Part shown: one piece after another, positions 1 through 64,000 of the stretch
How the letters are laid out: the number at the start of each line of letters is the position of its first letter
How positions within the stretch are numbered: position 1 is the stretch's first letter
Assembly: GCF_014863355.1 (NCBI RefSeq)
Contig: NZ_JACZEP010000003.1
Coordinates: 310,001 to 374,000 of the forward strand
DNA length: 64,000 nucleotides
Reading direction: 5' to 3'
Source: Aminobacter carboxidus
GTDB taxonomy: Bacteria > Pseudomonadota > Alphaproteobacteria > Rhizobiales > Rhizobiaceae
Notes under the pieces: generated by a model
The model's input: the letters and a program-made list of their open reading frames with translations, nothing else
Database searches by the model: none
Told to the model about the DNA's origin: nothing
Made by a program: the position numbers and the translations under genes

Positions 1-1
1 C

Positions 2-280
2 GAGGACATGGAGGCGGCGGCCGACATGCTGCAGGAGCGCGGCGTCGAGATCGTCCGCGGCATCGGCAAGCATGGCCCGGGCGCCAACTGCTTCCTCGTG
101 TTCAAGGATCCCGACGGCAACAACTGCGAGATCTATTGCGACATGATCCAGGTGACCGAGGAAAACCCGCATGTCGCGCAGGTCTGGGCACGCAACATCG
201 ACGCCTTCGACCAGTGGCATTTCAAGCGCTTCGTCGTTCCACCGCCCCACCAGGTGGTGAAGGACAAGCTGGGCGAGTAG
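2..280 (+). CDS. VOC-family (extradiol dioxygenase-like) protein, C-terminal part
   Basis: The gene enters from outside the window; about 92 residues up to the TAG stop are visible. The segment HGPGANCFLVFKDPDGNNCE followed by IYCDM is the usual end of a vicinal-oxygen-chelate (VOC) domain; the glutamate in NNCEIY is at the place of the last metal ligand in extradiol dioxygenases and glyoxalases. A tail rich in aromatic residues (FDQWHFKRFVVPPP) follows. The family binds Fe(II) or another divalent metal and often cleaves catechols. The substrate cannot be told from this fragment. The ABC importer 150 bases downstream, on the same strand, may belong with it. Confidence 0.7.
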   Translation, partial: EDMEAAADMLQERGVEIVRGIGKHGPGANCFLVFKDPDGNNCEIYCDMIQVTEENPHVAQVWARNIDAFDQWHFKRFVVPPPHQVVKDKLGE

Positions 281-430
281 GCCGAGGCCTGCGAGCCGAT
301 AGAGACCGAGGGGCGCCGGCAATGCTGGCGCTCCTCCTCAAAGAGCGCACCGGCAACCGGATGCGACGAACAGATTTCCGGGGCCGCTGCCTGCGAGGCC
401 ACCCTGGACGCCGATCAGGGAGGAGCCATC

Positions 431-1195
431 ATGTCAGGCGTTAGTCCAAGGCTTGTCGCCTACGCGCAAGTCGTCTTGTTTTTCGGAGCTTTCCTGCTCT
501 TCTGGGAATACGGCGTCCGCTATTTCGAAGTGAAAAAATACATCCTGCCGCCGATCTCGGCGATCCTGGTGGCGATCTGGGAATCACGCGGCCAGATCTT
601 CGAGCACTCGATGTATACGCTCGCCGAAGTGCTGATCGGCTTCATCGCCGCTGTCGTGGTCGGCATCATCATCGGCATGATCGTTTATGTCTCGCCCTTC
701 GCCCAACGCACCATCTACCCGCTGGTGACGGCGCTGCAGACGACGCCGAAGAGCGCGCTGGCGCCGCTGATGATCGTCTGGTTCGGCTACGGCTTCGTTT
801 CCAAGGTGGCGATGGCCTTCCTGTTCGCCTTCTTCCCGATCGTCGTTGCCACGCTGGGTGGCTTCGCCGGCACGGCCAAGAACCTGGAGGAGCACTTCCG
901 CGCCCTCAACGCCGGGCCATGGACGACGTTCACGACACTGCGCCTGCCGAGCGCGCTGCCTGCTTTCATCGACGGCTGTCGCGTGGCCATGCCGCTGGCG
1001 ATGATCGGCGCCATCATCGGCGAGCTCGTCGGTTCCGACCGCGGCCTCGGCAACCTGATCATGCTGGGCACCGCCTCGTCGCGCACCGACCTCGTCTTCG
1101 GCTGCATCATCGTCATCACGCTGATCTCGCTGGTGCTCTACGCGCTGATCGAATTCGCGGCCAAGTCCGTCTGGTGGCGGGGTATCCAGGTATGA
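431..1195 (+). CDS. ABC transporter permease, SsuC/TauC type
   Basis: 254 residues with about six membrane segments and the cytoplasmic EAA loop around residues 150-185 (LNAGPWTTFTTLRLPSALPA), which docks the ATPase. Length and layout match permeases of the nitrate/taurine/sulfonate/pyrimidine-precursor importers. A good ribosome site (GGGAGGAG, 418-425) precedes the ATG. The stop overlaps an in-frame ATG of the ATPase gene, so the two are co-transcribed. No binding protein is visible; it probably lies upstream of the window or elsewhere. The substrate is unknown. Confidence 0.88.
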   Translation: MSGVSPRLVAYAQVVLFFGAFLLFWEYGVRYFEVKKYILPPISAILVAIWESRGQIFEHSMYTLAEVLIGFIAAVVVGIIIGMIVYVSPFAQRTIYPLVTALQTTPKSALAPLMIVWFGYGFVSKVAMAFLFAFFPIVVATLGGFAGTAKNLEEHFRALNAGPWTTFTTLRLPSALPAFIDGCRVAMPLAMIGAIIGELVGSDRGLGNLIMLGTASSRTDLVFGCIIVITLISLVLYALIEFAAKSVWWRGIQV

Positions 1196-1218
1196 ATATT
1201 GCAGTTCGGGAGGAAACC

Positions 1219-2031
1219 ATGTCGGCGACGGCGACCATCGAGGCACACAAGGACAGCGTGACGCCGGCGGCACAGCCTCAGGCCTACCACATCGAGGCCA
1301 AGGGTCTGAACAAGGCCTTCGGCAAGGTGAAGGCGCTCGAAGACATCAACTTTGGCATACGCAATCAGGAGTTCGTCTCCGTGCTCGGGCCGAGCGGCTG
1401 CGGCAAGAGCACGCTTTTGCGCATCATAGCCGGCCTGATCCCGTATGAGAGCGGCGCGGCGACGGTCAAGGGCGAGGCTATCCATTCGCCCAGGCCAGAC
1501 ATCGGCGTGGTCTTCCAGACCAACAACATGCTGCCCTGGTTCACCGTGCGCAAGAACGTCGAGCTTGGCGCCCGCATCCGCAAGATGCCGGCGCAAGCCC
1601 GCGACCAGGCGGTCGACAAGGTGCTCGAGGTGCTGTCACTCAGCAAGTTCGCCGACGCCTATCCGCACCAGCTGTCGGGCGGCATGCGCCAGCGTGCCTC
1701 GATCGGCCAGGCGCTGGTGCTCGATCCGCCGATCCTGTTGATGGACGAGCCTTTCGGCGCGCTCGATGCGCTGACCCGCGACAAGCTCAATGTCGAGCTG
1801 CTGCGCATCTGGCAGGAACACCGCAAGACCGTGATGCTGATCACCCACAGCATCGCCGAGGCCGTGTTCCTTTCCGACCGCGTGCTCGTCATGGCCGACC
1901 GGCCCGGCAAGATCATCGAGGAGGTGGTGATCGACCTGCCGCGTCCTCGCGATGCCGCCGCCACCCGCGCCCTGCCGCAATTCGGCGAATATGTCGCTTA
2001 CCTCGGCAAGATCATGGGCGTGACGAGCTGA
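1219..2031 (+). CDS. ABC transporter ATP-binding protein, SsuB/TauB type
   Basis: 270-residue ATPase partner of the preceding permease. It shows Walker A GPSGCGKST, Q-loop VVFQTNN, signature LSGGMRQRASIGQAL, Walker B ILLMDEPFGALDA and the switch histidine in LITHSIAEA. The GMRQR signature and DEPFGALDA are typical of nitrate/taurine/sulfonate importers. The start was set at 1219 because CGGGAGGAA lies directly before it; an ATG at 1192 that overlaps the permease stop would add nine residues. A strong hairpin follows the gene. Confidence 0.88.
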   Translation: MSATATIEAHKDSVTPAAQPQAYHIEAKGLNKAFGKVKALEDINFGIRNQEFVSVLGPSGCGKSTLLRIIAGLIPYESGAATVKGEAIHSPRPDIGVVFQTNNMLPWFTVRKNVELGARIRKMPAQARDQAVDKVLEVLSLSKFADAYPHQLSGGMRQRASIGQALVLDPPILLMDEPFGALDALTRDKLNVELLRIWQEHRKTVMLITHSIAEAVFLSDRVLVMADRPGKIIEEVVIDLPRPRDAAATRALPQFGEYVAYLGKIMGVTS

Positions 2032-2092
2032 TCTCGTCCTGCCCGTTCCAGGAGGTCCACTCCGCATCACGGGGCCGTCGGTTCAGGTATTT

Positions 2093-2119
2093 GGCGACCG
2101 CCTGTGTATGGCGGTCGCC
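2093..2119. terminator. Hairpin between convergent genes
   Basis: A perfect 10-bp stem, GGCGACCGCC (2093-2102) and GGCGGTCGCC (2110-2119), with a 7-base loop. It lies between the ABC ATPase gene (ends 2031, plus) and the DMT transporter gene (ends 2138, minus), so it could stop transcripts from both sides. There is no clear T-run on either strand. Confidence 0.55.
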
Positions 2120-2137
2120 GGTTGTAAAGGGCGACCG

Positions 2138-3043
2138 TCACTTCCTGGCGCGGCGCTCGAGATAGGCGGTTGTCTGCAACGCGGCGAGGACGACGACCGC
2201 GCCGATGACGATGCGCTGGTCGGGCACCTCGTCGAAGAAGATGTAACCTGCGGCCGTCGTCACGACGATGGAAAGGTAGCCGATGGGAGCAAGCACGCTG
2301 GCATCGGCCAGGCGATAAGCGCGCAAAAAGCAGTATTGCCCGGCCTGCGCCAATAGCCCGATGCCGAGCAGGGGCACCCAGTCGAAGGTCTTGACCGGCT
2401 GCCAGACAAAGATGGCCGGGACAGCGGTGATGACCGCGAGGCCGACGGTGTAGAACACCATCATCACGGTGGTGTTTTCATCGCGCAGCATGCGCGTCTG
2501 GATGATGGCGAGCGAGCCAAAGACCACCGTGGCGAACACGGCGAGCAGCCCTAGGTTCCACTCGACGCCGCCGGGCGCCAGCATGACGAGCACGCCGGCA
2601 AAGGCGAAGGTGGCACCGACCCAGCGCAGGCGCGACACCGTCTCGCCGAGGAAGGCGACAGCCATGGCCATGGTGAGGAGTGGCCTGGAAAAGCTCAGCG
2701 CGTTGACCACGGCCAGCGGCAGCAGCGTGTAGGCCATGAACTGGCTGGTCAGCGCGATCGCGTTGCAGCTGATGCGCGAGACGTTCTGCCAGGGATGCTT
2801 GGTGTGGCGGATGTGGTGGCGGTGGCGCCAGATCAAAGGCAGGATGAACAACAGGCCGATCATCGCCCGGATGAAGACGAGCTGGAACGCCGGGTAGATC
2901 AGCCCCTGTGCCTTGACGAGCGCCGTCATGCCGCCGGAGACCAGAAGCATGTCGGCGAGCACCCAGACGATGCCCTCGCGGTTGGCCTTGTGACGCTCTT
3001 CCCCCGCCTCGGGCGTCACCGTGCTGTCAGGCTGGCTGGACAA
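2138..3043 (-). CDS. DMT-family (EamA) transporter
   Basis: About 300 residues with ten hydrophobic segments in two repeated halves, the EamA layout of drug/metabolite exporters. Recognisable pieces are the PLAVVNALSFSRPLLTMAMA segment near the middle and FFDEVPDQRIVIGAVVVLAA near the end. The start is unclear: a TTG at 3043 overlaps the end of the PIG-L gene, and a GTG at 3019 is also possible; neither has a strong ribosome site. The overlap suggests co-transcription with the deacetylase and the ROK regulator, perhaps to export a product or a toxic analogue. The substrate is unknown. Confidence 0.82.
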   Translation of the reverse strand: MSSQPDSTVTPEAGEERHKANREGIVWVLADMLLVSGGMTALVKAQGLIYPAFQLVFIRAMIGLLFILPLIWRHRHHIRHTKHPWQNVSRISCNAIALTSQFMAYTLLPLAVVNALSFSRPLLTMAMAVAFLGETVSRLRWVGATFAFAGVLVMLAPGGVEWNLGLLAVFATVVFGSLAIIQTRMLRDENTTVMMVFYTVGLAVITAVPAIFVWQPVKTFDWVPLLGIGLLAQAGQYCFLRAYRLADASVLAPIGYLSIVVTTAAGYIFFDEVPDQRIVIGAVVVLAALQTTAYLERRARK

Positions 3044-5432
3044 GATTTGCCATCAAGCGGAATGCGCCCGCCACAAGCTTGTCCATCTGGTGATGAAGGA
3101 CGAGGCTTGTATGGGTGTGGCGGCCCTTGCCGATCTCAGCCGAGACCAGCGCTCCCATCAGCGGCTGTTCGTTGGAGTCGTGCATGGCCAGCAGAGGCTG
3201 GTAGGCCTCGTCCCAGCGCGCGGCGAAATAGAGCCCGCGCTCTTTGTTCCAGCCGGACCAGTCCTGCGGGCCGATCACATTCGGCCCCCTGAGCAGGACG
3301 TGGTCCGGCACCAGCACCGTAACTTCGGCGGTCGGATCCGTTACGCGCCAGCGTAAAGACGGCGAGCCAATCTCGAGTTTCCTCGGCGGCGTCGCTAGTG
3401 GATCCCAACCGTCGGTCGGGCGGTGGTAAAGGGTGACAAGGTGGCCGCCATTTTCGACGAAGCGATGCAGCTTCTCGGTCGCTGCTGCCAGATCCTTGCG
3501 GATGCCGAAGGCAAAGATGCCAACGACGATGGTGGTGTATTGGCTGAGGTCGCCGGCAAGTGCCTTGGCGTCGAGCTCGGTGACGTCGAGGCCCATGCGC
3601 GACAGCCACAGGCCGATGCGGTCGGCACCAGCGCCGACATAACCAACGACAGCGCCCTGCGGCAGCTTGAGGTCGAGCGTAAGCACGCGCAGCGCTTCTG
3701 GCTGGCGATGGGTGACGCGGCCGAAGTGCGGATAGGCGATCGGGGTCAGCCGCAATGCCGGTCGTCCGCCGACGAGCGGGGTGATGGTTGAAAGCCCAGC
3801 GATACGTGTTTCGGGCGCGCGGATGACCTGGCCGCCTTCCACCTGGGCCAGCGACCAGCCGCCATCCATGTTGAGCGAGATGGCCGCATCCCTGCCGGCG
3901 ACGGCAGGCTTGATCGACCATTCGCGCCTTGTGCCGTCGAGCGGTACGATGATCGCTTCGGGCTCCATTACGACAGAGCTTGCCGGAAGCACGGCAAATG
4001 GCTCTTCGAGGTCGAAAGTTGCACGGGCCGTATGGTCGCCGAACTTCGCTGAGATGACGACATGGGCGTCGCCATTGCCGCCGAGAGCAGACCATGACGG
4101 CGGATAGAGCTTTGTGAAGGCGGCGCCGGCTGCGGCAACAATCTTCAGGTTGCGCCGGCGTCCGGTGCCGGTCTCGGCATTTGCCGTGATGGCATCGGGC
4201 AGGATCACCTCGACCTCGACCGAACGACTGTCACCGGCCGGGGCGAGGTCGACAGTGAGATTGGCTGTCTCGCCCGGCGACACTGTCGACGGCGACAGCG
4301 TCGCGCGGTCGAAGAGGCCGGCGGCCTCGATCAAGGCGGCGTCGATCTCTCGCGCCTTGCGGTCGAGGCGGTGGCGATGAAGTTCGAGGAATGCGGGCGA
4401 GACATTCTTGCCGGCAGCGCCAAGTTGGGTGGCCGCTTCGGTCAGCGCCATGATGATCGCATCGGCGTTCGGGAAGGCAGCGATTGCCCTGTCGATGGCC
4501 GAAGACGCGGCCTTCAGTGCCTGCGCGGCTTCATAGGAGAGGTCTCGCGACGCGGCGAGATCGGCGAGCGTTGCCGGCAGCGCTTCGAGCACCGATGCCT
4601 CGGCCTTTGTACCATTGGCGGCCAGCAACAGATGCAGTGGCCAGCGCGACTTCGGCACATCAGGCCAATACCCCATGCCTTGCGAGGCGTGATAGTAGCG
4701 CGACCATTCGCCGATGCGGTCATATTCCGCGCCCGTCGCCGGTTCGCGCCCGGGCGCGCTGACGACAACCGTCGCATCGGGAGGCGGAACTTCGTCGTCA
4801 TAGGTGTCGCCGCCGCCGGACCATGCCGGCAGGTAATATTTCGCCACTTGCCAGGGGCTCAAGCCTTCCTTGAAATGTTCAGGGAAAGCGTCGTGGTCGG
4901 CGGCAAGCCTTATCGCCTTTTCGGCGGCGCGGGTCATGGCGCGGTGGTGGCCATGTTGGCCGGGCACGTCGAGGAAGGTCGGGATCACGATGTCGGGCCG
5001 TTCGCTGCGGTAGGCGCGCACCAGCCGCTCGACCGTGCGCATTTCGCCCCAGCGGGTGAAGGTCTGATCGCCGTCCTTGGAGAATCCGAAGTCATGCACC
5101 TCGTCGTCGGGGCCATGGCCGAGCCAGACGACGTCGGCATCGAGCTCGCGCGCGGCCTCTTCCATCTCGCGCGTGCGCATCATGCCGAGCACGCCAAGGC
5201 GCTCCGGCCCGAGCGAGTTCTGGCCGCCTTCGCCACGCGTCGAACAGGCGACGATGACGCGCACGCCAAGGCCAAGGCGGAACCAGGCGAGCAGGCCGCT
5301 CTGCTCATCGTCGGGATGGGCACCGGTGTTCATCATCGTGACGATGGAATTCAGACGGCTGAGGGCACGGTGAAGCCTGAGCAAAGACGGGCTGGCCTTT
5401 TGTCTTTCAATACGTTCGCGGGCGCTCGGCAT
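3027..5432 (-). CDS. PIG-L (LmbE) family deacetylase with large C-terminal extension
   Basis: 801 residues, far longer than the 220-300 of a plain LmbE enzyme. Residues about 30-260 hold the zinc-binding deacetylase domain: GAHPDDEQSG (the AHPDDE motif), then HGPDDEVHDFG, and a second histidine cluster in PGQHGHHRAMTRAAEKA. Family members remove acetyl groups from N-acetylglucosamine conjugates such as GlcNAc-inositol and GlcNAc-malate. The remaining ~500 residues look like beta-rich domains followed by an alpha/beta domain near the end (VGYVGAGADRIGLWLSRMGL, then HRFVENGGHLVTLYHRP), resembling a glutamine-amidotransferase-like fold without a recognisable catalytic triad. Ribosome site CCGGAGGACC precedes the ATG. 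It lies just downstream of a ROK regulator and is divergent from a sugar ABC operon, which suggests an amino-sugar conjugate as substrate (inference). Confidence 0.87.
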   Translation of the reverse strand: MPSARERIERQKASPSLLRLHRALSRLNSIVTMMNTGAHPDDEQSGLLAWFRLGLGVRVIVACSTRGEGGQNSLGPERLGVLGMMRTREMEEAARELDADVVWLGHGPDDEVHDFGFSKDGDQTFTRWGEMRTVERLVRAYRSERPDIVIPTFLDVPGQHGHHRAMTRAAEKAIRLAADHDAFPEHFKEGLSPWQVAKYYLPAWSGGGDTYDDEVPPPDATVVVSAPGREPATGAEYDRIGEWSRYYHASQGMGYWPDVPKSRWPLHLLLAANGTKAEASVLEALPATLADLAASRDLSYEAAQALKAASSAIDRAIAAFPNADAIIMALTEAATQLGAAGKNVSPAFLELHRHRLDRKAREIDAALIEAAGLFDRATLSPSTVSPGETANLTVDLAPAGDSRSVEVEVILPDAITANAETGTGRRRNLKIVAAAGAAFTKLYPPSWSALGGNGDAHVVISAKFGDHTARATFDLEEPFAVLPASSVVMEPEAIIVPLDGTRREWSIKPAVAGRDAAISLNMDGGWSLAQVEGGQVIRAPETRIAGLSTITPLVGGRPALRLTPIAYPHFGRVTHRQPEALRVLTLDLKLPQGAVVGYVGAGADRIGLWLSRMGLDVTELDAKALAGDLSQYTTIVVGIFAFGIRKDLAAATEKLHRFVENGGHLVTLYHRPTDGWDPLATPPRKLEIGSPSLRWRVTDPTAEVTVLVPDHVLLRGPNVIGPQDWSGWNKERGLYFAARWDEAYQPLLAMHDSNEQPLMGALVSAEIGKGRHTHTSLVLHHQMDKLVAGAFRLMANLVQPA

Positions 5433-5457
5433 TCAGGTCCTCCGGTATTCCAGTCTG

Positions 5458-6681
5458 CTATTCGGTATGTGCGGTGGCGGCCGTTTCGAGCTTGGGCGTG
5501 ACCACCTCGAACAGCGGCAGCGCGGCGGCACCGAGTGCCGCCGTGTATTGCCCGGTCTGGCCGCGTATGACGCGGGGCAAGGCGCGGGTCCTTCGGCTGG
5601 CGACCGAGATCGGCAAGGGCCCCATCCGCGCGATCAGCTCGTCGATGATCGCGTCGGGCAGCACCCCGCCCAGGATCACCGTCTCAGGGTCGAGGATGTT
5701 CTCGATCATCGCGATCATCGGCGCGAGATAGGTCGCGGTCTCGTCCATCCACTCCAAGAGCACGGGATGGCGCCTTGCATGGAGCTCGGAGAAATCGGCG
5801 AAATCGCAGTCTGGGATACCTGCGTCGCACAGCTTTTCGCGCAGCGCATGGACCGAAGCGTAGCGTTCGAGGCAGCCGTGCTGGCCGCATGGGCAGGCCC
5901 TGCCGCGCGGGACGACGACGACATGGCCGATTTCGCCGGCATTGCCGAAGGCACCACGGAACGGCGTGCCGTCCTGGATCATGCCAAGGCCAAGGCCGGC
6001 GCCGAAATAGACCATGCAGAAGCTGGAGATGGTGTGGCCGGCACCAAAGAAGCGTTCGCCGACGGCTGCGGCGTTGGCGTCGTTTTCCACTGTTACCGGC
6101 TCGCCGCAGGCCTCGCTGAGCAGGCTTGCGGCATCGATGTTGGCCCAGCCCGGCAGCGTCGTCGGGCCGACCGAGGTCATGCCCTCGATCTCGAACGGGC
6201 CGGGCATGACCACACCGATGCCGAGCAGCCGTGACTTGAACGTCGACCTGACCGTATCGAGTTCGGCGCGCAGATGGGCGATGACCTGGCTCGGGCTGGT
6301 GTCGCTGACCGGTGTGATCCGCTTGGAGCGCGGCTGCCCCGACAGATCGAGCACGGTCGCCACCATGTGGTCGGAGGCCATCTCGATGCCCATGGTCATG
6401 GCGCCATCGGGGTTGACGGCGAACTGGATCGGCGGCTGGCCACGGCCCGACCGCAACCGCCCCGTCTCCATCAACAGGTTTTCGCTGACCAGTTCGTCGA
6501 CGATGTTGGCGATGGCCTGCGCGGTCAGATGCGTCAGCCGGGCGATATGCATGCGCCCCAAAGCGCCGTTACGGCGAACGACGTCGAGCACCACGCGACG
6601 GTTATGGTCGCGGCTGCGCTCGGGGTTGTTGCCCAAAGTGACCTGATGTGTGCTGCCCGGCTGAAATGCCATTTCGCGCAT
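5458..6681 (-). CDS. ROK-family transcriptional regulator
   Basis: About 407 residues: an N-terminal winged helix (LGRMHIARLTHLTAQAIANI, then VDELVSENLLMETG) followed by a ROK sugar-sensing domain. It carries the family zinc motif in HVVVVPRGRACPCGQHGCLE and a sugar-binding ENDANAAAVGE segment. This is the NagC/XylR type: a repressor released by a sugar or sugar phosphate. It is transcribed away from the sugar ABC operon that starts at 6973 and towards the PIG-L and DMT genes, so it probably controls both sides. The start may be the ATG at 6681 or at 6672. Confidence 0.9.
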   Translation of the reverse strand: MREMAFQPGSTHQVTLGNNPERSRDHNRRVVLDVVRRNGALGRMHIARLTHLTAQAIANIVDELVSENLLMETGRLRSGRGQPPIQFAVNPDGAMTMGIEMASDHMVATVLDLSGQPRSKRITPVSDTSPSQVIAHLRAELDTVRSTFKSRLLGIGVVMPGPFEIEGMTSVGPTTLPGWANIDAASLLSEACGEPVTVENDANAAAVGERFFGAGHTISSFCMVYFGAGLGLGMIQDGTPFRGAFGNAGEIGHVVVVPRGRACPCGQHGCLERYASVHALREKLCDAGIPDCDFADFSELHARRHPVLLEWMDETATYLAPMIAMIENILDPETVILGGVLPDAIIDELIARMGPLPISVASRRTRALPRVIRGQTGQYTAALGAAALPLFEVVTPKLETAATAHTE

Positions 6682-6972
6682 CCTGACTTCAGTTGCAAAA
6701 TTGATAACGCGGAAGGCCCGAACCCCGCAACAGATTAATTCAAGTAAATTATCTTATTGACAAAAGGCGCCCGGCAGGAAAGCGTATAGGCAGTGTGCGG
6801 GGAGGATCCGCAGCTTTGCTGGTGCCTGATTTTTGGCGAGCGTGTTCCGCTCGCGCCTGGGCATCGGAGTTACGAGACGGCCCGGGCCTCGATTGCATGC
6901 GAGGCTCCGGTCCAAGGGGATAATCACCGCCCGAAGCCCGGGATTTTCCGGCGGGCGCAGATGGAGGTTAAC
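6682..6972. promoter_or_regulatory. Divergent promoter region between ROK regulator and sugar ABC operon
   Basis: A 291-base gap between oppositely transcribed genes. Its AT-rich core, 6733-6767 (ATTAATTCAAGTAAATTATC and on), stands out from GC-rich surroundings and is the best place for ROK operators. TTGACA at 6757-6762 could be a plus-strand -35 box, although no well-spaced -10 box follows. The rest, to the ribosome site GGAGGTTA (6963-6970), holds no gene I can support. Confidence 0.45.
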
Positions 6973-8229
6973 ATGCGTAGAGCAACCCTGTTTGCCGGAC
7001 TGATTGCTGGTTTCAGCACGCTGGCAATGAACGCGGCCCAGGCCGTCGAGATCGAATATTGGCAGTATGTCTTTGACTCGCGCGTCAAGGCGATGGACCA
7101 GCTGATCGAGAATTTCGAGAAGGCCAATCCAGACATCACCGTCAAGCAGACGACCTTCCCCTATGCCGACTACCAGACGCGCGTCATCGCCGCGAAGATG
7201 GGCGGACAGGGTCCTGACGTGATGCAGCTGTTCTACGGCTGGCTCGACAAGTTCGTTGCCGGTGGCCTGCTGCAGCCGCTGCCGACCGATGCCTTCCCGC
7301 ACGACAAGATCGAAAGCGAATTCTTCCCGATCGTCAGCGCCATGAAGCGCGGCGAGGATTATTACGGCCTGCCGACCGCGGTGCGTTCGCTGGCGCTGTT
7401 CTACAACAAGAAGCTGTTCACCGAAGCTGGTCTCGATCCGGCAAACCCGCCCAAGACGCTCGACGAGTTCGTCGCCGCCGCCGAGAAGGCGACCAAGCGT
7501 GATGCCGCCGGCAACCTGATCGTCGCCGGTTCGACGCTCGACATGGCCGGCCAGGACCACCAGTGGTGGCGTGAAGTGCTTGTCCGCCAGTTTGGCGGCC
7601 AGCCCTACACCGACGGCGACCGCAAGGTGGCCTACAACACCGAAGCCGGTGAAAAGGCGCTGAAGTTCTACACCGACCTGCAGACCGAAAAGAAGGTCGG
7701 CCTGGCCGGCTTCATGGACGAAGGCCAGGCGGCTTTCCGTGCCGGTATGGCGGCAATGACCATCGACGGCACCTTCCGTCTCGGCGCCTTCAAGTCGATC
7801 GAGGGCTTCGAATGGGGCGTGACCGAACTGCCGGCCAATGCCGACGGCACCCGTTCCAACTATGCCAGCTACTTCGCCAACGGCATCTCGGCGACGACCA
7901 GCGGTGAGAAGCTCGAAGCCTCGAAGAAGTTCCTGGCCTACATCTCCTCGCCTGAGGCGATGGACGTCTGGCTGAAGACGGTCGGCGAGCTGCCGGCGCG
8001 TCGTACCGCCGCGATGACCGACGCCAACCTTGCGGACCCGATCTACGGTCCGTTCCTCAAGGGTCTCGAATACGCCCGCACCACCATGTTCGTTGATGAG
8101 GCGGCCCAGCGCCAGACCACCATCGACATGGCCAACCGCGTGCTGCTCGAAGGCCAGTCGGTGAAGGATTCGCTCGCACAGGCCGCAGCGGCCGAGCAGG
8201 CGATCATCGACGCAGCAGCCCCCAAGTAA
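6973..8229 (+). CDS. Sugar ABC transporter substrate-binding protein
   Basis: 418 residues with a clear signal peptide (MRRATLFAGLIAGFSTLAMN, cleaved after AQA). The mature part begins VEIEYWQYVFDSRVKAMDQL, typical of family-1 (MalE/UgpB-like) periplasmic sugar-binding proteins. The start was chosen by the signal peptide and by GGAGGTTA just before the ATG; the frame is open further upstream but without a leader. It is the first gene of an operon with two permeases, an ArgH-like lyase, an ATPase and a PfkB kinase. The ligand is not evident; the neighbours suggest a sugar or an amino-sugar conjugate. Confidence 0.9.
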   Translation: MRRATLFAGLIAGFSTLAMNAAQAVEIEYWQYVFDSRVKAMDQLIENFEKANPDITVKQTTFPYADYQTRVIAAKMGGQGPDVMQLFYGWLDKFVAGGLLQPLPTDAFPHDKIESEFFPIVSAMKRGEDYYGLPTAVRSLALFYNKKLFTEAGLDPANPPKTLDEFVAAAEKATKRDAAGNLIVAGSTLDMAGQDHQWWREVLVRQFGGQPYTDGDRKVAYNTEAGEKALKFYTDLQTEKKVGLAGFMDEGQAAFRAGMAAMTIDGTFRLGAFKSIEGFEWGVTELPANADGTRSNYASYFANGISATTSGEKLEASKKFLAYISSPEAMDVWLKTVGELPARRTAAMTDANLADPIYGPFLKGLEYARTTMFVDEAAQRQTTIDMANRVLLEGQSVKDSLAQAAAAEQAIIDAAAPK

Positions 8230-8241
8230 GGCGAAGGCTTG

Positions 8242-9186
8242 ATGTCTGTGACAGCGGATCAACAAGGGGCGGCGGTGAGCCGCCCCGGCGCGACCTTCTG
8301 GGAACGCCGTTCCATGCGGACGAAGCGGCTGGTGTGGGTGTGGAGTTTCCTCGCTCTGCCAATCCTGTTCTATTCGGTGATCCGCTTTTACCCGACGATC
8401 GAAGCCTTCTGGCTTTCGCTGACCAATTGGGACCTGCTGAAGCCGCCGCAGTTCATCGGCCTGGCCAACTACGAAAAGCTGTTTGCCGACCCGCAGTTCT
8501 GGAAGGTGTTCAAGAATACCTTCGCCTACTTGCTCGTCGGAACACCGATCAGCCTGTTGCTGTCATTCGTCATCGCCTACCATCTCGATCGCGTGCGTTT
8601 CATGCACGGGCTGATCCGGGGTCTATATTTCCTGCCCTACCTGACCACGGCTGCCGCCATGGCCTGGGTGTGGCGCTGGTTCTATCAGCCGGCACCGATC
8701 GGCGTGATCAACAATGCGCTTGGCACGCTTGGCATTCCCCAGCAGCCGTTCATCCGCTCGGTCGACCAGGCGTTGCCGTCGATCATGCTGACGGCGATCT
8801 GGGCCGGTCTCGGCTTCCAGATCATCATCTTCATGGCAGGTCTGCGGTCGATCCCCAACACCTTCTATGAGGCGGCACGCATCGACGGCCTCGGCGAATG
8901 GGCGATCCTGCGCAAGATCACGTTGCCGCTGCTCAAGCCGACCACCGTATTCCTCGTCGTGTTCTCGTCGATCGGCTTCCTGCGCATCTTCGACCAGGTC
9001 TACAACATGACCACCAACGACCCGGGCGGCCCGCTCGGTTCGACCAAGCCGCTGGTGCTGATGATCTACCAGACGGCGTTTTCGTCCTACGCGATGGGAT
9101 ATGCGGCGGCGCAGACGGTCGTGCTGTTCACCATCCTGCTGTTCGTGTCGCTGTTGCAACTCTGGATCCTGAGGGAAAAGAAATGA
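8242..9186 (+). CDS. Sugar ABC transporter permease (MalF/UgpA type)
   Basis: 314 residues, six membrane segments after a short cytoplasmic N-terminus. The EAA loop is seen as YEAARIDGLGEWAILRKITL (about residues 212-231). It pairs with the next gene to form the membrane channel of a carbohydrate importer (CUT1 family). ATG 8242 lies 12 bases after the binding-protein stop; its own stop overlaps the ATG of the second permease (ATGA). Confidence 0.92.
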   Translation: MSVTADQQGAAVSRPGATFWERRSMRTKRLVWVWSFLALPILFYSVIRFYPTIEAFWLSLTNWDLLKPPQFIGLANYEKLFADPQFWKVFKNTFAYLLVGTPISLLLSFVIAYHLDRVRFMHGLIRGLYFLPYLTTAAAMAWVWRWFYQPAPIGVINNALGTLGIPQQPFIRSVDQALPSIMLTAIWAGLGFQIIIFMAGLRSIPNTFYEAARIDGLGEWAILRKITLPLLKPTTVFLVVFSSIGFLRIFDQVYNMTTNDPGGPLGSTKPLVLMIYQTAFSSYAMGYAAAQTVVLFTILLFVSLLQLWILREKK

Positions 9187-10034
9187 GTGCCGTCACCCAA
9201 ACGCCGGCGCTTTCCCACGCCAATCTTCGGCCCGGCCGCATTCTCACCTGGACGCTGCTGTTCATCGGCGGCCTGATCATGGTGACGCCGCTGGCCTTTA
9301 TGTTCTCGACGTCGTTCAAGACGGCGGGCCAGGTCTATGACCTCAAGCTCATTCCGGCAGCGCCGACGCTTGCCAACTACATCGCCATCCTGGCCGACGG
9401 GCGCTTCATGCGCTGGTTCTTCAATTCGATGTTCGTGGCGGTCATGGTGACGCTGTCGAACGTCTTCTTCGACAGCCTCGTCGGCTACACGCTGGCCAAG
9501 TTCGAATTCCGCGGCCGTTATTTCATCTTCCTCGCTATCTTGTCGACGCTGATGATCCCGACCGAGATGCTGGTCATCCCGTGGTATCTGATGTCGGCCA
9601 ATCTCGGCTGGCTGGACAGCTACTGGGGCATCATGTTCCCCGGCATGATGACGGCCTTCGGCACCTTCCTGATGAAGCAGTTCTTCGAAGGCGTGCCCAA
9701 CGACTTCCTCGAGGCAGCCCGTGTCGATGGCCTGAACGAGTTCCAGATCTTCTGGAGAGTGGCGATGCCGCTGGTGACGCCGGCACTGTCTGCGCTCGCC
9801 ATCTTCACCTTCCTCGGCAACTGGACGGCGTTCTTCTGGCCGCTGATCGTGACCACCAGCAAGGAGCTCTACACCTTGCCGGTCGGCCTATCGAGCTTCG
9901 CGGTCGAACAGTCCATCCAGTGGGAAATGATCATGACCGGTGCGGCGATCGCCACGCTGCCGACGCTGATCGTCTTCCTCGTGCTCCAGCGCTACATCGT
10001 CCGCGGCGTCATGCTTGCCGGGCTCAAGGGATAA
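9183..10034 (+). CDS. Sugar ABC transporter permease (MalG/UgpE type)
   Basis: 283 residues with six membrane segments and the EAA loop LEAARVDGLNEFQIFWRVAM. It is the second channel subunit of the CUT1-type importer. It begins in the ATGA overlap with the first permease and ends three bases before the ArgH-like gene, so it sits in the middle of a tightly packed operon. Length and topology are normal for MalG-type permeases. Confidence 0.92.
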   Translation: MSAVTQTPALSHANLRPGRILTWTLLFIGGLIMVTPLAFMFSTSFKTAGQVYDLKLIPAAPTLANYIAILADGRFMRWFFNSMFVAVMVTLSNVFFDSLVGYTLAKFEFRGRYFIFLAILSTLMIPTEMLVIPWYLMSANLGWLDSYWGIMFPGMMTAFGTFLMKQFFEGVPNDFLEAARVDGLNEFQIFWRVAMPLVTPALSALAIFTFLGNWTAFFWPLIVTTSKELYTLPVGLSSFAVEQSIQWEMIMTGAAIATLPTLIVFLVLQRYIVRGVMLAGLKG

Positions 10035-10037
10035 GAC

Positions 10038-11551
10038 ATGTCTGAACTGAACCCCAGGCTCGCCGACAAGAGCGTGTTCCCCGATCCCGTCTACAAGGAG
10101 ACGGTGCTTCGGCCGCTGTTCGACGGCGCCAAGACCCACCATGTCGACGGCTTCCGCGCCATCGACCGGGCGCATCTGGTGATGCTGACCGAGACCGGCA
10201 TTCTCGACGCCACGCAGGCGTCGGCGATCGCCGGTGCTCTCGAAGCCATCGACCGCGAAGTTGATCCGGAGAAGCTGGTCTACACCGGCGAGGTCGAGGA
10301 CTTCTTCTTTCTCATCGAAAAGGAACTGAAGGCCCGCCTCGGGCCTGACGTCGCCGGACGCCTGCACACGTCACGCTCGCGCAACGACATCGACCACACG
10401 TTGTTCAAGCTTGGGCTGAAGCAGCGCATCGATGCGCTGATGTTGAAGGCGCGGCACCTGCTGGGCGCGATGATCGATGCTGCCGAGCGGGAAAAGGCGA
10501 CGTTGATCGTTGCCTATACCCACGGCCAGCCGGCGCAGCCCTCGACCTTCGGGCACTACCTGTCGGCTGCCATCGAAGTGCTGATCCGCGACATCGATCG
10601 TTTCGAAGAGGCGCGCAAGATCGTCGATCTGTCGCCGATGGGTGCCGCCGCCATCACCACCTCGGGCTTCCCCATCGACCGCCAGCGCGTCGCCGATCTG
10701 CTCGGCTTTGCCGCGCCCTTGCGCAATTCCTACAGCTGCATCGCGGCGTCCGATTACATCACCTCGACCTACTCGGCGATCGAACTGATGTTCCTGCATC
10801 TCGGCCGGCTGATCCAGGACTTCCAGTTCTGGACGAGCTTCGAGGTCGGTCAGGTCTATGTGCCAAACGCCTTCGTGCAGATCTCGTCGATCATGCCGCA
10901 GAAGCGCAATCCGGTGCCGATCGAGCATATGCGCCTTTTGGCCAGCCAGACGATGGGCCGCGCCCGCACGGTGCTCGGCGTCATCCACAACACGCCGTTC
11001 ACCGACATGAACGACAGCGAGGGCGAAACCCAGTCGATGGGCTACGAGGCGTTTACCGCTGCCTCCCGCGTGCTCGACCTGTTGGCTGCCTTCGTCGGCG
11101 CGATCCGCATCGATCCGGAGCGTGTGGCTGAAAACATCCGCCGCTCCTGCATCACCATCACCGAACTTGCCGACTCGCTGGTTCGCATCGAGGGCCTGTC
11201 CTTCCGCGAGGCGCATGAGATCGCAGCGACCGTCGCCAAGGAAGTGGTCGCGGCCGGCGGCGGGCTCGCCACGGACGGCTACGCCCCATTCCTCGATGCC
11301 TTCCGGCATTCGACCGGACGCGAACCGAGCTTTGGCCGCGACAAGTTCGAAGAGATCGTGTCGCCTGAGCATTTCGTTGCTGTGCGCGACCGCTTCGGCG
11401 GCCCGGCGCCGGCGCCGATGGCCGAGGCGATTGGTGTCTACAGGAAGAAGGCAGCGGCGCTGGATGCCGTTGCGCAGGAGCATGCCGGGCATGAGGCGAA
11501 AGCCGCAAAAGAACTCGGTGAGAAATTCAAGGCATTGGCAGGGGCGCTCTG

Positions 11552-11552
<1 letters not shown>
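10038..11552 (+). CDS. Argininosuccinate lyase-like enzyme (fumarase/aspartase superfamily)
   Basis: 504 residues; the family signature appears as SSIMPQKRNP near residue 284, with THGQPAQP and RLHTSRSRNDIDHTL further upstream, so the catalytic core of the argininosuccinate/adenylosuccinate lyase superfamily is present. These enzymes split a C-N bond and release fumarate. True ArgH usually reads GRSRNDQVATD and THLQRAQP where this protein has SRSRNDIDHTLFK and THGQPAQP, so the amine part of the substrate may not be arginine. It lies between permease and ATPase genes of a sugar-type importer, with overlapping ends, which is not a place for arginine biosynthesis. A role in cleaving an imported N-succinyl or aspartyl conjugate is an inference; aminopolycarboxylate (EDDS-type) lyases are a known precedent in this superfamily. 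Confidence 0.85.
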
Positions 11553-12585
<1,033 letters not shown>

Positions 12586-12589
<4 letters not shown>

Positions 12590-13500
12590 CATCGGGAAAT
12601 GCCAAGCGTCCGGCGGTGCTCAGCATCGGGCGGATTTACTGTGACCTGATCTTCACCGGCCTGGCATCGCTGCCTGAGCCGGGGCGTGAGGTGTTTGCGC
12701 AAGACATGAAGATGGCCGCCGGCGGCGGGGCGTTCATCGCGGCCGCCCACATGGCCCATGCCGGACGTCAGGTCGCTCTGGTGGCGCGCCTAGGCACGGA
12801 CTCGCTGTCGACAGGGATCGAGGCCGAACTCGGCGCCAGCGATGTCGACCTGCGCTTCGTCGAGCATTCGCCTGGTGCGGGGCCGCAGGTCACTGTCGCC
12901 TCGGTGATCGGCAACGACCGTGCCTTCCTGTCGCGCCGCGCCGGAACTGCGCTTCCGGCGACCCTCGATGCCGCGCTCGACTGGACCGATGCCGGCCATC
13001 TGCACATCGCCGAATATGCCACGCTACACGAGATCCCCGATCTGGTAAGCCGCGCCAAGGCCAAGGGCCTGACCGTCTCGCTCGATCCGAGCTGGGACGA
13101 GACGCTGATCTACGAAGCCGAACTGCTCGATCGCTGTGCCGGCGTCGACATCTTCCTGCCCAACATGGAAGAGGCGACCGCGATCACCCGCGAGAACGAT
13201 CCGATCGCGGCGATCGAAGTTCTGTCCAGGGACTTCCCTGTCGTTGCCCTGAAAGCGGGCGGCGAGGGCGCATGGCTGAAGGCCGCTGGCCAGCTTTTGC
13301 ACCGGCAGGCGGAAGAAGTTCCGGTCATCGACACCACGGGCGCGGGCGACGCTTTCAACGCCGGCTTCATCGATGCCTGGCTGTCCGGTCAATCCGAGGA
13401 CGCCTGCCTTGCCGCTGGCATCACCTATGGCAGCCTTGCCGTCCAAGCGGCAGGGGGCTCGGCGATCCTGCGCCAGCCACTGCGCCGGGCCGCAGGGTGA
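12586..13500 (+). CDS. PfkB-family carbohydrate kinase
   Basis: 304 residues. The C-terminal signature DTTGAGDAFNAGFIDAWL contains the catalytic aspartate and the anion hole; the N-terminal region has the substrate loop GGGAFIAAAHMAHAGRQVAL. The family phosphorylates sugars such as fructose, ribose, tagatose-6-phosphate, 2-keto-3-deoxygluconate and Amadori fructosamines. As the last gene of the ABC operon it probably traps the imported sugar, or the sugar freed after the lyase or deacetylase has acted. The exact substrate cannot be read from sequence. Confidence 0.9.
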
Positions 13501-13513
13501 CGACGCCAAATCG

Positions 13514-13539
13514 CCGTAGCGAGGAACAACTCGCTACGG
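13514..13539. terminator. Hairpin between convergent operons
   Basis: Perfect 10-bp stem CCGTAGCGAG (13514-13523) and CTCGCTACGG (13530-13539) with loop GAACAA. It separates the sugar operon (ends 13500, plus) from the aminobenzoyl-CoA operon (ends 13534, minus) and overlaps the thiolase stop codon. It may act on both transcripts. Confidence 0.55.
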
Positions 13540-14736
13540 TCGGCTGATCAGCAGCGAAATACCCTGGCCGACGCCGATGCACATGGTGGCGAGCGCGCGT
13601 GTTGCGCCGCGCAGGTCGAGTTCCAACGCCGCTGTGAGCGCAAGACGTGCACCCGACATGCCGAGCGGGTGGCCGAGGGCGATCGCGCCGCCATTCGGAT
13701 TGACGTGGGCCGCATCGTCATGGAGGCCAAACGCTCGCATGCATGCCAGCGACTGCGCGGCAAAGGCTTCGTTGAGCTCGACAATGTCGATGTCGGTGAT
13801 GACAAGGCCAGCGCGTTCCAGGAGCTTTTGTGTCGAGGCGATCGGGCCGATGCCCATGATGCGGGGGGCTACGCCTGCGGTCGCCATGCCATCGACCTTG
13901 ACGAGCGGCTTGAGGCCGTAGCGTTCAACCGCGCGAGCGGACGCGACGATCACGGCCGCGGCCCCGTCATTGACACCAGACGCGTTGCCGGCGGTCACCG
14001 TGCCGCCATCTCTGAACGGTGCCGAAAGGCCCGCAAGCTTTTCGATCGTCGTTTCGCGCGGATGCTCGTCGTGTTCGACGACAGTCGCTTCGCCCTTGCG
14101 GCCCTTGATCGTGACAGGCGCGATTTCGCGGGCAAAACGGCCGCTTTTCTGCGCGGCGGCGGCACGAGCCTGGCTGCGTAGGGCGAAATGGTCCTGATCC
14201 TCGCGTGAAATGGAAAACTCGGCGGCAACGTTCTCGGCCGTCTCAGGCATGGAATCAATGCCGTATTGCTTTTCCATCAACGGATTGACGAAACGCCAGC
14301 CGATGGTGGTGTCGAAGATCTCGGCGCTGCGCTGGAACGCGCTTGAAGCCTTGGGCATGACGAAGGGCGCACGCGACATGCTTTCGACGCCGCCGGCAAT
14401 GATGATGTCAGCTTCTTCAAGCTTGATGGCGCGGGCGGCATAACCAACCGCGTCGAGGCCGGAACCGCAGAGGCGGTTGATAGTCGTTCCGGGCACCGAT
14501 ACCGGCAGGCCCGCAAGCAGGGCAGCCATGCGGGCGACATTACGGTTGTCTTCGCCGGCCTGGTTGGCGCAGCCGAGCACGACCTCATCGATCTGGTCGG
14601 CGGGGATGCCAGGATGCCGCGCAAGCGCTTCGCGAATGGCGTGTGCCGCGAGATCGTCAGGACGCACAGAGGCGAGCGCGCCGCCATAACGGCCGATCGG
14701 AGTGCGGACGCCACCTACGATGTATGCTTCGGTCAT
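13534..14736 (-). CDS. Acetyl-CoA acyltransferase (thiolase), beta-ketoadipyl-CoA thiolase-like
   Basis: 400 residues, normal for a degradative thiolase. The nucleophilic cysteine is C90 in [10 protein letters not shown]; the histidine is in [17 protein letters not shown] and the second cysteine in [10 protein letters not shown] near residue 386. It resembles PcaF/PaaJ-type thiolases, which cleave beta-ketoadipyl-CoA or related 3-oxo-acyl-CoA into acetyl-CoA and a shorter CoA ester. As last gene of the anthranilate operon it probably does the final cleavage of the opened ring. The start overlaps the preceding gene's stop (ATGA). Confidence 0.92.
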
Positions 14737-16712
14737 GGTGTCATGTCCTTGTGCGTTTCGGCGGCAAACATCGGCCCGCCCTTGTGCGCCGGAAAGCCGT
14801 AGCCATTGATCATCACCAGATCGATGTCGCTCGATCGCGCGGCGATGCCCTCAGTGAGCAAGGCAGTGCCTTCGTCGGCCATGGCGCGCAGCAGCCGGTT
14901 GACGATCTCGCCGGGCGTAAAGCTGCGGGGCGACATGTCCTTGGCCGCGCGTGCGGCCACAATCAACGCGGCGACTTCGGGATCGACGGACTTTTCACCC
15001 GACGAATAGTCATACCAGCCCTTGCCTGTTTTGCGGCCGAAACGGCCGGCCTCGCAAAGCTGGTCGGCGATCTCGACATAGCGCGCCTTGGGATCGCGCG
15101 TCGCCGCCTGGCGCTTGCGCCGAGCCCAGGCGATCTCGAGCCCGGCCATGTCGTAGACAGTGAAGATGCCCATCGGGAAACCGTAGGCTTCGAGTGCCGC
15201 GTCGATCTCTTCGGGTGCTGCACCGTCCTCGACCATGAACTCCGCTTCACGGCGATAGGCCGAGAAGATGCGATTGCCGATGAAACCTTCCGTGACACCG
15301 CAGACAACCGGCAGCTTGCCGAGTTTCCTGGCGAAAGCCAGCGCGGAGGCCAGCACGTCGGGCGCGGTTGCCTTGCAGTCGACAACCTCGACGAGGCGCA
15401 TGATGTTGGCCGGCGAGAAGAAATGCAGGCCGACCACGCGCTCAGGGTGAGCGGTCGCCGCAGCGATTTCGTCGGGGTTCAGGTAGCTGGTGTTGGTGGC
15501 GAGGATCGCGTCCGGCCTGACGATGCCGTCGAGCCGCTGGAACAGCGCGGTCTTGACGGTGAGATCGTCGAAAACAGCTTCGATGACGAGGTCTGCTGTA
15601 GCGAGTTCGCCGATGTTCGCAGTCACCGCCAGCCGCGCAAGGCATTCTTCGCGAACTGTCGTCGCAAGGCGCCCCGACTGCACCGACTTGTCGAGAATGC
15701 CTGCGATGCGTTCGCGCCCCTTGGTGGCCGCATCCTCTGTCTGCTCGACGCCGATGACGCGGTAGCCAGCTGTCAACGCTGCCACCGCGATGCCGGCGCC
15801 CATCAGGCCGGTTCCGACAATTCCTGCTGTCTCGATCTTGCGTGGGGCGACACTGTTGAGCTTGTCGACCTTGCCGGCCTGTCGCTCGGCGAAGAAGACA
15901 TGGCGAAGCGCTGCCGCCTCACGTGAATCGCGCAAGCGCAGGAAGGTGGCGCGCTCATCGGTAAGACCGTCCTGGAAGGTCGCCTCTGAGGCCAGCCGGA
16001 CGAGGCGAACAGCTTCCGCGGGCGCCGATTGGCCCCGCGATCTGGACAGGATCTTTTTCGATGCGGCGTCGACGGCTGCGGGCTCGGCGACGTGGACGTC
16101 GAGCAATCCGGTGCGCCTTTGCGGCTGGCCGGCAAGCTGATGGACGAGGCCGAGGGCGGCAGCCAGGTGATCGGCTGCAATGCCGTCAACGAGGCCGAGC
16201 TTGAGCGCTTCGTCCGGTTTGATCGTGCGGCCGCTACCGATCAGCTCGATGGCGGCGACGGTGCCGACGAGGCGCGGCAGGCGCTGCGTGCCGCCGGCGC
16301 CCGGCACGATGCCAAGCTTGACCTCCGGCATTGCGAAGCTTGCCGCCTCGCCGGCGATGCGGCCGTGGCAGGCGAGGGTGATCTCGCAACCGCCGCCAAG
16401 AGCTGCGCCGTTGACAGCTGCAACCACCGGCTTGCCGCAGTTTTCGAGGCGCTGCATGACCTCGGGCAGCGTCGGCTCGACCGGTGGCTTGCCGAACTCC
16501 CTGATGTCGGCGCCGCCGACAAAGGTGCGGCCGGCGCCGGTGATGACGACGCCGATGACAGTGCCAACGGCTGACGCATGGTCGAGTGCCTTGACCAGCC
16601 CCTGCCGGACATGCGCCGAGGTGGCATTGACGGGTGCATTGTCGATAGTGACGACGAGCACGCCGTCACGGATGCTGCCCGAAACGCTCTCCGAAAACCG
16701 CGTCGCGCTCAT
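14733..16712 (-). CDS. Enoyl-CoA hydratase / 3-hydroxyacyl-CoA dehydrogenase fusion (FadJ/FadB-like)
   Basis: 659 residues. The N-terminal ~190 form a crotonase domain ([14 protein letters not shown] and [12 protein letters not shown] build the oxyanion hole; [20 protein letters not shown] holds a catalytic glutamate). From about residue 285 there is an NAD-binding dehydrogenase ([20 protein letters not shown]) with [15 protein letters not shown] and the C-terminal 3HCDH domains. It hydrates an enoyl-CoA and oxidises the 3-hydroxyacyl-CoA. The frame is open upstream, but the start was placed at 16712 because the protein from there begins [20 protein letters not shown] like its family and the upstream part overlaps RidA. 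Position in the operon fits beta-oxidation of the ring-cleavage product. Confidence 0.92.
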
Positions 16713-16714
16713 GG

Positions 16715-17110
16715 CTATGCCGGGATGACCGCGGTGGCCTGGATCTCGATCTTGGCGCGGTCCTCGACCAGCGCCACCACCTGCATGGCGGCCATGGCCG
16801 GGAAGTGGCGGCCGATCACGTCGCGATAGGCCTGGCCGAGGCCGCGCAGGTTCTCGGTGTATTCCTTCTTGTCGGTGAAGTACCAGGTCATCGTGGTGAT
16901 GTGGTGCGGCTCGGCGCCGCCGGCCTTCAGCACGGCGACGACGTTTTCCAGCGTCTGGCGCACCTGGCCGACGAAGTCGTCGGTCTCGAACTGGCACTGC
17001 GCGTTCCAGCCGATCTGGCCGCCGACGAAGATGGTGCGGCCGCTGGCGGCGACACCGTTGGCGTAACCGATGGGCTTGGCCCAGCCTTCGGGTTGCAGGA
17101 TCTCATGCAT
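16715..17110 (-). CDS. RidA/YjgF-family enamine/imine deaminase-like protein
   Basis: 131 residues, the usual RidA size. [20 protein letters not shown] is the typical first half, and [15 protein letters not shown] the end with the conserved active-site arginine-containing strand replaced by DRAKIEIQ. RidA proteins hydrolyse reactive enamines and imines to ketones and ammonia. Its place inside the operon for an amino-substituted ring is telling: the product of the aminobenzoyl-CoA monooxygenase/reductase keeps an enamine nitrogen that must leave. The start was set at [10 protein letters not shown]. It overlaps the thioesterase stop by eight bases. Confidence 0.88.
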
Positions 17111-17519
17111 CTGACGTCTCCAGGCGGCTTTCGAGTGCGGCGCGGAGGTCGTCCGGCCAGGCAAGCGATTTGTGGGTATCGAGCGAGGTGGCGACCACGC
17201 TGTGGCGTGCGCTCCAGAGCAAGGTGCCGGCTGATGACACCTTGTGCTCTAGGTCGAGCGACGAGCGGCCGACGCGGCGAACGAACAGCTCGAAATCGAG
17301 CGTGTCGCCGTGGAAGCCGGGATGGACGAAGGTGAGGTCGAGCCGCACCGTCGGCGTGCCGATGCGCCGTGTAGCGATCAGCTCTTTCCACGGCACGCCT
17401 GCGTCGCCGAAGAATTCTTCCAGGACACCGACGAGGATGTTCAGGTAGGACGGGAAGTAGGCGATCCCGGACGGATCGCAGTCCCCGAAACGCAGCGGCC
17501 GAGAGGTGCGGAAGGGCAC
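17103..17519 (-). CDS. Acyl-CoA thioesterase (4-hydroxybenzoyl-CoA thioesterase family)
   Basis: 138 residues of hot-dog fold. FGDCDPSGIAYFPSYLNILV carries the family active-site aspartate (the usual motif is D-x-D-xx-G-xx-(Y/F)), as in 4-hydroxybenzoyl-CoA and YbgC-type thioesterases. It starts with GTG behind AGGAGCGCC and overlaps RidA. In the operon it may release CoA from dead-end aromatic CoA esters, or free an intermediate. The natural substrate is not known. Confidence 0.88.
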   Translation of the reverse strand: MPFRTSRPLRFGDCDPSGIAYFPSYLNILVGVLEEFFGDAGVPWKELIATRRIGTPTVRLDLTFVHPGFHGDTLDFELFVRRVGRSSLDLEHKVSSAGTLLWSARHSVVATSLDTHKSLAWPDDLRAALESRLETSDA

Positions 17520-17529
17520 GGCGGCGCTC

Positions 17530-18723
17530 CTACTTCACAGCCTTCATCAGCTCGCGGCCGATGATCAGCTTCTGCACTTCGGTGGCGCCTTCATAGATGC
17601 GCAGGGCGCGGATTTCGCGATAGAGCCGCTCGGTGATCTCGCCGACGCGCACGCCGCGCCCGCCGAACATCTGCAGCGCCTGGTCGATCACCCACTGCGC
17701 ATTCTCGGTCGCTGTCATCTTGGCCATGGCGGCCTCGCGGGTAATCGGCAGCTTCTGCACGTCGCGGCGCCAGGCGGTGCGCACGGTCAGCAGCGATGCC
17801 GCGTCGATGGCAGTTGCCATTTCGCCCAGCGTGCTCTGCGCGGTCGGCAGATCGGACAGCGTCGCGCCAAACATCTTTCGCGACTTGGCGTGGGCCACTG
17901 CCTCGTCGAGCGCGCGGCGGGCGAAGCCAAGTGCTGCGGCTGCCACCGACGGACGGAAGATGTCGAGCGTGCGCATGGCGATCTTGAAGCCTTCGCCGGG
18001 CTCGCCGAGCAAGTGCGATGCCGGGATGCGGCAATTGTCGAAGCGCACGCGTGCGAGCGGATGCGGCGCGATCGTCTCGATGCGCTCGGCGATGGAGAAA
18101 CCGGGCGTATCGGCATAAACGACGAAGGCCGAGATGCCGCGTGTACCGGGCGCTTCGCCGGTGCGGGCAAAGACGGTGTAGACGTCGGCGATGCCGCCGT
18201 TGGAGATAAAGACCTTCTCGCCGTCCAGGATGAAATGGTCGCCGTCGCGGCGCGCGCTGGTGCTCATGGCGGCAACGTCGGAGCCGGCTTCCGGCTCGGT
18301 CAATGCGAAAGCGGAGATCAGTTCGCCCTTGGCGATCTTGGGCAGGATGGCCTGCTTGAGCTCAGCCGAGCCGGACAGGCTGATGGCGCCGGTACCGAGG
18401 CCCTGCATTGCGAAGGCGAAGTCGGCGAGGCCATCGGCATAGGCCAGCGTCTCGCGGATCAGGCACAGTGAGCGGCTGTCGATCTGCTCGGACACACCAC
18501 CAAATTCAGCCGGCACGCAGTTGCGCAGGATGCCAGCCGCGCCAAGTGTCGCGACCAACTTCTTGCAGGCGCCATCGGCATCGGCATGATTGATCTCGCC
18601 CAGCCCGCCCTTTGATATGAAGCCGTCGAGTTCGGCCGCGAGCGCGCGATGGCTGTCGGCGAAGAACGGCCAGTCGAGATGGTCGCGGGCCGGCGCGCGG
18701 GTCGACATGAGATGCGCGGCCAT
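17530..18723 (-). CDS. Acyl-CoA dehydrogenase
   Basis: 397 residues. It shows the FAD/substrate segment [32 protein letters not shown], and the C-terminal [10 protein letters not shown] and [16 protein letters not shown], where the glutamate of IYEG is the usual catalytic base. The family introduces a 2,3 double bond into a CoA ester and passes electrons to ETF. In the aerobic 2-aminobenzoate pathway a dehydrogenase of this kind acts on the reduced alicyclic CoA ester. It lies two genes downstream of the monooxygenase and three bases after the hydratase. Confidence 0.93.
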
Positions 18724-18726
18724 GGC

Positions 18727-19575
18727 TCAGTTTCCCTTGAATTCGGGCTTGGACTTGGCGGCAAAGGCCTCGAAGGCGCGGCGAAAGTCACCGGTTGCCA
18801 TGCAGATCGCCTGCGCCTGCGCTTCGGATTCGATCAGCTGGTCGATGCCCATCGCCCATTCCTGGTCGAGCATCTTCTTGGTCATGGTGTGGGCGAACCA
18901 GGGTCCGTCGGCGATGTCGCGGGCGAATTTCTGCGCGGCACCCAGCAAAGCGGGGCGTTCATGCAGGGCGTTGTAGAAGCCCCAGGCATGGCCTTCGGCC
19001 GATGTCATGACACGGCCGGTGAACAAAAGCTCGGCGGCGCGGCCCTGGCCGATGATGCGCGGGAGGATGCCGCAAGCGCCCATGTCGGCGCCGGCAAGGC
19101 CGACGCGGTTGAACAGGAAGGCCGTCTTGGCCTCGGGCGTGGCGACGCGATAGTCGGATGACATGGCGAGGATGGCGCCGGCACCGGCGCAGATGCCGTC
19201 GACCGCAGCTATGACCGGTTGCGGGCAAGCGCGGATCTGGCGGACCAGGTCGCCGGTCATGCGGGTGAAGTCGATGAGGTCGGGCATCGACATCTTGGTC
19301 AGCGGCTCGATGATGTCGAAGACGTCGCCGCCGGAGGAGAAGTTGTTCTCGGCGCCACTGAGCACCACGGCGCGCACGTCGCTGGCGCGGCCGAGCGCGC
19401 GAAACAGATCCGTCAACTCCTCGTAGCTTTCGAAGGTCAGCGGGTTCTTCTTCTCGGGACGATTGAGCGTGATGGTCGCGACCTTGCCATCGGCATCGGT
19501 TTCGAACTTGAAGTGTTTCGCCTGATGGCCCTGGAAGGGACGCTTCTTGTCCTGCATCGGGTTGGTCATCGTCAT
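18727..19575 (-). CDS. Enoyl-CoA hydratase/isomerase family protein
   Basis: 282 residues with a single crotonase domain. [20 protein letters not shown] and [20 protein letters not shown] make the CoA-binding oxyanion hole; the second region [20 protein letters not shown] lacks a glutamate at the usual hydratase position and has aspartate instead, so it may be a ring-hydrolase or isomerase rather than a plain hydratase. The N-terminus is extended ([18 protein letters not shown]). ATGA-type overlap with the upstream SDR. Expected role: water addition or ring opening of the alicyclic CoA intermediate. Confidence 0.88.
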
Positions 19576-20354
19576 CCTCCCAGAACTTCGCCGCCGGCGA
19601 CCGGGATCGCCTGGCCGGTGATTGCGGTTGCCTTTTCCGAGGCGAGCCAGAGCACGGCGTCGGCCACTTCCTCAGGCGTTACCAGCCGCCCTTGCGGATT
19701 GGCGCGGGCAAGCGTTGCGCGAGCTTCTTCGGCCGAACGGCCGGTCTTGCCGGTGATGTTTTCCACTGCACCATCGAGCAGCGGCGTGTCGGTGAAGCCG
19801 GGGCAAACGGCATTGACGGTCACGTCAGTACGGGCGAGCTCGAGCGCCAGCGCGCGGGTCATGCCGACCACGCCATGCTTGGAGGCGCAGTAGGCGGAGA
19901 CATAGGCATAGCCGGTGAGGCCGGCGGTGCTGGCGACGTTGACGATGCGGCCCCTGCCGGCGCGCCTGATCGAGGCGAGTGCTGCCTGAATGACGAGGAA
20001 CGTGCCGGTGAGATTGATGCTGATCACCCGGTTCCAAGTGACGAGGTCGGTCTTGTCGAACGGTGCCGAAGGCGCTTCGCCGGCGCAATTGACCAGCACG
20101 GCAATTTCGCCTGCCTCGGCAATCGCCTTGACGACGCCTGCCTCAATCGACTGCGCATCGGTGACGTCGAAGCCGTCAAGTACAAAGGCTTCGCCGCCCG
20201 CCTGGGCGATTTCGTCGCGCACAGCCTCGAGCGGCGCGACTCGCCGTCCGCACAGGCTGACGCTGTGACCGTTGGCGGCGAGCACCAATGCGATGGCGCG
20301 GCCAATGCCGCTGCCGGCGCCGGTGACGAGCGCGTGACGCTTGGCTGTGCTCAT
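19572..20354 (-). CDS. SDR-family oxidoreductase
   Basis: 260 residues. The nucleotide site is [14 protein letters not shown]; the active site has serine in [11 protein letters not shown] and tyrosine/lysine in [23 protein letters not shown] closes it. These are features of a classical short-chain dehydrogenase, usually a 3-hydroxyacyl-CoA or alcohol dehydrogenase. It overlaps the monooxygenase stop and the hydratase start, so it is second in the operon. It probably oxidises or reduces the ring oxo/hydroxy group of the aminobenzoyl-CoA product. Confidence 0.9.
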
Positions 20355-22678
20355 GCCTTGCCTGTGGGCGTTGCCGCCGCGGCGCGGGCGAGGTTGTTCA
20401 CATATTGGGCGCGGGCCGAATGGTACTGTTTCGGCCAGGCCTGCTCGGCATAGCCGATCTTCGCTGCCTCATGCATCACGAAGGACGGGTCGGCGAGGTG
20501 CGGCCGGGCGACGGCGCAGAGGTCGGCTCGGCCGGCGGCGATGATCGAATTGGCGTGGTCGGCTTCCGAGATCGCACCCACCGCTATCGTCGGCACCTGG
20601 ATCTCGTTGCGGATCTTGTCGGAGAAAGGCGTCTGGAACAGGCGGCCATAGACCGGCTGCTCTTCCTTCACTACCTGGCCCGACGAACAGTCGATCATGT
20701 CGGCGCCGGCATCCTTGAACATTTTGGCGAAGATCGCGGCGTCTTCCGGCGTGTTGCCGCCTTCGTACCAGTCATGGGTGGAAAGGCGCACCGAGATCGG
20801 CTTGTCCTCGGGCCAGACGGCGCGAATGGCGCGGAACACTTCGAGCGGATAACGGGCACGGTTCTCGTGGCTGCCGCCATATTCGTCGTCGCGCAGGTTG
20901 GTCAGCGGCGACAGGAAGGACGACAGCAGGTAGCCGTGGGCGGCGTGTAGTTCGAGGATATCGAAGCCGAGGTCGCGGGCGCGTTCCGTGGCGCTGACGA
21001 AGTCAGCCAGCACGCGGTCCATGTCCTCGCGTGTCATGGCGCGCGGCATGTCCGAATGCTTGAGATAGGGCAGGGCCGACGCCGAGATCAGCGGCCAACC
21101 GCCTTCGACGACGGGTTGGTCGATGCCTTCCCAGGCAAGCTTGGTCGCGCCCTTGCGGCCGGCATGGCCGATCTGGATGCCGATCTTGGCCTGGGTCTGG
21201 TTATGGACGAAGTCGACCATGCGCTTGAAGGCTTGCGCCTGCTCGTCGTTCCACAAGCCGAGGCAGCCAGGGGTGATGCGTGCGTCGGGCGACACGCAGG
21301 TCATTTCGGGAAAGACGAGTGCCGCGCCACCCATGGCGCGGGCGCCGATATGGACGAGGTGGAAATCGTCGGGCAGGCCGTCGGTCGCCGAATACATCGC
21401 CATCGGCGACATGACGATGCGGTTCTTCAGCGTCAGGCCGCGGATCGAGAATGGCGTGAACATCGGCGGTGGTACCGAGCCGTTTGGCGCAGGGCTGACG
21501 CCGGCACGTTCGGCGAACCAGCGCTCGAAACCCTCGAGCCAGTCCTTGTCGCGCAGGCGCAAGTTCTCGTGGCTGATGCGCTGCGAGCGCGTCAGCATCG
21601 AATACATGAACTGCTCGGGTTCGAGCGTGTCGGCGTAACGCGTGCCCACCACTTCGAACCACTCCATGGCGTTGCGCGCGGCATTCTGGATGCGGGCGAC
21701 GTCGACGCGGCGCACGTCCTCGTAGGCCGAAAGCACCGCCGGAATGCTGGCCTTGTCGTGGCCGATGAGGTCGAACTGGCGGGTCAGCTCGATGGCGTCG
21801 TCGATGGCGAGCTTGGTGCCCGAGCCGATGGCGAAGTGCGCGGTATGGGCGCTGTCGCCCATCAACACGACGTGGCTTTGGCCATTGAAATGGCTCCACT
21901 TGTCGCAGATCAGGCGCCCGAAATTCAGCCAGGCCGAGCCGCGCAGATGGCGCGCGTTGGTCATCAGCTTGTGGCCTTCGAGCGTGCCGGCAAACAGCTT
22001 CTCGCAGAAGTCGATGGACTGGTCCTGGTCCATTTCGTCGATGCCGTGCGCCTTGAACACCTCGTCTGTCGTTTCGACGATGAAGGTCGAGGTGTTGTCG
22101 TCGAACCGGTAGATATGCGCCTGGAACCAGCCGTGCTCGGTGCGCTGGAAATCGAAGGTGAAGGCATCGAAGCGCTTGTCGGTGCCGAGCCAGATGTAGC
22201 GGTTGGGCCGCATCACCATGTCAGGCTTGAAGATGTCGGCATATTTGTGCCGGATGCGCGAGTTGACGCCGTCCGCGGAGATGATCAGGTCGGCGTCCGG
22301 GAAATCCTGGTCGCCCTGCACGTCGGTCTCAAACACCAGCTCGACGCCAAGCTCGAGGCAGCGTTCCTGCAGGATGTTCAGCATCTTCTTGCGGCCGATA
22401 CCGACGAAGCCGTGGCCGGAGGTGCGGATCTTGCGGCCCTTGAACACCAGTTCGATGTCGTCCCAATGGTTGAAGGCGACTTCGATGGTTTCGGCCGTCT
22501 GCGGATCCCACTGGCGCATCGACTGCATGGTGGCGTCGGAGAAGACCACGCCCCAGCCGAAGGTGTCGAAGGGACGGTTACGCTCGACGACGGTGACCTG
22601 ATGCCCGGGGTGCTGCTTCTTCATCAGTAGTGCGAAATAGAGACCGGCCGGTCCGCCACCGATACAGACAATGCGCAT
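20351..22678 (-). CDS. Two-domain aromatic acyl-CoA monooxygenase/reductase, probably 2-aminobenzoyl-CoA type
   Basis: 775 residues in two flavoprotein halves. Residues 1-~390 are a PHBH-type FAD monooxygenase ([50 protein letters not shown]). Residues ~400-775 are an Old-Yellow-Enzyme-like TIM barrel ([52 protein letters not shown]). This fusion is known as 2-aminobenzoyl-CoA monooxygenase/reductase in Azoarcus evansii, and close relatives are named salicylyl-CoA 5-hydroxylase. The kynurenine genes, CoA ligase and RidA nearby favour the aminobenzoyl-CoA role: hydroxylation and reduction of the ring to 2-amino-5-oxocyclohex-1-ene-1-carbonyl-CoA. It is the first gene of an eight-gene operon. 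Confidence 0.92.
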
Positions 22679-22765
22679 GCCGTCCTCCTCCTGAAGCCGT
22701 GCGATCAGGTGGACATGCGTGCCCGACCTTGACCGTTGGGGGCACCATGAACGCTTTCAAAAAAA

Positions 22766-22781
22766 ACTTCAAGCTTAAAGT
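22766..22781. promoter_or_regulatory. Putative MarR operator upstream of the monooxygenase operon
   Basis: ACTTCAAGCTTAAAGT is palindromic at 14 of 16 positions and lies 88 bases before the monooxygenase start. Fourteen of its 16 bases recur at 38683-38698 before the CoA ligase, and its core TTCAAGCTT recurs at 25101-25116 before the MarR gene. MarR proteins of aromatic-CoA pathways bind short palindromes of this kind. Confidence 0.6.
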
Positions 22782-22804
22782 TATTTCTGAAATGGGACGA
22801 AGAA

Positions 22805-22837
22805 CCGCCCCGGCCGGCGTGTGCGCGGCCGGGGCGG
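22805..22837 (-). terminator. GC-rich hairpin after the isochorismatase-like gene
   Basis: A perfect 12-bp stem, CCGCCCCGGCCG (22805-22816) and CGGCCGGGGCGG (22826-22837), with a 9-base loop, 21 bases after the isochorismatase-like stop. It probably ends that transcript ahead of the monooxygenase promoter. Confidence 0.65.
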
Positions 22838-22858
22838 AAACAGGGCCCGAGGGTCCTG

Positions 22859-23407
22859 TTATCGCGACAGATAGGTCGCCGTATCCACGAGTTCGCCATA
22901 GCCGAAGGCGATTGCTGCCATGACGGCGTCGTGGACCTGTGCGGCAGGCACGGTCTTGCCGTTGAATTCGAGGTCGCGCGTGGCGCAGGCGTCGTGAATG
23001 ACCGACGTCTTGTAGCCGAAGTCGGCGGCGGCACGCGTGGCGCCTTCGACGCACATGTGGCTCATCGCGCCGACGATGACGAGCTCTTCGATTCCGCCGG
23101 CATCCAGCGTCGCCTTGAGGTCGGTTTCGCGGAACGAATTGACGTAGTTCTTGGTGATGATCTTCTCACCGTCGGCCGGGGTGACAGCGGCATTGATCTC
23201 GATGCCGGCGGTGCCGGGCGCGAAGATCGGCGCGTCCGCCGCCTTCGAGACATGGCGGACGTGGATGACCGCGTCGCCCCGGGCGCGTGCAGCCGCGATG
23301 ACGCGGGCGGCATTTGCCGTCGCCTGCTCGATGCCGACGAGCGGCATCCTGCCACTGGGGAAGTATTCGTTCTGGATGTCGATGGCGATTACCGCGCGCT
23401 TGCTCAT
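22859..23407 (-). CDS. Isochorismatase-like cysteine hydrolase
   Basis: 182 residues with the complete cysteine-hydrolase triad: D10 in VIAIDIQNEY, K86 in IITKNYVNSF and C119 in GAMSHMCVEGATRAAAD. Members hydrolyse amides or enol ethers (nicotinamidase, N-carbamoylsarcosine amidase, isochorismatase, phenazine and hydrazide types). The start was placed at MSKRAVIAID, where the family begins, although the frame stays open upstream. It is divergent from a GlxA-type regulator 105 bases away, a common regulator/enzyme pair. Whether it takes part in tryptophan breakdown is not shown. Confidence 0.88.
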   Translation of the reverse strand: MSKRAVIAIDIQNEYFPSGRMPLVGIEQATANAARVIAAARARGDAVIHVRHVSKAADAPIFAPGTAGIEINAAVTPADGEKIITKNYVNSFRETDLKATLDAGGIEELVIVGAMSHMCVEGATRAAADFGYKTSVIHDACATRDLEFNGKTVPAAQVHDAVMAAIAFGYGELVDTATYLSR

Positions 23408-23438
23408 GTCCCTGATGCCTTTGCTGTTGGGAAGGATG

Positions 23439-23455
23439 TTGCACGAAAGATGCAA
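23439..23455. promoter_or_regulatory. Inverted repeat in divergent promoter
   Basis: TTGCA-N7-TGCAA lies between the isochorismatase-like gene (minus) and the GlxA-type regulator (plus). Its central place suggests an operator for the regulator. AraC-type proteins usually bind direct repeats, so this is uncertain. Confidence 0.35.
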
Positions 23456-23512
23456 TGGATTATGGTGCCGGCCCATTGGCGATATCGACATAACAAGGGG
23501 TGATTTCGACAA

Positions 23513-24487
23513 ATGACGAAGGCCGATCTCATCGAGATAGGGCTGGTGTTCTACCCCGGCGCACAGATGTCGGCGGTGCTCGGCATGACCGATCTGTTCG
23601 AGCTCGCCAACCGCACCGCCGCACGCAAGAGCCAAGGTGCCCCGCCAAAGCAGCTGCGCGCCAGCCACTGGCGCGCGGACCAGCCGGAGCATGCCCCTGT
23701 GCGGGTGTTCGACAGCTATCCGGATGCTTCAGGCGTCCCCGAGGTCTACGTCGTGCCGCCAGCGCTCGGCGATCCGATCTCGCGCGAGGCCATCGCTGCC
23801 CTGGCCGGCTGGCTGCGCGAACGCCACGGCGCCGGCAGCGTGCTGGCTTCGGTCTGCGCCGGCGCATTTGTGCTTGGCGAGACCGGGTTGCTGGCCGGCC
23901 GGGCGGTGACGACGAACTGGGTCTATGACGAGGCATTCCGGTTGCGCTTTCCAAAGGCCAGACTCGACACCGACAGGCTGCTCATCGACGATGGCGACAT
24001 CATCACGGCCGGCAGCCTGATGGCCTGGACCGATCTCGGCCTCCGGCTGGTCGACCGCTTCCTCGGGCCAACCGTGATGATCGAGACGGCCCGGATCCTG
24101 GCGCTCGATCCGCCCGGGCGCGAACAGCGTTACTACAGCGCTTTCGCGCCGCGGCTCAGCCATGGCGATGCGGCCATCCTCAAGGTGCAGCATTGGCTGC
24201 AGGCGGGCGAGGGCAAAGAGCTGAACCTCAATGTGCTGGCATCGTTGGCGGGCCTGGAGGAGCGCACCTTCCTGCGCCGGTTCCAGAAGGCCACCGGGCT
24301 GACGACAACCGAATATGGCCAGCGCCTGCGCGTCGGCAAGGCGCGCGAATTGCTGCAGTTCACCACCCAGTCGGTCGACAAGGTGGCGTGGGAGGTCGGC
24401 TACGGCGATCCCGGGGCCTTTCGCAAGGTCTTTGCCCGCATCGTCGGGCTGACGCCGAGCGACTATCGCGCCCGGTTCCGCGCGTAG
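23513..24487 (+). CDS. GlxA/AraC-family transcriptional regulator with DJ-1/PfpI domain
   Basis: 324 residues. Residues 1-~200 form a class-I amidotransferase-like (DJ-1/PfpI) sensor domain ([40 protein letters not shown], where the cysteine sits at the nucleophile elbow). Residues ~225-322 are two AraC helix-turn-helix motifs ([40 protein letters not shown]). Such regulators often control adjacent catabolic or nitrogen genes. It is divergent from the isochorismatase-like hydrolase, its probable target. No strong ribosome site is visible before the ATG. Confidence 0.92.
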
Positions 24488-24496
24488 TCAGCTCGA

Positions 24497-25021
24497 CTAG
24501 GCGCCCTTGGCGAGCGACGCGACGATCGAGCGCTTCAGCTTGCCGAGTTCATCGAGCAGGATCCCACCGTCCTTTGCCGTCAGCGTGCCGAACAGGTCGC
24601 CGATCCAGTCGGCATGGGCTGCCGCCATCTTCTCGAATTCGGCACGGCCGAAGCGGGTCAGCGCGATGATCTGGACGCGGCGGTCGGTGGGAGAAGTGGT
24701 GCGGCTGATGTGGCCGCTCTCGGCCAGGCGCTCGACCAGCACGGTGATGTTGCCAGGTGAAACCATCATGCGCTTGGACACTTCGCCCAGCACCATGCCG
24801 TCCTTCGCCCGCTCCAGCTGTGCCATCAGGTCGAAGCGGGGCAGGGTGGAATCGAACTCTTCGCGCAGGCGCCGTCGCACTTCGGTTTCGACCAGTGTCG
24901 AGCAGGTCAAAAGGCGCAACCACAGGCGCAGCTCGGTGCCGTGATCGGCAGGGGCTTCCAGCACCTTGGTCTCGCCATCCACCCAGCCTTCGGCACCCGC
25001 CGTGTCCTTGCGCTCTTCCAT
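24497..25021 (-). CDS. MarR-family transcriptional regulator
   Basis: 174 residues with the winged helix at about 75-125 (LGEVSKRMMVSPGNITVLVE, then RLAESGHISRTTSPTDRRVQ, including the wing arginines). MarR regulators of aromatic catabolism are commonly released by CoA thioesters (BadR and CouR are known examples). The gene lies between the aminobenzoyl-CoA operon and the kynureninase operon. A copy of the TTCAAGCTT element is 80 bases upstream of its start, so autoregulation and control of the pathway are likely (inference). Confidence 0.9.
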   Translation of the reverse strand: MEERKDTAGAEGWVDGETKVLEAPADHGTELRLWLRLLTCSTLVETEVRRRLREEFDSTLPRFDLMAQLERAKDGMVLGEVSKRMMVSPGNITVLVERLAESGHISRTTSPTDRRVQIIALTRFGRAEFEKMAAAHADWIGDLFGTLTAKDGGILLDELGKLKRSIVASLAKGA

Positions 25022-25100
25022 CTGTGTCAGGGTCTTTCCTCGCCGTGGGCCGGCACGGCGGCCGATCCTCTGAGGCAGTTGTAGTGCCGTTTCGCCCGAT

Positions 25101-25116
25101 AGTACAAGCTTGAAAG
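25101..25116. promoter_or_regulatory. Putative MarR operator upstream of the MarR gene
   Basis: On the minus strand it reads CTTTCAAGCTTGTACT. It shares TTCAAGCTT with the site at 22766-22781 and the TTTCAAGC part with 38683-38698. It lies 80 bases before the MarR start and directly after the PLP dehydratase stop. Confidence 0.5.
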
Positions 25117-25117
25117 G

Positions 25118-26086
25118 TTAAGCTGCGGGAATGTTGCCGGCTAGCACTGCCGAATAGGCCGATGCGTCGATGTTGCCACCCGAGATGACACAGACGACGT
25201 TGCCCTTGGCGAGTTTGCTCGCCAGTGCTGCGGCCACAGAGGCAGCGCCCGCGCCCTCGGCCACGATCTTGGACTTGGCAAACAGCAGTCGCATCGCCTC
25301 GGTGACCTGTTCCAGGCTGACTGACACCGCCCCGTCGATCAGCTCGCGTGCCACCGGCCACAGCTGTGGCACCAGCGACGGGCCGCCGATGCTCTTGATG
25401 AAGGAGGGCCGGGTCTCGATGTCGACGATACGTCCGGCTGCGAGCGCGGCCGTCACGGGTGCTGCGTTCTCGTCCTCGACGGCGAAAACCTTGGCATCGG
25501 GCCGCAGCGCCTTCACCGCGCTGGCGACGCCCGTGGTCATGCTGCCGCCGCCAAAAGGTGTGAGCACCACGTCGACTTCGGGCAGGTCTTCGACAATTTC
25601 CATGCCGATCGAGCCGTTGCCCGAAAGCACCGCCTGATCGGTCACCGGGTTGATCAGCAGTTCCGGAAAATCGGGGCGGTCGGCGCCGATAATGTACTGC
25701 CACCAGGTCTCCATGGAGATGAAGCGGACATCGCCGCCGAGGCGGCGGACGCCTGCTATCTTGGTCTCCGGCGCACCTGAGTACATGTAGGCGGCCATCG
25801 GTACGCCAAGCCTGTTGGCGGCCCAGGCCATGCCGTAGGCCATGTTGCCGGAACTCGTGGTAGCGACCCCTTGGGCGAGCGTTTCGCGCTCGCGCGACAG
25901 CAGTGCGTTCAGCGCCGGGCGCAGCTTGAAGGCTCCGATGGGAGAAAGCGTTTCGAGCTTGAGGAAGATCTGCCGGTCGGGCAGGTCGAGATCGAGGCGG
26001 ACCAGCGGCGTGGGCGGAACATAAGGCGCGATCCGGGCACGAGCGGTGGCGATCTCGTCCAGTGTCGGACGGTATGGGGCGGTCAT
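25118..26086 (-). CDS. PLP-dependent threonine/serine dehydratase-family protein
   Basis: 322 residues of the fold-type II PLP family. SPIGAFKLRPALNALL holds the PLP lysine, SGNMAYGMAWAANRLGV the phosphate/substrate loop, and PFGGGSMTTGVASAVKAL the glycine loop. Without the ACT regulatory domain, it is a catabolic or specialised type: serine, threonine, hydroxyaspartate or ectoine-pathway enzymes all look like this. It overlaps the GntR stop (ATGA), so the regulator and the dehydratase form one unit. How it relates to tryptophan breakdown is not clear. Confidence 0.87.
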   Translation of the reverse strand: MTAPYRPTLDEIATARARIAPYVPPTPLVRLDLDLPDRQIFLKLETLSPIGAFKLRPALNALLSRERETLAQGVATTSSGNMAYGMAWAANRLGVPMAAYMYSGAPETKIAGVRRLGGDVRFISMETWWQYIIGADRPDFPELLINPVTDQAVLSGNGSIGMEIVEDLPEVDVVLTPFGGGSMTTGVASAVKALRPDAKVFAVEDENAAPVTAALAAGRIVDIETRPSFIKSIGGPSLVPQLWPVARELIDGAVSVSLEQVTEAMRLLFAKSKIVAEGAGAASVAAALASKLAKGNVVCVISGGNIDASAYSAVLAGNIPAA

Positions 26087-26862
26087 TCGGCAGCCGATTT
26101 CGATCGCAGGCTGCCGGCACGCGCGGCATGCTTGTTGCCGCTGTAGTCCTCAGTGTGGACATAGACGTGCAGCGTGTAGCCGATGTGGTCGATCATCAGC
26201 GCCTTCGCCTTGTCGAGGTCGCGATCGAGTGCGGCCTCCATGAGCGCTGTGTGCGGTCCGATCGACTGTGCCTCACCGAGTGCGGCCATCGCCTCTTCGT
26301 AGCCTTGCTTCTGGCCTTCGGCTGCTCTGAGCGTTGGCGCCAGACCTAGAAAGCGATGGTGGCGGCGCAACTGGTCGGAGATCGTCGAACGGAAGCGCAA
26401 CAGCCAGTTCGAGGTAGCCGCGCTCAGGAGTGCCGAATGGAACGCTTCGTGCTTTTCGTCCCAATCATCGACGGAGGCGTCGGAAGGGTCCTCGACTGCG
26501 GTCTTGCAGCGCGACAAGCGATAATGCGCTGTCACGACAGCCTCTTCCCAGTCGCTGCCGCCCTTTTCGATGGATTCCAGCAGAAGCGGCAGCTCGACCA
26601 CCATCCTGGCCCGCGCCAAATCTTCCAGCTCCTGGCGCGAAACGGAGGCGACGGTGAAACCGCGATTGGAAATCGCCGTCACCAGCCGTTCGGCCTCCAG
26701 TCGCGATAGAGCCTCGCGCAGTGGGGTCCAGCCGACACCATAGGCGGTGCGCAGCGCGCTCAGCTTCAGCGGCGCGCCCGGCATCAGCCGGGTGGTCAGG
26801 ATATCGCGGCGCAGCAGCCGGTAGGCCGCTTCGGTCTTGGTCGAGTGCTCGTCGTCCTGCAT
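26083..26862 (-). CDS. GntR-family regulator with FCD domain
   Basis: 259 residues. The N-terminal winged helix reads LRRDILTTRLMPGAPLKLSA and LREALSRLEAERLVTAISNR; the rest is a helical FCD ligand domain with histidines in DEKHEAFHSALL (metal or acid binding). The start was set at ATG 26862; the upstream TTG is less likely. It is divergent from the TrpX-type importer and kynureninase genes. Two copies of an ATTATATATAAT-like palindrome lie between them, fitting control of both sides. Confidence 0.9.
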   Translation of the reverse strand: MQDDEHSTKTEAAYRLLRRDILTTRLMPGAPLKLSALRTAYGVGWTPLREALSRLEAERLVTAISNRGFTVASVSRQELEDLARARMVVELPLLLESIEKGGSDWEEAVVTAHYRLSRCKTAVEDPSDASVDDWDEKHEAFHSALLSAATSNWLLRFRSTISDQLRRHHRFLGLAPTLRAAEGQKQGYEEAMAALGEAQSIGPHTALMEAALDRDLDKAKALMIDHIGYTLHVYVHTEDYSGNKHAARAGSLRSKSAAE

Positions 26863-26888
26863 CGCTATCCGTCCCTGTCTTCGCAAAA

Positions 26889-26929
26889 ATTATATATCAT
26901 GGGAGCTGATGGCAAGAATTATATATAAT
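26889..26929. promoter_or_regulatory. Paired AT-rich palindromes, putative GntR operators
   Basis: ATTATATATAAT (26918-26929) is a perfect 12-bp palindrome, and ATTATATATCAT (26889-26900) matches it at 11 of 12 bases. Their starts are 29 bases apart. One copy covers the region before the GntR start, the other lies directly before the -35 box of the importer promoter. Two phased copies in a divergent gap fit dimeric GntR binding. Confidence 0.6.
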
Positions 26930-26931
26930 GT

Positions 26932-26960
26932 TTGACAGAGCTCTCCGGACTGCTCATGAT
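26932..26960 (+). promoter_or_regulatory. Sigma-70-type promoter for the TrpX-type importer/kynU operon
   Basis: TTGACA (26932-26937), a 17-base spacer and CATGAT (26955-26960). It lies two bases downstream of the perfect palindrome at 26918-26929, so a bound repressor would block the polymerase. Confidence 0.45.
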
Positions 26961-27013
26961 TGTCCCATGCTGCCGTTCTGGGGAGCGGTGCTTGTCAAAT
27001 CTGGGAGGAATAG

Positions 27014-28000
27014 ATGAGAAATTTGAAGTCCGGTCTGATGTCGGGCCTGGTTCTGGCCGGCGCTCTCGCTGTCAGCCTTGGTGCTGCTGTTGCTGACCCG
27101 ATCAAGATCGGCATTGCCAATTTCGGTGAACATCCGCAGCTCAACGCCGCGGTCGCAGGTTTCAAGAAGGCGCTGGCCGAGAACGGTTATGTCGACGGCA
27201 AGGACGTTGTCTACACCGAGAGCCACACCAATTTCGACGCATCGCTGGTTCCCCAGATGATTGCCAAGCTGCAGGCTGAACAGCCGAAGCTGATTTACAC
27301 CGTCACCACCCCCGTGTCGCAGATCGCCAAGAAGGCGCTCGCCGGCTCGGGCATTTCCATCGTCTTCTCCGCCGTGACCGACCCGGTCGCCGCCAAGCTG
27401 GTGCCGTCGTGGGAAGCCGGCGACGAAGGCATGACGGGTGCTACCGACCTGCAGGACGTCAAGGCGGTGATGGAGTTCACCAAGAAGTTGCTGCCGAACG
27501 CCAAGCGTTTTGGCGTGCCTTACAATCCAGGTGAGGCCAACGACGTCGCCCTGGTCGAAAAGATCAAGGAAGCAGCACCCGCCGCAGGCTTCGAAGTCGT
27601 TGAAGTCGGTATCGACAACGTCAACGACATCCAGCAGCGCATCGCCTCGCTGGCCGGCAAGGTCGACGTGATCTACGGCCCGACCTCGAACCTGATCCAG
27701 CCGGCGATCCCGGCTGTCTCGGCGGCAGCGCGCCAGGCCGGCATCCCGGTCGTCAACGCCGATGACAACGCCGTGCGTGACGGCGTTGTGCCGGCGAGCT
27801 TCGCGGTGAACTACGAGCAGGTCGGCATCAACGCCGGCAAGATCGCCGCTGAGATCCTGAAGGGCAAGGATCCCAAGACCATCGCGCCTTCGCGCCCGGC
27901 CTATGAGGACCATGCTGCGATGATTTCGAAGAAAGCCATGGCGGCATTCGGCATCGAAATCCCGGCTTCGCTGGCTGATTGCGGCTGCATCGTCGAGTAA
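27014..28000 (+). CDS. ABC transporter substrate-binding protein, TrpX-like (PF04392 type)
   Basis: 328 residues with a signal peptide (cut after GAAVA, about residue 26). The mature sequence begins DPIKIGIANFGEHPQLNAAV and contains VTTPVSQIAKKALAGSGI and YGPTSNLIQPAIPAV, characteristic of the ABC_sub_bind family in which TrpX of streptococci is placed. A strong ribosome site (GGGAGGAA, 27002-27009) precedes the ATG. With the ATPase, permease and kynureninase genes that follow, it probably delivers tryptophan, kynurenine or a related compound (inference from context). Confidence 0.88.
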   Translation: MRNLKSGLMSGLVLAGALAVSLGAAVADPIKIGIANFGEHPQLNAAVAGFKKALAENGYVDGKDVVYTESHTNFDASLVPQMIAKLQAEQPKLIYTVTTPVSQIAKKALAGSGISIVFSAVTDPVAAKLVPSWEAGDEGMTGATDLQDVKAVMEFTKKLLPNAKRFGVPYNPGEANDVALVEKIKEAAPAAGFEVVEVGIDNVNDIQQRIASLAGKVDVIYGPTSNLIQPAIPAVSAAARQAGIPVVNADDNAVRDGVVPASFAVNYEQVGINAGKIAAEILKGKDPKTIAPSRPAYEDHAAMISKKAMAAFGIEIPASLADCGCIVE

Positions 28001-28065
28001 TCTTCAGCTTCGTCAAAAACAGGTGGCGGCGTCTATGACGCCGTTGCCTTTTTCGGGAGGGACGG

Positions 28066-28845
28066 ATGCTCGAAATCCGATCTGCACGTAAAGTTTTCTA
28101 CAAGGGCCAAGCCGACGAAAAAGTCGCGCTGGACGGCCTCAGCCTCAAGCTTGCAACAGGCGAGTTCGGCGTCGTCATCGGCTCCAATGGTGCTGGCAAA
28201 AGCAGTATGCTCAATGCCATTTCAGGTGCGCTGGTGCTCGATTCCGGCCAGATCCTCATCAATGGTGACGATGTCACGGACATGCCCGTCCACAAGCGCG
28301 CCATCCGTCTGGCGCGCGTCTTCCAGGATCCGATGAAGGGCACTGCCGCCTCGATGACGGTCGCTGAAAACATGCTGCTGGCCGATCTGCGCAGCAAGAA
28401 GCGCACCTTGCGCCAGGGGCTCAACGCCTCTCGTCTTGCCACCTACAAGGAGCGGCTTGAACTGCTTGGCCTTGGCCTCGAAAATCGCCTCGACACCCGC
28501 GTCGAATTGCTTTCGGGCGGCCAGCGCCAGTCTTTGTCGCTGATCATGGCCGTTGGTGGCTCACCGGACCTGCTCTTGCTCGACGAGCATACCGCAGCGC
28601 TCGATCCGCGCACTGCCGACATCGTCATGAAGGCAACCGTGCGTGCCGTCGAAGCACTGAAGCTCACCACCTTGATGGTGACCCACAACATGCAGCATGC
28701 CGTCGATTTCGGTCACAGCGTCATCATGCTGGACGCGGGCAAGCTTCGGCTCGAAATCTCCGGCGAGGAAAAGGCCAAGGTGACGGTTGTCGACCTGATC
28801 GGTCATTTCTCCGTCAAAACCGACCGCATGTTGCTGGCGAGCTGA
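28066..28845 (+). CDS. ABC transporter ATP-binding protein, TrpZ-like
   Basis: 259 residues. Walker A is GSNGAGKSS, the signature LLSGGQRQSLSLIMAVGGSP, Walker B LLLLDEHTAALDP and the switch MVTHNMQHAV. DEHTAALDP is typical of the ATPases that go with PF04392-type binding proteins. A ribosome site (GGGAGGGACGG) precedes ATG 28066. It energises the importer made with its two neighbours. Confidence 0.9.
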   Translation: MLEIRSARKVFYKGQADEKVALDGLSLKLATGEFGVVIGSNGAGKSSMLNAISGALVLDSGQILINGDDVTDMPVHKRAIRLARVFQDPMKGTAASMTVAENMLLADLRSKKRTLRQGLNASRLATYKERLELLGLGLENRLDTRVELLSGGQRQSLSLIMAVGGSPDLLLLDEHTAALDPRTADIVMKATVRAVEALKLTTLMVTHNMQHAVDFGHSVIMLDAGKLRLEISGEEKAKVTVVDLIGHFSVKTDRMLLAS

Positions 28846-28850
28846 TCATC

Positions 28851-29774
28851 ATGGACTTTATCCAGACTGTTTTCACGAGTTTCGTCGCGCTCATCCCCGT
28901 CACCCTGGCGCAGAGCCTGATCCTGGCATTCGTCGTGCTCGGCATCATGATTCCGTTCCGCACGCTCAATTTCCCTGACCTGACCAGCGAAGGCGCGTTT
29001 CCGCTTGGCGGCTGCGTCTGCGGCGTGCTTCTGGCAAGCGGTGCCTCGCCGCTGACGGCGCTTGCCGTCGCGCTCATCGCCGGTTTCCTCGCCGGCTGCT
29101 GCACCGCCTTCATCCACCTGCGGTTCCGCATCCACACGCTGCTTGCCGGCATCCTGATGATGACGATGCTCTACAGCATCAACCTGCGCATCATGGGCAA
29201 GTCGAACCTTTCGGTGTTCGGTGCGCCGACGGTGTTCGACTGGGCTCCATTCGTCCAGCCAGGTTTCCCGTTCGCCAAGATCATCGTCGCGGGACTGATC
29301 GGCGCGGTCATCTTCATCCTGCTCAACATGTTCTTCAAGACCGAGAAGGGCACGGCGATCCGCGCGGTCGGCGCCAATCCCGACATGGCCGAGGCACAAG
29401 GCATCAATGTCTGGGTCGCTACCATCGGCGGCGTTGGCCTCGCCAGCGCGTTTTCGGCGACGAGCGGTGCGCTGATGGTGCAGAGCCAAGGGTTTGCCGA
29501 CGTCAACATGGGACTCGGCATCCTGATCAACGGTCTCGCCGCCCTGATGATCGGTGAAGCCATCGTCGGCAAGCAGACCGTCCTGCGCCAGCTCGCCGCG
29601 CCATTCGTCGGTGCGGTCGTCTACTACCAGCTGGTGTCGTTCTGTCTCGCCGCCGGCATGCCGCCCCCCGATCTGAAGCTCGCCACCGGCCTGTTCGTCC
29701 TCGCGATGCTGGCTCTTCCAAGCCTCAAGCGCAGCCGGGGACCGGCACAAGCACGCGAAACCATTCGCGAATAA
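28851..29774 (+). CDS. ABC transporter permease, TrpY-like
   Basis: 307 residues with about eight to nine membrane segments and the LivH/RbsC-like motif GTAIRAVGANPDMAEAQGIN near residue 165-185, the loop that contacts the ATPase. Such permeases partner PF04392-type binding proteins. It starts five bases after the ATPase stop and is followed 18 bases later by kynureninase, so transport and catabolism share a transcript. Confidence 0.9.
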   Translation: MDFIQTVFTSFVALIPVTLAQSLILAFVVLGIMIPFRTLNFPDLTSEGAFPLGGCVCGVLLASGASPLTALAVALIAGFLAGCCTAFIHLRFRIHTLLAGILMMTMLYSINLRIMGKSNLSVFGAPTVFDWAPFVQPGFPFAKIIVAGLIGAVIFILLNMFFKTEKGTAIRAVGANPDMAEAQGINVWVATIGGVGLASAFSATSGALMVQSQGFADVNMGLGILINGLAALMIGEAIVGKQTVLRQLAAPFVGAVVYYQLVSFCLAAGMPPPDLKLATGLFVLAMLALPSLKRSRGPAQARETIRE

Positions 29775-29792
29775 TCAAGGATAGCCCGAATC

Positions 29793-31040
29793 ATGACTGC
29801 AATTCCTGATCTCGCCGCTGTCGAGGCGATGGACGCTGCCGATCCGCTGCGTTCGATGCGTGACCGTTTCATCCTGCCGGAGGGGGTGATCTATCTCGAC
29901 GGCAATTCGCTGGGGGCCGCTTCGCATGCCGCCTTCAGCGAACTCCAGGCGGCCGCGTCCCAGGAGTGGGCGCAGGACCTGATCCGCGCCTGGAACACCG
30001 CCGGCTGGTTCGACATGCCGACCGAACTGGGCGACCGGATCGGCCGCCTGATCGGTGCCGCGCCCGGCCAGACGGTCGTCTGCGACACCACTTCGACCAA
30101 CATCTACAAGGTGCTGCATGCAGCCCTTGCGATGCGGCCTGACCGCTCGGTCATCGTCGCCGAAGGCAATAGCTTCCCGACCGATCTCTACATGGCGGAA
30201 GGCGTTGCGTCGACGCGGGCCGGAGCAGTGCTCAGGCTCGAGGGTGTCGATGCGCCAAGCATCGAAGAGCTGATCGACGACAAGGTCGCCGTGGTTCTGG
30301 TCAACCACGTCAACTACAAGTCGGGTGAGCTGCGCGATATGGCGGCGCTAACGAAAAAGGCGCAAGCAGCGGGCGCCTTGATCGTCTGGGACCTCTGCCA
30401 CACGGCAGGTGCCCTGCCGGTCGACCTCGACGGCGCCAATGTCGATTTCGCCGTCGGCTGCACCTACAAATACATCAATGGCGGCCCCGGTGCGCCGGCC
30501 TTCATCTACGCCGCGACCCGTCATCTCGCCGACGTCCGCCAGCCGCTGAGTGGCTGGTGGGGCCATGCCAGGCCCTTCGCCTTCGAGCAGGGTTACGCCG
30601 CAGACGCCGGCATCCGCCGGTTCCTGTGCGGCACCCAGCCGATCCTGACGATGCGTGCGCTCAAGGGCGCGCTCGATGACTGGGACGACGTCGACATGAC
30701 GGCGCTCAGGACAAAAAGCATTGCCCTGACGGACCTGTTCATTCAGCTGGTCGAAGCGAAATGCGCTGGTTATGGATTGACCCTGGAAAGCCCGCGCGAG
30801 GGCACGAAGCGCGGCAGCCAGGTGTCGTTCGAGCATGACGGCGCCTATGCCATCATGCAGGCGCTGATCGAACGCGGCGTAATCGGCGACTTCCGCGCGC
30901 CAGCGACGGTGCGTTTCGGTTTCACCCCGCTCTATGTCGGTTTCAAGGATGTGTGGAATGCAGTCGAAGTGCTGGAGGACATCCTCCGCACTGGCGCCTG
31001 GAAGGATCCACGCTTCGCCGTGAAGTCGGCGGTGACCTGA
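29793..31040 (+). CDS. kynU: Kynureninase
   Basis: 415 residues, the normal size. Kynureninase (PLP enzyme, fold type I) splits L-kynurenine into anthranilate and L-alanine. VIYLDGNSLGAASHAA opens the sequence as in KynU; WDLCHTAGALPVDL carries the PLP-binding aspartate and active-site residues; GCTYKYINGGPG holds the PLP lysine, K226; LSGWWGHARPFAF and RRFLCGTQPILTM follow as in the family. A ribosome site (AAGGA) precedes ATG 29793. It is last in the TrpX-type importer operon and feeds anthranilate to the CoA ligase encoded at 36841-38466. Confidence 0.96.
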   Translation: MTAIPDLAAVEAMDAADPLRSMRDRFILPEGVIYLDGNSLGAASHAAFSELQAAASQEWAQDLIRAWNTAGWFDMPTELGDRIGRLIGAAPGQTVVCDTTSTNIYKVLHAALAMRPDRSVIVAEGNSFPTDLYMAEGVASTRAGAVLRLEGVDAPSIEELIDDKVAVVLVNHVNYKSGELRDMAALTKKAQAAGALIVWDLCHTAGALPVDLDGANVDFAVGCTYKYINGGPGAPAFIYAATRHLADVRQPLSGWWGHARPFAFEQGYAADAGIRRFLCGTQPILTMRALKGALDDWDDVDMTALRTKSIALTDLFIQLVEAKCAGYGLTLESPREGTKRGSQVSFEHDGAYAIMQALIERGVIGDFRAPATVRFGFTPLYVGFKDVWNAVEVLEDILRTGAWKDPRFAVKSAVT

Positions 31041-31064
31041 TCTCAGGTCATATTGAAACGAAAA

Positions 31065-31247
31065 GGGCGGCTTTTGCCGCCCTCAGATTGATTACAAACC
31101 CCTCGTTTCTTGGCAGCAGTCAAAATCGAGGGGTTTTGATTCTGGTTTGTTCACGATCTGAATCTGTGACGTTCTGTGAATCTTGGGTGATTTAGGTGTG
31201 CCCGGAGGTTTGTCAGCAGTCTGAGGGCGGCTTTTGCCGCCCTTTTT
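31065..31247. terminator. Twin hairpins with opposite T-runs between kynU and the LivF-type gene
   Basis: The hairpin GGGCGGC-TTTT-GCCGCCC occurs twice: 31065-31082 and 31225-31242. The first has TTTT on its minus-strand side, the second has TTTTT on its plus-strand side. The plus transcript (kynU) would end at the second and the minus transcript (LivF) at the first. Between them is a third hairpin, AAACCCCTCG (31096-31105) with CGAGGGGTTT (31127-31136), followed by a T. The second hairpin begins right at the LivF stop codon. Confidence 0.7.
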
Positions 31248-31933
31248 CATACGCCGAGATAGCGGTCCTGGATCTCAGGCGTCAGGGCATCCGGTGCGCC
31301 TTGGAAGACCGTCACGCCCTTCTCCAGCACGAAGCAGCGATCGGCCACGGGCAGCAGCTCCGACAACGTCTTGTCGACAACGAGAATCGACTGCCCCGAT
31401 GCCTTGAGCTTGCGGATTGCAGCCCAGATGTCCTGACGGATGACGGGCGCTAGCCCCTCGGTCGCTTCGTCAAGAATGAGCAGGCTGGGATTGGTCATCA
31501 GCGCGCGGCCGATCGCCAGCATCTGCTGCTCGCCGCCTGACAGCGTGTTGGCATACTGGTCGCGACGTTCGCCGAGACGCGGAAACAGCTCGACCACCTT
31601 TTCCAGTGTCCACTCACTACCGCGTGCTGCGGCAAGCAGGTTTTCCAAGACGGTCAGATTGGGGAAGCAGCGTCGCCCCTCGGGCACCAGACCCAGTCCG
31701 AGGCGGGCGATGCGGTGCGGGCGCATGCCGGCAAGCTGGCGGCCGCCAAAGCTGATCGAGCCCGAGCGTGGTTTCGCCAGACCGAGTATCGAATTGATCG
31801 TCGTCGACTTGCCCATGCCGTTGCGGCCCATCAGCGCCACGACCTCGCCCTCGCGCACATCGAGCGAGACGCCGAACAGTGCCTGCGATGCGCCGTAGAA
31901 GGTTTCGACCCCTTTGAGTTCGAGCAGGCTCAC
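31247..31933 (-). CDS. Branched-chain-type ABC transporter ATP-binding protein (LivF)
   Basis: 228 residues. It has Walker A GRNGMGKST, the signature LSGGEQQMLAIGRALMTNPS and Walker B LILDEATEGLAP, which marks LivF rather than LivG. It starts with GTG overlapping the LivG stop. It is the last gene of an operon that begins with the CoA ligase and kynA, so this five-part importer probably carries tryptophan, kynurenine, anthranilate or another aromatic acid rather than leucine (inference). Confidence 0.92.
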   Translation of the reverse strand: MSLLELKGVETFYGASQALFGVSLDVREGEVVALMGRNGMGKSTTINSILGLAKPRSGSISFGGRQLAGMRPHRIARLGLGLVPEGRRCFPNLTVLENLLAAARGSEWTLEKVVELFPRLGERRDQYANTLSGGEQQMLAIGRALMTNPSLLILDEATEGLAPVIRQDIWAAIRKLKASGQSILVVDKTLSELLPVADRCFVLEKGVTVFQGAPDALTPEIQDRYLGV

Positions 31934-32679
31934 GCGGCTTCTCCGAGATAGGCCCGGCGGACTTCGGGGTCGTTGCGGATCTGGTCGACAGTGCCAGTGG
32001 CGATGACACGGCCGTAGACCAGAACCGAGATGCGGTCGGCGAGTGCGAAGACGGCATCCATGTCGTGCTCGACAAGCAGGATCGGCGCTTCATGGCGCAA
32101 ACCGTCGAGGAATTTTGTCAACGCTTTCGATCCTTCAGGCCCCATGCCGGCCATTGGTTCGTCGAACAGGAACGCCCTGGAGCCGAGCGCCAACGCAATG
32201 GCGATTTCGAGTTGGCGGCGTTCGCCATGCGACAGCTCGGCGGCGGCCACGTAAGCGCGACCGGCAAGGCCGACCCGCTCCAGCATCGCCATCGCCGGTT
32301 CGGTCAGGCTCTTGTCGCTCATGACAGGGCGGAAGAAGCGGAAGCTCGTTCCCTGACGTGCCTGCACCGCCAGCATGACGTTGCGAAGCGCGGAAAACTC
32401 CTGCGCCAGCGACGAGATCTGGAAGCTGCGGCCAAGTCCGAGACGCGCGCGGGCGGCCATGTCGAGCCCGGCCATGTCCTGGCCGAGGAAGCGGATGGTG
32501 CCGCTGTCGGGCCGGAACGAGCCCGAGATCTGGTGGATCAGCGTGCTCTTGCCGGCACCGTTGGGGCCGATCAGCGCATGAATCTCGCCCGGCCTGAGAT
32601 CAAGGCTGACGCTGTCGGTGGCCTTGAGCGCACCAAAGGTTTTCCTGAGGTCGCGGATTTCGAGGACCGGCTCAACCAT
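31930..32679 (-). CDS. Branched-chain-type ABC transporter ATP-binding protein (LivG)
   Basis: 249 residues: Walker A GPNGAGKST, signature LSHGERRQLEIAIALALGSR and Walker B FLFDEPMAGMGPEG, which is the LivG pattern, with the C-terminal NDPEVRRAYLGE tail. Its ATG is inside the end of the LivM-type gene and its stop overlaps the LivF start. It is the second ATPase of the importer. Confidence 0.92.
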   Translation of the reverse strand: MVEPVLEIRDLRKTFGALKATDSVSLDLRPGEIHALIGPNGAGKSTLIHQISGSFRPDSGTIRFLGQDMAGLDMAARARLGLGRSFQISSLAQEFSALRNVMLAVQARQGTSFRFFRPVMSDKSLTEPAMAMLERVGLAGRAYVAAAELSHGERRQLEIAIALALGSRAFLFDEPMAGMGPEGSKALTKFLDGLRHEAPILLVEHDMDAVFALADRISVLVYGRVIATGTVDQIRNDPEVRRAYLGEAA

Positions 32680-33643
32680 GACGCACCTTTCCGGCCAGCA
32701 GCCCGAGCAGGCCGCCGCGCGCGAACAGCACCACGCCGAGCAGGATCAGGCCGAGGAAGAACTGCCAGCGTTCGGTGATGCCGCCAAGCGCATATTCGAT
32801 CAACACGTAGAGCATGGCGCCGGCGACGGGTCCGAACAGTCGGCCTTTGCCGCCGAGGATGATGAGCACGATCAGTTCGCCCGACATGTGCCAGGACAGC
32901 ATCGACGGGCTGACGAACTTGTTGAGATCGGCGAACAGCGCGCCGGCGAGACCGGTGACCATCGCCGAGACAGCGAAGGCGATCAACCTGACATTGAAAG
33001 GCGTGATGCCGACTGCAGCCAGGCGCGTCGCGTTCTGCCGTGCCGCCTGAAGGGCAGCGCCGAAACGTGAGCCGCGTAGCAGCCAGAACAGGCCGAGGGC
33101 CGCCATGAGCACCGCATAGCAGATCAGGAAATAAGACAGCGGCTGGGTGGTATTCACGCCGGGGAATTCGTTGCGGACGTAGATCGAAAGTCCGTCCTCG
33201 CCGCCATAGGCCGGCCACGACACGGCGAAGTAGTAGATCATCTGCGCGAAGGCGAGCGTGATCATGATGAAGTAGACGCCCGTCGTGCGCAGACTGATCG
33301 CGCCGATCGGCAAGGCGATCAGGCCGCAGACCACCACCGCGACAAGCCAGATGATCGGCATCGATGCCGTGCCCGGAATGCCGGCGAACAGTGGCACGCC
33401 ATCGAATGCATGGGTGGCAAGGATGCCGGCCGCGTAGCCGCCGAGGCCGAAGAAGGCGGCATGGCCGAAAGACACCAGTCCACCGAGGCCGAGCGCGATG
33501 TTGAGGCCGACGGCGGCGAGCGCCAGGATGGCGATGCGGGTGGCAAGTGTGATGTAGAACGGCTCGCCCATGGCGGATGCGCCAAGCGGGACTGCCAGCA
33601 ACAGCAGCGCCAGCAGAATGTTGACGATGGTTTCGCGGCTCAT
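32672..33643 (-). CDS. Branched-chain-type ABC transporter permease (LivM)
   Basis: 323 residues, about nine to ten membrane segments. NIALGLGGLVSFGHAAFFGL and LRTTGVYFIMITLAFAQMIY are typical LivM segments. Two starts are possible: GTG 33655, overlapping the LivH stop, or ATG 33643, which has GAGGG before it; the ATG was chosen. It ends inside the LivG gene (eight-base overlap). Confidence 0.9.
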   Translation of the reverse strand: MSRETIVNILLALLLLAVPLGASAMGEPFYITLATRIAILALAAVGLNIALGLGGLVSFGHAAFFGLGGYAAGILATHAFDGVPLFAGIPGTASMPIIWLVAVVVCGLIALPIGAISLRTTGVYFIMITLAFAQMIYYFAVSWPAYGGEDGLSIYVRNEFPGVNTTQPLSYFLICYAVLMAALGLFWLLRGSRFGAALQAARQNATRLAAVGITPFNVRLIAFAVSAMVTGLAGALFADLNKFVSPSMLSWHMSGELIVLIILGGKGRLFGPVAGAMLYVLIEYALGGITERWQFFLGLILLGVVLFARGGLLGLLAGKVRHG

Positions 33644-33651
33644 GGCGGCCC

Positions 33652-34572
33652 TCACGACTGCGCCGCAAACAGGCCGCTCGGCCTGAAGGCAAGGATGAGC
33701 GCCATGACGATGTAGATCAGCATGGAGGCAAGTGCTGCACCGATCAGTCCGGCCTGTGCCGCCGGCATCATCAGCGCCAGGGCCTTGGGCAGCAGGAAGC
33801 GGCCCATTGTGTCGACGACACCGACGAGGATCGCACCAAACAACGCGCCCTTGATCGAGCCTATGCCGCCGATGACGATGACCACGAAGGCGAGGATCAA
33901 CGCCGGCTCGCCCATGCCGACCTGTACCGATTGCAGGGCACCGACAAGCGCCCCGGCAAGACCGGCAAGGGCAGCACCAAGTGCGAAGACGACGGTGTAG
34001 AGCGTACGGATATCGACGCCGAGCGCTGCGATCATCTCGCGGTCGGATTCACCGGCGCGGATGCGCATGCCGAGCCTTGTGCGCGAGATCAGCAGATACA
34101 GGCCCAGCGCGACCACCACCCCGACGCCGATGATGGCGAGGCGGTAAAGCTGGTACTGGCCGCCGCCGGGCAGGGGCACCGCACCTTGCAGCAGCGACGG
34201 GATGTCGAGATAGAGCGGGAACGAACCGAACAGCCAGCGTGTGCCTTCGGAGAAGATCAGGATCAGCGCGAATGTCGCCAGCACCTGGTCGAGATGGTCG
34301 CGGTCGTAGAGGCGGCGTATCACGGTCACCTCGATGATCGCGCCAGCTGCGGCCGCAGCGACCAGGCTCGCCGCAAGGCCGATCCAGAACGAGCCGGTGG
34401 CCGCCGCGACCGCCGCACAGGCAAAGGCGCCGATCATGTAGAGCGAACCATGGGCGAGGTTGATCAGGCCCATGACGCCGAAGATCAGCGTCAGGCCGGC
34501 GGCCATGAGGAACAGCATCACCCCGAGCTGTAGCCCGTTGAGAAGTTGCTCGATGAGCAGTGCGATGGACAA
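33652..34572 (-). CDS. Branched-chain-type ABC transporter permease (LivH)
   Basis: 306 residues with about eight membrane segments and the motifs LIFGVMGLINLAHGSLYMIG and GMRIRAGESDREMIAALGVD (the ATPase-contact loop). The only in-frame start that keeps the family N-terminus (SIALLIEQLLNGLQLGVMLF) is TTG at 34572. The RIME-like repeat separates it from the upstream binding-protein gene. Confidence 0.9.
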   Translation of the reverse strand: MSIALLIEQLLNGLQLGVMLFLMAAGLTLIFGVMGLINLAHGSLYMIGAFACAAVAAATGSFWIGLAASLVAAAAAGAIIEVTVIRRLYDRDHLDQVLATFALILIFSEGTRWLFGSFPLYLDIPSLLQGAVPLPGGGQYQLYRLAIIGVGVVVALGLYLLISRTRLGMRIRAGESDREMIAALGVDIRTLYTVVFALGAALAGLAGALVGALQSVQVGMGEPALILAFVVIVIGGIGSIKGALFGAILVGVVDTMGRFLLPKALALMMPAAQAGLIGAALASMLIYIVMALILAFRPSGLFAAQS

Positions 34573-34651
34573 GGGGACGCTTTCGCTGGCTGGATTGTCG
34601 GTTCAGTGCGGCGGGACGCCTGCCGCGCTTCTATGCGATATCGGAGGACGT

Positions 34652-34793
34652 CGACCCCCACTCCGGTTTGCTTCGCAAACCACCTCTCCCCCGTTCGACG
34701 GGGGAGAGGAAAAGCCGGCTGCGTCTTGGCTCCTTTCCTTACCCCCTTTTGAGGGGGAGAGGTGCCGAGCGCAGCGAGGCGGAGTGGGGGTCG
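34652..34793. repeat. RIME-like palindromic intergenic element
   Basis: About 142 bases bounded by a 14-bp inverted repeat, CGACCCCCACTCCG and CGGAGTGGGGGTCG. Inside are GGTTTGC-TTC-GCAAACC and CCTCTCCCCCG paired with CGGGGGAGAGG, plus a CCCCCTTTTGAGGGGG stem. This is the build of the short palindromic repeats (RIME-like) scattered between genes in rhizobia. It sits between the binding-protein gene and livH, within the presumed operon. Copies elsewhere in the genome cannot be seen here. Confidence 0.75.
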
Positions 34794-34808
34794 GACGCCC
34801 CATGTAAG

Positions 34809-34829
34809 GCTAGCCTGCTATTGGCTAGC
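34809..34829 (-). terminator. Hairpin after the binding-protein gene
   Basis: GCTAGCC (34809-34815) pairs with GGCTAGC (34823-34829) across a 7-base loop, directly after the stop codon of the binding-protein gene. It may protect the mRNA end or partly stop transcription, giving more binding protein than permease. Confidence 0.45.
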
Positions 34830-35965
34830 TACATCTTGCACTGTTCGGCGTAGGCGTCCTTGTGGTGTTCGAAGGCGGTGGCGACGATCTTGTTGGTTAG
34901 CACGTCGCCTTCCTTGACCACTTCACGCACGTAGATGTTCTGCACCGGGTGGTTGTTGGTGTTGAAGGCGAACTCGCCGCGCACCGACTTGAAGTCGGCC
35001 GCCTTGAGAGCGGCGCGGAAGGCATCCTTGTCCTTGACGCTTGCCTTCGACAGGGCTGCCAGGATCAGGTTTGCGGTGTCCCAGCTCTGGGCGGCGTAGA
35101 CCGAGGGCAGGCGCTTGTATTCGGCCTGGAAGGCTTCGACGAAAGCCTTGTTGGCTTCGTTGTCGAGGTCCTTGGACCAGCTGGCCGAGTTCTTGACGCC
35201 AAGGGCGGCGTCGCCAACCGCCGGCAGGATGTCCTGGTCGAAGGAGAAGCCGGGTCCCATGACCGGGATGTTTACGCCCGATTGGGCGTACTGCTTCATG
35301 AACGAGATGCCCATGCCGCCGGGCAGGAAGAAGAACACCGAGTCGGCACCGGAATCGCGGATCTGGGCGATCTCGGCGGCGTAGTCGGTCTGGCCGACCT
35401 GGGTGTAGACTTCACCCGCCAGCTCGCCCTTGTAGTAGCGCTTGAAGCCGGTCAGCGAGTCTTTGCCGGCGGGATAGTTCGGGGCGAGGATGAAGGTCTT
35501 CTTGTAGTCCTTGTTGGCGTATTGGCCCATCGCCTCGTGGAAGTTGTCGTTCTGGTAGGCGACGTTGAAATAGTTCTTGTTGCACTTGGCGCCGGCCAGC
35601 GCCGAAGGGCCGGCATTGGGCGACAGGTAGATAACGTCCTGCGCCACCGCATTCGGCACCACGGCCATGGCGAGGTTCGACCAGATGATGCCGGTCAATA
35701 GGTCGACCTTGTCGCTCTGGATCATCTTTTCGGCCAGCTGCACGGCGATCTCGGGCTTCTGGGCGTCGTCCTCGACGACCAGCTCGACATCCTTGTTGCC
35801 GGACTGCTTCATCGCCAGCGTAAAGGCATCGCGCATGTCGACGCCAAGGCCGGCACCGCCGCCCGAAAGCGTGGTGATGACGCCGATCTTGACCGGCTCG
35901 GCGTAGGCAAGGCTGGATGCCGCCAGTGACAGGCCGAAAATTCCGGCCGCAATGATCTTCTTCAT
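34829..35965 (-). CDS. Branched-chain-type ABC substrate-binding protein
   Basis: 378 residues with a signal peptide (cut after ASSLAYA, residue 22). The mature N-terminus EPVKIGVITTLSGGGAGLG is typical of the Leu/Ile/Val-binding (type I periplasmic) fold. Relatives with this spacing often bind aromatic acids. A strong ribosome site (AGGGAGGAG) precedes the ATG. It lies 42 bases downstream of kynA and upstream of the channel genes, so its ligand is probably tryptophan, kynurenine or anthranilate (inference). Confidence 0.9.
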   Translation of the reverse strand: MKKIIAAGIFGLSLAASSLAYAEPVKIGVITTLSGGGAGLGVDMRDAFTLAMKQSGNKDVELVVEDDAQKPEIAVQLAEKMIQSDKVDLLTGIIWSNLAMAVVPNAVAQDVIYLSPNAGPSALAGAKCNKNYFNVAYQNDNFHEAMGQYANKDYKKTFILAPNYPAGKDSLTGFKRYYKGELAGEVYTQVGQTDYAAEIAQIRDSGADSVFFFLPGGMGISFMKQYAQSGVNIPVMGPGFSFDQDILPAVGDAALGVKNSASWSKDLDNEANKAFVEAFQAEYKRLPSVYAAQSWDTANLILAALSKASVKDKDAFRAALKAADFKSVRGEFAFNTNNHPVQNIYVREVVKEGDVLTNKIVATAFEHHKDAYAEQCKM

Positions 35966-36007
35966 TAGATACTCCTCCCTAGTGTTCCCGTTGTTGTTTG
36001 AAGTCTG

Positions 36008-36844
36008 TTAGAGCCGGGTGCGAACTTTCCAGAGTTCCGGAAACAGTTCAACCTCCAGCATCTTCTTGAGGTACGAGGCGCCCGATGTGCCGCCAGTGCC
36101 GCGTTTCATACCGATGATGCGTTCGACCGTGGTGACGTGGTTGAAGCGCCAGCGACGGAAGTAATCTTCGAAATCAACCAGCTTCTCGGCCAGCTCGTAG
36201 AACATCCAGTAGCGTTGCGGATCGCGATAGATCGTCTGCCAGGCGACAAGCACCTCTTCGCTCTCGCTGCGGGTTTCGCGCCAGTCGCTACGCTTGCCGT
36301 CGGCACCGATGTCGAAGCCGTTGCGTCCGAGAAGCAGGATCGCCTCGTCGTAGAGCGAAGGCTGGGCGAGCACCGCTTCGAGCTTCTCGGCTAGTTCGGG
36401 CTGGTGCGCGTGTGGGCGCAGCATGGCGATGTTGCGATTGCCGGCCATGAACTCGATGGCGCGATACTGCCAGGACTGGAATCCCGAGGACTGGCCGAGC
36501 GAGTCGCGAAACTCGGTGTATTCGCTCGGCGTCATCGTCCTGAGAACGTCCCAGGCGCTGTTGAGCTGTTCGAAGATGCGCGACACGCGTGTCAGCATCT
36601 TGAATGACGGTTCGAGCCTGTCGGCACGGATCGAGCGGATCGCCGAGCCGATCTCATGCAGTGCGAGCTTCATCCACAGCTCGGAGGTCTGATGCTGGAT
36701 GATGAACAGCATCTCGTCATGAGCGGTCGAAAGCGGCGCCTGGGCGTCGAGAATCTTTTCGAGATGCAGGTAGTCGCTGTAGGACATGCGGTCCTTGAAC
36801 GACATCTGCGCGCCCTCGGTGGAGGGATCGTACGGCTTGCTCAA
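36008..36844 (-). CDS. kynA: Tryptophan 2,3-dioxygenase
   Basis: 278 residues. This haem enzyme opens the indole ring of L-tryptophan to N-formyl-L-kynurenine. [18 protein letters not shown] includes the distal histidine H51; [20 protein letters not shown] includes the haem-ligand histidine H236; [13 protein letters not shown] is the conserved C-terminal loop. The start is taken as TTG 36844, overlapping the ligase stop, because the segment [20 protein letters not shown] is part of the family N-terminus; ATG 36805 with GAGGG before it is an alternative. It is co-transcribed with the CoA ligase. Confidence 0.96.
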
Positions 36845-38466
36845 CTCATCTTCTCCGCGCGCAACCGGAAACGCTGGATCTTGCCGGTCTGGGTCTTGGG
36901 CAGGGCGTCGATGAACTTCACCGAGCGCGGGTACTTATACGGTGCGATCGTTGCCTTGACGTGATCCTGCAGCCGCTTGACGGTCGCGGCATCGGCGGCC
37001 ACGCCGGCGACCAGCACGACATAGGCTTCGACGATCTGGCCGCGTTCGCCGTCCTCGGCACCGATGACGGCGCATTCAGCGACTTCGGGATGCGAGAACA
37101 GGGCCGCTTCAACCTCGGGGCCGGCAATGTTGTAGCCGGCGCTGACGATCATGTCGTCGGAGCGGGCCGCGAAATGGAAGAAGCCGTCCTCATCCTGGTA
37201 GAAGGCGTCGCCGGTGACATTCCAGCCGTCGCGGACATATTCGAGCTGCCTGTCGTCCGACATGTAGCGGCAGCCGGTCGGGCCGCGCACGGCGAGCTTG
37301 CCGACAGTGCCGCGCGACACTTCGTTCATGTCGCCATCGACAATCCGCGCCTCATAACCGCCGACCGGCTTGCCGGTGGAAGCGGGCTTCATGTCCTCGA
37401 AGCGGTTGGAGATGAAGATGTGCAGCATTTCGGTGGCGCCGATGCCGTCGAGGATCGGCTTGCCTGTTTTGGCCAGCCACTCCTCGAACACCGGTCCGGG
37501 CAAGGTCTCGCCGGCTGATACCGCGACACGCAGCGACGACAGATCTGCACCTTCGTCCATTGCCTTGAGCATGGCGCGATAGGCGGTGGGCGCGGTGAAC
37601 GAGATCGTCGCCTTATAGGTCTCGATGATGTGGATCATGTTGGGCGGCGTCGCCTGCTCGAGCAGCGTCGCTGCGGCACCGAAGCGCAGCGGAAAAATGG
37701 CCAGGCCGCCAAGGCCGAAGGTGAAGGCGAGCGGCGGCGAGCCAACGAAGACGTCGTCGGAGGTCACCGAAAGCACCTCTTTGGCATAGGCGTCGGCGAT
37801 GATCAGCAGGTCGCGATGGAAGTGCATCGTCGCCTTCGGCACGCCCGTGGTGCCAGAGGTGAAACCGAGCAGGGCGACGTCGTCACGGCCGGTTTTCACA
37901 GCTTCGAAGATGACGGACTTGTCCAGTGCGATGCGATCGAGCTCGGCGTCGTGATTGGCGGTGCCGTCGAAGCCGATCACGGTCTTGAGGAAGGGACTGT
38001 CCTTGGCGCAAGCGACCATTTCATCCATGAGCCGCGTGTCGCAAAGCGCGATGGTGATCTCGGCCTTGTCGACGATCTTGGTGAGTTCGCCGGCGCGCAG
38101 CATCGGCATGGTGTTGACGACGACAGCCCCTGTCTTGGTCGCGGCAAGCCAGCAGGCGACCATGGCGGGGTTGTTGGCCGAGCGGATCAGCACGCGGTTG
38201 CCAGGCTTGACGCCGTAGTTCTCGACCAGCGCATGGGCGAGGCGGTTGGTCCAGTCGGACAGCTCCTTGTAGGTGCGGCGGCGGCCATTGCCGATCAGGG
38301 CGGTGTGATCGCCCAGGCCCTTTTCGACCAGGCGATCGGTCAGCTCGACGGCTGCGTTGAGATGCTCGGGATAGTCGAAGCCATCGAGGAGGAAGTCCGG
38401 CCACTGTCCCTCAGGCGGCAGGTTGTCGCGGGTGAAGGTGTCGATATGCGCTGACGGTCCGAGCAT
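36841..38466 (-). CDS. Benzoate-CoA ligase family protein, probably 2-aminobenzoate-CoA ligase
   Basis: 541 residues of the ANL superfamily. The ATP loop is [18 protein letters not shown]; the adenylate site has [15 protein letters not shown] and [20 protein letters not shown]; the catalytic lysine is in [15 protein letters not shown]. The LHIFISN segment is typical of benzoate/2-aminobenzoate ligases. It makes the aryl-CoA with ATP and CoA. Genomic context (kynA overlapping it, kynureninase and aminobenzoyl-CoA monooxygenase nearby) points to anthranilate as substrate, like the Azoarcus abmG product. The operator-like site at 38683 lies upstream. Confidence 0.92.
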
Positions 38467-38780
38467 TCTGCGGCTGTCCCCTACCTGCTCCTCGGCATGA
38501 CGGAGCCGTCATGCGTGCGTTGGAATGCGTTACTTCGGGGGAGGTGCCGCGCCACAACGGGGCAGCCGTTCGGCACAGGCCGCGGCACCCATCTTGCGCG
38601 ATCGGCATTGCGACCGGCGTCTGGCACAGCGAGACCTCCCACGTTCTCGACTGATGGCCGAGAATTGCACCGGACCAAAATTATTTCAAGCATAAAGTTT
38701 CTGGCTCTGGCCCATTGACGCGATCCGGCCCGCTGGCCATTGCTATGCGCCTGATTGCTGCCGCTTGGAGGGATGCCCGC
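38467..38780. other. Divergent promoter gap between CoA ligase and formamidase-like gene
   Basis: 314 bases without a supportable gene. The minus-strand side carries the ligase leader. The only clear signal is the putative MarR operator at 38683-38698 in a locally AT-rich stretch (38675-38702). The plus strand holds the ribosome site GGAGGG at 38767-38772. Confidence 0.5.
38683..38698. promoter_or_regulatory. Putative MarR operator between ligase and formamidase genes
   Basis: ATTTCAAGCATAAAGT matches the site at 22766-22781 (ACTTCAAGCTTAAAGT) at 14 of 16 bases. It lies in the divergent gap and could control both directions, linking kynA and ligase expression to the monooxygenase operon. Confidence 0.6.
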
Positions 38781-39608
38781 ATGCTCGAACGCCGTATCGC
38801 CGATTGGGACAACGCCTACACCAATGGCGCCAACATCGCCGGCGGCGACCGTTGGCCGGCCGCGTGGGTGGAGCCGGCGCAGTCGTTTCGCGACACCTTG
38901 TCGGCGACCGATAGGGCGCAGCTCGACATCGGCTACGGCGACAAGCCGCGCAACCGGCTCGACTTGTTCCTGCCTGAAGGCACGCCCAAGGGACTCGTCG
39001 TTTTCGTGCATGGCGGCTACTGGATGGCGCTCGACAAGAGTTACTGGTCGCATCTCGCCAAGGGCTCCGTCGATTTGGGCTACGCGGTGGCGATGCCCTC
39101 CTATACCTTGTGTCCGGAAGTCAGGATCGGCAACATCGTGCGTGAAGTCGGCGCGGCGATCGGCAAGGCAGCCGGACTGGTCGAAGGCCCGATCATGCTG
39201 ACCGGCCATTCCGCTGGTGGTCACCTTGTCTCGCGCATGGTCGCATCAGGTTCGCCGCTGGCGCCGGAGGTCCAGGCGCGCATCCGCCATGTCGTCTCGC
39301 TGTCGGGGGTGCATGATCTCAGGTCGCTGATGAACACCGGCATGAACAAGACGCTGCACATCGACGAAGCCGAGGCGTTGGCCGAGAGCCCGGCGCTGCT
39401 GCGGCCGATGGCCAACGTCCGCATCACCTGCTGGGTCGGCGGCGGCGAGCGCGCCGAGTTCCTGCGCCAGAACGACTTGCTCGCCAACATCTGGACCGGC
39501 CTTGGTGCTGCGACCGGTGCAGTGGTCGAACCCGACCGGCATCATTTCAGCGTCATCGACGGACTTGCCGACAAGGATCACGCGCTGACACGGACCTTGC
39601 TTGGCTGA
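38781..39608 (+). CDS. Alpha/beta-hydrolase, kynurenine formamidase-like
   Basis: 275 residues. HGGYW at residues 77-81 is the hallmark of arylformamidase-type hydrolases, and the nucleophile is S144 in LTGHSAGGHL; a late HHFSVIDGL segment supplies the catalytic histidine. Arylformamidase turns N-formylkynurenine into kynurenine. The N-terminus WDNAYTNGAN fits the family, and GGAGGG eight bases before ATG 38781 supports this start over the TTG at 38715. Divergent from the kynA/ligase operon, it fills the second step of tryptophan breakdown. It is not the metal-dependent KynB fold. Confidence 0.88.
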   Translation: MLERRIADWDNAYTNGANIAGGDRWPAAWVEPAQSFRDTLSATDRAQLDIGYGDKPRNRLDLFLPEGTPKGLVVFVHGGYWMALDKSYWSHLAKGSVDLGYAVAMPSYTLCPEVRIGNIVREVGAAIGKAAGLVEGPIMLTGHSAGGHLVSRMVASGSPLAPEVQARIRHVVSLSGVHDLRSLMNTGMNKTLHIDEAEALAESPALLRPMANVRITCWVGGGERAEFLRQNDLLANIWTGLGAATGAVVEPDRHHFSVIDGLADKDHALTRTLLG

Positions 39609-40001
39609 ACATGTGCGGAGTGTGAGATCGTGGCGGTGTGCGAGCAATGTCGTTGGTCTCGGCGCCGACATCGTCACCGAGATCCAATTTGGCGATTGGT
39701 TCAGTTTCCGCGACCGTCTACGAGGCTTCCATCGGCACTCTGTGGAGTTGCCCCGGTCGGGCACTCTCTTTTTTGCTGCGTGCCCGGAATGGCTCAATCT
39801 CATTGAAAACAGGATGTTCGTGGTCAAGCTACCTTGATATGTGAGGGTGGATTTCGCCGGCAATTGCACTTCCGATGAGTGACCGAAATTTTCGGCCGAG
39901 AACCTGTTCGCCGAACAATATATTCGACCGTCACCAACTTACCGCGCGCAGGGACGAACCTTCAATCTGAGCTTCACGCGTGTGTTCTGATGAGAGGTAA
40001 C
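39609..40001. other. Gene-free stretch before the metal-chelate importer
   Basis: 393 bases with only weak, short reading frames that resemble nothing I know. A small palindrome CCGAAATTTTCGG lies at about 39883-39895, and an AT-rich patch at 39915-39930 could hold the importer promoter. I looked for a cobalamin riboswitch and saw none of its conserved boxes. Confidence 0.4.
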
Positions 40002-40880
40002 ATGCCCACCAATCGTCTCGGCTATGCTCGGTTTCGAGCGTGGCTGCCCGCCCTCGCGGGCCTGGCCGCAGTGTCCGGTTCATCCGTGCCGGCAGCTGCC
40101 CAACCGCCAAAGCGTGTCGTGTCGATGAATGTCTGCACCGATCAGCTGGCGATGCTTGTTGCCGGCGAGAGGCAACTGCATTCGGTCTCCCACCTTGCAA
40201 GCGATCCCAACACGTCGGTACTGGCAGACCGGGCCAGGGGACTCGCGGTCAATCATGGGCTCGCCGAGGAAGTGTTCCTGATGCATCCGGACCTGGTGCT
40301 CGCCGGTACCTACACGACACGGACAACGGTGGCGCTGCTGAGGCGGCTGGGTGTCAGGGTTGAGGAATTCGCGCCCGATAGCTCCATCGCCGACATCAGG
40401 ACCAACATCCTGCGCATGGGGGAGGTGCTGGAGCAGCGCGAGCGGTCGGCCGAGCTGGTCGCCGAGCTTGAGCATGGCCTTGCCGAATTGGGCAAGGGAG
40501 GCGCCTCGCACAAGACCGTCGCGACCTACTATGCCAACAGCTACACATCAGGTGCCGGAACGCTTGTCGATGAGATCGTCAAGCTTTCGGGGCTGGTCAA
40601 TGTCGCGGACAGGTTGGGTCTCAGCGGCACGGCGCGGTTGCCACTGGAGATGCTGGTGCTGAGCAAACCAGACTTGGTCGCCGGTGGCGACGAAGACTAT
40701 GGCGCCCCGGCACTCGCCCAGGAGAACTTCGTCCACCCGGCATATCAGGCGGTCGCAGAGCGGGGCAGCGCGGTGGCGGTGCCGTCGCGCTACACCATCT
40801 GCGGCGCGCCCTTCACGCTCGAAGCCGCCCGCCTGCTGCGCGACGCCGCAAGCCAGCTGGACAAGGAAGAGGCCAAATGA
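40002..40880 (+). CDS. Periplasmic binding protein for haem, siderophore or cobalamin
   Basis: 292 residues with a signal peptide (cut after VPAAA, about residue 35). RVVSMNVCTDQLAMLVAGER opens the mature part, followed by LMHPDLVLAGTYTTRTTVAL, as in BtuF/FhuD/haem-binding proteins (type III fold, long central helix). GAGAGGT precedes ATG 40002; the frame runs further upstream without a leader. Its stop overlaps the permease ATG. Ligand choice between haem, ferric siderophore and cobalamin cannot be made here; a cobalamin riboswitch is not seen. Confidence 0.87.
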   Translation: MPTNRLGYARFRAWLPALAGLAAVSGSSVPAAAQPPKRVVSMNVCTDQLAMLVAGERQLHSVSHLASDPNTSVLADRARGLAVNHGLAEEVFLMHPDLVLAGTYTTRTTVALLRRLGVRVEEFAPDSSIADIRTNILRMGEVLEQRERSAELVAELEHGLAELGKGGASHKTVATYYANSYTSGAGTLVDEIVKLSGLVNVADRLGLSGTARLPLEMLVLSKPDLVAGGDEDYGAPALAQENFVHPAYQAVAERGSAVAVPSRYTICGAPFTLEAARLLRDAASQLDKEEAK

Positions 40881-41878
40881 GCGATACCTCTCGCTATCGG
40901 CTGGTACTGGCCGCTCTCGCCATCCTCGCCACTTTCCTGTTCCTGCTTTCACTCACCGTCGGCCCGGCGGGTCTCGGTTTCGCCGACAGCATCGCCGCAT
41001 TGTTCTCCGACAAGGCGGGCGCCATCGAACTGATCATGCGCGAGATCCGCCTGCCGCGTGCACTGCTCGGACTGATGGTCGGCGCAACACTCGGGCTTTC
41101 CGGTGCCGCGCTGCAGGGCTATCTGCGCAATCCGCTGGCCGAACCGGGGCTGATCGGCGTCAGTGCCTCGGCCTCGCTGGGCGCGGTGATCGCCATCTAT
41201 TCCGGCCTGACCATTGTCTTCCCGCTCGCATTGCCGTTGTCCGCCTTGGCTGCGTCCGTGCTCGCCGTCGTCGTGGTTCAGGCGCTTGCCGGACTGCGCG
41301 GCAGTACGCTGACAATCATCCTTGCCGGCGTCGCCGTCTCGAGCTTCGCCGGTGCGATGACCTCGCTGGCGCTCAACTTGTCGCCCAATCCGTTCGCAGC
41401 GCTCGAGATCATGTTCTGGATGCTCGGTTCGCTGACCGACAGGTCGATGACCCATGTCTGGCTCGCCTTGCCGTTCATGCTGGTCGGCTGGGCGATGCTG
41501 GCGGCTCTCGGGCGGGCGCTCGATGCGTTGACACTTGGCAACGAGACCGCGGCGAGCATGGGCATCGACATGCGCCGCGTGCAACTGCTTGCCGTCTTCG
41601 GCACGGCGGCTTCCGTGGGCGCGGCAACCGCGGTGTCGGGCGCAATCGGCTTTGTCGGCTTGGTCGTACCGCACATGCTGAGGCCGATGGTCGGCGCACG
41701 CCCGTCGCGGCTGTTGCCAGCGAGCGCCCTGGGCGGTGCCTGCATGCTGCTGACTGCCGATATTTTGGTTCGGCTCATCGCGCCTGGCCGCGACCTCAAG
41801 CTCGGCGTTCTGACCGCGATCGTCGGCGCGCCGTTCTTCCTGTGGCTTGTCTATCGCACGAGAAGGAAACTTGCCTGA
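40877..41878 (+). CDS. FecCD/BtuC-family ABC permease
   Basis: 333 residues with about ten membrane segments. LPRALLGLMVGATLGLSGAA and LQGYLRNPLAEPGLIGVSAS are hallmark FecCD motifs; GAIGFVGLVVPHMLRPMVGA is the ATPase-contact loop. It starts in an ATGA overlap with the binding protein and ends sharing one base with the ATPase start (TGATG). It is the channel of the metal-chelate importer. Confidence 0.93.
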   Translation: MSDTSRYRLVLAALAILATFLFLLSLTVGPAGLGFADSIAALFSDKAGAIELIMREIRLPRALLGLMVGATLGLSGAALQGYLRNPLAEPGLIGVSASASLGAVIAIYSGLTIVFPLALPLSALAASVLAVVVVQALAGLRGSTLTIILAGVAVSSFAGAMTSLALNLSPNPFAALEIMFWMLGSLTDRSMTHVWLALPFMLVGWAMLAALGRALDALTLGNETAASMGIDMRRVQLLAVFGTAASVGAATAVSGAIGFVGLVVPHMLRPMVGARPSRLLPASALGGACMLLTADILVRLIAPGRDLKLGVLTAIVGAPFFLWLVYRTRRKLA

Positions 41879-42669
41879 TGTTGCTCGATGTTCAAGGTCT
41901 TACGGCATCGCTCGGCGGCCGGCCGGTGCTCAAGGGCGTGTCCTTTTCCGTCATGCCAGGCGAATTCATTGGCCTGATCGGGCCGAATGGCGCCGGCAAG
42001 TCTACCTTGCTGCGGGCATTGCTCGGCCTGACGCCGGCCGAAGGGGCGGTTGCACTGGGCGCGCTCGACGCCGCTCATGTCACCGCCAAGGAGCGAGCCC
42101 GGCACATGGCTTATGTCGCGCAGGAACGCGAGATCGCCTGGGCCGTGCCGGTCGAGATGCTGGTCGGGCTTGGCCGCTCGCCTTATCGGCCAAGCTTCGC
42201 ATCGCTCGGCCTTGCCGACCGCAATGCCATCGAAGCTGCAATGCGCAAGATGGAGGTCGACAGCTTCCGCGAACGCGCCACAACCGAACTTTCGGGTGGC
42301 GAAAAGGCGCGTGTGCTGATCGCCCGGGCGCTGGCGCAGGAGACGCCGCTGCTGCTCGCCGACGAGCCGACGGCCGGGCTTGATCCATCACACCAGATCA
42401 CGCTGATGCGCCTGTTTGCCGATCTCGCGGCCGGCGGACGAAGCGTCGTGGCTTCGCTACACGATCTCGGGCTCGCCGCCCGCTGGTGCACCCGACTGCT
42501 GCTCATCGACGGCGGCAAGATCGTTGCCGACGGCACACCTGATGAAGTGCTGACCGCCCGGACCCTGCGCGACGTCTATGGCGTCGAGGCGTTCTTCGGT
42601 GAGAATTCAGGCAGATTGGTCGTCCAGGCACTGGATCTCGTTGCCGCTGACACCAGAGCACGACCATGA
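41878..42669 (+). CDS. FecE/BtuD/HmuV-type ABC ATP-binding protein
   Basis: 263 residues: Walker A GPNGAGKST, Q-loop AYVAQER, signature LSGGEKARVLIARALAQETP, Walker B LLLADEPTAGLDP and the switch SLHDLGLAARWCTRLLLIDG, all as in FecE/HmuV/BtuD. The frame is open far upstream over the permease gene, but the family N-terminus begins at MLLDVQGLTASLGG. It is the third and last gene of the importer. Confidence 0.92.
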   Translation: MLLDVQGLTASLGGRPVLKGVSFSVMPGEFIGLIGPNGAGKSTLLRALLGLTPAEGAVALGALDAAHVTAKERARHMAYVAQEREIAWAVPVEMLVGLGRSPYRPSFASLGLADRNAIEAAMRKMEVDSFRERATTELSGGEKARVLIARALAQETPLLLADEPTAGLDPSHQITLMRLFADLAAGGRSVVASLHDLGLAARWCTRLLLIDGGKIVADGTPDEVLTARTLRDVYGVEAFFGENSGRLVVQALDLVAADTRARP

Positions 42670-42889
42670 AACTGCCTCGGGCAGCGGCTCCCGCGTCGCT
42701 GCATTCGCGCCAGCTGCGAGCCTTTCGACTAGGTTTCAGACTTCGCCGATGAAGCAAAATTCCAGATCAAACTAAACTTGATATTTATTGTCATGTTTTA
42801 TATGGTCCAGTTGTAGTCGAAACGGGACGGTCGCAACGGCCGCCGTCGGGCACGATGGGACCAGGGCAGTGGCAACAGCTCTTTCGGAA

Positions 42890-43237
42890 ATGAATGTCGG
42901 GACGCACCGGATCAGCAGGCTGGGCTTGCGGGCAAACAGCGCGGTTGTCGAACTGACGCGTGCCGAGCTTCATCAACTGGTCTGGTCGCGACCGATGACA
43001 GAGATCGCCGTGCAGCTTGGCGTGCGCGACCAGCAAGTGGCGCAGGCCTGTGATCGCCATGACATCGCCCGCCCGCAGCCGGGGCATTGGCAGAAACTGC
43101 AATATGGCAAGGGAGTCGAGATCCGGCCGCTTTCGACAGACTCCTACGCCGCCGAAGAGCCGGTCGGCATAGCGGGCCGCGAGGCATTCGAGCGTATGCG
43201 CGACAACGAGTTTGCGCCGGAGGCCAGCAGGTCATGA
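42890..43237 (+). CDS. Small protein with a helix-turn-helix-like domain, function unknown
   Basis: About 115 residues. The middle (VELTRAELHQLVWSRPMTEI, then AVQLGVRDQQVAQACDRHDI and ARPQPGHWQKLQYGK) matches a common but uncharacterised bacterial domain with the pattern LVWxxPMTxIAxxxGVSDxx, thought to bind DNA. The flanks are unique. The start is uncertain: ATG 42890 or GTG 42869. An open AT-rich stretch lies upstream. Two further small unknown genes follow on the same strand. Confidence 0.6.
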   Translation: MNVGTHRISRLGLRANSAVVELTRAELHQLVWSRPMTEIAVQLGVRDQQVAQACDRHDIARPQPGHWQKLQYGKGVEIRPLSTDSYAAEEPVGIAGREAFERMRDNEFAPEASRS

Positions 43238-43284
43238 TGCATTTCAATCCCTACAAGGATTCCAGAGAGGCGTAGGGTGACAGC

Positions 43285-43578
43285 ATGCGCCGCTATCGCG
43301 AGACATTCGCCGAGGTCGAAGCCCTGGGCGCCCTGGTTCGCCGGGCAAAGCGGACGGCCGACCTCAGCCTCAAGCGCGTCAACGCCACGCCGCAACCCCA
43401 CAATGCAGGCAATTCTGCTTTCGCGGTTGAACTCGAGCGCCACCGTGCCGACCGCGAGACGATGTTCGAGGCGATGCGCAAGCTTGAAACCGCGCGCCAG
43501 GCGCTGCAGGCAATCGCATCCGATTTTGCCATGGATCAGGACAAAACCGCCCCGATGGATCTGCGCCGCCCTGCCTGA
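43285..43578 (+). CDS. Small hypothetical protein, coiled-coil-like
   Basis: 97 residues, ATG preceded by GGGTGA. The sequence is rich in charged residues with heptad-like spacing (FEAMRKLETARQALQAIASD), suggesting a helical hairpin or coiled coil. No family recognised. It follows the HTH-like gene by 47 bases and precedes another small unknown by 47, so the three may be co-transcribed. Confidence 0.5.
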   Translation: MRRYRETFAEVEALGALVRRAKRTADLSLKRVNATPQPHNAGNSAFAVELERHRADRETMFEAMRKLETARQALQAIASDFAMDQDKTAPMDLRRPA

Positions 43579-43625
43579 GGCAGCGCCGGATATCACGGGA
43601 CAACATATCAGCTGGAGACTGTCGA

Positions 43626-43946
43626 GTGTCAAAGATGGCCGAGATCGAGCGCCGCAGCGAAGAGGCGTCAGCGCATATCCGTGCAACGATCATGAACGAG
43701 TTTTGCGAAGTCATGCATAAGACAGGCCTGTCGCCGATCGCGGTGATGCGTCTCGCCGCGCAGGCCGTCGGATCGATCTACCGCGAAGTGGCCGACGTTC
43801 ATGCCTGCCCTGATGGTTGCCCCTGCGGCTGGCGTCCACATGAAGCTTCCGACATCGAGGTGCTCAGTGCGGCACTTGCAGCTGCGTGCCGGCAGCACCG
43901 CTACAACCATGATCTGCGATCGATGCGGGTCATCGGCAGCGCGTGA
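43626..43946 (+). CDS. Small hypothetical protein with cysteine cluster
   Basis: 106 residues from GTG 43626, with GGAGA about eight bases before it. It has helical N-terminal sequence (ERRSEEASAHIRATIMNEFC) and a cluster HACPDGCPCGWRPHE that could bind a metal. I do not know this protein. It is convergent with the LysR gene, whose stop lies 36 bases away. Confidence 0.55.
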   Translation: MSKMAEIERRSEEASAHIRATIMNEFCEVMHKTGLSPIAVMRLAAQAVGSIYREVADVHACPDGCPCGWRPHEASDIEVLSAALAAACRQHRYNHDLRSMRVIGSA

Positions 43947-43981
43947 TCCCGCCCACGGCATTGCTCGCGCGAGCGCTCAGT

Positions 43982-44824
43982 CTATCGGACGGTTTGTCTC
44001 AGGCCGAGCAGCGCCTCTTGCACATCCGCGCGCGTTTCGCTCGCCTCTGGCCAGACGGCGTAGACCGGATAGGTAAACTCTGGTGCGCCTTCGACGGTTT
44101 CGAGCTCGCCCGCAGCGATCAGGGGCGCAACCACGCCCTTGCGGAAGTAACCCATGCCGCCGGCGCGCAGGATGTAGCTCAGGCCGAGCGGGCCGAGGCC
44201 GACGACGAGGCCGGGCTCGCCGAACGCCGTCGAACTGGCATCATGCTGGGCGGCAAACAGCGGTCCCCAATCGACATAGACATAGGTGTCGGCCTCCGGC
44301 CTGCCGTTGCCGGGCAAGGTCCTGACCAGGACGAGTTGCTCTTCCTGAAGTATCTCGACCTTGAAGCCGGGCAGCAATTTCGGCGCATAGAGCACGGCGA
44401 TATCGAGCACGCCGTTCCGGAGCTGGTCGAGCAACTGGTCCGGCACACCGACATGGGCGTGAACGGCAATTTCCGGCGTGGTCTTCTTCATCCACACCAG
44501 CCAGTCGAGAAGCAGGGGGTTCCATAGGCTCAGCTCTCCGCCCAGTGCGACGACGCTCGTTCGGCCGGACGGGATGGCCAACTGGTAGCGCGCGCGTTCC
44601 CAGATCTGGACGAAGGACTGGGCGAAGCGCTCGAACTCGCGCCCGGCCGGTGTCAGATGCGCCCCGTTGCGGTTACGCACGAACAGTTGCCGCCCGAGTT
44701 CATCCTCGAGCGTGCGAATGCGGGCACTGACGGTCGTCTGGCTGACATGGAGCCGATCGGCCGCCCTGAGGAAGCTGCCGCAATGAACGATCTCGAGAAA
44801 CGTGCGGGCGCGGTCGATGTCCAT
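43982..44824 (-). CDS. LysR-family transcriptional regulator
   Basis: 280 residues from MDIDRARTFLEIVHCGSFLR. The helix-turn-helix is RAADRLHVSQTTVSARIRTL followed by EDELGRQLFVRNRNGAHLT; the rest is the two-lobed LysR effector domain. The start at 44824 is the normal family N-terminus; ten more residues are open upstream. Divergent from the formyl-THF ligase-like gene, with an inverted repeat between them. Effector unknown. Confidence 0.92.
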   Translation of the reverse strand: MDIDRARTFLEIVHCGSFLRAADRLHVSQTTVSARIRTLEDELGRQLFVRNRNGAHLTPAGREFERFAQSFVQIWERARYQLAIPSGRTSVVALGGELSLWNPLLLDWLVWMKKTTPEIAVHAHVGVPDQLLDQLRNGVLDIAVLYAPKLLPGFKVEILQEEQLVLVRTLPGNGRPEADTYVYVDWGPLFAAQHDASSTAFGEPGLVVGLGPLGLSYILRAGGMGYFRKGVVAPLIAAGELETVEGAPEFTYPVYAVWPEASETRADVQEALLGLRQTVR

Positions 44825-44835
44825 AGGCGCATTAG

Positions 44836-44850
44836 TGCAAAATAATTGCA
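44836..44850. promoter_or_regulatory. Inverted repeat, putative LysR-type operator
   Basis: TGCAA-N5-TTGCA lies 12 bases before the LysR start and before the divergent gene. The symmetry and position fit a LysR-type recognition site that controls both genes. Confidence 0.4.
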
Positions 44851-44949
44851 TCAATGCAGCATTTAATTCCGTTTGCCTTCCGCATTGATGGAGCGCAGTT
44901 TTTCCCTATCGACGATCGAACGTCGCGGCCACAACGGGACACGAAGACG

Positions 44950-45612
44950 ATGTCTGACGAAAAAGGCACTCCTACCGAAACCCGGGCATACGCCTCGCCG
45001 CCCTGCCTTATGCATGAGCTTGAGCCTGGCTTCCGGGGCGAGGCAGTTCATTCGGATGCGTGGGCCGATGTCGCGCGCTGGCGCAAGGCGGAGCGGGCAC
45101 GGCTGATCGGCGAGCGGCTGCTTGCCGACCCTGACGAGCGCAAGGCTCGTTCCGAGCGCATCGCCGCCGAACTCGACCTGGCAATCGGCAAGGTCAGCGG
45201 ACGCATCGTCAGTGTCTACTGGCCTTTCCGTGGCGAGCCGGATCTTCGCAACTGGGCAGTCCGCGTGATTGGGCGCGGCGGCCGGATCGCCTTGCCCGTC
45301 GTCATCAAGAAGGCCTGGCCGCTCGAGTTCCGTGCCTGGTCACCGGGCGACCCACTCGAACGTGGGGTGTGGAACATCCTTGTTCCGGCCAACGGGCCGG
45401 CAATCCTGCCTGATGTCGTCATTGCACCGGTCGTCGGCTTCGACGATGCGAACTATCGGTTGGGCTATGGCGGCGGCTTCTTCGACCGCACGCTGGCCGC
45501 CATGCCGAAGCGACCGCTTGTCGTCGGCGTCGGCTACGCCGGTAGCCGGATCGCCACGATCTATCCGCAGCCGCACGACATTGCGATGGACATCATCGTT
45601 ACCGACGAATGA
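44950..45612 (+). CDS. 5-formyltetrahydrofolate cyclo-ligase family protein
   Basis: 220 residues. GYGGGFFDRTLAAM is the ATP/substrate glycine loop of this family, with RGGRIALPVVIKK and PQPHDIAMDIIVTDE around it. The enzyme makes 5,10-methenyl-THF from 5-formyl-THF with ATP. The N-terminus has an extra piece (ASPPCLMHELEPGF) that the standard enzyme lacks, so this may be a paralogue with another substrate. The start at ATG 44950 was preferred because the earlier ATG (44854) lies against the operator-like repeat. Confidence 0.83.
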   Translation: MSDEKGTPTETRAYASPPCLMHELEPGFRGEAVHSDAWADVARWRKAERARLIGERLLADPDERKARSERIAAELDLAIGKVSGRIVSVYWPFRGEPDLRNWAVRVIGRGGRIALPVVIKKAWPLEFRAWSPGDPLERGVWNILVPANGPAILPDVVIAPVVGFDDANYRLGYGGGFFDRTLAAMPKRPLVVGVGYAGSRIATIYPQPHDIAMDIIVTDE

Positions 45613-45742
45613 GCGACGGCTAATAGGTCGCAGCCCGCCGCCCTTGTCGCAATGGGCTCTGCTGTTAGGCTTTGACCATGCGATGCCGGATATCAGGACA
45701 GCCGGTGCGGCACGCATCGTAACCGGGAGGAGGTCGACTGTC

Positions 45743-46150
45743 GTGAATGAAGCTGTGCAGCCAAAGGGGCGTTCGCTCTATCTCGAGCTGGGAGGCGAAG
45801 ACGCCATCCGCCGGTTGGTCGATATTTTCTACGACATCGTCGAGCAGGACGAGGCCGCTGCCGAGCTGCACCTGTTGCACCGCAGGGGCCATGGCGTGGC
45901 GCATTCGCGCGAGGAACAGTTCAACTATCTCTCAGGCTTCTTCGGCGGTCCAAGCTATTACGTCCAGAAGCACGGACATTCGCGGCTGAAGGAAATCCAC
46001 GAGCACGTGGCGATCGGCACGGAGCTGCGCGATCTCTGGCTGACATGCATGCGTCAGGCGGTGGAAAAGGCTGGCCTGTCCGAGCACCTGCAGGCGCTGG
46101 TGATGCGCCACTTTACCTTTGCCGCCGAGATGACAAGAAACAGGGATTGA
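45743..46150 (+). CDS. Group II truncated haemoglobin
   Basis: 135 residues starting at GTG, with GGGAGGAGGT (45725-45734) before it. SLYLELGGEDAIRRLVDIFY is the group II N-terminus; HLLHRRGHGVAHSREEQFNY and GPSYYVQKHGHSRLKEIHEH contain the haem pocket and proximal histidine; ELRDLWLTCMRQAVEKAGL has the tryptophan typical of group II. Such globins bind O2, NO or sulfide and protect against nitrosative stress. It is convergent with ftsZ2. Confidence 0.9.
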   Translation: MNEAVQPKGRSLYLELGGEDAIRRLVDIFYDIVEQDEAAAELHLLHRRGHGVAHSREEQFNYLSGFFGGPSYYVQKHGHSRLKEIHEHVAIGTELRDLWLTCMRQAVEKAGLSEHLQALVMRHFTFAAEMTRNRD

Positions 46151-46203
46151 GCCAGTCCAGCCAGCTTCCCAGCCGCCTTGGCGGCTGCTCCCGGAGTTCA
46201 GCC

Positions 46204-47238
46204 TCAGTGGTAGGGCTGCATCGAGCCCGGCGCGGGCTCGCCGCGCATGTTGACGACCGGCTCGCCTTGCGACGTCGGCACTGCCAGCCCGGTAGCAACA
46301 ACCGACACCTTGAACTGGCCCTGGAGCGAGTTGTCGAAGATCGCGCCGACGATGATGTCGGCTTCGTCGCCGACTTCCTCGCGGATGCGGGTGGCCGCCT
46401 CGTCGACCTCGAACAGCGTCATGTCCATGCCGCCCGAGATCGAGATCAGCACGCCCCTGGCACCCTTGATCGAATTCTCATCGATGAGCGGGTTGGCGAT
46501 CGACGCTTCGGCCGCCTTGCTGGCGCGGTTCTCGCCGCTGCCGACGCCCGTACCCATCATGGCGCGTCCCATGTCGCGCATCACCGTCTTCACGTCGGCG
46601 AAGTCGAGATTGATCAGGCCTTCCTTGACGATCAGGTTGGTGATGCAGCTGACGCCGGAATAAAGCACCTTGTCGGCGATGCCGAACGCATCCTCGAAGG
46701 TGGTCTTGGCGTTGGCGATGCGAAACAGGTTCTGGTTCGGAATGACGATGACCGTGTCGGCGGCCTGGCGCAAAAGTTCGATGCCTTGCTCGGCCATCTG
46801 CATGCGCCGCTTGCCTTCGAAGGTGAAAGGCTTGGTGACGATGGCGACGGTCAGGATGCCTGCCGCGCGCGCGGCCCTTGCAATGACCGGAGCAGCACCG
46901 GTTCCGGTGCCGCCGCCCATGCCGGCCGTCACGAAGCACATATGCGTGCCGGAAAGCTGGTCCATTATTTCGTGGATCGATTCCTCGGCTGCCGCCTGGC
47001 CGACCTCAGGCAGGGAACCGGCACCGAGACCCTCTGTGACCACGGCGCCGAGCTGAACCAGCTTCGAGGCTTTCGACATGGTCAACGCCTGGGCGTCGGT
47101 ATTGGCGACGATGAACTCAGTGCCCTCGAGACCTTCGGCAATCATGTTGTTGACGGCGTTGCCGCCACCGCCGCCGACACCGATAACGGTCAGCTTCGGC
47201 CTCATTTCCGAGATCTCAGGTTTCTTGGAAGTGTTCAT
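46204..47238 (-). CDS. ftsZ: Short FtsZ homologue (FtsZ2 type)
   Basis: 344 residues with all GTPase motifs: [14 protein letters not shown], the GGGTGTG loop at residues 108-114, NANTDAQ-like VANTDAQAL, and the T7 loop [11 protein letters not shown]. The protein ends about 25 residues after the tubulin-like domain ([11 protein letters not shown]), without the long linker and the C-terminal peptide that binds FtsA in the main cell-division FtsZ (usually over 500 residues in rhizobia). Rhizobia are known to carry such a second, truncated FtsZ. It stands alone, not in a cell-wall gene cluster. Its function is not settled. Confidence 0.93.
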
Positions 47239-47790
47239 GGTTCCGTTTCCTGCGCAGCGCCCCTGCCCGAATCGGACCGGCTCAGGGAATCAGATTGATC
47301 GGGAGGCTGCAAGGAATAGCCTGCCGATTGCGGTTTTTAACCGGCAAGTTCAGGCTTTTGCACGTGTATGTGACGGAGTTGGGCGTTCGATCCGATGTCC
47401 GGCCGCGGCGGGCACGGCCGGACAGGCTCGGCTGCCTTGTTGAATTCGAGCCGTTTTCGCGCGGTTGCAGGTCGCTTTGAAGAAAGGGCGGGGCGAGCAT
47501 ACGCCGGGGGCAAGGGTCCGGCGCCTTGCGCCCTTCAGGGTCTGCAGCAACGGGCAGTCTGCGGTTGCCCGGTGACAACTATGGGACGGGCAGCTTATTC
47601 CCGCGCGATCCCGGCGTCGATTCATTTGGGTCCAGCGCGGCAAACGAACCCGTGATGCGGTTCTGGAGCGTGTGCGAGCGCGCGACTTACGCGGGGGCGG
47701 CAGCAGCAGCAGCCCGTTACAGGCATTGCTGGTGACCGTAGGCATACATTATGCCTATATATGGAAAACAATGATGGATCCTGCGGCGTC
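47239..47790. other. Upstream region between ftsZ2 and the MocR regulator
   Basis: 552 bases without a supportable gene. A near-perfect inverted repeat, ATCGGGAGGCT and AGCCTGCCGAT, lies at about 47299-47329, followed on the plus strand by GCGGTTTTT. It may be a folded 5' leader of ftsZ2 (minus) or a terminator-like structure. The 47739-47757 palindrome is listed separately. Confidence 0.4.
47739..47757. promoter_or_regulatory. Perfect palindrome before the MocR-type gene
   Basis: TAGGCATA-CAT-TATGCCTA: two 8-base arms around a 3-base centre, 33 bases before the preferred start at 47791. MocR/GntR regulators often bind such sites in their own promoters, so this is a likely autoregulatory operator. 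Confidence 0.6.
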
Positions 47791-49179
47791 ATGACAGTCA
47801 ACATCTGGTCACCCTCGATCTCGAAGGCCGACGGGCCGCTGTATCTGGCGATTGCCGATGCCCTGTCGGTCGACATTGCGTCGGGCCGGCTGCCGGGTGG
47901 CTTTCGCCTGCCGCCGCAGCGGACGCTTGCCGACCAGCTTGGCATCGACTTCACTACGGTGAGCCGTGCCTATGCCGAGGCGCGCAAGCGCGGCCTAGTC
48001 GAAGGCCGGGTCGGGCAGGGCACCTATGTCAGGATGCGTCGTCCGGCCGGTTCGTCGACCACGGTGACTGGTGTCGTCGATATGAGCATGAACCTGCCGC
48101 CACGCTTCGACGACCCGGAGCTGGCCGCGAGAATGTGGGACAGCGTCGCCGAACTGCAGGCCGGCGACGGCCTTGGCCTTTTGATGCGTTACCAGGAAGC
48201 CGGAGGCACGTTGCGAGATCGCGCTGCCGGAGCCATGTGGCTCGAACCGCGGCTGGGCGACATTGGGCCCGGCCGGTTGATGGTGTGTCCGGGAGCGCAA
48301 GGGGCATTGCTGGCGCTGCTGGGGGCGTTGGCGGCACCGGGCGAGACCATCTGCGCCGAGGCGCTGACCTATCCTGGGCTGCTTGCCGTTGCCGAGCATC
48401 TGCGCATTGGTGTCACCGGCGTCGCGATGGATGCCGAGGGGCTGATCCCCGAAGCGTTCGAGGAAGCCTGCCGCAAGCGCGCGCCGAAGCTGCTCTACTG
48501 CACGCCGACGCTGCATAATCCGACGACGACAACGCTGTCGCAGGCAAGGCGCGAGCGGATCGTGGCGATCGCGCGCCAGCACGGTGTGCTGATCGTCGAG
48601 GACGATGCCTATGGCGCCTTGCCGGTCAATCCGATTGCCTCCTTCGCGGCACTTGCACCTGAAATCACCTACTACATTGCCGGCCTGGCCAAGTGCCTGG
48701 CGCCGGCCCTGCGCGTGGCCTACGTGGTGGTGCCGCAAGAGCGCACGGTCGCCCACCTGGCAGGCGCCATCCGGGCGACAGCGGGCATGGCCTCGCCGCT
48801 CACCGCTTCGCTCGCTACGCGATGGATCGAAACAGGGGTTGCCCAGTCCGTGCTGGCGGCAATCCGCGTCGAAGCCACGCAGCGGCAGGCGATAGCGTCG
48901 CAACTGCTGCCGTCCAGCCTCGCTCAGGCAAATGCCGAAGGCTTCCACGTCTGGCTGAAGCTTCCCTCAGACTGGAACCGGAGCGACTTTGCCGCCCGCT
49001 TGCGCTCGGCCGGTATCGGCGTCGTCACCAGCGACGCGTTCTCTGTTTCAGGGCCCGCTCCCGAGGCTGTGCGCCTCGGTTTGGGTGCCGCGTCCAATAA
49101 GGCTTCACTGGCTGCGAGCCTCGAGACGGTCGCCGACCTGCTTGTCCAGCAGTCTGCGATGTCATCGATGGTGGTGTAA
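47791..49179 (+). CDS. MocR-family regulator (GntR helix-turn-helix fused to aminotransferase domain)
   Basis: 462 residues. Residues ~10-80 are a GntR winged helix (FRLPPQRTLADQLGIDFTTV, then SRAYAEARKRGLVEGRVGQG); the rest is a fold-type I aminotransferase-like domain (YCTPTLHNPTTTTLSQARRE; IVEDDAYGALP; the PLP lysine in YYIAGLAKCLAPALRVAYV). MocR proteins use PLP to sense amino compounds (for example PdxR and GabR). The start at 47791 places the palindrome upstream. The convergent neighbour is the oxygenase-like gene, whose end overlaps this one by 18 bases. Confidence 0.92.
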   Translation: MTVNIWSPSISKADGPLYLAIADALSVDIASGRLPGGFRLPPQRTLADQLGIDFTTVSRAYAEARKRGLVEGRVGQGTYVRMRRPAGSSTTVTGVVDMSMNLPPRFDDPELAARMWDSVAELQAGDGLGLLMRYQEAGGTLRDRAAGAMWLEPRLGDIGPGRLMVCPGAQGALLALLGALAAPGETICAEALTYPGLLAVAEHLRIGVTGVAMDAEGLIPEAFEEACRKRAPKLLYCTPTLHNPTTTTLSQARRERIVAIARQHGVLIVEDDAYGALPVNPIASFAALAPEITYYIAGLAKCLAPALRVAYVVVPQERTVAHLAGAIRATAGMASPLTASLATRWIETGVAQSVLAAIRVEATQRQAIASQLLPSSLAQANAEGFHVWLKLPSDWNRSDFAARLRSAGIGVVTSDAFSVSGPAPEAVRLGLGAASNKASLAASLETVADLLVQQSAMSSMVV

Positions 49180-50106
49180 GCCTTGGGCAGCACAGGCCGG
49201 GTTGGCGGGCATCGGGCCGGCGAAAAGCTCGATCCGGTTCATGCCGAGGATGTCATGCAGCGGGGTCTCGTCGCTCAACCGGCGGAACATGCCTGGCGAC
49301 ATCCAGCGCGCGAAGCCGTCGACATTGGGCGCGCCGCGGCCTGAGCGAACGTCATCGATCCACAGCGTGCGTGTTTCCAGCGAAATGCGGGTCAGGCCGG
49401 TCGAATTGGGCACGCCGGCATGGGCATGAGCGCTGGAGAAAGCGATGGTCTCGCCCGGTGCTATGACCACCGGTATCGCGTCGCCGACCTCCAGCTCCTC
49501 GGTCAGGTGAGGTATCGCCGCATCGGCATCGACGGCGTTGCGTCCACCTGATTTCGATCGCTCCAAAAGTGCGGAAAGGTCGAAGTCGGTGCTGGTGTTT
49601 GCGACCGGACGATCCCAAAGCGAGGGGTAGATCGCAAAGGTCCGCCCTTCATCAATGTCGTAGATGGGCGCCCACCAGTTGGTCTGGGCATAGAGGTTGG
49701 AGCCCCAGGTGTCGCGGTGGAAGGCGATGGTTGCAGTGGTGCGGGCACGCGGCACGACGGTGCCGGGATCCTGGTGCGGCTGGAACCTGAGGTAGAGCGC
49801 GTCGCGGGCGAGCTCTTGTGCGTCAAGGCCGCAAGCCTCGAAGACATTGCGCCATAACAGCCTGACCTCGGGCGACCTGGCGAAGGCGCGCTGGCATTGC
49901 GCAAAGCTTTCCGTCTGCTCTTGATGCGACAAATGCCGGTGGATCTCGACCGGCTCGAACGGCGCGAACGCATCTTCCAGAAAGGCTCGTGTGAAGCTGA
50001 CGAGCTCTCGCATCGGCGCGAGTGCGCTGAAACGAAGGATATCGCCGGCATAGATCCGGTCATGAAGCGCGCGCGGGCCGAGCACCTGGGCGATGTTGCT
50101 GTACAT
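49162..50106 (-). CDS. Phytanoyl-CoA dioxygenase-like 2-oxoglutarate/Fe(II) oxygenase
   Basis: 314 residues. The iron-binding facial triad is plausible as H-x-D in ATIAFHRDTWGSN and a late histidine in FSSAHAHAGVPNSTG, with an arginine (TRISLETRTL) for 2-oxoglutarate; this is the pattern of phytanoyl-CoA-type oxygenases. ATG 50106 was preferred to the TTG further upstream. The substrate is unknown. It is downstream of the cytochrome bd genes on the same strand and may be co-transcribed with them. Confidence 0.7.
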   Translation of the reverse strand: MYSNIAQVLGPRALHDRIYAGDILRFSALAPMRELVSFTRAFLEDAFAPFEPVEIHRHLSHQEQTESFAQCQRAFARSPEVRLLWRNVFEACGLDAQELARDALYLRFQPHQDPGTVVPRARTTATIAFHRDTWGSNLYAQTNWWAPIYDIDEGRTFAIYPSLWDRPVANTSTDFDLSALLERSKSGGRNAVDADAAIPHLTEELEVGDAIPVVIAPGETIAFSSAHAHAGVPNSTGLTRISLETRTLWIDDVRSGRGAPNVDGFARWMSPGMFRRLSDETPLHDILGMNRIELFAGPMPANPACAAQGLHHHR

Positions 50107-50122
50107 CAGGTTGTTCCACGCT

Positions 50123-50266
50123 TCACACGGTGAGGCCGGCAAAGTTCATCAACAGGCGGAAGAGGTAGGCTACCGCGCCGAGCCCCAGAACGCTGACCGT
50201 CCAGATGAGGACCAGCCAGCCGATCCGCTTTGGCCATGAAACCGGCGCCTGGGAGGGGGCTGCCAT
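50123..50266 (-). CDS. DUF2474 family small membrane protein, cytochrome bd accessory subunit
   Basis: 47 residues with one membrane helix (IGWLVLIWTVSVLGLGAVAY). Its ATG overlaps the CydB stop (ATGA). Tiny single-helix proteins of this kind (CydX, CydZ, DUF2474) follow cydAB in many proteobacteria, and CydX stabilises the oxidase. The gene is too short for most gene finders. Confidence 0.78.
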   Translation of the reverse strand: MAAPSQAPVSWPKRIGWLVLIWTVSVLGLGAVAYLFRLLMNFAGLTV

Positions 50267-51273
50267 CAGTGGTAGCCCTCGCCAGCCTTCACCTTGCCGC
50301 GGAACACGTAATAGGACCATGCCGTGTAGCCGAGTATGAAGGGGATGATGAACAGCGCGCCGACCAGGGCGAAGCCCATGCTCTGCGGTGGTGAGGCTGC
50401 CTCGCGGATCGTGATGTCAGGCGGGATGATGTTTGGCCACAGGCTGATGCCGAGCCCGCTGTAGCCGAGGAACAGCACAAACAGCGCCAGGATGAATGGC
50501 CCGGCATGCGGTGCACCTTGCAGGCTGCGCAGGATCAGCCACGTGGCGACAAGCACGAGAATGGGCACCGGGGAGAAGAAAGCGATGTTGGGGAAGCTGA
50601 ACCAGCGTTCGGCAATGTCGGGGTGGGCGAGCGGCGTCCACAGGCTGACGATGCCGATGACGGCAAGCAAGGCAAGCGTGATTGGGCGCGCCAGCGCCAC
50701 CATGCGGTCATACAGCACGCCTTCGGTCTTGATGATCAGCCATGTGCTGCCGAGAAGTGCGTAGGCGACGATCAGGCCGAAGCCGGTGAACAGGCTGAAG
50801 GGCGTGATCCAATCAAGCGCACCGCCGGCATAGGCGTTGTTTTCGACCTTGAAGCCGTCGAGGAAGGCACCGAGCGACACGCCCTGAAAGAACGTCGCGA
50901 CGTAGGAGCCGCCGGCAAAGGCCTTGTCCCAGAACGCCCGGTGATGCTGGTCGGCCTTGAAGCGGAACTCGAACGCGACCCCGCGCCAGATCAGCCCGAG
51001 CAGCATCAGCACCAGCGGCAGATAAAGCGCGCTGAGGATGACGGCATAAGCAAGCGGGAAGGCCGCCATCAGGGCAGCACCCCCGAGCACGAGCCAGGTC
51101 TCGTTGCCGTCCCAGACCGGGGCGACTGTGTTGACCATGGTGTCGCGCTGCTCGCGGTCGCGAACGAAAGGGAAGAGGATGCCGATGCCGAGATCGAACC
51201 CGTCCATGATGACATACATCATCAGGCCAAAGGCGATGATGACGGCCCAGACAACTGGAAGATCGATGCCCAT
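50266..51273 (-). CDS. cydB: Cytochrome bd oxidase subunit II, cyanide-insensitive type
   Basis: 335 residues with about eight to nine membrane segments. MGIDLPVVWAVIIAFGLMMY and VIMDGFDLGIGILFPFV form the conserved N-terminal region, followed by GNETWLVLGGAALMAAFPLA. The frame is open upstream, but the family start is MGIDLP at 51273. With subunit I it forms a quinol oxidase that reduces O2 to water and helps at low oxygen or against cyanide, NO and sulfide. Confidence 0.94.
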   Translation of the reverse strand: MGIDLPVVWAVIIAFGLMMYVIMDGFDLGIGILFPFVRDREQRDTMVNTVAPVWDGNETWLVLGGAALMAAFPLAYAVILSALYLPLVLMLLGLIWRGVAFEFRFKADQHHRAFWDKAFAGGSYVATFFQGVSLGAFLDGFKVENNAYAGGALDWITPFSLFTGFGLIVAYALLGSTWLIIKTEGVLYDRMVALARPITLALLAVIGIVSLWTPLAHPDIAERWFSFPNIAFFSPVPILVLVATWLILRSLQGAPHAGPFILALFVLFLGYSGLGISLWPNIIPPDITIREAASPPQSMGFALVGALFIIPFILGYTAWSYYVFRGKVKAGEGYH

Positions 51274-51277
51274 CGTC

Positions 51278-52708
51278 TCAGCCTTTCCTGTCGGAGTGGG
51301 TCGGTGCGAACATGTCGATCTGTTCGTGTGCGGCAGATAGCGGACGCGCCGGGCGGCCATGCTGGTCGCCGTCACCAGGATCGTGCTCATCGGTCTCCGG
51401 GCCCTTGCCGACCAGCTTGAGCATGTAGCTGGTGCCAATGCCGAAGACGATGAAATAGACCACGACGAAGACGACGAGCGTCGTGCTCATCGCCAGTACC
51501 GAATGGTTTGAAACGGCATCCTTGGTGCGCATCACGCCATAGACGATCCATGGCTGGCGACCGATCTCGGTGGTGTACCAGCCGGCGAGGATGGCGATTA
51601 CACCCGCCGGGCCCATCCAGGTGGCGAAGCGTAGGAACAGCCGCTTTTGGTAGAGCTGCTTGCGCCAGCGCAGCCATAACCCCCAGGCGCCGAGCAGCAG
51701 CATCAGCATGCCAAGCCCGACCATGACCCGGAAGCTCCAGAACACGACGGTCGAGTTGGGACGGTCTTCCCTCGCGTATTCCTTGAGGCCCGGAAACTGG
51801 CCGTCCCAGCTGTGCGTCAGGATCAGGTTGCCGAGGTGCGGGACCTTGATCGCGTAGAGCGTTTTTTCCTGCTCCATGTCGGGCCAGCCGAACAGCGTCA
51901 GCGGCACGGCTTCGCCGGGCTTGTTTTCCCAGTGGCCTTCGAGTGCTGCGATCTTGGCGGGCTGGTGCTTCAGCGTGTTGAGGCCATGCAGGTCGCCGAT
52001 CAGGACCTGCACGGGGGCTGCAAACAGCACCATCCACATCGCCATCGACATCATGGTGCGGACGTGGCGGTTGTCGTTGCCGCGCAGCAGGTGCCAGGCG
52101 CCCGAGGCGCCAACGAAAAGGGCTGTCGCCAGATAGGCGGCAACGGTCATATGCGCCAGGCGATAGGGGAAAGACGGGTTGAAGATGATCTCGAACCAGT
52201 TCACCGGTATGACAACGCCGTTGACGATCTCGAAGCCTTGCGGGGTCTGCATCCAACTGTTGGAGGCGAGGATCCAGGTCGCCGAAATCAGTGTGCCGAC
52301 CGCTACCATGATGGTCGAAAAGAAGTGCAGGCCGGGGCCGACGCGGTTCCAGCCGAACAGCATGACACCCAGGAAGCCGGCCTCGAGGAAGAAGGCGGTG
52401 AGCACCTCATAGGCGAGCAGCGGCCCGGTGACCGACCCGGCAAAGGACGAGAAATAACTCCAGTTGGTGCCGAACTGGTAGGCCATCACAAGGCCGGAAA
52501 CGACGCCCATGGCGAAGTTGACGGCAAAGATCTTCGACCAGAAATGGTAAAGGTCGCGATAGACCGTGTCGCGCTTCCACAGCCACAGTCCTTCCAGCAC
52601 TGCGAGGTAACTTGCGAGGCCGATAGTGATGGCGGGGAAGATGATGTGGAAGGAGATGGTAAAGCCGAACTGTATGCGGGCCAGCTCGAGTGCTGTCAGG
52701 CCGAACAT
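51278..52708 (-). CDS. cydA: Cytochrome bd oxidase subunit I, cyanide-insensitive type
   Basis: 476 residues with nine to ten membrane helices. LARIQFGFTISFHIIFPAIT holds the haem b-595 histidine, and LTAFFLEAGFLGVMLFGWNR the haem site; the Q-loop between helices is short (GHWENKPGEAVPLTLFGWPD region), as in the CIO subgroup without the long E. coli loop. AGAGGT precedes ATG 52708. The C-terminus is a short hydrophilic tail. It is first in the cydA-cydB-DUF2474 order. Confidence 0.94.
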   Translation of the reverse strand: MFGLTALELARIQFGFTISFHIIFPAITIGLASYLAVLEGLWLWKRDTVYRDLYHFWSKIFAVNFAMGVVSGLVMAYQFGTNWSYFSSFAGSVTGPLLAYEVLTAFFLEAGFLGVMLFGWNRVGPGLHFFSTIMVAVGTLISATWILASNSWMQTPQGFEIVNGVVIPVNWFEIIFNPSFPYRLAHMTVAAYLATALFVGASGAWHLLRGNDNRHVRTMMSMAMWMVLFAAPVQVLIGDLHGLNTLKHQPAKIAALEGHWENKPGEAVPLTLFGWPDMEQEKTLYAIKVPHLGNLILTHSWDGQFPGLKEYAREDRPNSTVVFWSFRVMVGLGMLMLLLGAWGLWLRWRKQLYQKRLFLRFATWMGPAGVIAILAGWYTTEIGRQPWIVYGVMRTKDAVSNHSVLAMSTTLVVFVVVYFIVFGIGTSYMLKLVGKGPETDEHDPGDGDQHGRPARPLSAAHEQIDMFAPTHSDRKG

Positions 52709-53057
52709 TAGGGACCTCTCTTGCATGTACAATCGGCTCGCGCGCGATTGCTGGTCGAAGCGTAATACTCGTCGATTCCCGTCAGGTGTTGCTCATGCCT
52801 TGCAATAGACCCTCATCTTGATCTGCGCAGCGCGCAAAGTCGACGCACCCCGGGGGACATTTTGCCCCATGCGGCTGAGGCCTTGTTCGATCACGCTAAT
52901 TTCCATACAATAAATCCATTCAATGACAAATTGATAGGAATGTATGTGAATTATATGCATATTGCGCCTTGCCGGCAAGGTTGAAGCGCCCTATGTGTTG
53001 AGGTGACGGGGCGCCCTATGGCTGCCCGTGTTCGCGACCCGCAAAGAGGAGACGCGT
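52709..53057. promoter_or_regulatory. Divergent promoter region upstream of cydA
   Basis: 349 bases without a supportable gene. It contains an AT-rich core (52905-52965) with GAATTATATGCATATTG, and a palindrome CTTGCCGGCAAG near 52969-52980. The sequence TTGATAGGAATGTAT resembles but does not match an FNR box (TTGAT-N4-ATCAA). The ribosome site AGAGGAGA serves the DUF983 gene. Confidence 0.4.
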
Positions 53058-53510
53058 ATGTCTCAGACTAGATCCAGATATTCGGCCGAGGGGTTCACCC
53101 CCACCGACAATCCGATGAAGACAGGCATCCGGGGGCTCTGCCCGCGCTGCCAGATGGGACACCTGTTTAAGGGTTTCCTGAAGCTCGCGCCGCGCTGCGA
53201 AGTCTGCGGGCTCGATTATTCCTTCGCCGATCCTGCCGACGGCCCCGCCTTCTTCGCCATGACCATTGCAGCTGTGCCGGCGCTGGCATTCGGCGCCTGG
53301 TTCCAGACGGCCTTCGGCCTGCCGCTTTGGGTGCACCTGTTCATCACCTTGCCGCTCACCGTGCTGAGCTGCATGGCGCTGTTGCGGCCGCTCAAGGGCT
53401 GGCTGGTGTGCTCGCAGTTTTTCCACAAGGCCGAGGAGGGCTCAATCGACTTCGATTGGCATGACAAGGCTAAAGGGCAGCAGCAGAACGGCCAGACACC
53501 GGTCGCCTGA
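53058..53510 (+). CDS. DUF983 family membrane protein with zinc-ribbon-like N-terminus
   Basis: 150 residues. Two cysteine pairs, C28/C31 (LCPRCQMGHLF) and C47/C50 (CEVCGLDY), form a likely zinc ribbon; two membrane helices follow (ALAFGAWFQTAFGLPLWVHL; FITLPLTVLSCMALL). The family is widespread in alphaproteobacteria and often near cytochrome oxidase genes. Function is unknown. It is divergent from the cytochrome bd operon. Confidence 0.87.
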   Translation: MSQTRSRYSAEGFTPTDNPMKTGIRGLCPRCQMGHLFKGFLKLAPRCEVCGLDYSFADPADGPAFFAMTIAAVPALAFGAWFQTAFGLPLWVHLFITLPLTVLSCMALLRPLKGWLVCSQFFHKAEEGSIDFDWHDKAKGQQQNGQTPVA

Positions 53511-53558
53511 TCGGGCGGAAGTGTTTGATGAAGCCGAGTTGCACGTGCTGAACAGCAA

Positions 53559-53589
53559 AAAGCCATGGGCGGGGGCGGCCCATGGCTTT
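53559..53589. terminator. Hairpin between DUF983 and DUF1344 genes
   Basis: AAAGCCATGGGC (53559-53570) pairs with GCCCATGGCTTT (53578-53589) across a 7-base loop. It lies between convergent genes and is flanked by an A/T run usable on the minus strand (TTTTGCTG), so it probably ends the DUF1344 transcript and maybe the DUF983 one. Confidence 0.65.
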
Positions 53590-53630
53590 GCGGCGGCATC
53601 AAGCTGCCTATGGCGGTGGGGAAGCGTCGA

Positions 53631-53867
53631 TCAGCGCAGGACGCTGGTGACCTTGTCTCCTTCATCGTTGAGCCCGATCGAAACCTTCTCGCCGATCTGG
53701 ACATTCGGAAGGGCGACGTCGCGCGGCACCGTGAAGCTGTGGCCGTTCTCCAGGGTGATGACGCGAGATGCCGGGCTGAACTTCATGACCACGCCGTTGT
53801 TCGACGAAGCCAGGGCGGCACCCGACATGAAGGCGAGCGATGCAGCGGTGAGGAGGAACTTCTTCAT
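53631..53867 (-). CDS. DUF1344 family secreted small protein
   Basis: 78 residues with a signal peptide (MKKFLLTAASLAFMSGAALA). The mature part (GVVMKFSPASRVITLENGHS) is the beta-rich DUF1344 domain of rhizobia, function unknown. AAAGGAA lies eight bases before the ATG. A GTTTC-N4-GTTTC box lies about 98 bases upstream of the start. Confidence 0.88.
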   Translation of the reverse strand: MKKFLLTAASLAFMSGAALASSNNGVVMKFSPASRVITLENGHSFTVPRDVALPNVQIGEKVSIGLNDEGDKVTSVLR

Positions 53868-54304
53868 TTCATTTTTCCTTTCTTGGGAGGTGGCGCCAAC
53901 AGCGGCGACGGCTCATTTCTAGCGGCCTCCCGTTTCGAGCTGTTTTCAGAATCTGGCGATCAGTGTTTCGTTTGTTTCAGTCGCAGGCGGCAAGCGAAAC
54001 ACTGCGCTGCTTGTCGGCTGGGGAGGGCAAGCTCGTGTGCCGCTGGAACAGCGGTCGTGCCGTTGCAGCCATAAGCGCTGGCTTGCGACCAGTTACAGGC
54101 GCATGACGATTGAGCTTAGGCGTGTGTTGATTGGGGCAGGTGACAGTCGGGATGACGGCAGCCAGGCGCAAGGATGCAGTCTTGGCTCTGTCGAGCCAAC
54201 TATAAGGCGACGGGATCGGGGAGATGTGGAGGGGTGCGGAGAGGTTTGACCGTATCCCGCAGCCCGGATGCGACCCCGGCGAACGGACAGAAAAACGCAA
54301 ACGC
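53868..54304. promoter_or_regulatory. Upstream region of the DUF1344 gene with GTTTC boxes
   Basis: No supportable gene. GTTTC-GTTT-GTTTC lies at 53965-53978. The segment CAGTGTTTCGTTTG (53961-53974) recurs inverted as CAGTGTTTCGCTTG on the other strand at 53991-54004 (13 of 14 identical), so two boxes face each other. The rest, up to the hydrolase terminator, shows nothing I recognise. Confidence 0.5.
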
Positions 54305-54329
54305 ACCGACCGGCAAGGTGCCGGTCGGT
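54305..54329 (-). terminator. Terminator after the alpha/beta-hydrolase gene
   Basis: ACCGACCGGC (54305-54314) pairs with GCCGGTCGGT (54320-54329), loop AAGGT, starting right at the stop codon. On the minus strand it is followed by GCGTTTGCGTTTTT, so it is a plausible Rho-independent terminator. Confidence 0.65.
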
Positions 54330-55198
54330 CAGAGCGAATGGGAGGCTGGCGTCATCGAACGCCGCGACTTGCCGACGGTGCCTTTTCCGTCGGCGGCCCG
54401 CAGATGCGCGGCAATCATTGGATCGACGATATGAGGGTCGGTCAGCAGCGCCATGTGGCCGGCGCCGGGGATCATGGCAAGCCGCGCGCCGGGAATGGCT
54501 TCGGACACCATTTCGGTGACGCGCAAGCTCGCGGTCGGGCTGTCCAGTGCCATCACCGCAAGCGTCGGGCAGTTGAGTTCGCGGCAGCGGCTTGCCAGCC
54601 AGGTTTCAGCAAGGGCTATGGCAAGATCGCGGCCCACTTGCTCTGCATGGCGCCCCAGCTCTTGCTGGAGGCCTTCGCTGGTCCGGCGCCAGGCACCTGT
54701 CCCATACCAGAAGTCGACATAGATACGCATGCTGGCTGCCGGATTGGGGCCACTTGCCGCTGCCGCCAGTTTCCCGGCCATACTGGCAAGCTCGGTGAAC
54801 AAGGCCAGGTCGGACCGATCGCCTTCACGCAGCAGATGAAACAGTGTCGGCTCGATCAACGTCAGGCTTTTCACCAGTTCCGGCCGCAACAGTGCGATTT
54901 CCAGCGCCACCGCCGCACCATGCCCGTGCCCGACAAGATGCATCGGTGCCTCGCCCGCCATCGCGTCGAGAACCATGCCCGCGACATCGGAGATATCTCG
55001 GGCAGTGCGCCTTGAGGAACGGCCATAGCCAGGCAGATCAGGCGCGATCAGCCTGTAGCGGCCGCGGAGGTAGTCCTCGGTGCCTTGCCATAGCCTGCCT
55101 GTAGTCGCGGTGCCGTGCAATGCGAGTACAGGCAGGATGGGTTCGGGCTGGCAGACGCGGCCGGACCACCAGCTTGTATCATTCCACATGGTGTTCAT
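54329..55198 (-). CDS. Alpha/beta-hydrolase fold protein lacking the usual nucleophile
   Basis: 289 residues with the fold intact: LALHGTATTGRLWQGTEDYL, then LIAPDLPGYGRSS and a late IPGAGHMALLTDP with the expected histidine. At the nucleophile elbow it reads LVGHGHGAAVAL: the G-x-S-x-G motif is G-H-G-H-G, so the serine is glycine. It may be a non-catalytic or altered member. The start at 55198 (MNTMWN) overlaps the DUF1127 stop by 20 bases; the two are probably translated together. Confidence 0.83.
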   Translation of the reverse strand: MNTMWNDTSWWSGRVCQPEPILPVLALHGTATTGRLWQGTEDYLRGRYRLIAPDLPGYGRSSRRTARDISDVAGMVLDAMAGEAPMHLVGHGHGAAVALEIALLRPELVKSLTLIEPTLFHLLREGDRSDLALFTELASMAGKLAAAASGPNPAASMRIYVDFWYGTGAWRRTSEGLQQELGRHAEQVGRDLAIALAETWLASRCRELNCPTLAVMALDSPTASLRVTEMVSEAIPGARLAMIPGAGHMALLTDPHIVDPMIAAHLRAADGKGTVGKSRRSMTPASHSL

Positions 55199-55418
55199 GG
55201 CCGCGCTTCCGGTCACCCGACGGGTCGCTGACAAGCGACTGGATTTCGGAACGTGCCACGCCGATGTCCTTGAGCAGGTAGTCGTCAAGTTCCCCGAGGC
55301 TCCAAACCGCGCGGCGATGGGCGCGACGCAGCCAGAATGCCCGATGGGCTGCCGCGATCCGCGAAGCCAGCGACGAGACGAGGCCGGCAGCGGGTGATCG
55401 GATGGTCAGAGTAGTCAT
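55179..55418 (-). CDS. DUF1127 family small protein
   Basis: 79 residues. The C-terminal half (RRAVWSLGELDDYLLKDIGV, then ARSEIQ) is the DUF1127 (YjiS-like) domain, common and abundant in rhizobia and Brucella; relatives affect phosphate metabolism and RNA binding. The N-terminus is longer than in the 47-residue forms. A GTTTC-N4-GTTTC box lies 89 bases upstream of the start. Confidence 0.88.
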   Translation of the reverse strand: MTTLTIRSPAAGLVSSLASRIAAAHRAFWLRRAHRRAVWSLGELDDYLLKDIGVARSEIQSLVSDPSGDRKRGHEHHVE

Positions 55419-55506
55419 GTCCTGGAATTCCTTGGCTGTGCCGAATTCGGCAATGCTGAACTAGACCTCTCCTGTTTCGGGCGTGTTCCCGACCTCGAGG
55501 AGAAGT

Positions 55507-55520
55507 GTTTCGTTTGTTTC
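55507..55520. promoter_or_regulatory. GTTTC-N4-GTTTC box upstream of the DUF1127 gene
   Basis: The 20-mer AGTGTTTCGTTTGTTTCAGT (55504-55523) is identical to 53962-53981 in front of the DUF1344 gene, and both lie about 90-98 bases before a minus-strand start. A tandem GTTTC repeat nine bases apart is the spacing expected for an OmpR-type regulator. Confidence 0.6.
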
Positions 55521-55531
55521 AGTGGCGATGT

Positions 55532-55882
55532 TCAGTCGATCTGCGGGTTGCCGCAGGGCGTATGACGGCCGCCCGGACGTGCAGGGCCGCCAATCGCCAT
55601 CGAGGCAGCTGACGAAAGTCCGATCGAGCTCGTCGTTGAAGACATTGGCAGGATCCCGAACAGACGGCGCGACGTGAGCCGCCCCGGTGTCGCGCCCAGC
55701 GACGCGCGTGAATAGACATCGGTTCGCTGCTTTGCGTGCCGCGACGATGTTGCGTCTAGCGGCTCGTGCCGTGCCGACATCATTCCGGCGGGCGGGAATC
55801 GAAAGGTGGAAGCGATGTCGAATGCGTGCGCCACGCCGAAGGTCGGCAGAACGGCGCAAAAGGCTAGAATGGTCGATCGCAT
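55532..55882 (-). CDS. Small secreted protein, function unknown (possibly frameshifted)
   Basis: 116 residues with a clear signal peptide (MRSTILAFCAVLPTFGVAHA) and a strong ribosome site, AAGGAG, seven bases before ATG. The mature sequence resembles no family I know and is of low complexity towards the end. A neighbouring frame (55461-55859) reads more like protein at its end (FNDELDRTFVSCLDGDWRPC), so the gene may be frameshifted. Treat the C-terminus with caution. Confidence 0.45.
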   Translation of the reverse strand: MRSTILAFCAVLPTFGVAHAFDIASTFRFPPAGMMSARHEPLDATSSRHAKQRTDVYSRASLGATPGRLTSRRLFGILPMSSTTSSIGLSSAASMAIGGPARPGGRHTPCGNPQID

Positions 55883-56248
55883 CTCATGTCTCCTTGAGGG
55901 ACGTTTGAGTTCTCGACTTTGCCGGGCGCCTCGTCTTGAGGAGGCCGCCTATCAACATCCCGTGGATCTTTGATAGACTGGCTGCTTCCGCATGCCGGGA
56001 GCCGATCCAGTGAAGTCGACATGGCGGAAGTTAGCTCAGGCCTGTTTCGGCGCTTTTTCTGCGCCTAGGAAAAAGGTTTCGTTTGTTCGCCCAAATAGGC
56101 GGAAATGGCTCTCAGGCCGAAACAATTGAAACAAAGCGAGTGAGTTTCGACCTCATACCGAAACAGAGGGCTTGTAATCATCCGCCGCGCTCACGCCGCC
56201 GTGACGGCGTTGCGGATGTGGGCGCGCCCGGGATTTGAGGAGACGATC
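55883..56248. promoter_or_regulatory. Upstream region of the kinase operon with GTTTC boxes
   Basis: No supportable gene. A partial box GTTTCGTTTGTTCG lies at 56076-56089, and GAAAC-AATT-GAAAC (GTTTC-N4-GTTTC on the minus strand) at 56119-56132. An outer inverted pair CTGTTTCGG (56042-56050) and CCGAAACAG (56158-56166) frames them. They would fit control of the kinase operon and of the minus-strand secreted protein. The ribosome site TGAGGAGA (56236-56243) serves the kinase. Confidence 0.5.
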
Positions 56249-59203
56249 ATGCGAGCTGGTGATCCGGCCGTGAATGTTCGGACAGGCTACGCGCTATTCG
56301 ACAGCGACGATGTTCTTGTCGACGCCAACGCCGAGATTTTCGGCGGTATTGTCCAGCCGCGCGGTGAGCAGCCGCCGATCGGTCTGATCGCAGCGGTCGC
56401 CGAGGTTCTTCGTCAATTCACAAGCTTCGACGGTCTCGCCGTGGAGCCGACCGACGACTTCGTGCGGCGCGTTGCGCTGCGCTGGCGGCAGCTGAATGTG
56501 CCGCCGATCGAGGCACAAACCGTCAATGGCGGTTGGAAACTGCTGACGAGCCATCCTCGCCTTGACGCCGGCATCGCGCTGATCAGCACCGACATCACTG
56601 AAATGAAGCTGGCCCAGATCGCGCATCTCAGCAGCGCCGAGATATTCCGTTGCATCACCGATAGCCACCCGCTGCCGGTCTGGGTCGTCGACGAGCAAAG
56701 CAAGCAGATCCTCTATGAAAGCCTCGACGGGTCGCACCTGCTCGGCCGCAAATGGCAGCCGCAACAGCAACAACTCCTGACCGACCATTTTGTGAACCCG
56801 GACGAATTCGATCAGGCGTGCCGCCGTGTCCACGGCAACGACATCCTGCGCGACTGCGAGATCCAGATGCAGCGGGAAGATGGGTCACGCGTCTGGTGCT
56901 CGACGAACTGGCGGCGAAGCGTCTTTCGCGCGCGCCCGTCGCTGGTCATCGGCGTGCTCGACATCACGGAGCGCAAGAAGGCCGAGGCTGCCGAACGCGA
57001 GGCGACGTCGCTGATGCAGCGGGTGCTGGACGCTTGCCCTTCGCCAACGCGCATGTCGACGATCGAGGGCGAAACCATCTACTGCAATCCAGCCAGCCGG
57101 GAACTCTATGGCGATCGTCCTCACATCGCTGACTATTATGTCGACGCTGGCGACAGGGAAATCTTGGTCCGCACCCTGCTTGAGAAGGGCAGCATCGACG
57201 ATTTCCGGGTGCGCCAGTATTGCTCCGACGACACCATCTTCTGGGGCTCGCTCTCGGCGCGGCTGATCGACTTCCAGGGCAAGAAGGTGATCGTTTCCAA
57301 CGCAACGAACATCAACGACATGATCGTGGCGCAGCAGCAGACGCGGCAGGCAAACAACCGCCTCACCGACGCGATCGAGTCGCTGGCCGAAGGCTTCGCA
57401 CTCTACGACAAGGATGACCGCCTGGTCCTGGCCAACAGCCAGTATCGGAAAATGCACGCCATCAGCGCCGATGTGCTGGTTCCCGGGGTGAACTGGTTCG
57501 ATTTCCTTCGCGTGACGGCCGAGCGCAGCCAGTTCCGCGTCCCTGGCGACAAGATCGACGAGTGGCTGGCTGAGCGGGCCAGGGATCGGCGCGAGTACCG
57601 GCAGCAGGAATTCCAGCACGCCGATGGCGGCTGGTTCTTCGTTTCGAACAGCCCGACGCGAGAAGGCGGCTTCGTCGTAACCCGTCTCGACATCACCGAG
57701 CGCAAGCGGGCTGAACTGGCGGCCAAGGAGGCCGACGATCTGGTGCGCAGGGTCCTGGAAGCCAGTCCCGTCAGCATCCAGATGACGCGCGCGCATGACG
57801 GCAAGCAACTGTACAGCAGCCCGGCGACAGCAAGGCTTTTGGGCGACGTTGCCGGCGCGCTTGAGCACTTCGCCAATCCGGCACAGCGCGACGAATATGT
57901 CGAACGCCTGCGGCGCGATGGCGCCGTCGACGAATTTGAAACCCAACTCACACGCAACGACGGCAAGACATTCTGGTCCTCGATTTCGTCGCGGTTGATC
58001 GATTTCCATGGCGAGCAGGTCATTGTTTCCCACACGCACGACCTGAGCGACCGCATCGAATTGCAGAAGCAACTCGAACATCAGCGCGAGAAGCTGCACC
58101 AGAACGAAAAGCTGTCGGCGCTCGGCGGCTTGCTTGCCGGTGTTGCCCATGAACTGAACAATCCGCTGTCGGTGGTGCTCGGTATGTCGCTGACACTTAA
58201 GGAGACTTCGGTCGACCCCAAGACGGTCGAGAGGGCTGACAAGATCAGCAAGGCGGCGGAACGCTGCGCCCGTATCGTCAAGACCTTCCTGGCAATGGCC
58301 AGGCAACAGCCGACCAGGGCAACCAATGTCTCGATAGACGAGGTGGTTTCAGCAGCGCTCGAAGTGGTCAACTATTCGATCCGCTCTTCCGATATCCAGC
58401 TCCGGCTCGATCTCGAGCCGGACTTGCCGGCGATCTGGGGCGACCCTGATCAGCTCAGCCAGGTGCTGATCAACCTGCTGGTCAATGCCGAGCACGCGCT
58501 CCACCACTGGGAAGGCCCGAGGAAGATACTGGTTTCGACGGGGCGACATCCCGAGTGCGGCAACATCACCATCAGCATAACGGACACCGGCCCGGGTATT
58601 GCTGAAGAGATTCTGCCACGCATCTTCGAGCCGTTCTTCACGACCAAGGAGGTAGGTGCGGGCACGGGCATCGGCCTGTCCTTCTGCCATCGCATCATCC
58701 AGTCGCACCAGGGAACGATAGAGGTCGAAACCGTGCCGGGCGGCGGCTCGACCTTCGTCGTCTCGCTGCCGGCCTCCGATCGGATCGCCGAAACGTCCGG
58801 ACCCTCCGATGAAGAGCCATCCAGCTCGGCGGGCCTGTCATGCCTGGTGGTTGATGACGAAAGGGAGGTTGCCGACCTGATCGCGGAAGTGCTGATGCGC
58901 GACGGTTTCCATGTCGTGGTCGCGCGGTCGGGCGAAGAAGCCTTGACGCAGCTGAGGAAAAGGACCTTTGCGGTCATCCTGAGCGACCTGAAGATGCCGA
59001 GCATGGATGGCCGGCGCCTGTACAACTACATCGCCGACTACCATCCGGCGGAAGTCGAGCGGCTCGCTTTCCTGACCGGCGACACGATCAGCCCCGATGC
59101 GCAGGTTTTCCTGCGCGCCACCAAGCGGCCCTATCTCGAAAAACCGGTGAAGCCGATCGAATTGCGCCGGTTTGTTTCCGGACTGGTCGTCAGGCCGGCG
59201 TAG
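56249..59203 (+). CDS. Hybrid sensor histidine kinase with several PAS domains
   Basis: 984 residues. The N-terminal ~600 hold four or more PAS segments, two of them ending in the same signature (VIGVLDITERKKAEAAEREA and VVTRLDITERKRAELAAKEA), interleaved with PAS-like repeats (FWGSLSARLIDFQGKKVIVS; FWSSISSRLIDFHGEQVIVS). The HisKA histidine is about H634 in GVAHELNNPLSVVLG; the HATPase domain has INLLVNAEHAL, ITDTGPGIAEE and GTGIGLSFCHRI. A receiver domain begins at about residue 865, with the phosphoacceptor aspartate near 912 in LSDLKMPSMDG. No membrane segments are seen, so it senses a cytoplasmic signal. The start at 56249 has TGAGGAGA before it. Confidence 0.93.
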   Translation: MRAGDPAVNVRTGYALFDSDDVLVDANAEIFGGIVQPRGEQPPIGLIAAVAEVLRQFTSFDGLAVEPTDDFVRRVALRWRQLNVPPIEAQTVNGGWKLLTSHPRLDAGIALISTDITEMKLAQIAHLSSAEIFRCITDSHPLPVWVVDEQSKQILYESLDGSHLLGRKWQPQQQQLLTDHFVNPDEFDQACRRVHGNDILRDCEIQMQREDGSRVWCSTNWRRSVFRARPSLVIGVLDITERKKAEAAEREATSLMQRVLDACPSPTRMSTIEGETIYCNPASRELYGDRPHIADYYVDAGDREILVRTLLEKGSIDDFRVRQYCSDDTIFWGSLSARLIDFQGKKVIVSNATNINDMIVAQQQTRQANNRLTDAIESLAEGFALYDKDDRLVLANSQYRKMHAISADVLVPGVNWFDFLRVTAERSQFRVPGDKIDEWLAERARDRREYRQQEFQHADGGWFFVSNSPTREGGFVVTRLDITERKRAELAAKEADDLVRRVLEASPVSIQMTRAHDGKQLYSSPATARLLGDVAGALEHFANPAQRDEYVERLRRDGAVDEFETQLTRNDGKTFWSSISSRLIDFHGEQVIVSHTHDLSDRIELQKQLEHQREKLHQNEKLSALGGLLAGVAHELNNPLSVVLGMSLTLKETSVDPKTVERADKISKAAERCARIVKTFLAMARQQPTRATNVSIDEVVSAALEVVNYSIRSSDIQLRLDLEPDLPAIWGDPDQLSQVLINLLVNAEHALHHWEGPRKILVSTGRHPECGNITISITDTGPGIAEEILPRIFEPFFTTKEVGAGTGIGLSFCHRIIQSHQGTIEVETVPGGGSTFVVSLPASDRIAETSGPSDEEPSSSAGLSCLVVDDEREVADLIAEVLMRDGFHVVVARSGEEALTQLRKRTFAVILSDLKMPSMDGRRLYNYIADYHPAEVERLAFLTGDTISPDAQVFLRATKRPYLEKPVKPIELRRFVSGLVVRPA

Positions 59204-59268
59204 ATGAAGCTGTTTGATTTGCCGCCCCTGCCGAAGAGGGTTACCTTTTCAACCGAGGTGAGGACCCG

Positions 59269-59973
59269 GTGACTGCCAATTCGCAGATCGTCGTTTGCGA
59301 TGATGAGCCCGATGTCCGCGACATGGTCGCGGAGTATCTGGAACGCCACGGCTATGCCGTGACGACAGCCGATGCCGGACCGGCCTTGCGCCAGATCGTC
59401 GAGAGCCAGCCCGTCGATGTTGTGATCCTTGATATCCGCATGCCCGGCGAAGATGGCCTCTCCCTGGCGCGCTACCTGCGCGAGCATTCCCAGGTCGCCA
59501 TCATCATGCTGACGGGTTCGGCCGAGATCATCGACCGGGTTGTCGGCCTCGAGATCGGCGCCGACGACTACATCGGCAAGCCGGTCGACCTGCGCGAACT
59601 GCTGGCCCGCGTGAAGGCGGTGCTGCGCCGGACAGTGGGGCGGGATCGTGTTTCGGAAAATACCATCAGCGCCCAGCGTGCCCAGTTCGGCACCTGCCGG
59701 CTGGATCTGGAAGCGCACAAACTGTTCGACGCTGATGGCGGCGACATAGCGATCACTCCGATGGAGTTCCGGCTGCTCAAGGTGTTCGCCGAGAACCGGG
59801 GGCGCATACTCAATCGCGACCAGTTGCTTGAGCTTGCGCATGACCGGGGCTGGGACCCGTTTGACCGCAGCATCGACATCCGCATTTCGCGATTGCGCAA
59901 GAAAATCGAGACCGATCCCTCCAAGCCCGAAGTGATCAAGACCATTCGCGGGGTCGGATACCTCTACGCCTAG
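59269..59973 (+). CDS. OmpR/PhoB-family response regulator
   Basis: 234 residues from GTG. The receiver has the acidic pair in VVCDDEPDVRD, phosphoacceptor D55 in VVILDIRMPGEDG, and the lysine in GADDYIGKPVDLREL. The effector domain is the OmpR winged helix (ITPMEFRLLKVFAENRGRIL; SIDIRISRLRKKIETDPSKP, ending in GVGYLYA). It follows the hybrid kinase by 65 bases. Tandem GTTTC boxes in front of nearby genes are candidate binding sites. Confidence 0.93.
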   Translation: MTANSQIVVCDDEPDVRDMVAEYLERHGYAVTTADAGPALRQIVESQPVDVVILDIRMPGEDGLSLARYLREHSQVAIIMLTGSAEIIDRVVGLEIGADDYIGKPVDLRELLARVKAVLRRTVGRDRVSENTISAQRAQFGTCRLDLEAHKLFDADGGDIAITPMEFRLLKVFAENRGRILNRDQLLELAHDRGWDPFDRSIDIRISRLRKKIETDPSKPEVIKTIRGVGYLYA

Positions 59974-60101
59974 CCGGCGTCGACATCGGCGCTCACGCAA
60001 AGGACGAGCGGCGAGACTTGCTTGGCGTATCCATCAAAATGCCTTACTGGTCGGCTCCTTGGGGCAATTCAGCCCAGAGATCACGGACCGCGCACCACCT
60101 G

Positions 60102-60491
60102 ATGCAGCAGACCAAGGCATATAGACCGCCTGTCACCGGCATGTTGCCGGCCATGCTGCTATGCCTGGCGGTAATGCTTGCCATGGTTGGCGGGTCGCTT
60201 GTCGACAGCATGCCGCTGGCATCTGCTGCCGCCGAGCCTGCGTCGAGCCAGATGGACGCACGCGGGCGCCATAGCGGCCCCGTCATTCCCGAGCGATCAT
60301 TCGTCGTCGTCGATTGGCGCAGCGCCAAGGCGATGCCGCAGCATGACGACGGCAAATCGGCGCTGATACCCTCCGGGGTGGAAACGCTCGTCACGGCTAT
60401 TGCCACGCCGCACGCCGATCTTGTCGTGCGGTCAGATGTCCGGCCGTCGGGGCCGGCCTATGGTGCCCGGGCACCTCCTCACTTCTCCTGA
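60102..60491 (+). CDS. Hypothetical protein with N-terminal membrane helix
   Basis: About 130 residues from ATG 60102. A hydrophobic segment (MLPAMLLCLAVMLAMVGGSL) near the N-terminus could be a signal anchor. The remainder (RSFVVVDWRSAKAMPQHDDG) has no family I know. It precedes the secDF fusion by 104 bases. The coding call rests on the membrane segment and the open frame only. Confidence 0.45.
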   Translation: MQQTKAYRPPVTGMLPAMLLCLAVMLAMVGGSLVDSMPLASAAAEPASSQMDARGRHSGPVIPERSFVVVDWRSAKAMPQHDDGKSALIPSGVETLVTAIATPHADLVVRSDVRPSGPAYGARAPPHFS

Positions 60492-60594
60492 ACGTTTGTG
60501 AATGGCGCGGGCCTTCGGGTGCCGTGCCGGCGAACTAACAGCCGTTGTCTGCGCGTCATGACGCTGCGGCGACGACTATTGCAGGATCAGACAT

Positions 60595-63126
60595 ATGCGG
60601 ACCTCCCGATGGGTGGTGGTGACATACACCATCATCATTTTGGCCGGCATCATTGCCGCGCTTCCCAACGCCCTTACGACCAAGCAGCTGGCAGCATTGC
60701 CGAGCTGGTTTCCGAAACAGCAGGTCACGCTTGGCCTCGACCTCCAGGGCGGCTCGCACCTGGTGCTTGAAGTCGATGCGGCGGCACTCAAGACCGACCG
60801 ATTACGCTCGCTGCTCGACGATGTACGCGGCGCCTTGCGCAAGGAGCGCATCAACGCCTCGTCGGCGCGATTGGCCGGCGATGCCATCGTCGTCAACATC
60901 GCCGACGATGCCCAGCGCGCGACAGCCCTGGCTACGCTGCAGTCCCTGGCTGTTCCCGTCAGCGGCCTCGGCCTTGGCGGCGGCAAGCCCGACATCGAGG
61001 TCACCACTGCCGACAAGCAGATCAAGGTCATGTTGACCGAGGCTGGCCAGCGCGACAAGCTCGACGCAGCGCTCCAGCAGAGTCTGGAGATCGTGCGCCA
61101 GCGCGTCGACCAGGTCGGCGTCGCCGAACCGACGATCCAGCGTGTCGGCTCCGACCGCATGCTCGTCCAGCTGCCGGGACTGCAGGACCCGACCCGGTTG
61201 CGCGAGCTGCTCGGCAGCACCGCCAAGATGACATTCCACATGGTGGCCAATGTCGCCAATGGCGAACCGCTTCCGCGCGGTGTCACCATGCTGCCGGATG
61301 CCAAGTCCGGCGCACAATATCCGGTCGAGGACCGCGTCGCGCTCGACGGTGCACGCCTCACCGATGCGCGCGCCGGCTTCGACCAGCGTACTCAGGAACC
61401 GCTTGTTTCCTTCCGCTTCGACAGCGTCGGCGCACGCCAGTTCGCCGAGATCACCGCTGCCAATGTCGGCAAGCCGTTTGCCATCGTGCTCGACGGCAAG
61501 GTGCTGTCGGCGCCCTCCATCCGTGAGCCGATTACAGGCGGTTCGGGCCAGATCAGCGGCAGCTTCAGTGTCGAAGAGACGGTGACGCTGTCAGCGCTTT
61601 TGCGCGCCGGCGCGCTGCCAGCGCCGCTGACCGTCATCGAAGAGCGCACCGTCGGTCCCGACCTCGGCGGCGACGTCATCAAGATGGGCATCTACACCGG
61701 CATCGCCGGCTTCGTGGCCGTCGTGCTGTTCATGGTGGCGCTCTACGGCACCTGGGGCATGATCGCGAATTTTGCGTTGTTACTGCACTTGATCCTGACC
61801 TTTGGCGTGCTGACGCTGATCGGCGGCACGCTGACGCTGCCGGGCATCGCCGGCATCATCCTGGGCATCGGCTTCGGCGTCGACGCCAACATCCTGATCA
61901 ACGAACGCATCAGGGAGGAGTCGAAGAAGGGGCTCAGCGCCTTTGCTGCCTTGGACAACGGCTTCAAGCGCGCCTATTCGACCATCGTCGACGCCAACGT
62001 CACGTCGCTGATCGCCACCGGCCTGCTGTTCATGTTCGGCTCCGGACCGGTACGCGGCTTTGCCATCACCATGTTCCTCGGCACCTGCCTGTCGATGTTC
62101 ACCGCCGTTTCGGTGACGCGCATCCTGATGGCCGCGGTTGTGCGCCGCAAGCGCCTGAAGACGATCACCATCGAACCGCTGGTCCGCTTCTTCCCGGAAA
62201 AGACCTCGATCTCGTTCATGAAGGCCCGCTATCTCGGTATTGGCATGTCGATCTTCCTGTCGCTGGCCTCCATCGGCCTGTTCTTCAAGCCGGGCCTCAA
62301 TTACGGCATCGACTTCAAGGGCGGCATCCAGGTCGAGATCGCGACGTCGACACCGGCGGATCTTGCTCAACTGCGCAGCACGTTGGGCGGCTTGAACATC
62401 GGCGAGGTGGCGCTGCAGCAGATCGGCAGTGACGGTAACGTGCTGATCCGTGTGCAGCGTCAGGAAGGTGGCGAAACGGCACAGACCGCAGCCGTCGACA
62501 CCATCAAGTCTGCGGTGCAGAAGCTCGATCCAAGCGTGAAGTTCGAACGCACCGAAGTTGTCGGGCCGAAGGTAAGTGGCGAGCTGGCGCAGTCCGGCAT
62601 CATGGCGGTGGTGTTGGCAGCACTTGCCATGCTGGTCTACATCTGGTGGCGCTTCGAGTGGAACTTCGCCATCGGCGCCATCGCCACGCTTGTACTGGAT
62701 ACCACCAAGATGGTCGGCTTCTTCGCGCTGTTCGGGCTGGACTTCAACCTGACGGCGATCGCGGCACTTTTAACCATCATCGGCTATTCGGTGAACGACA
62801 AGGTGGTGGTCTATGACCGCATGCGCGAGAACCTGCGCCTGTACAAGAAGATGCCGCTGCGCGAGATCATCGACATGAGCATCAATCAGGTGTTCGCGCG
62901 CTGTATCTACACCTCCGTCGCGATCCTGCTGTCGATGCTGCCGATGGCGATCTGGGGTGGCAGCGCGGTCGAGAACTTCGCCATCCCCATGGTGTTCGGC
63001 GTGTTCATTGCAACGACTTCGTCGATCTTCATCGCAGCGCCGATCCTGCTGCTGCTCGGCGACTGGTGGCAGCACCGCAGTGCCGGCCGCGAGCCGTCGA
63101 CTGCGGTGGCTGCAAGCAAGGCCTGA
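60595..63126 (+). CDS. secD: Protein translocase SecDF fusion
   Basis: 843 residues: SecD half (first ~470) with GLDLQGGSHLVLEVD, the periplasmic P1 region, and the membrane segments GIAGIILGIGFGVDANILIN; SecF half from ~545 with LNYGIDFKGGIQVEI and LLTIIGYSVNDKVVVYDRMR. SecDF pulls preproteins across the inner membrane using the proton gradient. Twelve membrane helices in total. A stable hairpin follows the stop. Alphaproteobacteria often carry such a fusion; a second copy elsewhere cannot be judged here. Confidence 0.95.
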   Translation: MRTSRWVVVTYTIIILAGIIAALPNALTTKQLAALPSWFPKQQVTLGLDLQGGSHLVLEVDAAALKTDRLRSLLDDVRGALRKERINASSARLAGDAIVVNIADDAQRATALATLQSLAVPVSGLGLGGGKPDIEVTTADKQIKVMLTEAGQRDKLDAALQQSLEIVRQRVDQVGVAEPTIQRVGSDRMLVQLPGLQDPTRLRELLGSTAKMTFHMVANVANGEPLPRGVTMLPDAKSGAQYPVEDRVALDGARLTDARAGFDQRTQEPLVSFRFDSVGARQFAEITAANVGKPFAIVLDGKVLSAPSIREPITGGSGQISGSFSVEETVTLSALLRAGALPAPLTVIEERTVGPDLGGDVIKMGIYTGIAGFVAVVLFMVALYGTWGMIANFALLLHLILTFGVLTLIGGTLTLPGIAGIILGIGFGVDANILINERIREESKKGLSAFAALDNGFKRAYSTIVDANVTSLIATGLLFMFGSGPVRGFAITMFLGTCLSMFTAVSVTRILMAAVVRRKRLKTITIEPLVRFFPEKTSISFMKARYLGIGMSIFLSLASIGLFFKPGLNYGIDFKGGIQVEIATSTPADLAQLRSTLGGLNIGEVALQQIGSDGNVLIRVQRQEGGETAQTAAVDTIKSAVQKLDPSVKFERTEVVGPKVSGELAQSGIMAVVLAALAMLVYIWWRFEWNFAIGAIATLVLDTTKMVGFFALFGLDFNLTAIAALLTIIGYSVNDKVVVYDRMRENLRLYKKMPLREIIDMSINQVFARCIYTSVAILLSMLPMAIWGGSAVENFAIPMVFGVFIATTSSIFIAAPILLLLGDWWQHRSAGREPSTAVAASKA

Positions 63127-63134
63127 GCAATATC

Positions 63135-63168
63135 CTTGCCGGAGCCGCCCCAGAGCGGCTCCGGCAAG
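63135..63168 (+). terminator. Hairpin after secDF
   Basis: CTTGCCGGAGCCGC (63135-63148) pairs perfectly with GCGGCTCCGGCAAG (63155-63168), loop CCCAGA. It lies nine bases after the SecDF stop and 26 before the DUF1488 stop on the other strand, so it may serve both. There is no T-run. Confidence 0.6.
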
Positions 63169-63194
63169 AGCCAAGTTGAGCCTGCTGGTGGCGG

Positions 63195-63458
63195 CTATTT
63201 AAAGTCGTATGCCGTCAGCACATACAAGCTTTTACGCCCATGGGAATAAACTTCCCGTGCAACGTCCTGGATCGAAATACGAGCCTCATCGAAGGCGGCA
63301 AGGTATCGCGTTTCATTGTCGACCGACGCCTGACTGGTTTTGAGCGCCTGAACCTCGACGAAAAACGGAACTTCGAACGTGCCGTCATACCCCAGGAAAC
63401 GTATGGCCTTTCTCGCGGCGTCATAGCTGCGGCTTCTGTTGGGAAAGGCGAGTGTCAT
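63195..63458 (-). CDS. DUF1488 family protein
   Basis: 87 residues from ATG 63458, with GGAG seven bases before it. MTLAFPNRSRSYDAARKAIR followed by FLGYDGTFEVPFFVEVQALK is the DUF1488 pattern, widespread in rhizobia and of unknown function. The frame is open upstream, but the family begins at MTLAFPN. It is convergent with secDF. Confidence 0.87.
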   Translation of the reverse strand: MTLAFPNRSRSYDAARKAIRFLGYDGTFEVPFFVEVQALKTSQASVDNETRYLAAFDEARISIQDVAREVYSHGRKSLYVLTAYDFK

Positions 63459-63607
63459 CGTTTGCTCCAGTGCAGGATTGTCGGGTAGATCAGGTTGCTG
63501 AAGGGCGCCAAACAAATGGCGCGCCACTAAGGGGCTAGGGATCAGGCCTTGGGTTGGTTTCCCGTCTTTTCGGAAGCGCAAACGTCCAACGCCTAGGCTT
63601 GGGTTCG

Positions 63608-63826
63608 CTAATTTGCGCTTTGTGCGGTGATGCGTGCCAAGGGGTCAGTCTCCGCCTCGTCGTGCAGTCGAGACGTCGGCATGTCCCGCGTCAACAAACC
63701 GCTGAGAATCCGGGCTGCCTCGCGTAACAGAGCTTGCATATCCTGCCTGCTCAGAGCGTGTGGATCGTCCGCTGCATCGAGAAGTTGCACCACGAGTTCG
63801 ACGCCGCGCTGATGCAATTCAGCCAT
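63608..63826 (-). CDS. Small hypothetical protein with unusual start
   Basis: 72 residues from ATG 63826 (MAELHQRGVELVVQLLDAAD). The same frame reads on upstream as protein-like FQLSDFRKYEHDRAPL without any ATG, GTG or TTG before a TAG at 63902-63904. A strong ribosome site (AGGAGG, 63890-63885 on the minus strand) instead serves a GTG at 63879 in another frame: a 17-residue peptide whose TGA overlaps this ATG (TGATG). So it is either translationally coupled to a tiny leader, or the true gene begins at that GTG and has a one-base frameshift. No family recognised. Confidence 0.5.
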   Translation of the reverse strand: MAELHQRGVELVVQLLDAADDPHALSRQDMQALLREAARILSGLLTRDMPTSRLHDEAETDPLARITAQSAN

Positions 63827-63879
63827 CAGGGGCGCCCGATCATGCTCATATTTTCGGAAGTCAGATAGTTGGAAGACAC
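63826..63879 (-). CDS. 17-residue leader-like reading frame coupled to the next gene
   Basis: GTG at 63879, five bases after AGGAGG, encodes 17 residues (with a reading of SSNYLTSENMSMIGRP after the start) and stops at TGA 63828-63826, which shares a base with the ATG of the 72-residue gene. It may be a real leader peptide or the start of a frameshifted protein. Confidence 0.35.
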   Translation of the reverse strand: MSSNYLTSENMSMIGRP

Positions 63880-64000
63880 GGTGTCCTCCTTTCAGTTGGG
63901 GCTAGGGCACGATGGCCGCCCTCAATCAGCCGCGCCCTAAGACGAGCGGCCGACAATCGACACTGCGCTTTTATCAAGTTCGCGTCTAGACCGATGATCA

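What the first reader, a model, noticed from the sequence alone, without database searches (positions are those of the whole stretch)
13534..39608. Complete tryptophan-to-beta-oxidation supercluster through 2-aminobenzoyl-CoA
Within 26 kb there is a candidate for every step: tryptophan 2,3-dioxygenase (36008-36844), HGGYW-type formamidase (38781-39608), kynureninase (29793-31040), aryl-CoA ligase (36841-38466), two-domain aminobenzoyl-CoA monooxygenase/reductase (20351-22678) and beta-oxidation-like enzymes (13534-20354). Two importers and several regulators lie between them. The lower CoA route is known for anthranilate in Azoarcus evansii; its direct joining to the kynurenine route, with shared candidate operators, suggests a dedicated system for full use of tryptophan.
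Basis: partly seen in the sequence, partly recalled or inferred. Interest (0 to 1): 0.85.

Follow-up and report, generated by a model that had tools for sequence, protein, structure and literature searches.

The report
Joined tryptophan-to-anthranilate-CoA breakdown cluster
A soil bacterium keeps, side by side, genes that look able to take tryptophan apart through kynurenine and anthranilate and on through CoA-bound intermediates, and the same joining of the two halves recurs in differently arranged gene clusters of other bacteria, so it looks like one working system that can now be tested.

Summary
Comparison supports the interpretation: TDO lies 11-16 kb from ACMR on the 22 best-matching TDO plasmid records (of 40 listed) and within 25 kb in 8 of 26 genomes holding both genes in a 249-genome phylum sample, in five arrangements, some compact. 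A MarR-type palindrome heads both the ACMR and the ligase-TDO operons and is kept in relatives. No KynB over cut-off was found in the genome. The Rid protein is in 78 of 80 ACMR loci and lacks the deaminase arginine in 85 of 85 rows. Against: in most genomes with both genes they lie apart; all chemistry is inferred; Cupriavidus metallidurans, annotated with both gene sets, did not grow on anthranilate. The route had been guessed from genomes before; the joined cluster was not met in the papers searched. New variant of a known kind.

The parts
13534..14736 (-). 3-oxoadipyl-CoA thiolase (PcaF type), last beta-oxidation step
   Evidence: TIGR02430 663 bits over cut-off 597
14733..16712 (-). FadB-like enoyl-CoA hydratase/3-hydroxyacyl-CoA dehydrogenase
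   Evidence: PF00378, PF02737, PF00725; start
16715..17110 (-). Rid-family protein lacking the RidA Arg-105 (Met instead); proposed deaminase of the ring enamine
   Evidence: PF01042 70 bits; Met in 84, Ile in 1 of 85 rows; in 78 of 80 ACMR loci
17103..17519 (-). hotdog acyl-CoA thioesterase
   Evidence: PF13279
17530..18723 (-). acyl-CoA dehydrogenase
   Evidence: PF00441 and others
18727..19575 (-). crotonase-fold enzyme; candidate ring hydrolase
   Evidence: NF006107 464 bits over cut-off 330; role inferred
19572..20354 (-). short-chain dehydrogenase
   Evidence: PF00106
20351..22678 (-). 2-aminobenzoyl-CoA monooxygenase/reductase (ACMR): FAD monooxygenase plus old-yellow-enzyme domain
   Evidence: NF006101 1352 bits; PF01494 + PF00724
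22765..22780 (-). MarR-type operator upstream of the ACMR operon
22859..23407 (-). isochorismatase-like cysteine hydrolase (accessory; seen in 2 of 80 named loci, both Aminobacter)
   Evidence: PF00857
23513..24487 (+). GlxA/FtrA-type AraC regulator (accessory; 2 of 80 named loci)
   Evidence: NF006902 161 bits, below its cut-off 425
24497..25021 (-). MarR regulator, proposed repressor at the shared operator
   Evidence: PF01047/PF12802; in 16 of 16 kynurenine-linked named loci
25118..26086 (-). PLP-dependent enzyme (PALP), role unknown
   Evidence: PF00291
26083..26862 (-). GntR/FCD regulator, proposed regulator of trpXZY-kynU
   Evidence: PF00392, PF07729
26887..26930 (.). two copies of an AATTATATAT site between GntR and trpX
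   Evidence: 3 matches against 0.13 expected; alike in relatives
27014..29774 (+). TrpX-type ABC importer (binding protein, ATPase, permease)
   Evidence: NF041285 184.5 bits, below its cut-off 390; 6hni, 3lkv
29793..31040 (+). kynureninase
   Evidence: TIGR01814; 1qz9 E 1e-141
31247..35965 (-). Liv/Urt-type ABC importer (five genes)
36008..36844 (-). tryptophan 2,3-dioxygenase (start probably 36805)
   Evidence: TIGR03036; 2nox E 1e-107
36841..38466 (-). anthranilate-CoA ligase-like enzyme
   Evidence: 4wv3 best; 54% identical to the Rue61a plasmid ligase
38682..38697 (-). second copy of the MarR-type operator, upstream of ligase-TDO and divergent from the hydrolase
38781..39608 (+). alpha/beta hydrolase with HGGYW and GHSAGGH motifs; N-formylkynurenine formamidase candidate
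   Evidence: 2pbl, and Drosophila kynurenine formamidase 4e11 E 2.5e-15; NF058665; context

Best explanation
The region is a catabolic supercluster for tryptophan and kynurenine by way of anthranilate-CoA. TDO opens the indole ring; the alpha/beta hydrolase removes formate; kynureninase gives alanine and anthranilate; the ligase makes 2-aminobenzoyl-CoA; ACMR hydroxylates and reduces it to 2-amino-5-oxocyclohex-1-enecarbonyl-CoA; the Rid-family protein hydrolyses the ring enamine and frees ammonia; the SDR and the crotonase-type enzyme reduce and open the ring; acyl-CoA dehydrogenase, FadB-like protein and thiolase finish by beta-oxidation. The TrpX-type importer, with kynureninase and under GntR, brings in tryptophan or kynurenine; the Liv-type importer probably brings in anthranilate or a related acid. 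A MarR repressor sits at two operons and is released by a pathway compound, perhaps 2-aminobenzoyl-CoA. Shown here by sequence: the genes, their conserved joining, the repeated site. Inferred: all substrates, the order of the lower steps, which regulator binds which site, the ligands.
For: Families over cut-off. TDO 11-16 kb from ACMR on the 22 best of 40 listed TDO plasmid records. Of 20 named ACMR genomes tested (of 80; mostly the closest) all 20 have TDO, 15 of 20 linked to ACMR. Order sample: ACMR in 31, TDO in 20, both in 16 of 121 (Fisher 2e-8), 5 of 16 within 25 kb. Phylum sample: 33, 42, 26 of 249 (Fisher 3e-18), 8 of 26 within 25 kb. Compact clusters. ACMR tree: linkage in two deep branches, at least 4 changes forced. 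Operator: 78 of 89 ACMR upstream regions with 3 or fewer mismatches against 2 (reversed pattern) and 0 (shuffled); ligase 37 of 48 against 2 and 1. A ligase of Arthrobacter Rue61a, taken to be the 54% relative on its plasmid, was shown to be active on anthranilate (PMC3534580, passages). The only two Rieske alpha subunits found in the genome are nearest to glycine betaine monooxygenase, below that model's cut-off.
Against: No activity or growth data. NCBI names the ACMR family after salicylyl-CoA. 18 of 26 phylum-sample genomes with both genes have them far apart or on other contigs, and 11 of 16 in the order sample. The other 18 of the 40 listed TDO plasmid records are not among the 40 listed ACMR records (both lists capped). 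C. metallidurans CH34, annotated with kyn and abm genes, did not grow on anthranilate and is said not to use tryptophan. The genome also has a 3-hydroxyanthranilate dioxygenase and a second kynureninase, so another fate of kynurenine is open. Samples are not independent by descent. The Rid protein fails the published arginine criterion for deaminases.
Confidence: 0.8

Rival explanations
1. The ligase and ACMR work on salicylate (salicylyl-CoA to gentisyl-CoA), and lie beside the kynurenine genes without being part of one route.
For: NCBI names this family 'bifunctional salicylyl-CoA 5-hydroxylase/oxidoreductase'.
Against: Recurrent linkage to kynureninase and TDO in several arrangements; best solved ligase relative is an anthranilate-CoA ligase; relative with shown anthranilate activity; beta-oxidation and Rid genes fit ring opening of an amino compound; no gentisate dioxygenase among the window proteins scanned (not every ORF was scanned).
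Confidence: 0.07
2. The cluster serves anthranilate from several sources (indole acetate, kynurenine, outside); the kynurenine genes are only one feeder, and the joining reflects shared regulation, not a dedicated tryptophan system. This does not exclude the best explanation; it narrows 'dedicated'.
For: 64 of 80 ACMR loci have no kynurenine gene within 10 kb; in Azospirillum thermophilum the module sits behind indolepyruvate oxidoreductase and Rieske genes, in Arthrobacter Rue61a on the quinaldine plasmid; the Liv-type importer travels with the module without kynurenine genes in the stretch shown.
Against: In this lineage and in the compact clusters TDO and ligase stay with it, mostly with kynureninase and hydrolase, and the operator heads ligase-TDO.
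Confidence: 0.3
3. Kynurenine made here goes mainly to 3-hydroxyanthranilate (NAD synthesis or the 3-hydroxyanthranilate route) elsewhere in the genome.
For: 3-hydroxyanthranilate 3,4-dioxygenase at G000:C1:980670 and a second kynureninase at G000:C7:20888.
Against: The dioxygenase lies with a monooxygenase most like 2-methyl-3-hydroxypyridine-5-carboxylate oxygenase (256 bits), far better than kynurenine 3-monooxygenase (61 bits), and with an aldehyde dehydrogenase and an importer. Kynurenine 3-monooxygenase was not searched for in the whole genome.
Confidence: 0.08

Closest known systems
Aerobic 2-aminobenzoyl-CoA (abm) pathway of Azoarcus/Aromatoleum evansii (Schuehle 2001; paper not held, known through the review PMC4539516, passages)
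   Same: Ligase, ACMR, beta-oxidation enzymes, genes on a plasmid
   Different: Joined here to TDO, formamidase candidate and kynureninase with a shared site; the A. evansii genes were not compared, as no sequence was at hand
Bacterial kynurenine route to anthranilate (TDO, KynB, kynureninase)
   Same: TDO and kynureninase over family cut-offs
   Different: Formamidase candidate is an alpha/beta hydrolase, not KynB; anthranilate is proposed to go to a CoA ester
Quinaldine/anthranilate plasmid pAL1 of Arthrobacter sp. Rue61a
   Same: Ligase (54%), ACMR (49%), Rid protein with Met at the arginine site, a gene annotated as thioesterase
   Different: Quinaldine, not tryptophan, is the upper route; PaaX-type regulators
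Animal kynurenine formamidase (Drosophila 4e11) and 'hormone-sensitive lipase' HaHSL (PMC6921082)
   Same: alpha/beta fold, HGG and GxSAGG motifs; HaHSL family model over cut-off
   Different: A term search of the HaHSL paper's main text finds no kynurenine or formamidase; genomic context says formamidase

Membership tests
Kynurenine pathway to anthranilate | TDO and kynureninase | tested here: met
   TIGR03036 and TIGR01814 over cut-off; solved relatives aligned over nearly full length
KynB formamidase (TIGR03035) | family model over cut-off in the genome | tested here: not met
   best match 28.7 bits against cut-off 223
alpha/beta-hydrolase kynurenine formamidase | HGG-x-W oxyanion motif (motif name recalled), catalytic Ser and His motifs, kin of a solved formamidase | tested here: met
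   alignments show HGGYW, GHSAGGH, HHFSVID; 4e11 E 2.5e-15
alpha/beta-hydrolase kynurenine formamidase | hydrolysis of N-formylkynurenine | not testable with these tools
   context only: 9 of 11 close relatives lie within 10 kb of TDO or kynureninase
2-aminobenzoyl-CoA pathway | two-domain ACMR | tested here: met
   NF006101; PF01494 + PF00724
2-aminobenzoyl-CoA pathway | anthranilate-specific CoA ligase | tested here: inconclusive
   nearest solved relative 4wv3; 54% to the Rue61a plasmid ligase; no assay
2-aminobenzoyl-CoA pathway | CoA intermediates in cells | not testable with these tools
   needs LC-MS
RidA-type imine deaminase | arginine equivalent to RidA Arg-105 | tested here: not met
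   Met in 84 and Ile in 1 of 85 rows; criterion from PMC5619798, passages
Salicylyl-CoA/gentisate route | gentisate 1,2-dioxygenase in the cluster | tested here: inconclusive
   none among the window proteins scanned; not every ORF, and not the rest of the genome, was searched for it

The most novel reading that the evidence does not exclude
The Rid-family protein tied to ACMR is a new kind of Rid enzyme that hydrolyses a CoA-bound cyclic enamine, 2-amino-5-oxocyclohex-1-enecarbonyl-CoA, and so supplies the deamination step of this pathway. It lacks Arg-105 because its substrate carries a thioester where RidA substrates carry a free carboxylate. With it, the cluster is a complete, self-regulated tryptophan-to-central-metabolism system assembled more than once, using an animal-type formamidase in place of KynB.
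Probability: 0.45. Interest if true: 0.7.

Novelty: new variant of a known kind. Interest (0 to 1): 0.55.

Why it matters
It ties two halves of aromatic catabolism into one regulated unit in soil, root and marine bacteria, gives a concrete set of genes for the poorly known steps after ACMR, suggests that a family named after a 'lipase' is the kynurenine formamidase of many bacteria that lack KynB, and points to a Rid subfamily whose substrate may be a CoA-bound enamine. Ruegeria pomeroyi DSS-3 carries a compact version, so it can be tested in a cultured, named strain.

Tried and rejected
KynB as formamidase: rejected (28.7 bits). Mutual exclusion of KynB and the hydrolase as proof: no genome of 121 has both, but with 5 and 11 holders only about 0.5 is expected to, so this alone proves nothing (my arithmetic). 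Anthranilate 1,2-dioxygenase as rival for anthranilate: the two Rieske alpha subunits found are nearest to glycine betaine monooxygenase, below cut-off. Third operator site at G000:C15:42716 (1 mismatch): beside an autotransporter and an amidohydrolase, no link seen. Genome-wide, sites with up to 2 mismatches are hardly more frequent than for the reversed pattern (8 against 6), so only the two exact sites carry weight, and the pattern was made from them. Operator test on the window alone: weak (7 of 300). No site with 3 or fewer mismatches upstream of kynU (37), trpX (18), TDO (29) or SDR (71); 1 of 27 for livK, 14 of 39 for MarR. The 3-hydroxyanthranilate locus as a kynurenine route: its monooxygenase matches another family best. 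Classical RidA role: fails the arginine test. No structure predictions were run.

Full report
WHAT IS THERE. The window is G000:C23:310001-374000 of a 6.29-Mb genome. The best named relatives of ACMR are Aminobacter species (94-97% identity; the best 80 of at least 591 relatives were kept); in complete Aminobacter records the region is on plasmids of 0.36-0.58 Mb. NCBI's annotation of an A. niigataensis plasmid has the same order with both genes, and an IS1182 transposase beside kynU. Transcription blocks by gene direction: ACMR-SDR-crotonase-ACAD-thioesterase-Rid-FadB-thiolase; trpXZY-kynU; ligase-TDO-Liv importer; the hydrolase diverges from the ligase.

IS THE JOINING MORE THAN CHANCE? Plasmids: 93 records match TDO, 40 are listed; the best 22 (9 Aminobacter, 13 Ensifer/Sinorhizobium/Shinella) are all in the ACMR list, 11-16 kb away (starts compared by eye); the other 18 listed TDO records are not among the 40 ACMR records listed of 394, so they were not tested. 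Named genomes: I gave 20 of the 80 loci (L001-L017, L019, L056, L075; L018 and the rest not given); 20 of 20 have TDO; in 15 it is linked to ACMR (12 on the same contig, up to about 3 kb outside the 10-kb flank, contig lengths agreeing; 3 inside the locus), in 5 it is not (G005, G014, G015, G016, G019; G015 lies on short contigs; in G005 kynU is linked although TDO is not). Within 10 kb, 16 of 80 loci hold kynU (42% identity or more) or TDO; some loci are cut by contig ends. Order sample of 121 genomes: ACMR (E up to 1e-250) in 31, TDO (1e-80) in 20, both in 16 (5.1 expected; Fisher 2e-8); 5 of 16 within 25 kb, one more at about 30 kb, 10 far or on other contigs. The strict limit drops at least one ACMR genome (G055, 6e-250). 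Phylum sample of 249: 33, 42 and 26 (Fisher 3e-18), 8 of 26 within 25 kb, 8 on one contig but far apart, 10 on different contigs; there only four candidates per genome were scored for ACMR, and the two samples share genomes. Kin are not independent, so the p-values are only a guide; the stronger point is the variety of arrangements.

ARRANGEMENTS. (a) Three blocks, as in the window: Aminobacter, Ensifer, Shinella. (b) Mesorhizobium type: trpXZY and GntR, ACMR-SDR-crotonase-ACAD-Rid, then TDO-kynU-ligase in the other direction (L017, L075, L122), with a different kynureninase (54%). (c) Compact: hydrolase divergent from ACMR-SDR-MarR-crotonase-ACAD-ligase-kynU-TDO (L087, L088, L121; L119 has TDO before kynU); Rid is seen in L087 and L119, not in the stretches of L088 and L121. 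L120 lacks the hydrolase in its stretch; L089 and L090 lack kynU and hydrolase there. (d) L118, a 7.2-Mb genome of the same order. (e) L117, outside the class: TDO-kynU divergent from ACMR-MarR-crotonase-ACAD-ligase-Rid. Ruegeria pomeroyi DSS-3 has TDO and an alpha/beta hydrolase (50% identical to the window's) divergent from ACMR-SDR-MarR-crotonase-ACAD-cupin-ligase-Rid; kynureninase is not in that stretch. A quick tree of 88 ACMR proteins (22 labelled linked) has linked copies in two deep branches; 5 changes of label, at least 4 forced (the tool warns of long branches).

THE LOWER MODULE IS PORTABLE. In Comamonas odontotermitis, Sulfitobacter guttiformis and Paracoccus denitrificans the ACMR module with ligase, Liv importer, thioesterase and Rid stands without kynurenine genes in the stretch shown. 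In Azospirillum thermophilum ACMR-SDR-crotonase-ACAD-thioesterase-Rid sits behind indolepyruvate oxidoreductase, Rieske dioxygenase and an AMP-binding gene; indole or indole acetate as the source is my inference. In Arthrobacter Rue61a ligase, ACMR, Rid and a thioesterase lie on the quinaldine plasmid. So the module appears to be plugged onto whatever makes anthranilate.

REGULATION. The two sites are the only exact genome matches to CTTTAWGCTTGAARTW (about 0.02 expected by base counts, my estimate; pattern built from these sites). With 3 or fewer mismatches it is upstream of ACMR in 78 of 89 loci (reversed pattern 2, shuffled 0), of the ligase in 37 of 48 (2 and 1) and of MarR in 14 of 39 (1 and 0). 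Many of these loci are not kynurenine-linked, so the site belongs to the ACMR module in general. All 20 ligases with 2 or fewer mismatches are neighbours of TDO; where the ligase lies inside a compact cluster the site is missing before it and present before ACMR (L087-L090), so it follows operon heads. MarR is in 16 of 16 kynurenine-linked named loci. That MarR binds here is inferred. Between GntR and trpX lie two AATTATATAT sites, alike in relatives; a GntR paralogue (56%) lies beside the second kynureninase of the genome, which suggests that GntR controls kynureninase.

FORMAMIDASE. No KynB over cut-off in the genome. The alpha/beta hydrolase is related to 2pbl and, more distantly, to Drosophila kynurenine formamidase. 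In the 121-genome sample 48 genomes have some relative (E up to 1e-30), 11 one of at least 260 bits; 9 of these 11 lie within 10 kb of TDO or kynureninase (not G064, G084), two of them (G070, G125) beside kynureninase in genomes without TDO at the limit used. KynB over cut-off is in 5 genomes, each beside kynureninase or TDO; none has both, which at these numbers may be chance, and three of the five have weaker, unlinked hydrolase relatives (155-176 bits) (read off the tables). Of 20 TDO genomes 8 have the close hydrolase, 4 KynB, 8 neither; two of those 8 (G090, G126) have a more distant hydrolase (41%) within 1 kb of TDO. NCBIfam names the family after HaHSL; that paper's main text does not mention kynurenine or formamidase (PMC6921082, term search), and PMC4243253 (passages) treats prokaryotic formamidase as KynB. 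I hold the formamidase role at about 0.8.

RID PROTEIN. It is in 78 of 80 named ACMR loci, the most frequent partner counted (SDR 76, ACAD 66, crotonase 63; identity limits differ by gene). The residue matching RidA Arg-105 is Met in 84 and Ile in 1 of 85 rows, and Met also in the Arthrobacter and Ruegeria proteins. By the published criterion (PMC5619798, passages) it should not be an imine deaminase of the known kind. Yet other Rid-like proteins deaminate enamines in aromatic pathways (PMC6449761, passages), and in Rue61a a CoA ester of C7H8O4, perhaps cyclohexanedione-carboxyl-CoA, was found only in anthranilate-grown cells (PMC3534580, passages), as expected after deamination. That Arg-105 holds a substrate carboxylate is recalled; a CoA thioester has none, which would explain its loss. 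This is a hypothesis.

KNOWN OR NEW. The 2-aminobenzoyl-CoA route is known (PMC4539516, passages). Cupriavidus metallidurans CH34 is described with both kyn and abm genes but did not grow on anthranilate (PMC8879955, passages) and is said not to use tryptophan (PMC2842291, passages), so genes alone do not prove the route. A Streptomyces paper speculates on tryptophan to anthranilate and lists the abmG ligase (PMC9277890, passages). No paper in the held library has both 'aminobenzoyl-CoA' and 'kynureninase', and the listings of searches (titles and abstract starts; others were capped lists) showed none on a joined cluster. Subscription papers, including Schuehle 2001, are not held, so this is a limited statement.

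VERDICT. Observation confirmed with additions; interpretation supported at the level of genes, order and a shared site; chemistry inferred. New variant of a known kind.

Noticed in passing
L086 (G000:C7:13000-31000), kynU at 7763-9112: Second kynureninase in the genome (59% identical), beside a GntR paralogue (56%), with a DapA-like protein and an amino-acid ABC binding protein nearby.
   Followed up: partly
L116 (G000:C1:972000-990000): 3-hydroxyanthranilate dioxygenase with a monooxygenase most like 2-methyl-3-hydroxypyridine-5-carboxylate oxygenase, aldehyde dehydrogenase, DapA-like protein, metallo-beta-lactamase-fold protein and a Liv-type importer: a possible ring-opening cluster for another compound.
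   Followed up: partly
L084, Azospirillum thermophilum plasmid: The ACMR module placed behind indolepyruvate oxidoreductase and Rieske dioxygenase genes, perhaps an indole or auxin route.
   Followed up: no
L042: Record titled Bacillus subtilis SK6B4 whose ACMR groups with Pseudochrobactrum (L062): probably a mislabelled or mixed assembly.
   Followed up: no
window 22859-24487: Isochorismatase-like hydrolase and GlxA/FtrA regulator pair between ACMR and MarR, seen in only 2 of 80 named loci, both Aminobacter.
   Followed up: no
window 25118-26086: PALP enzyme that travels with the cluster (11 of 16 linked loci) but lies after GntR in Aminobacter and after kynU in Ensifer and Shinella; role unknown.
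   Followed up: no
window 39608-39879 against L082: A. niigataensis has a TonB-dependent receptor between the hydrolase and the iron ABC genes; the window has no room for it there.
   Followed up: no
window 51278-63126: Cytochrome bd subunit I, a 1000-aa PAS hybrid histidine kinase and SecDF outside the cluster.
   Followed up: no
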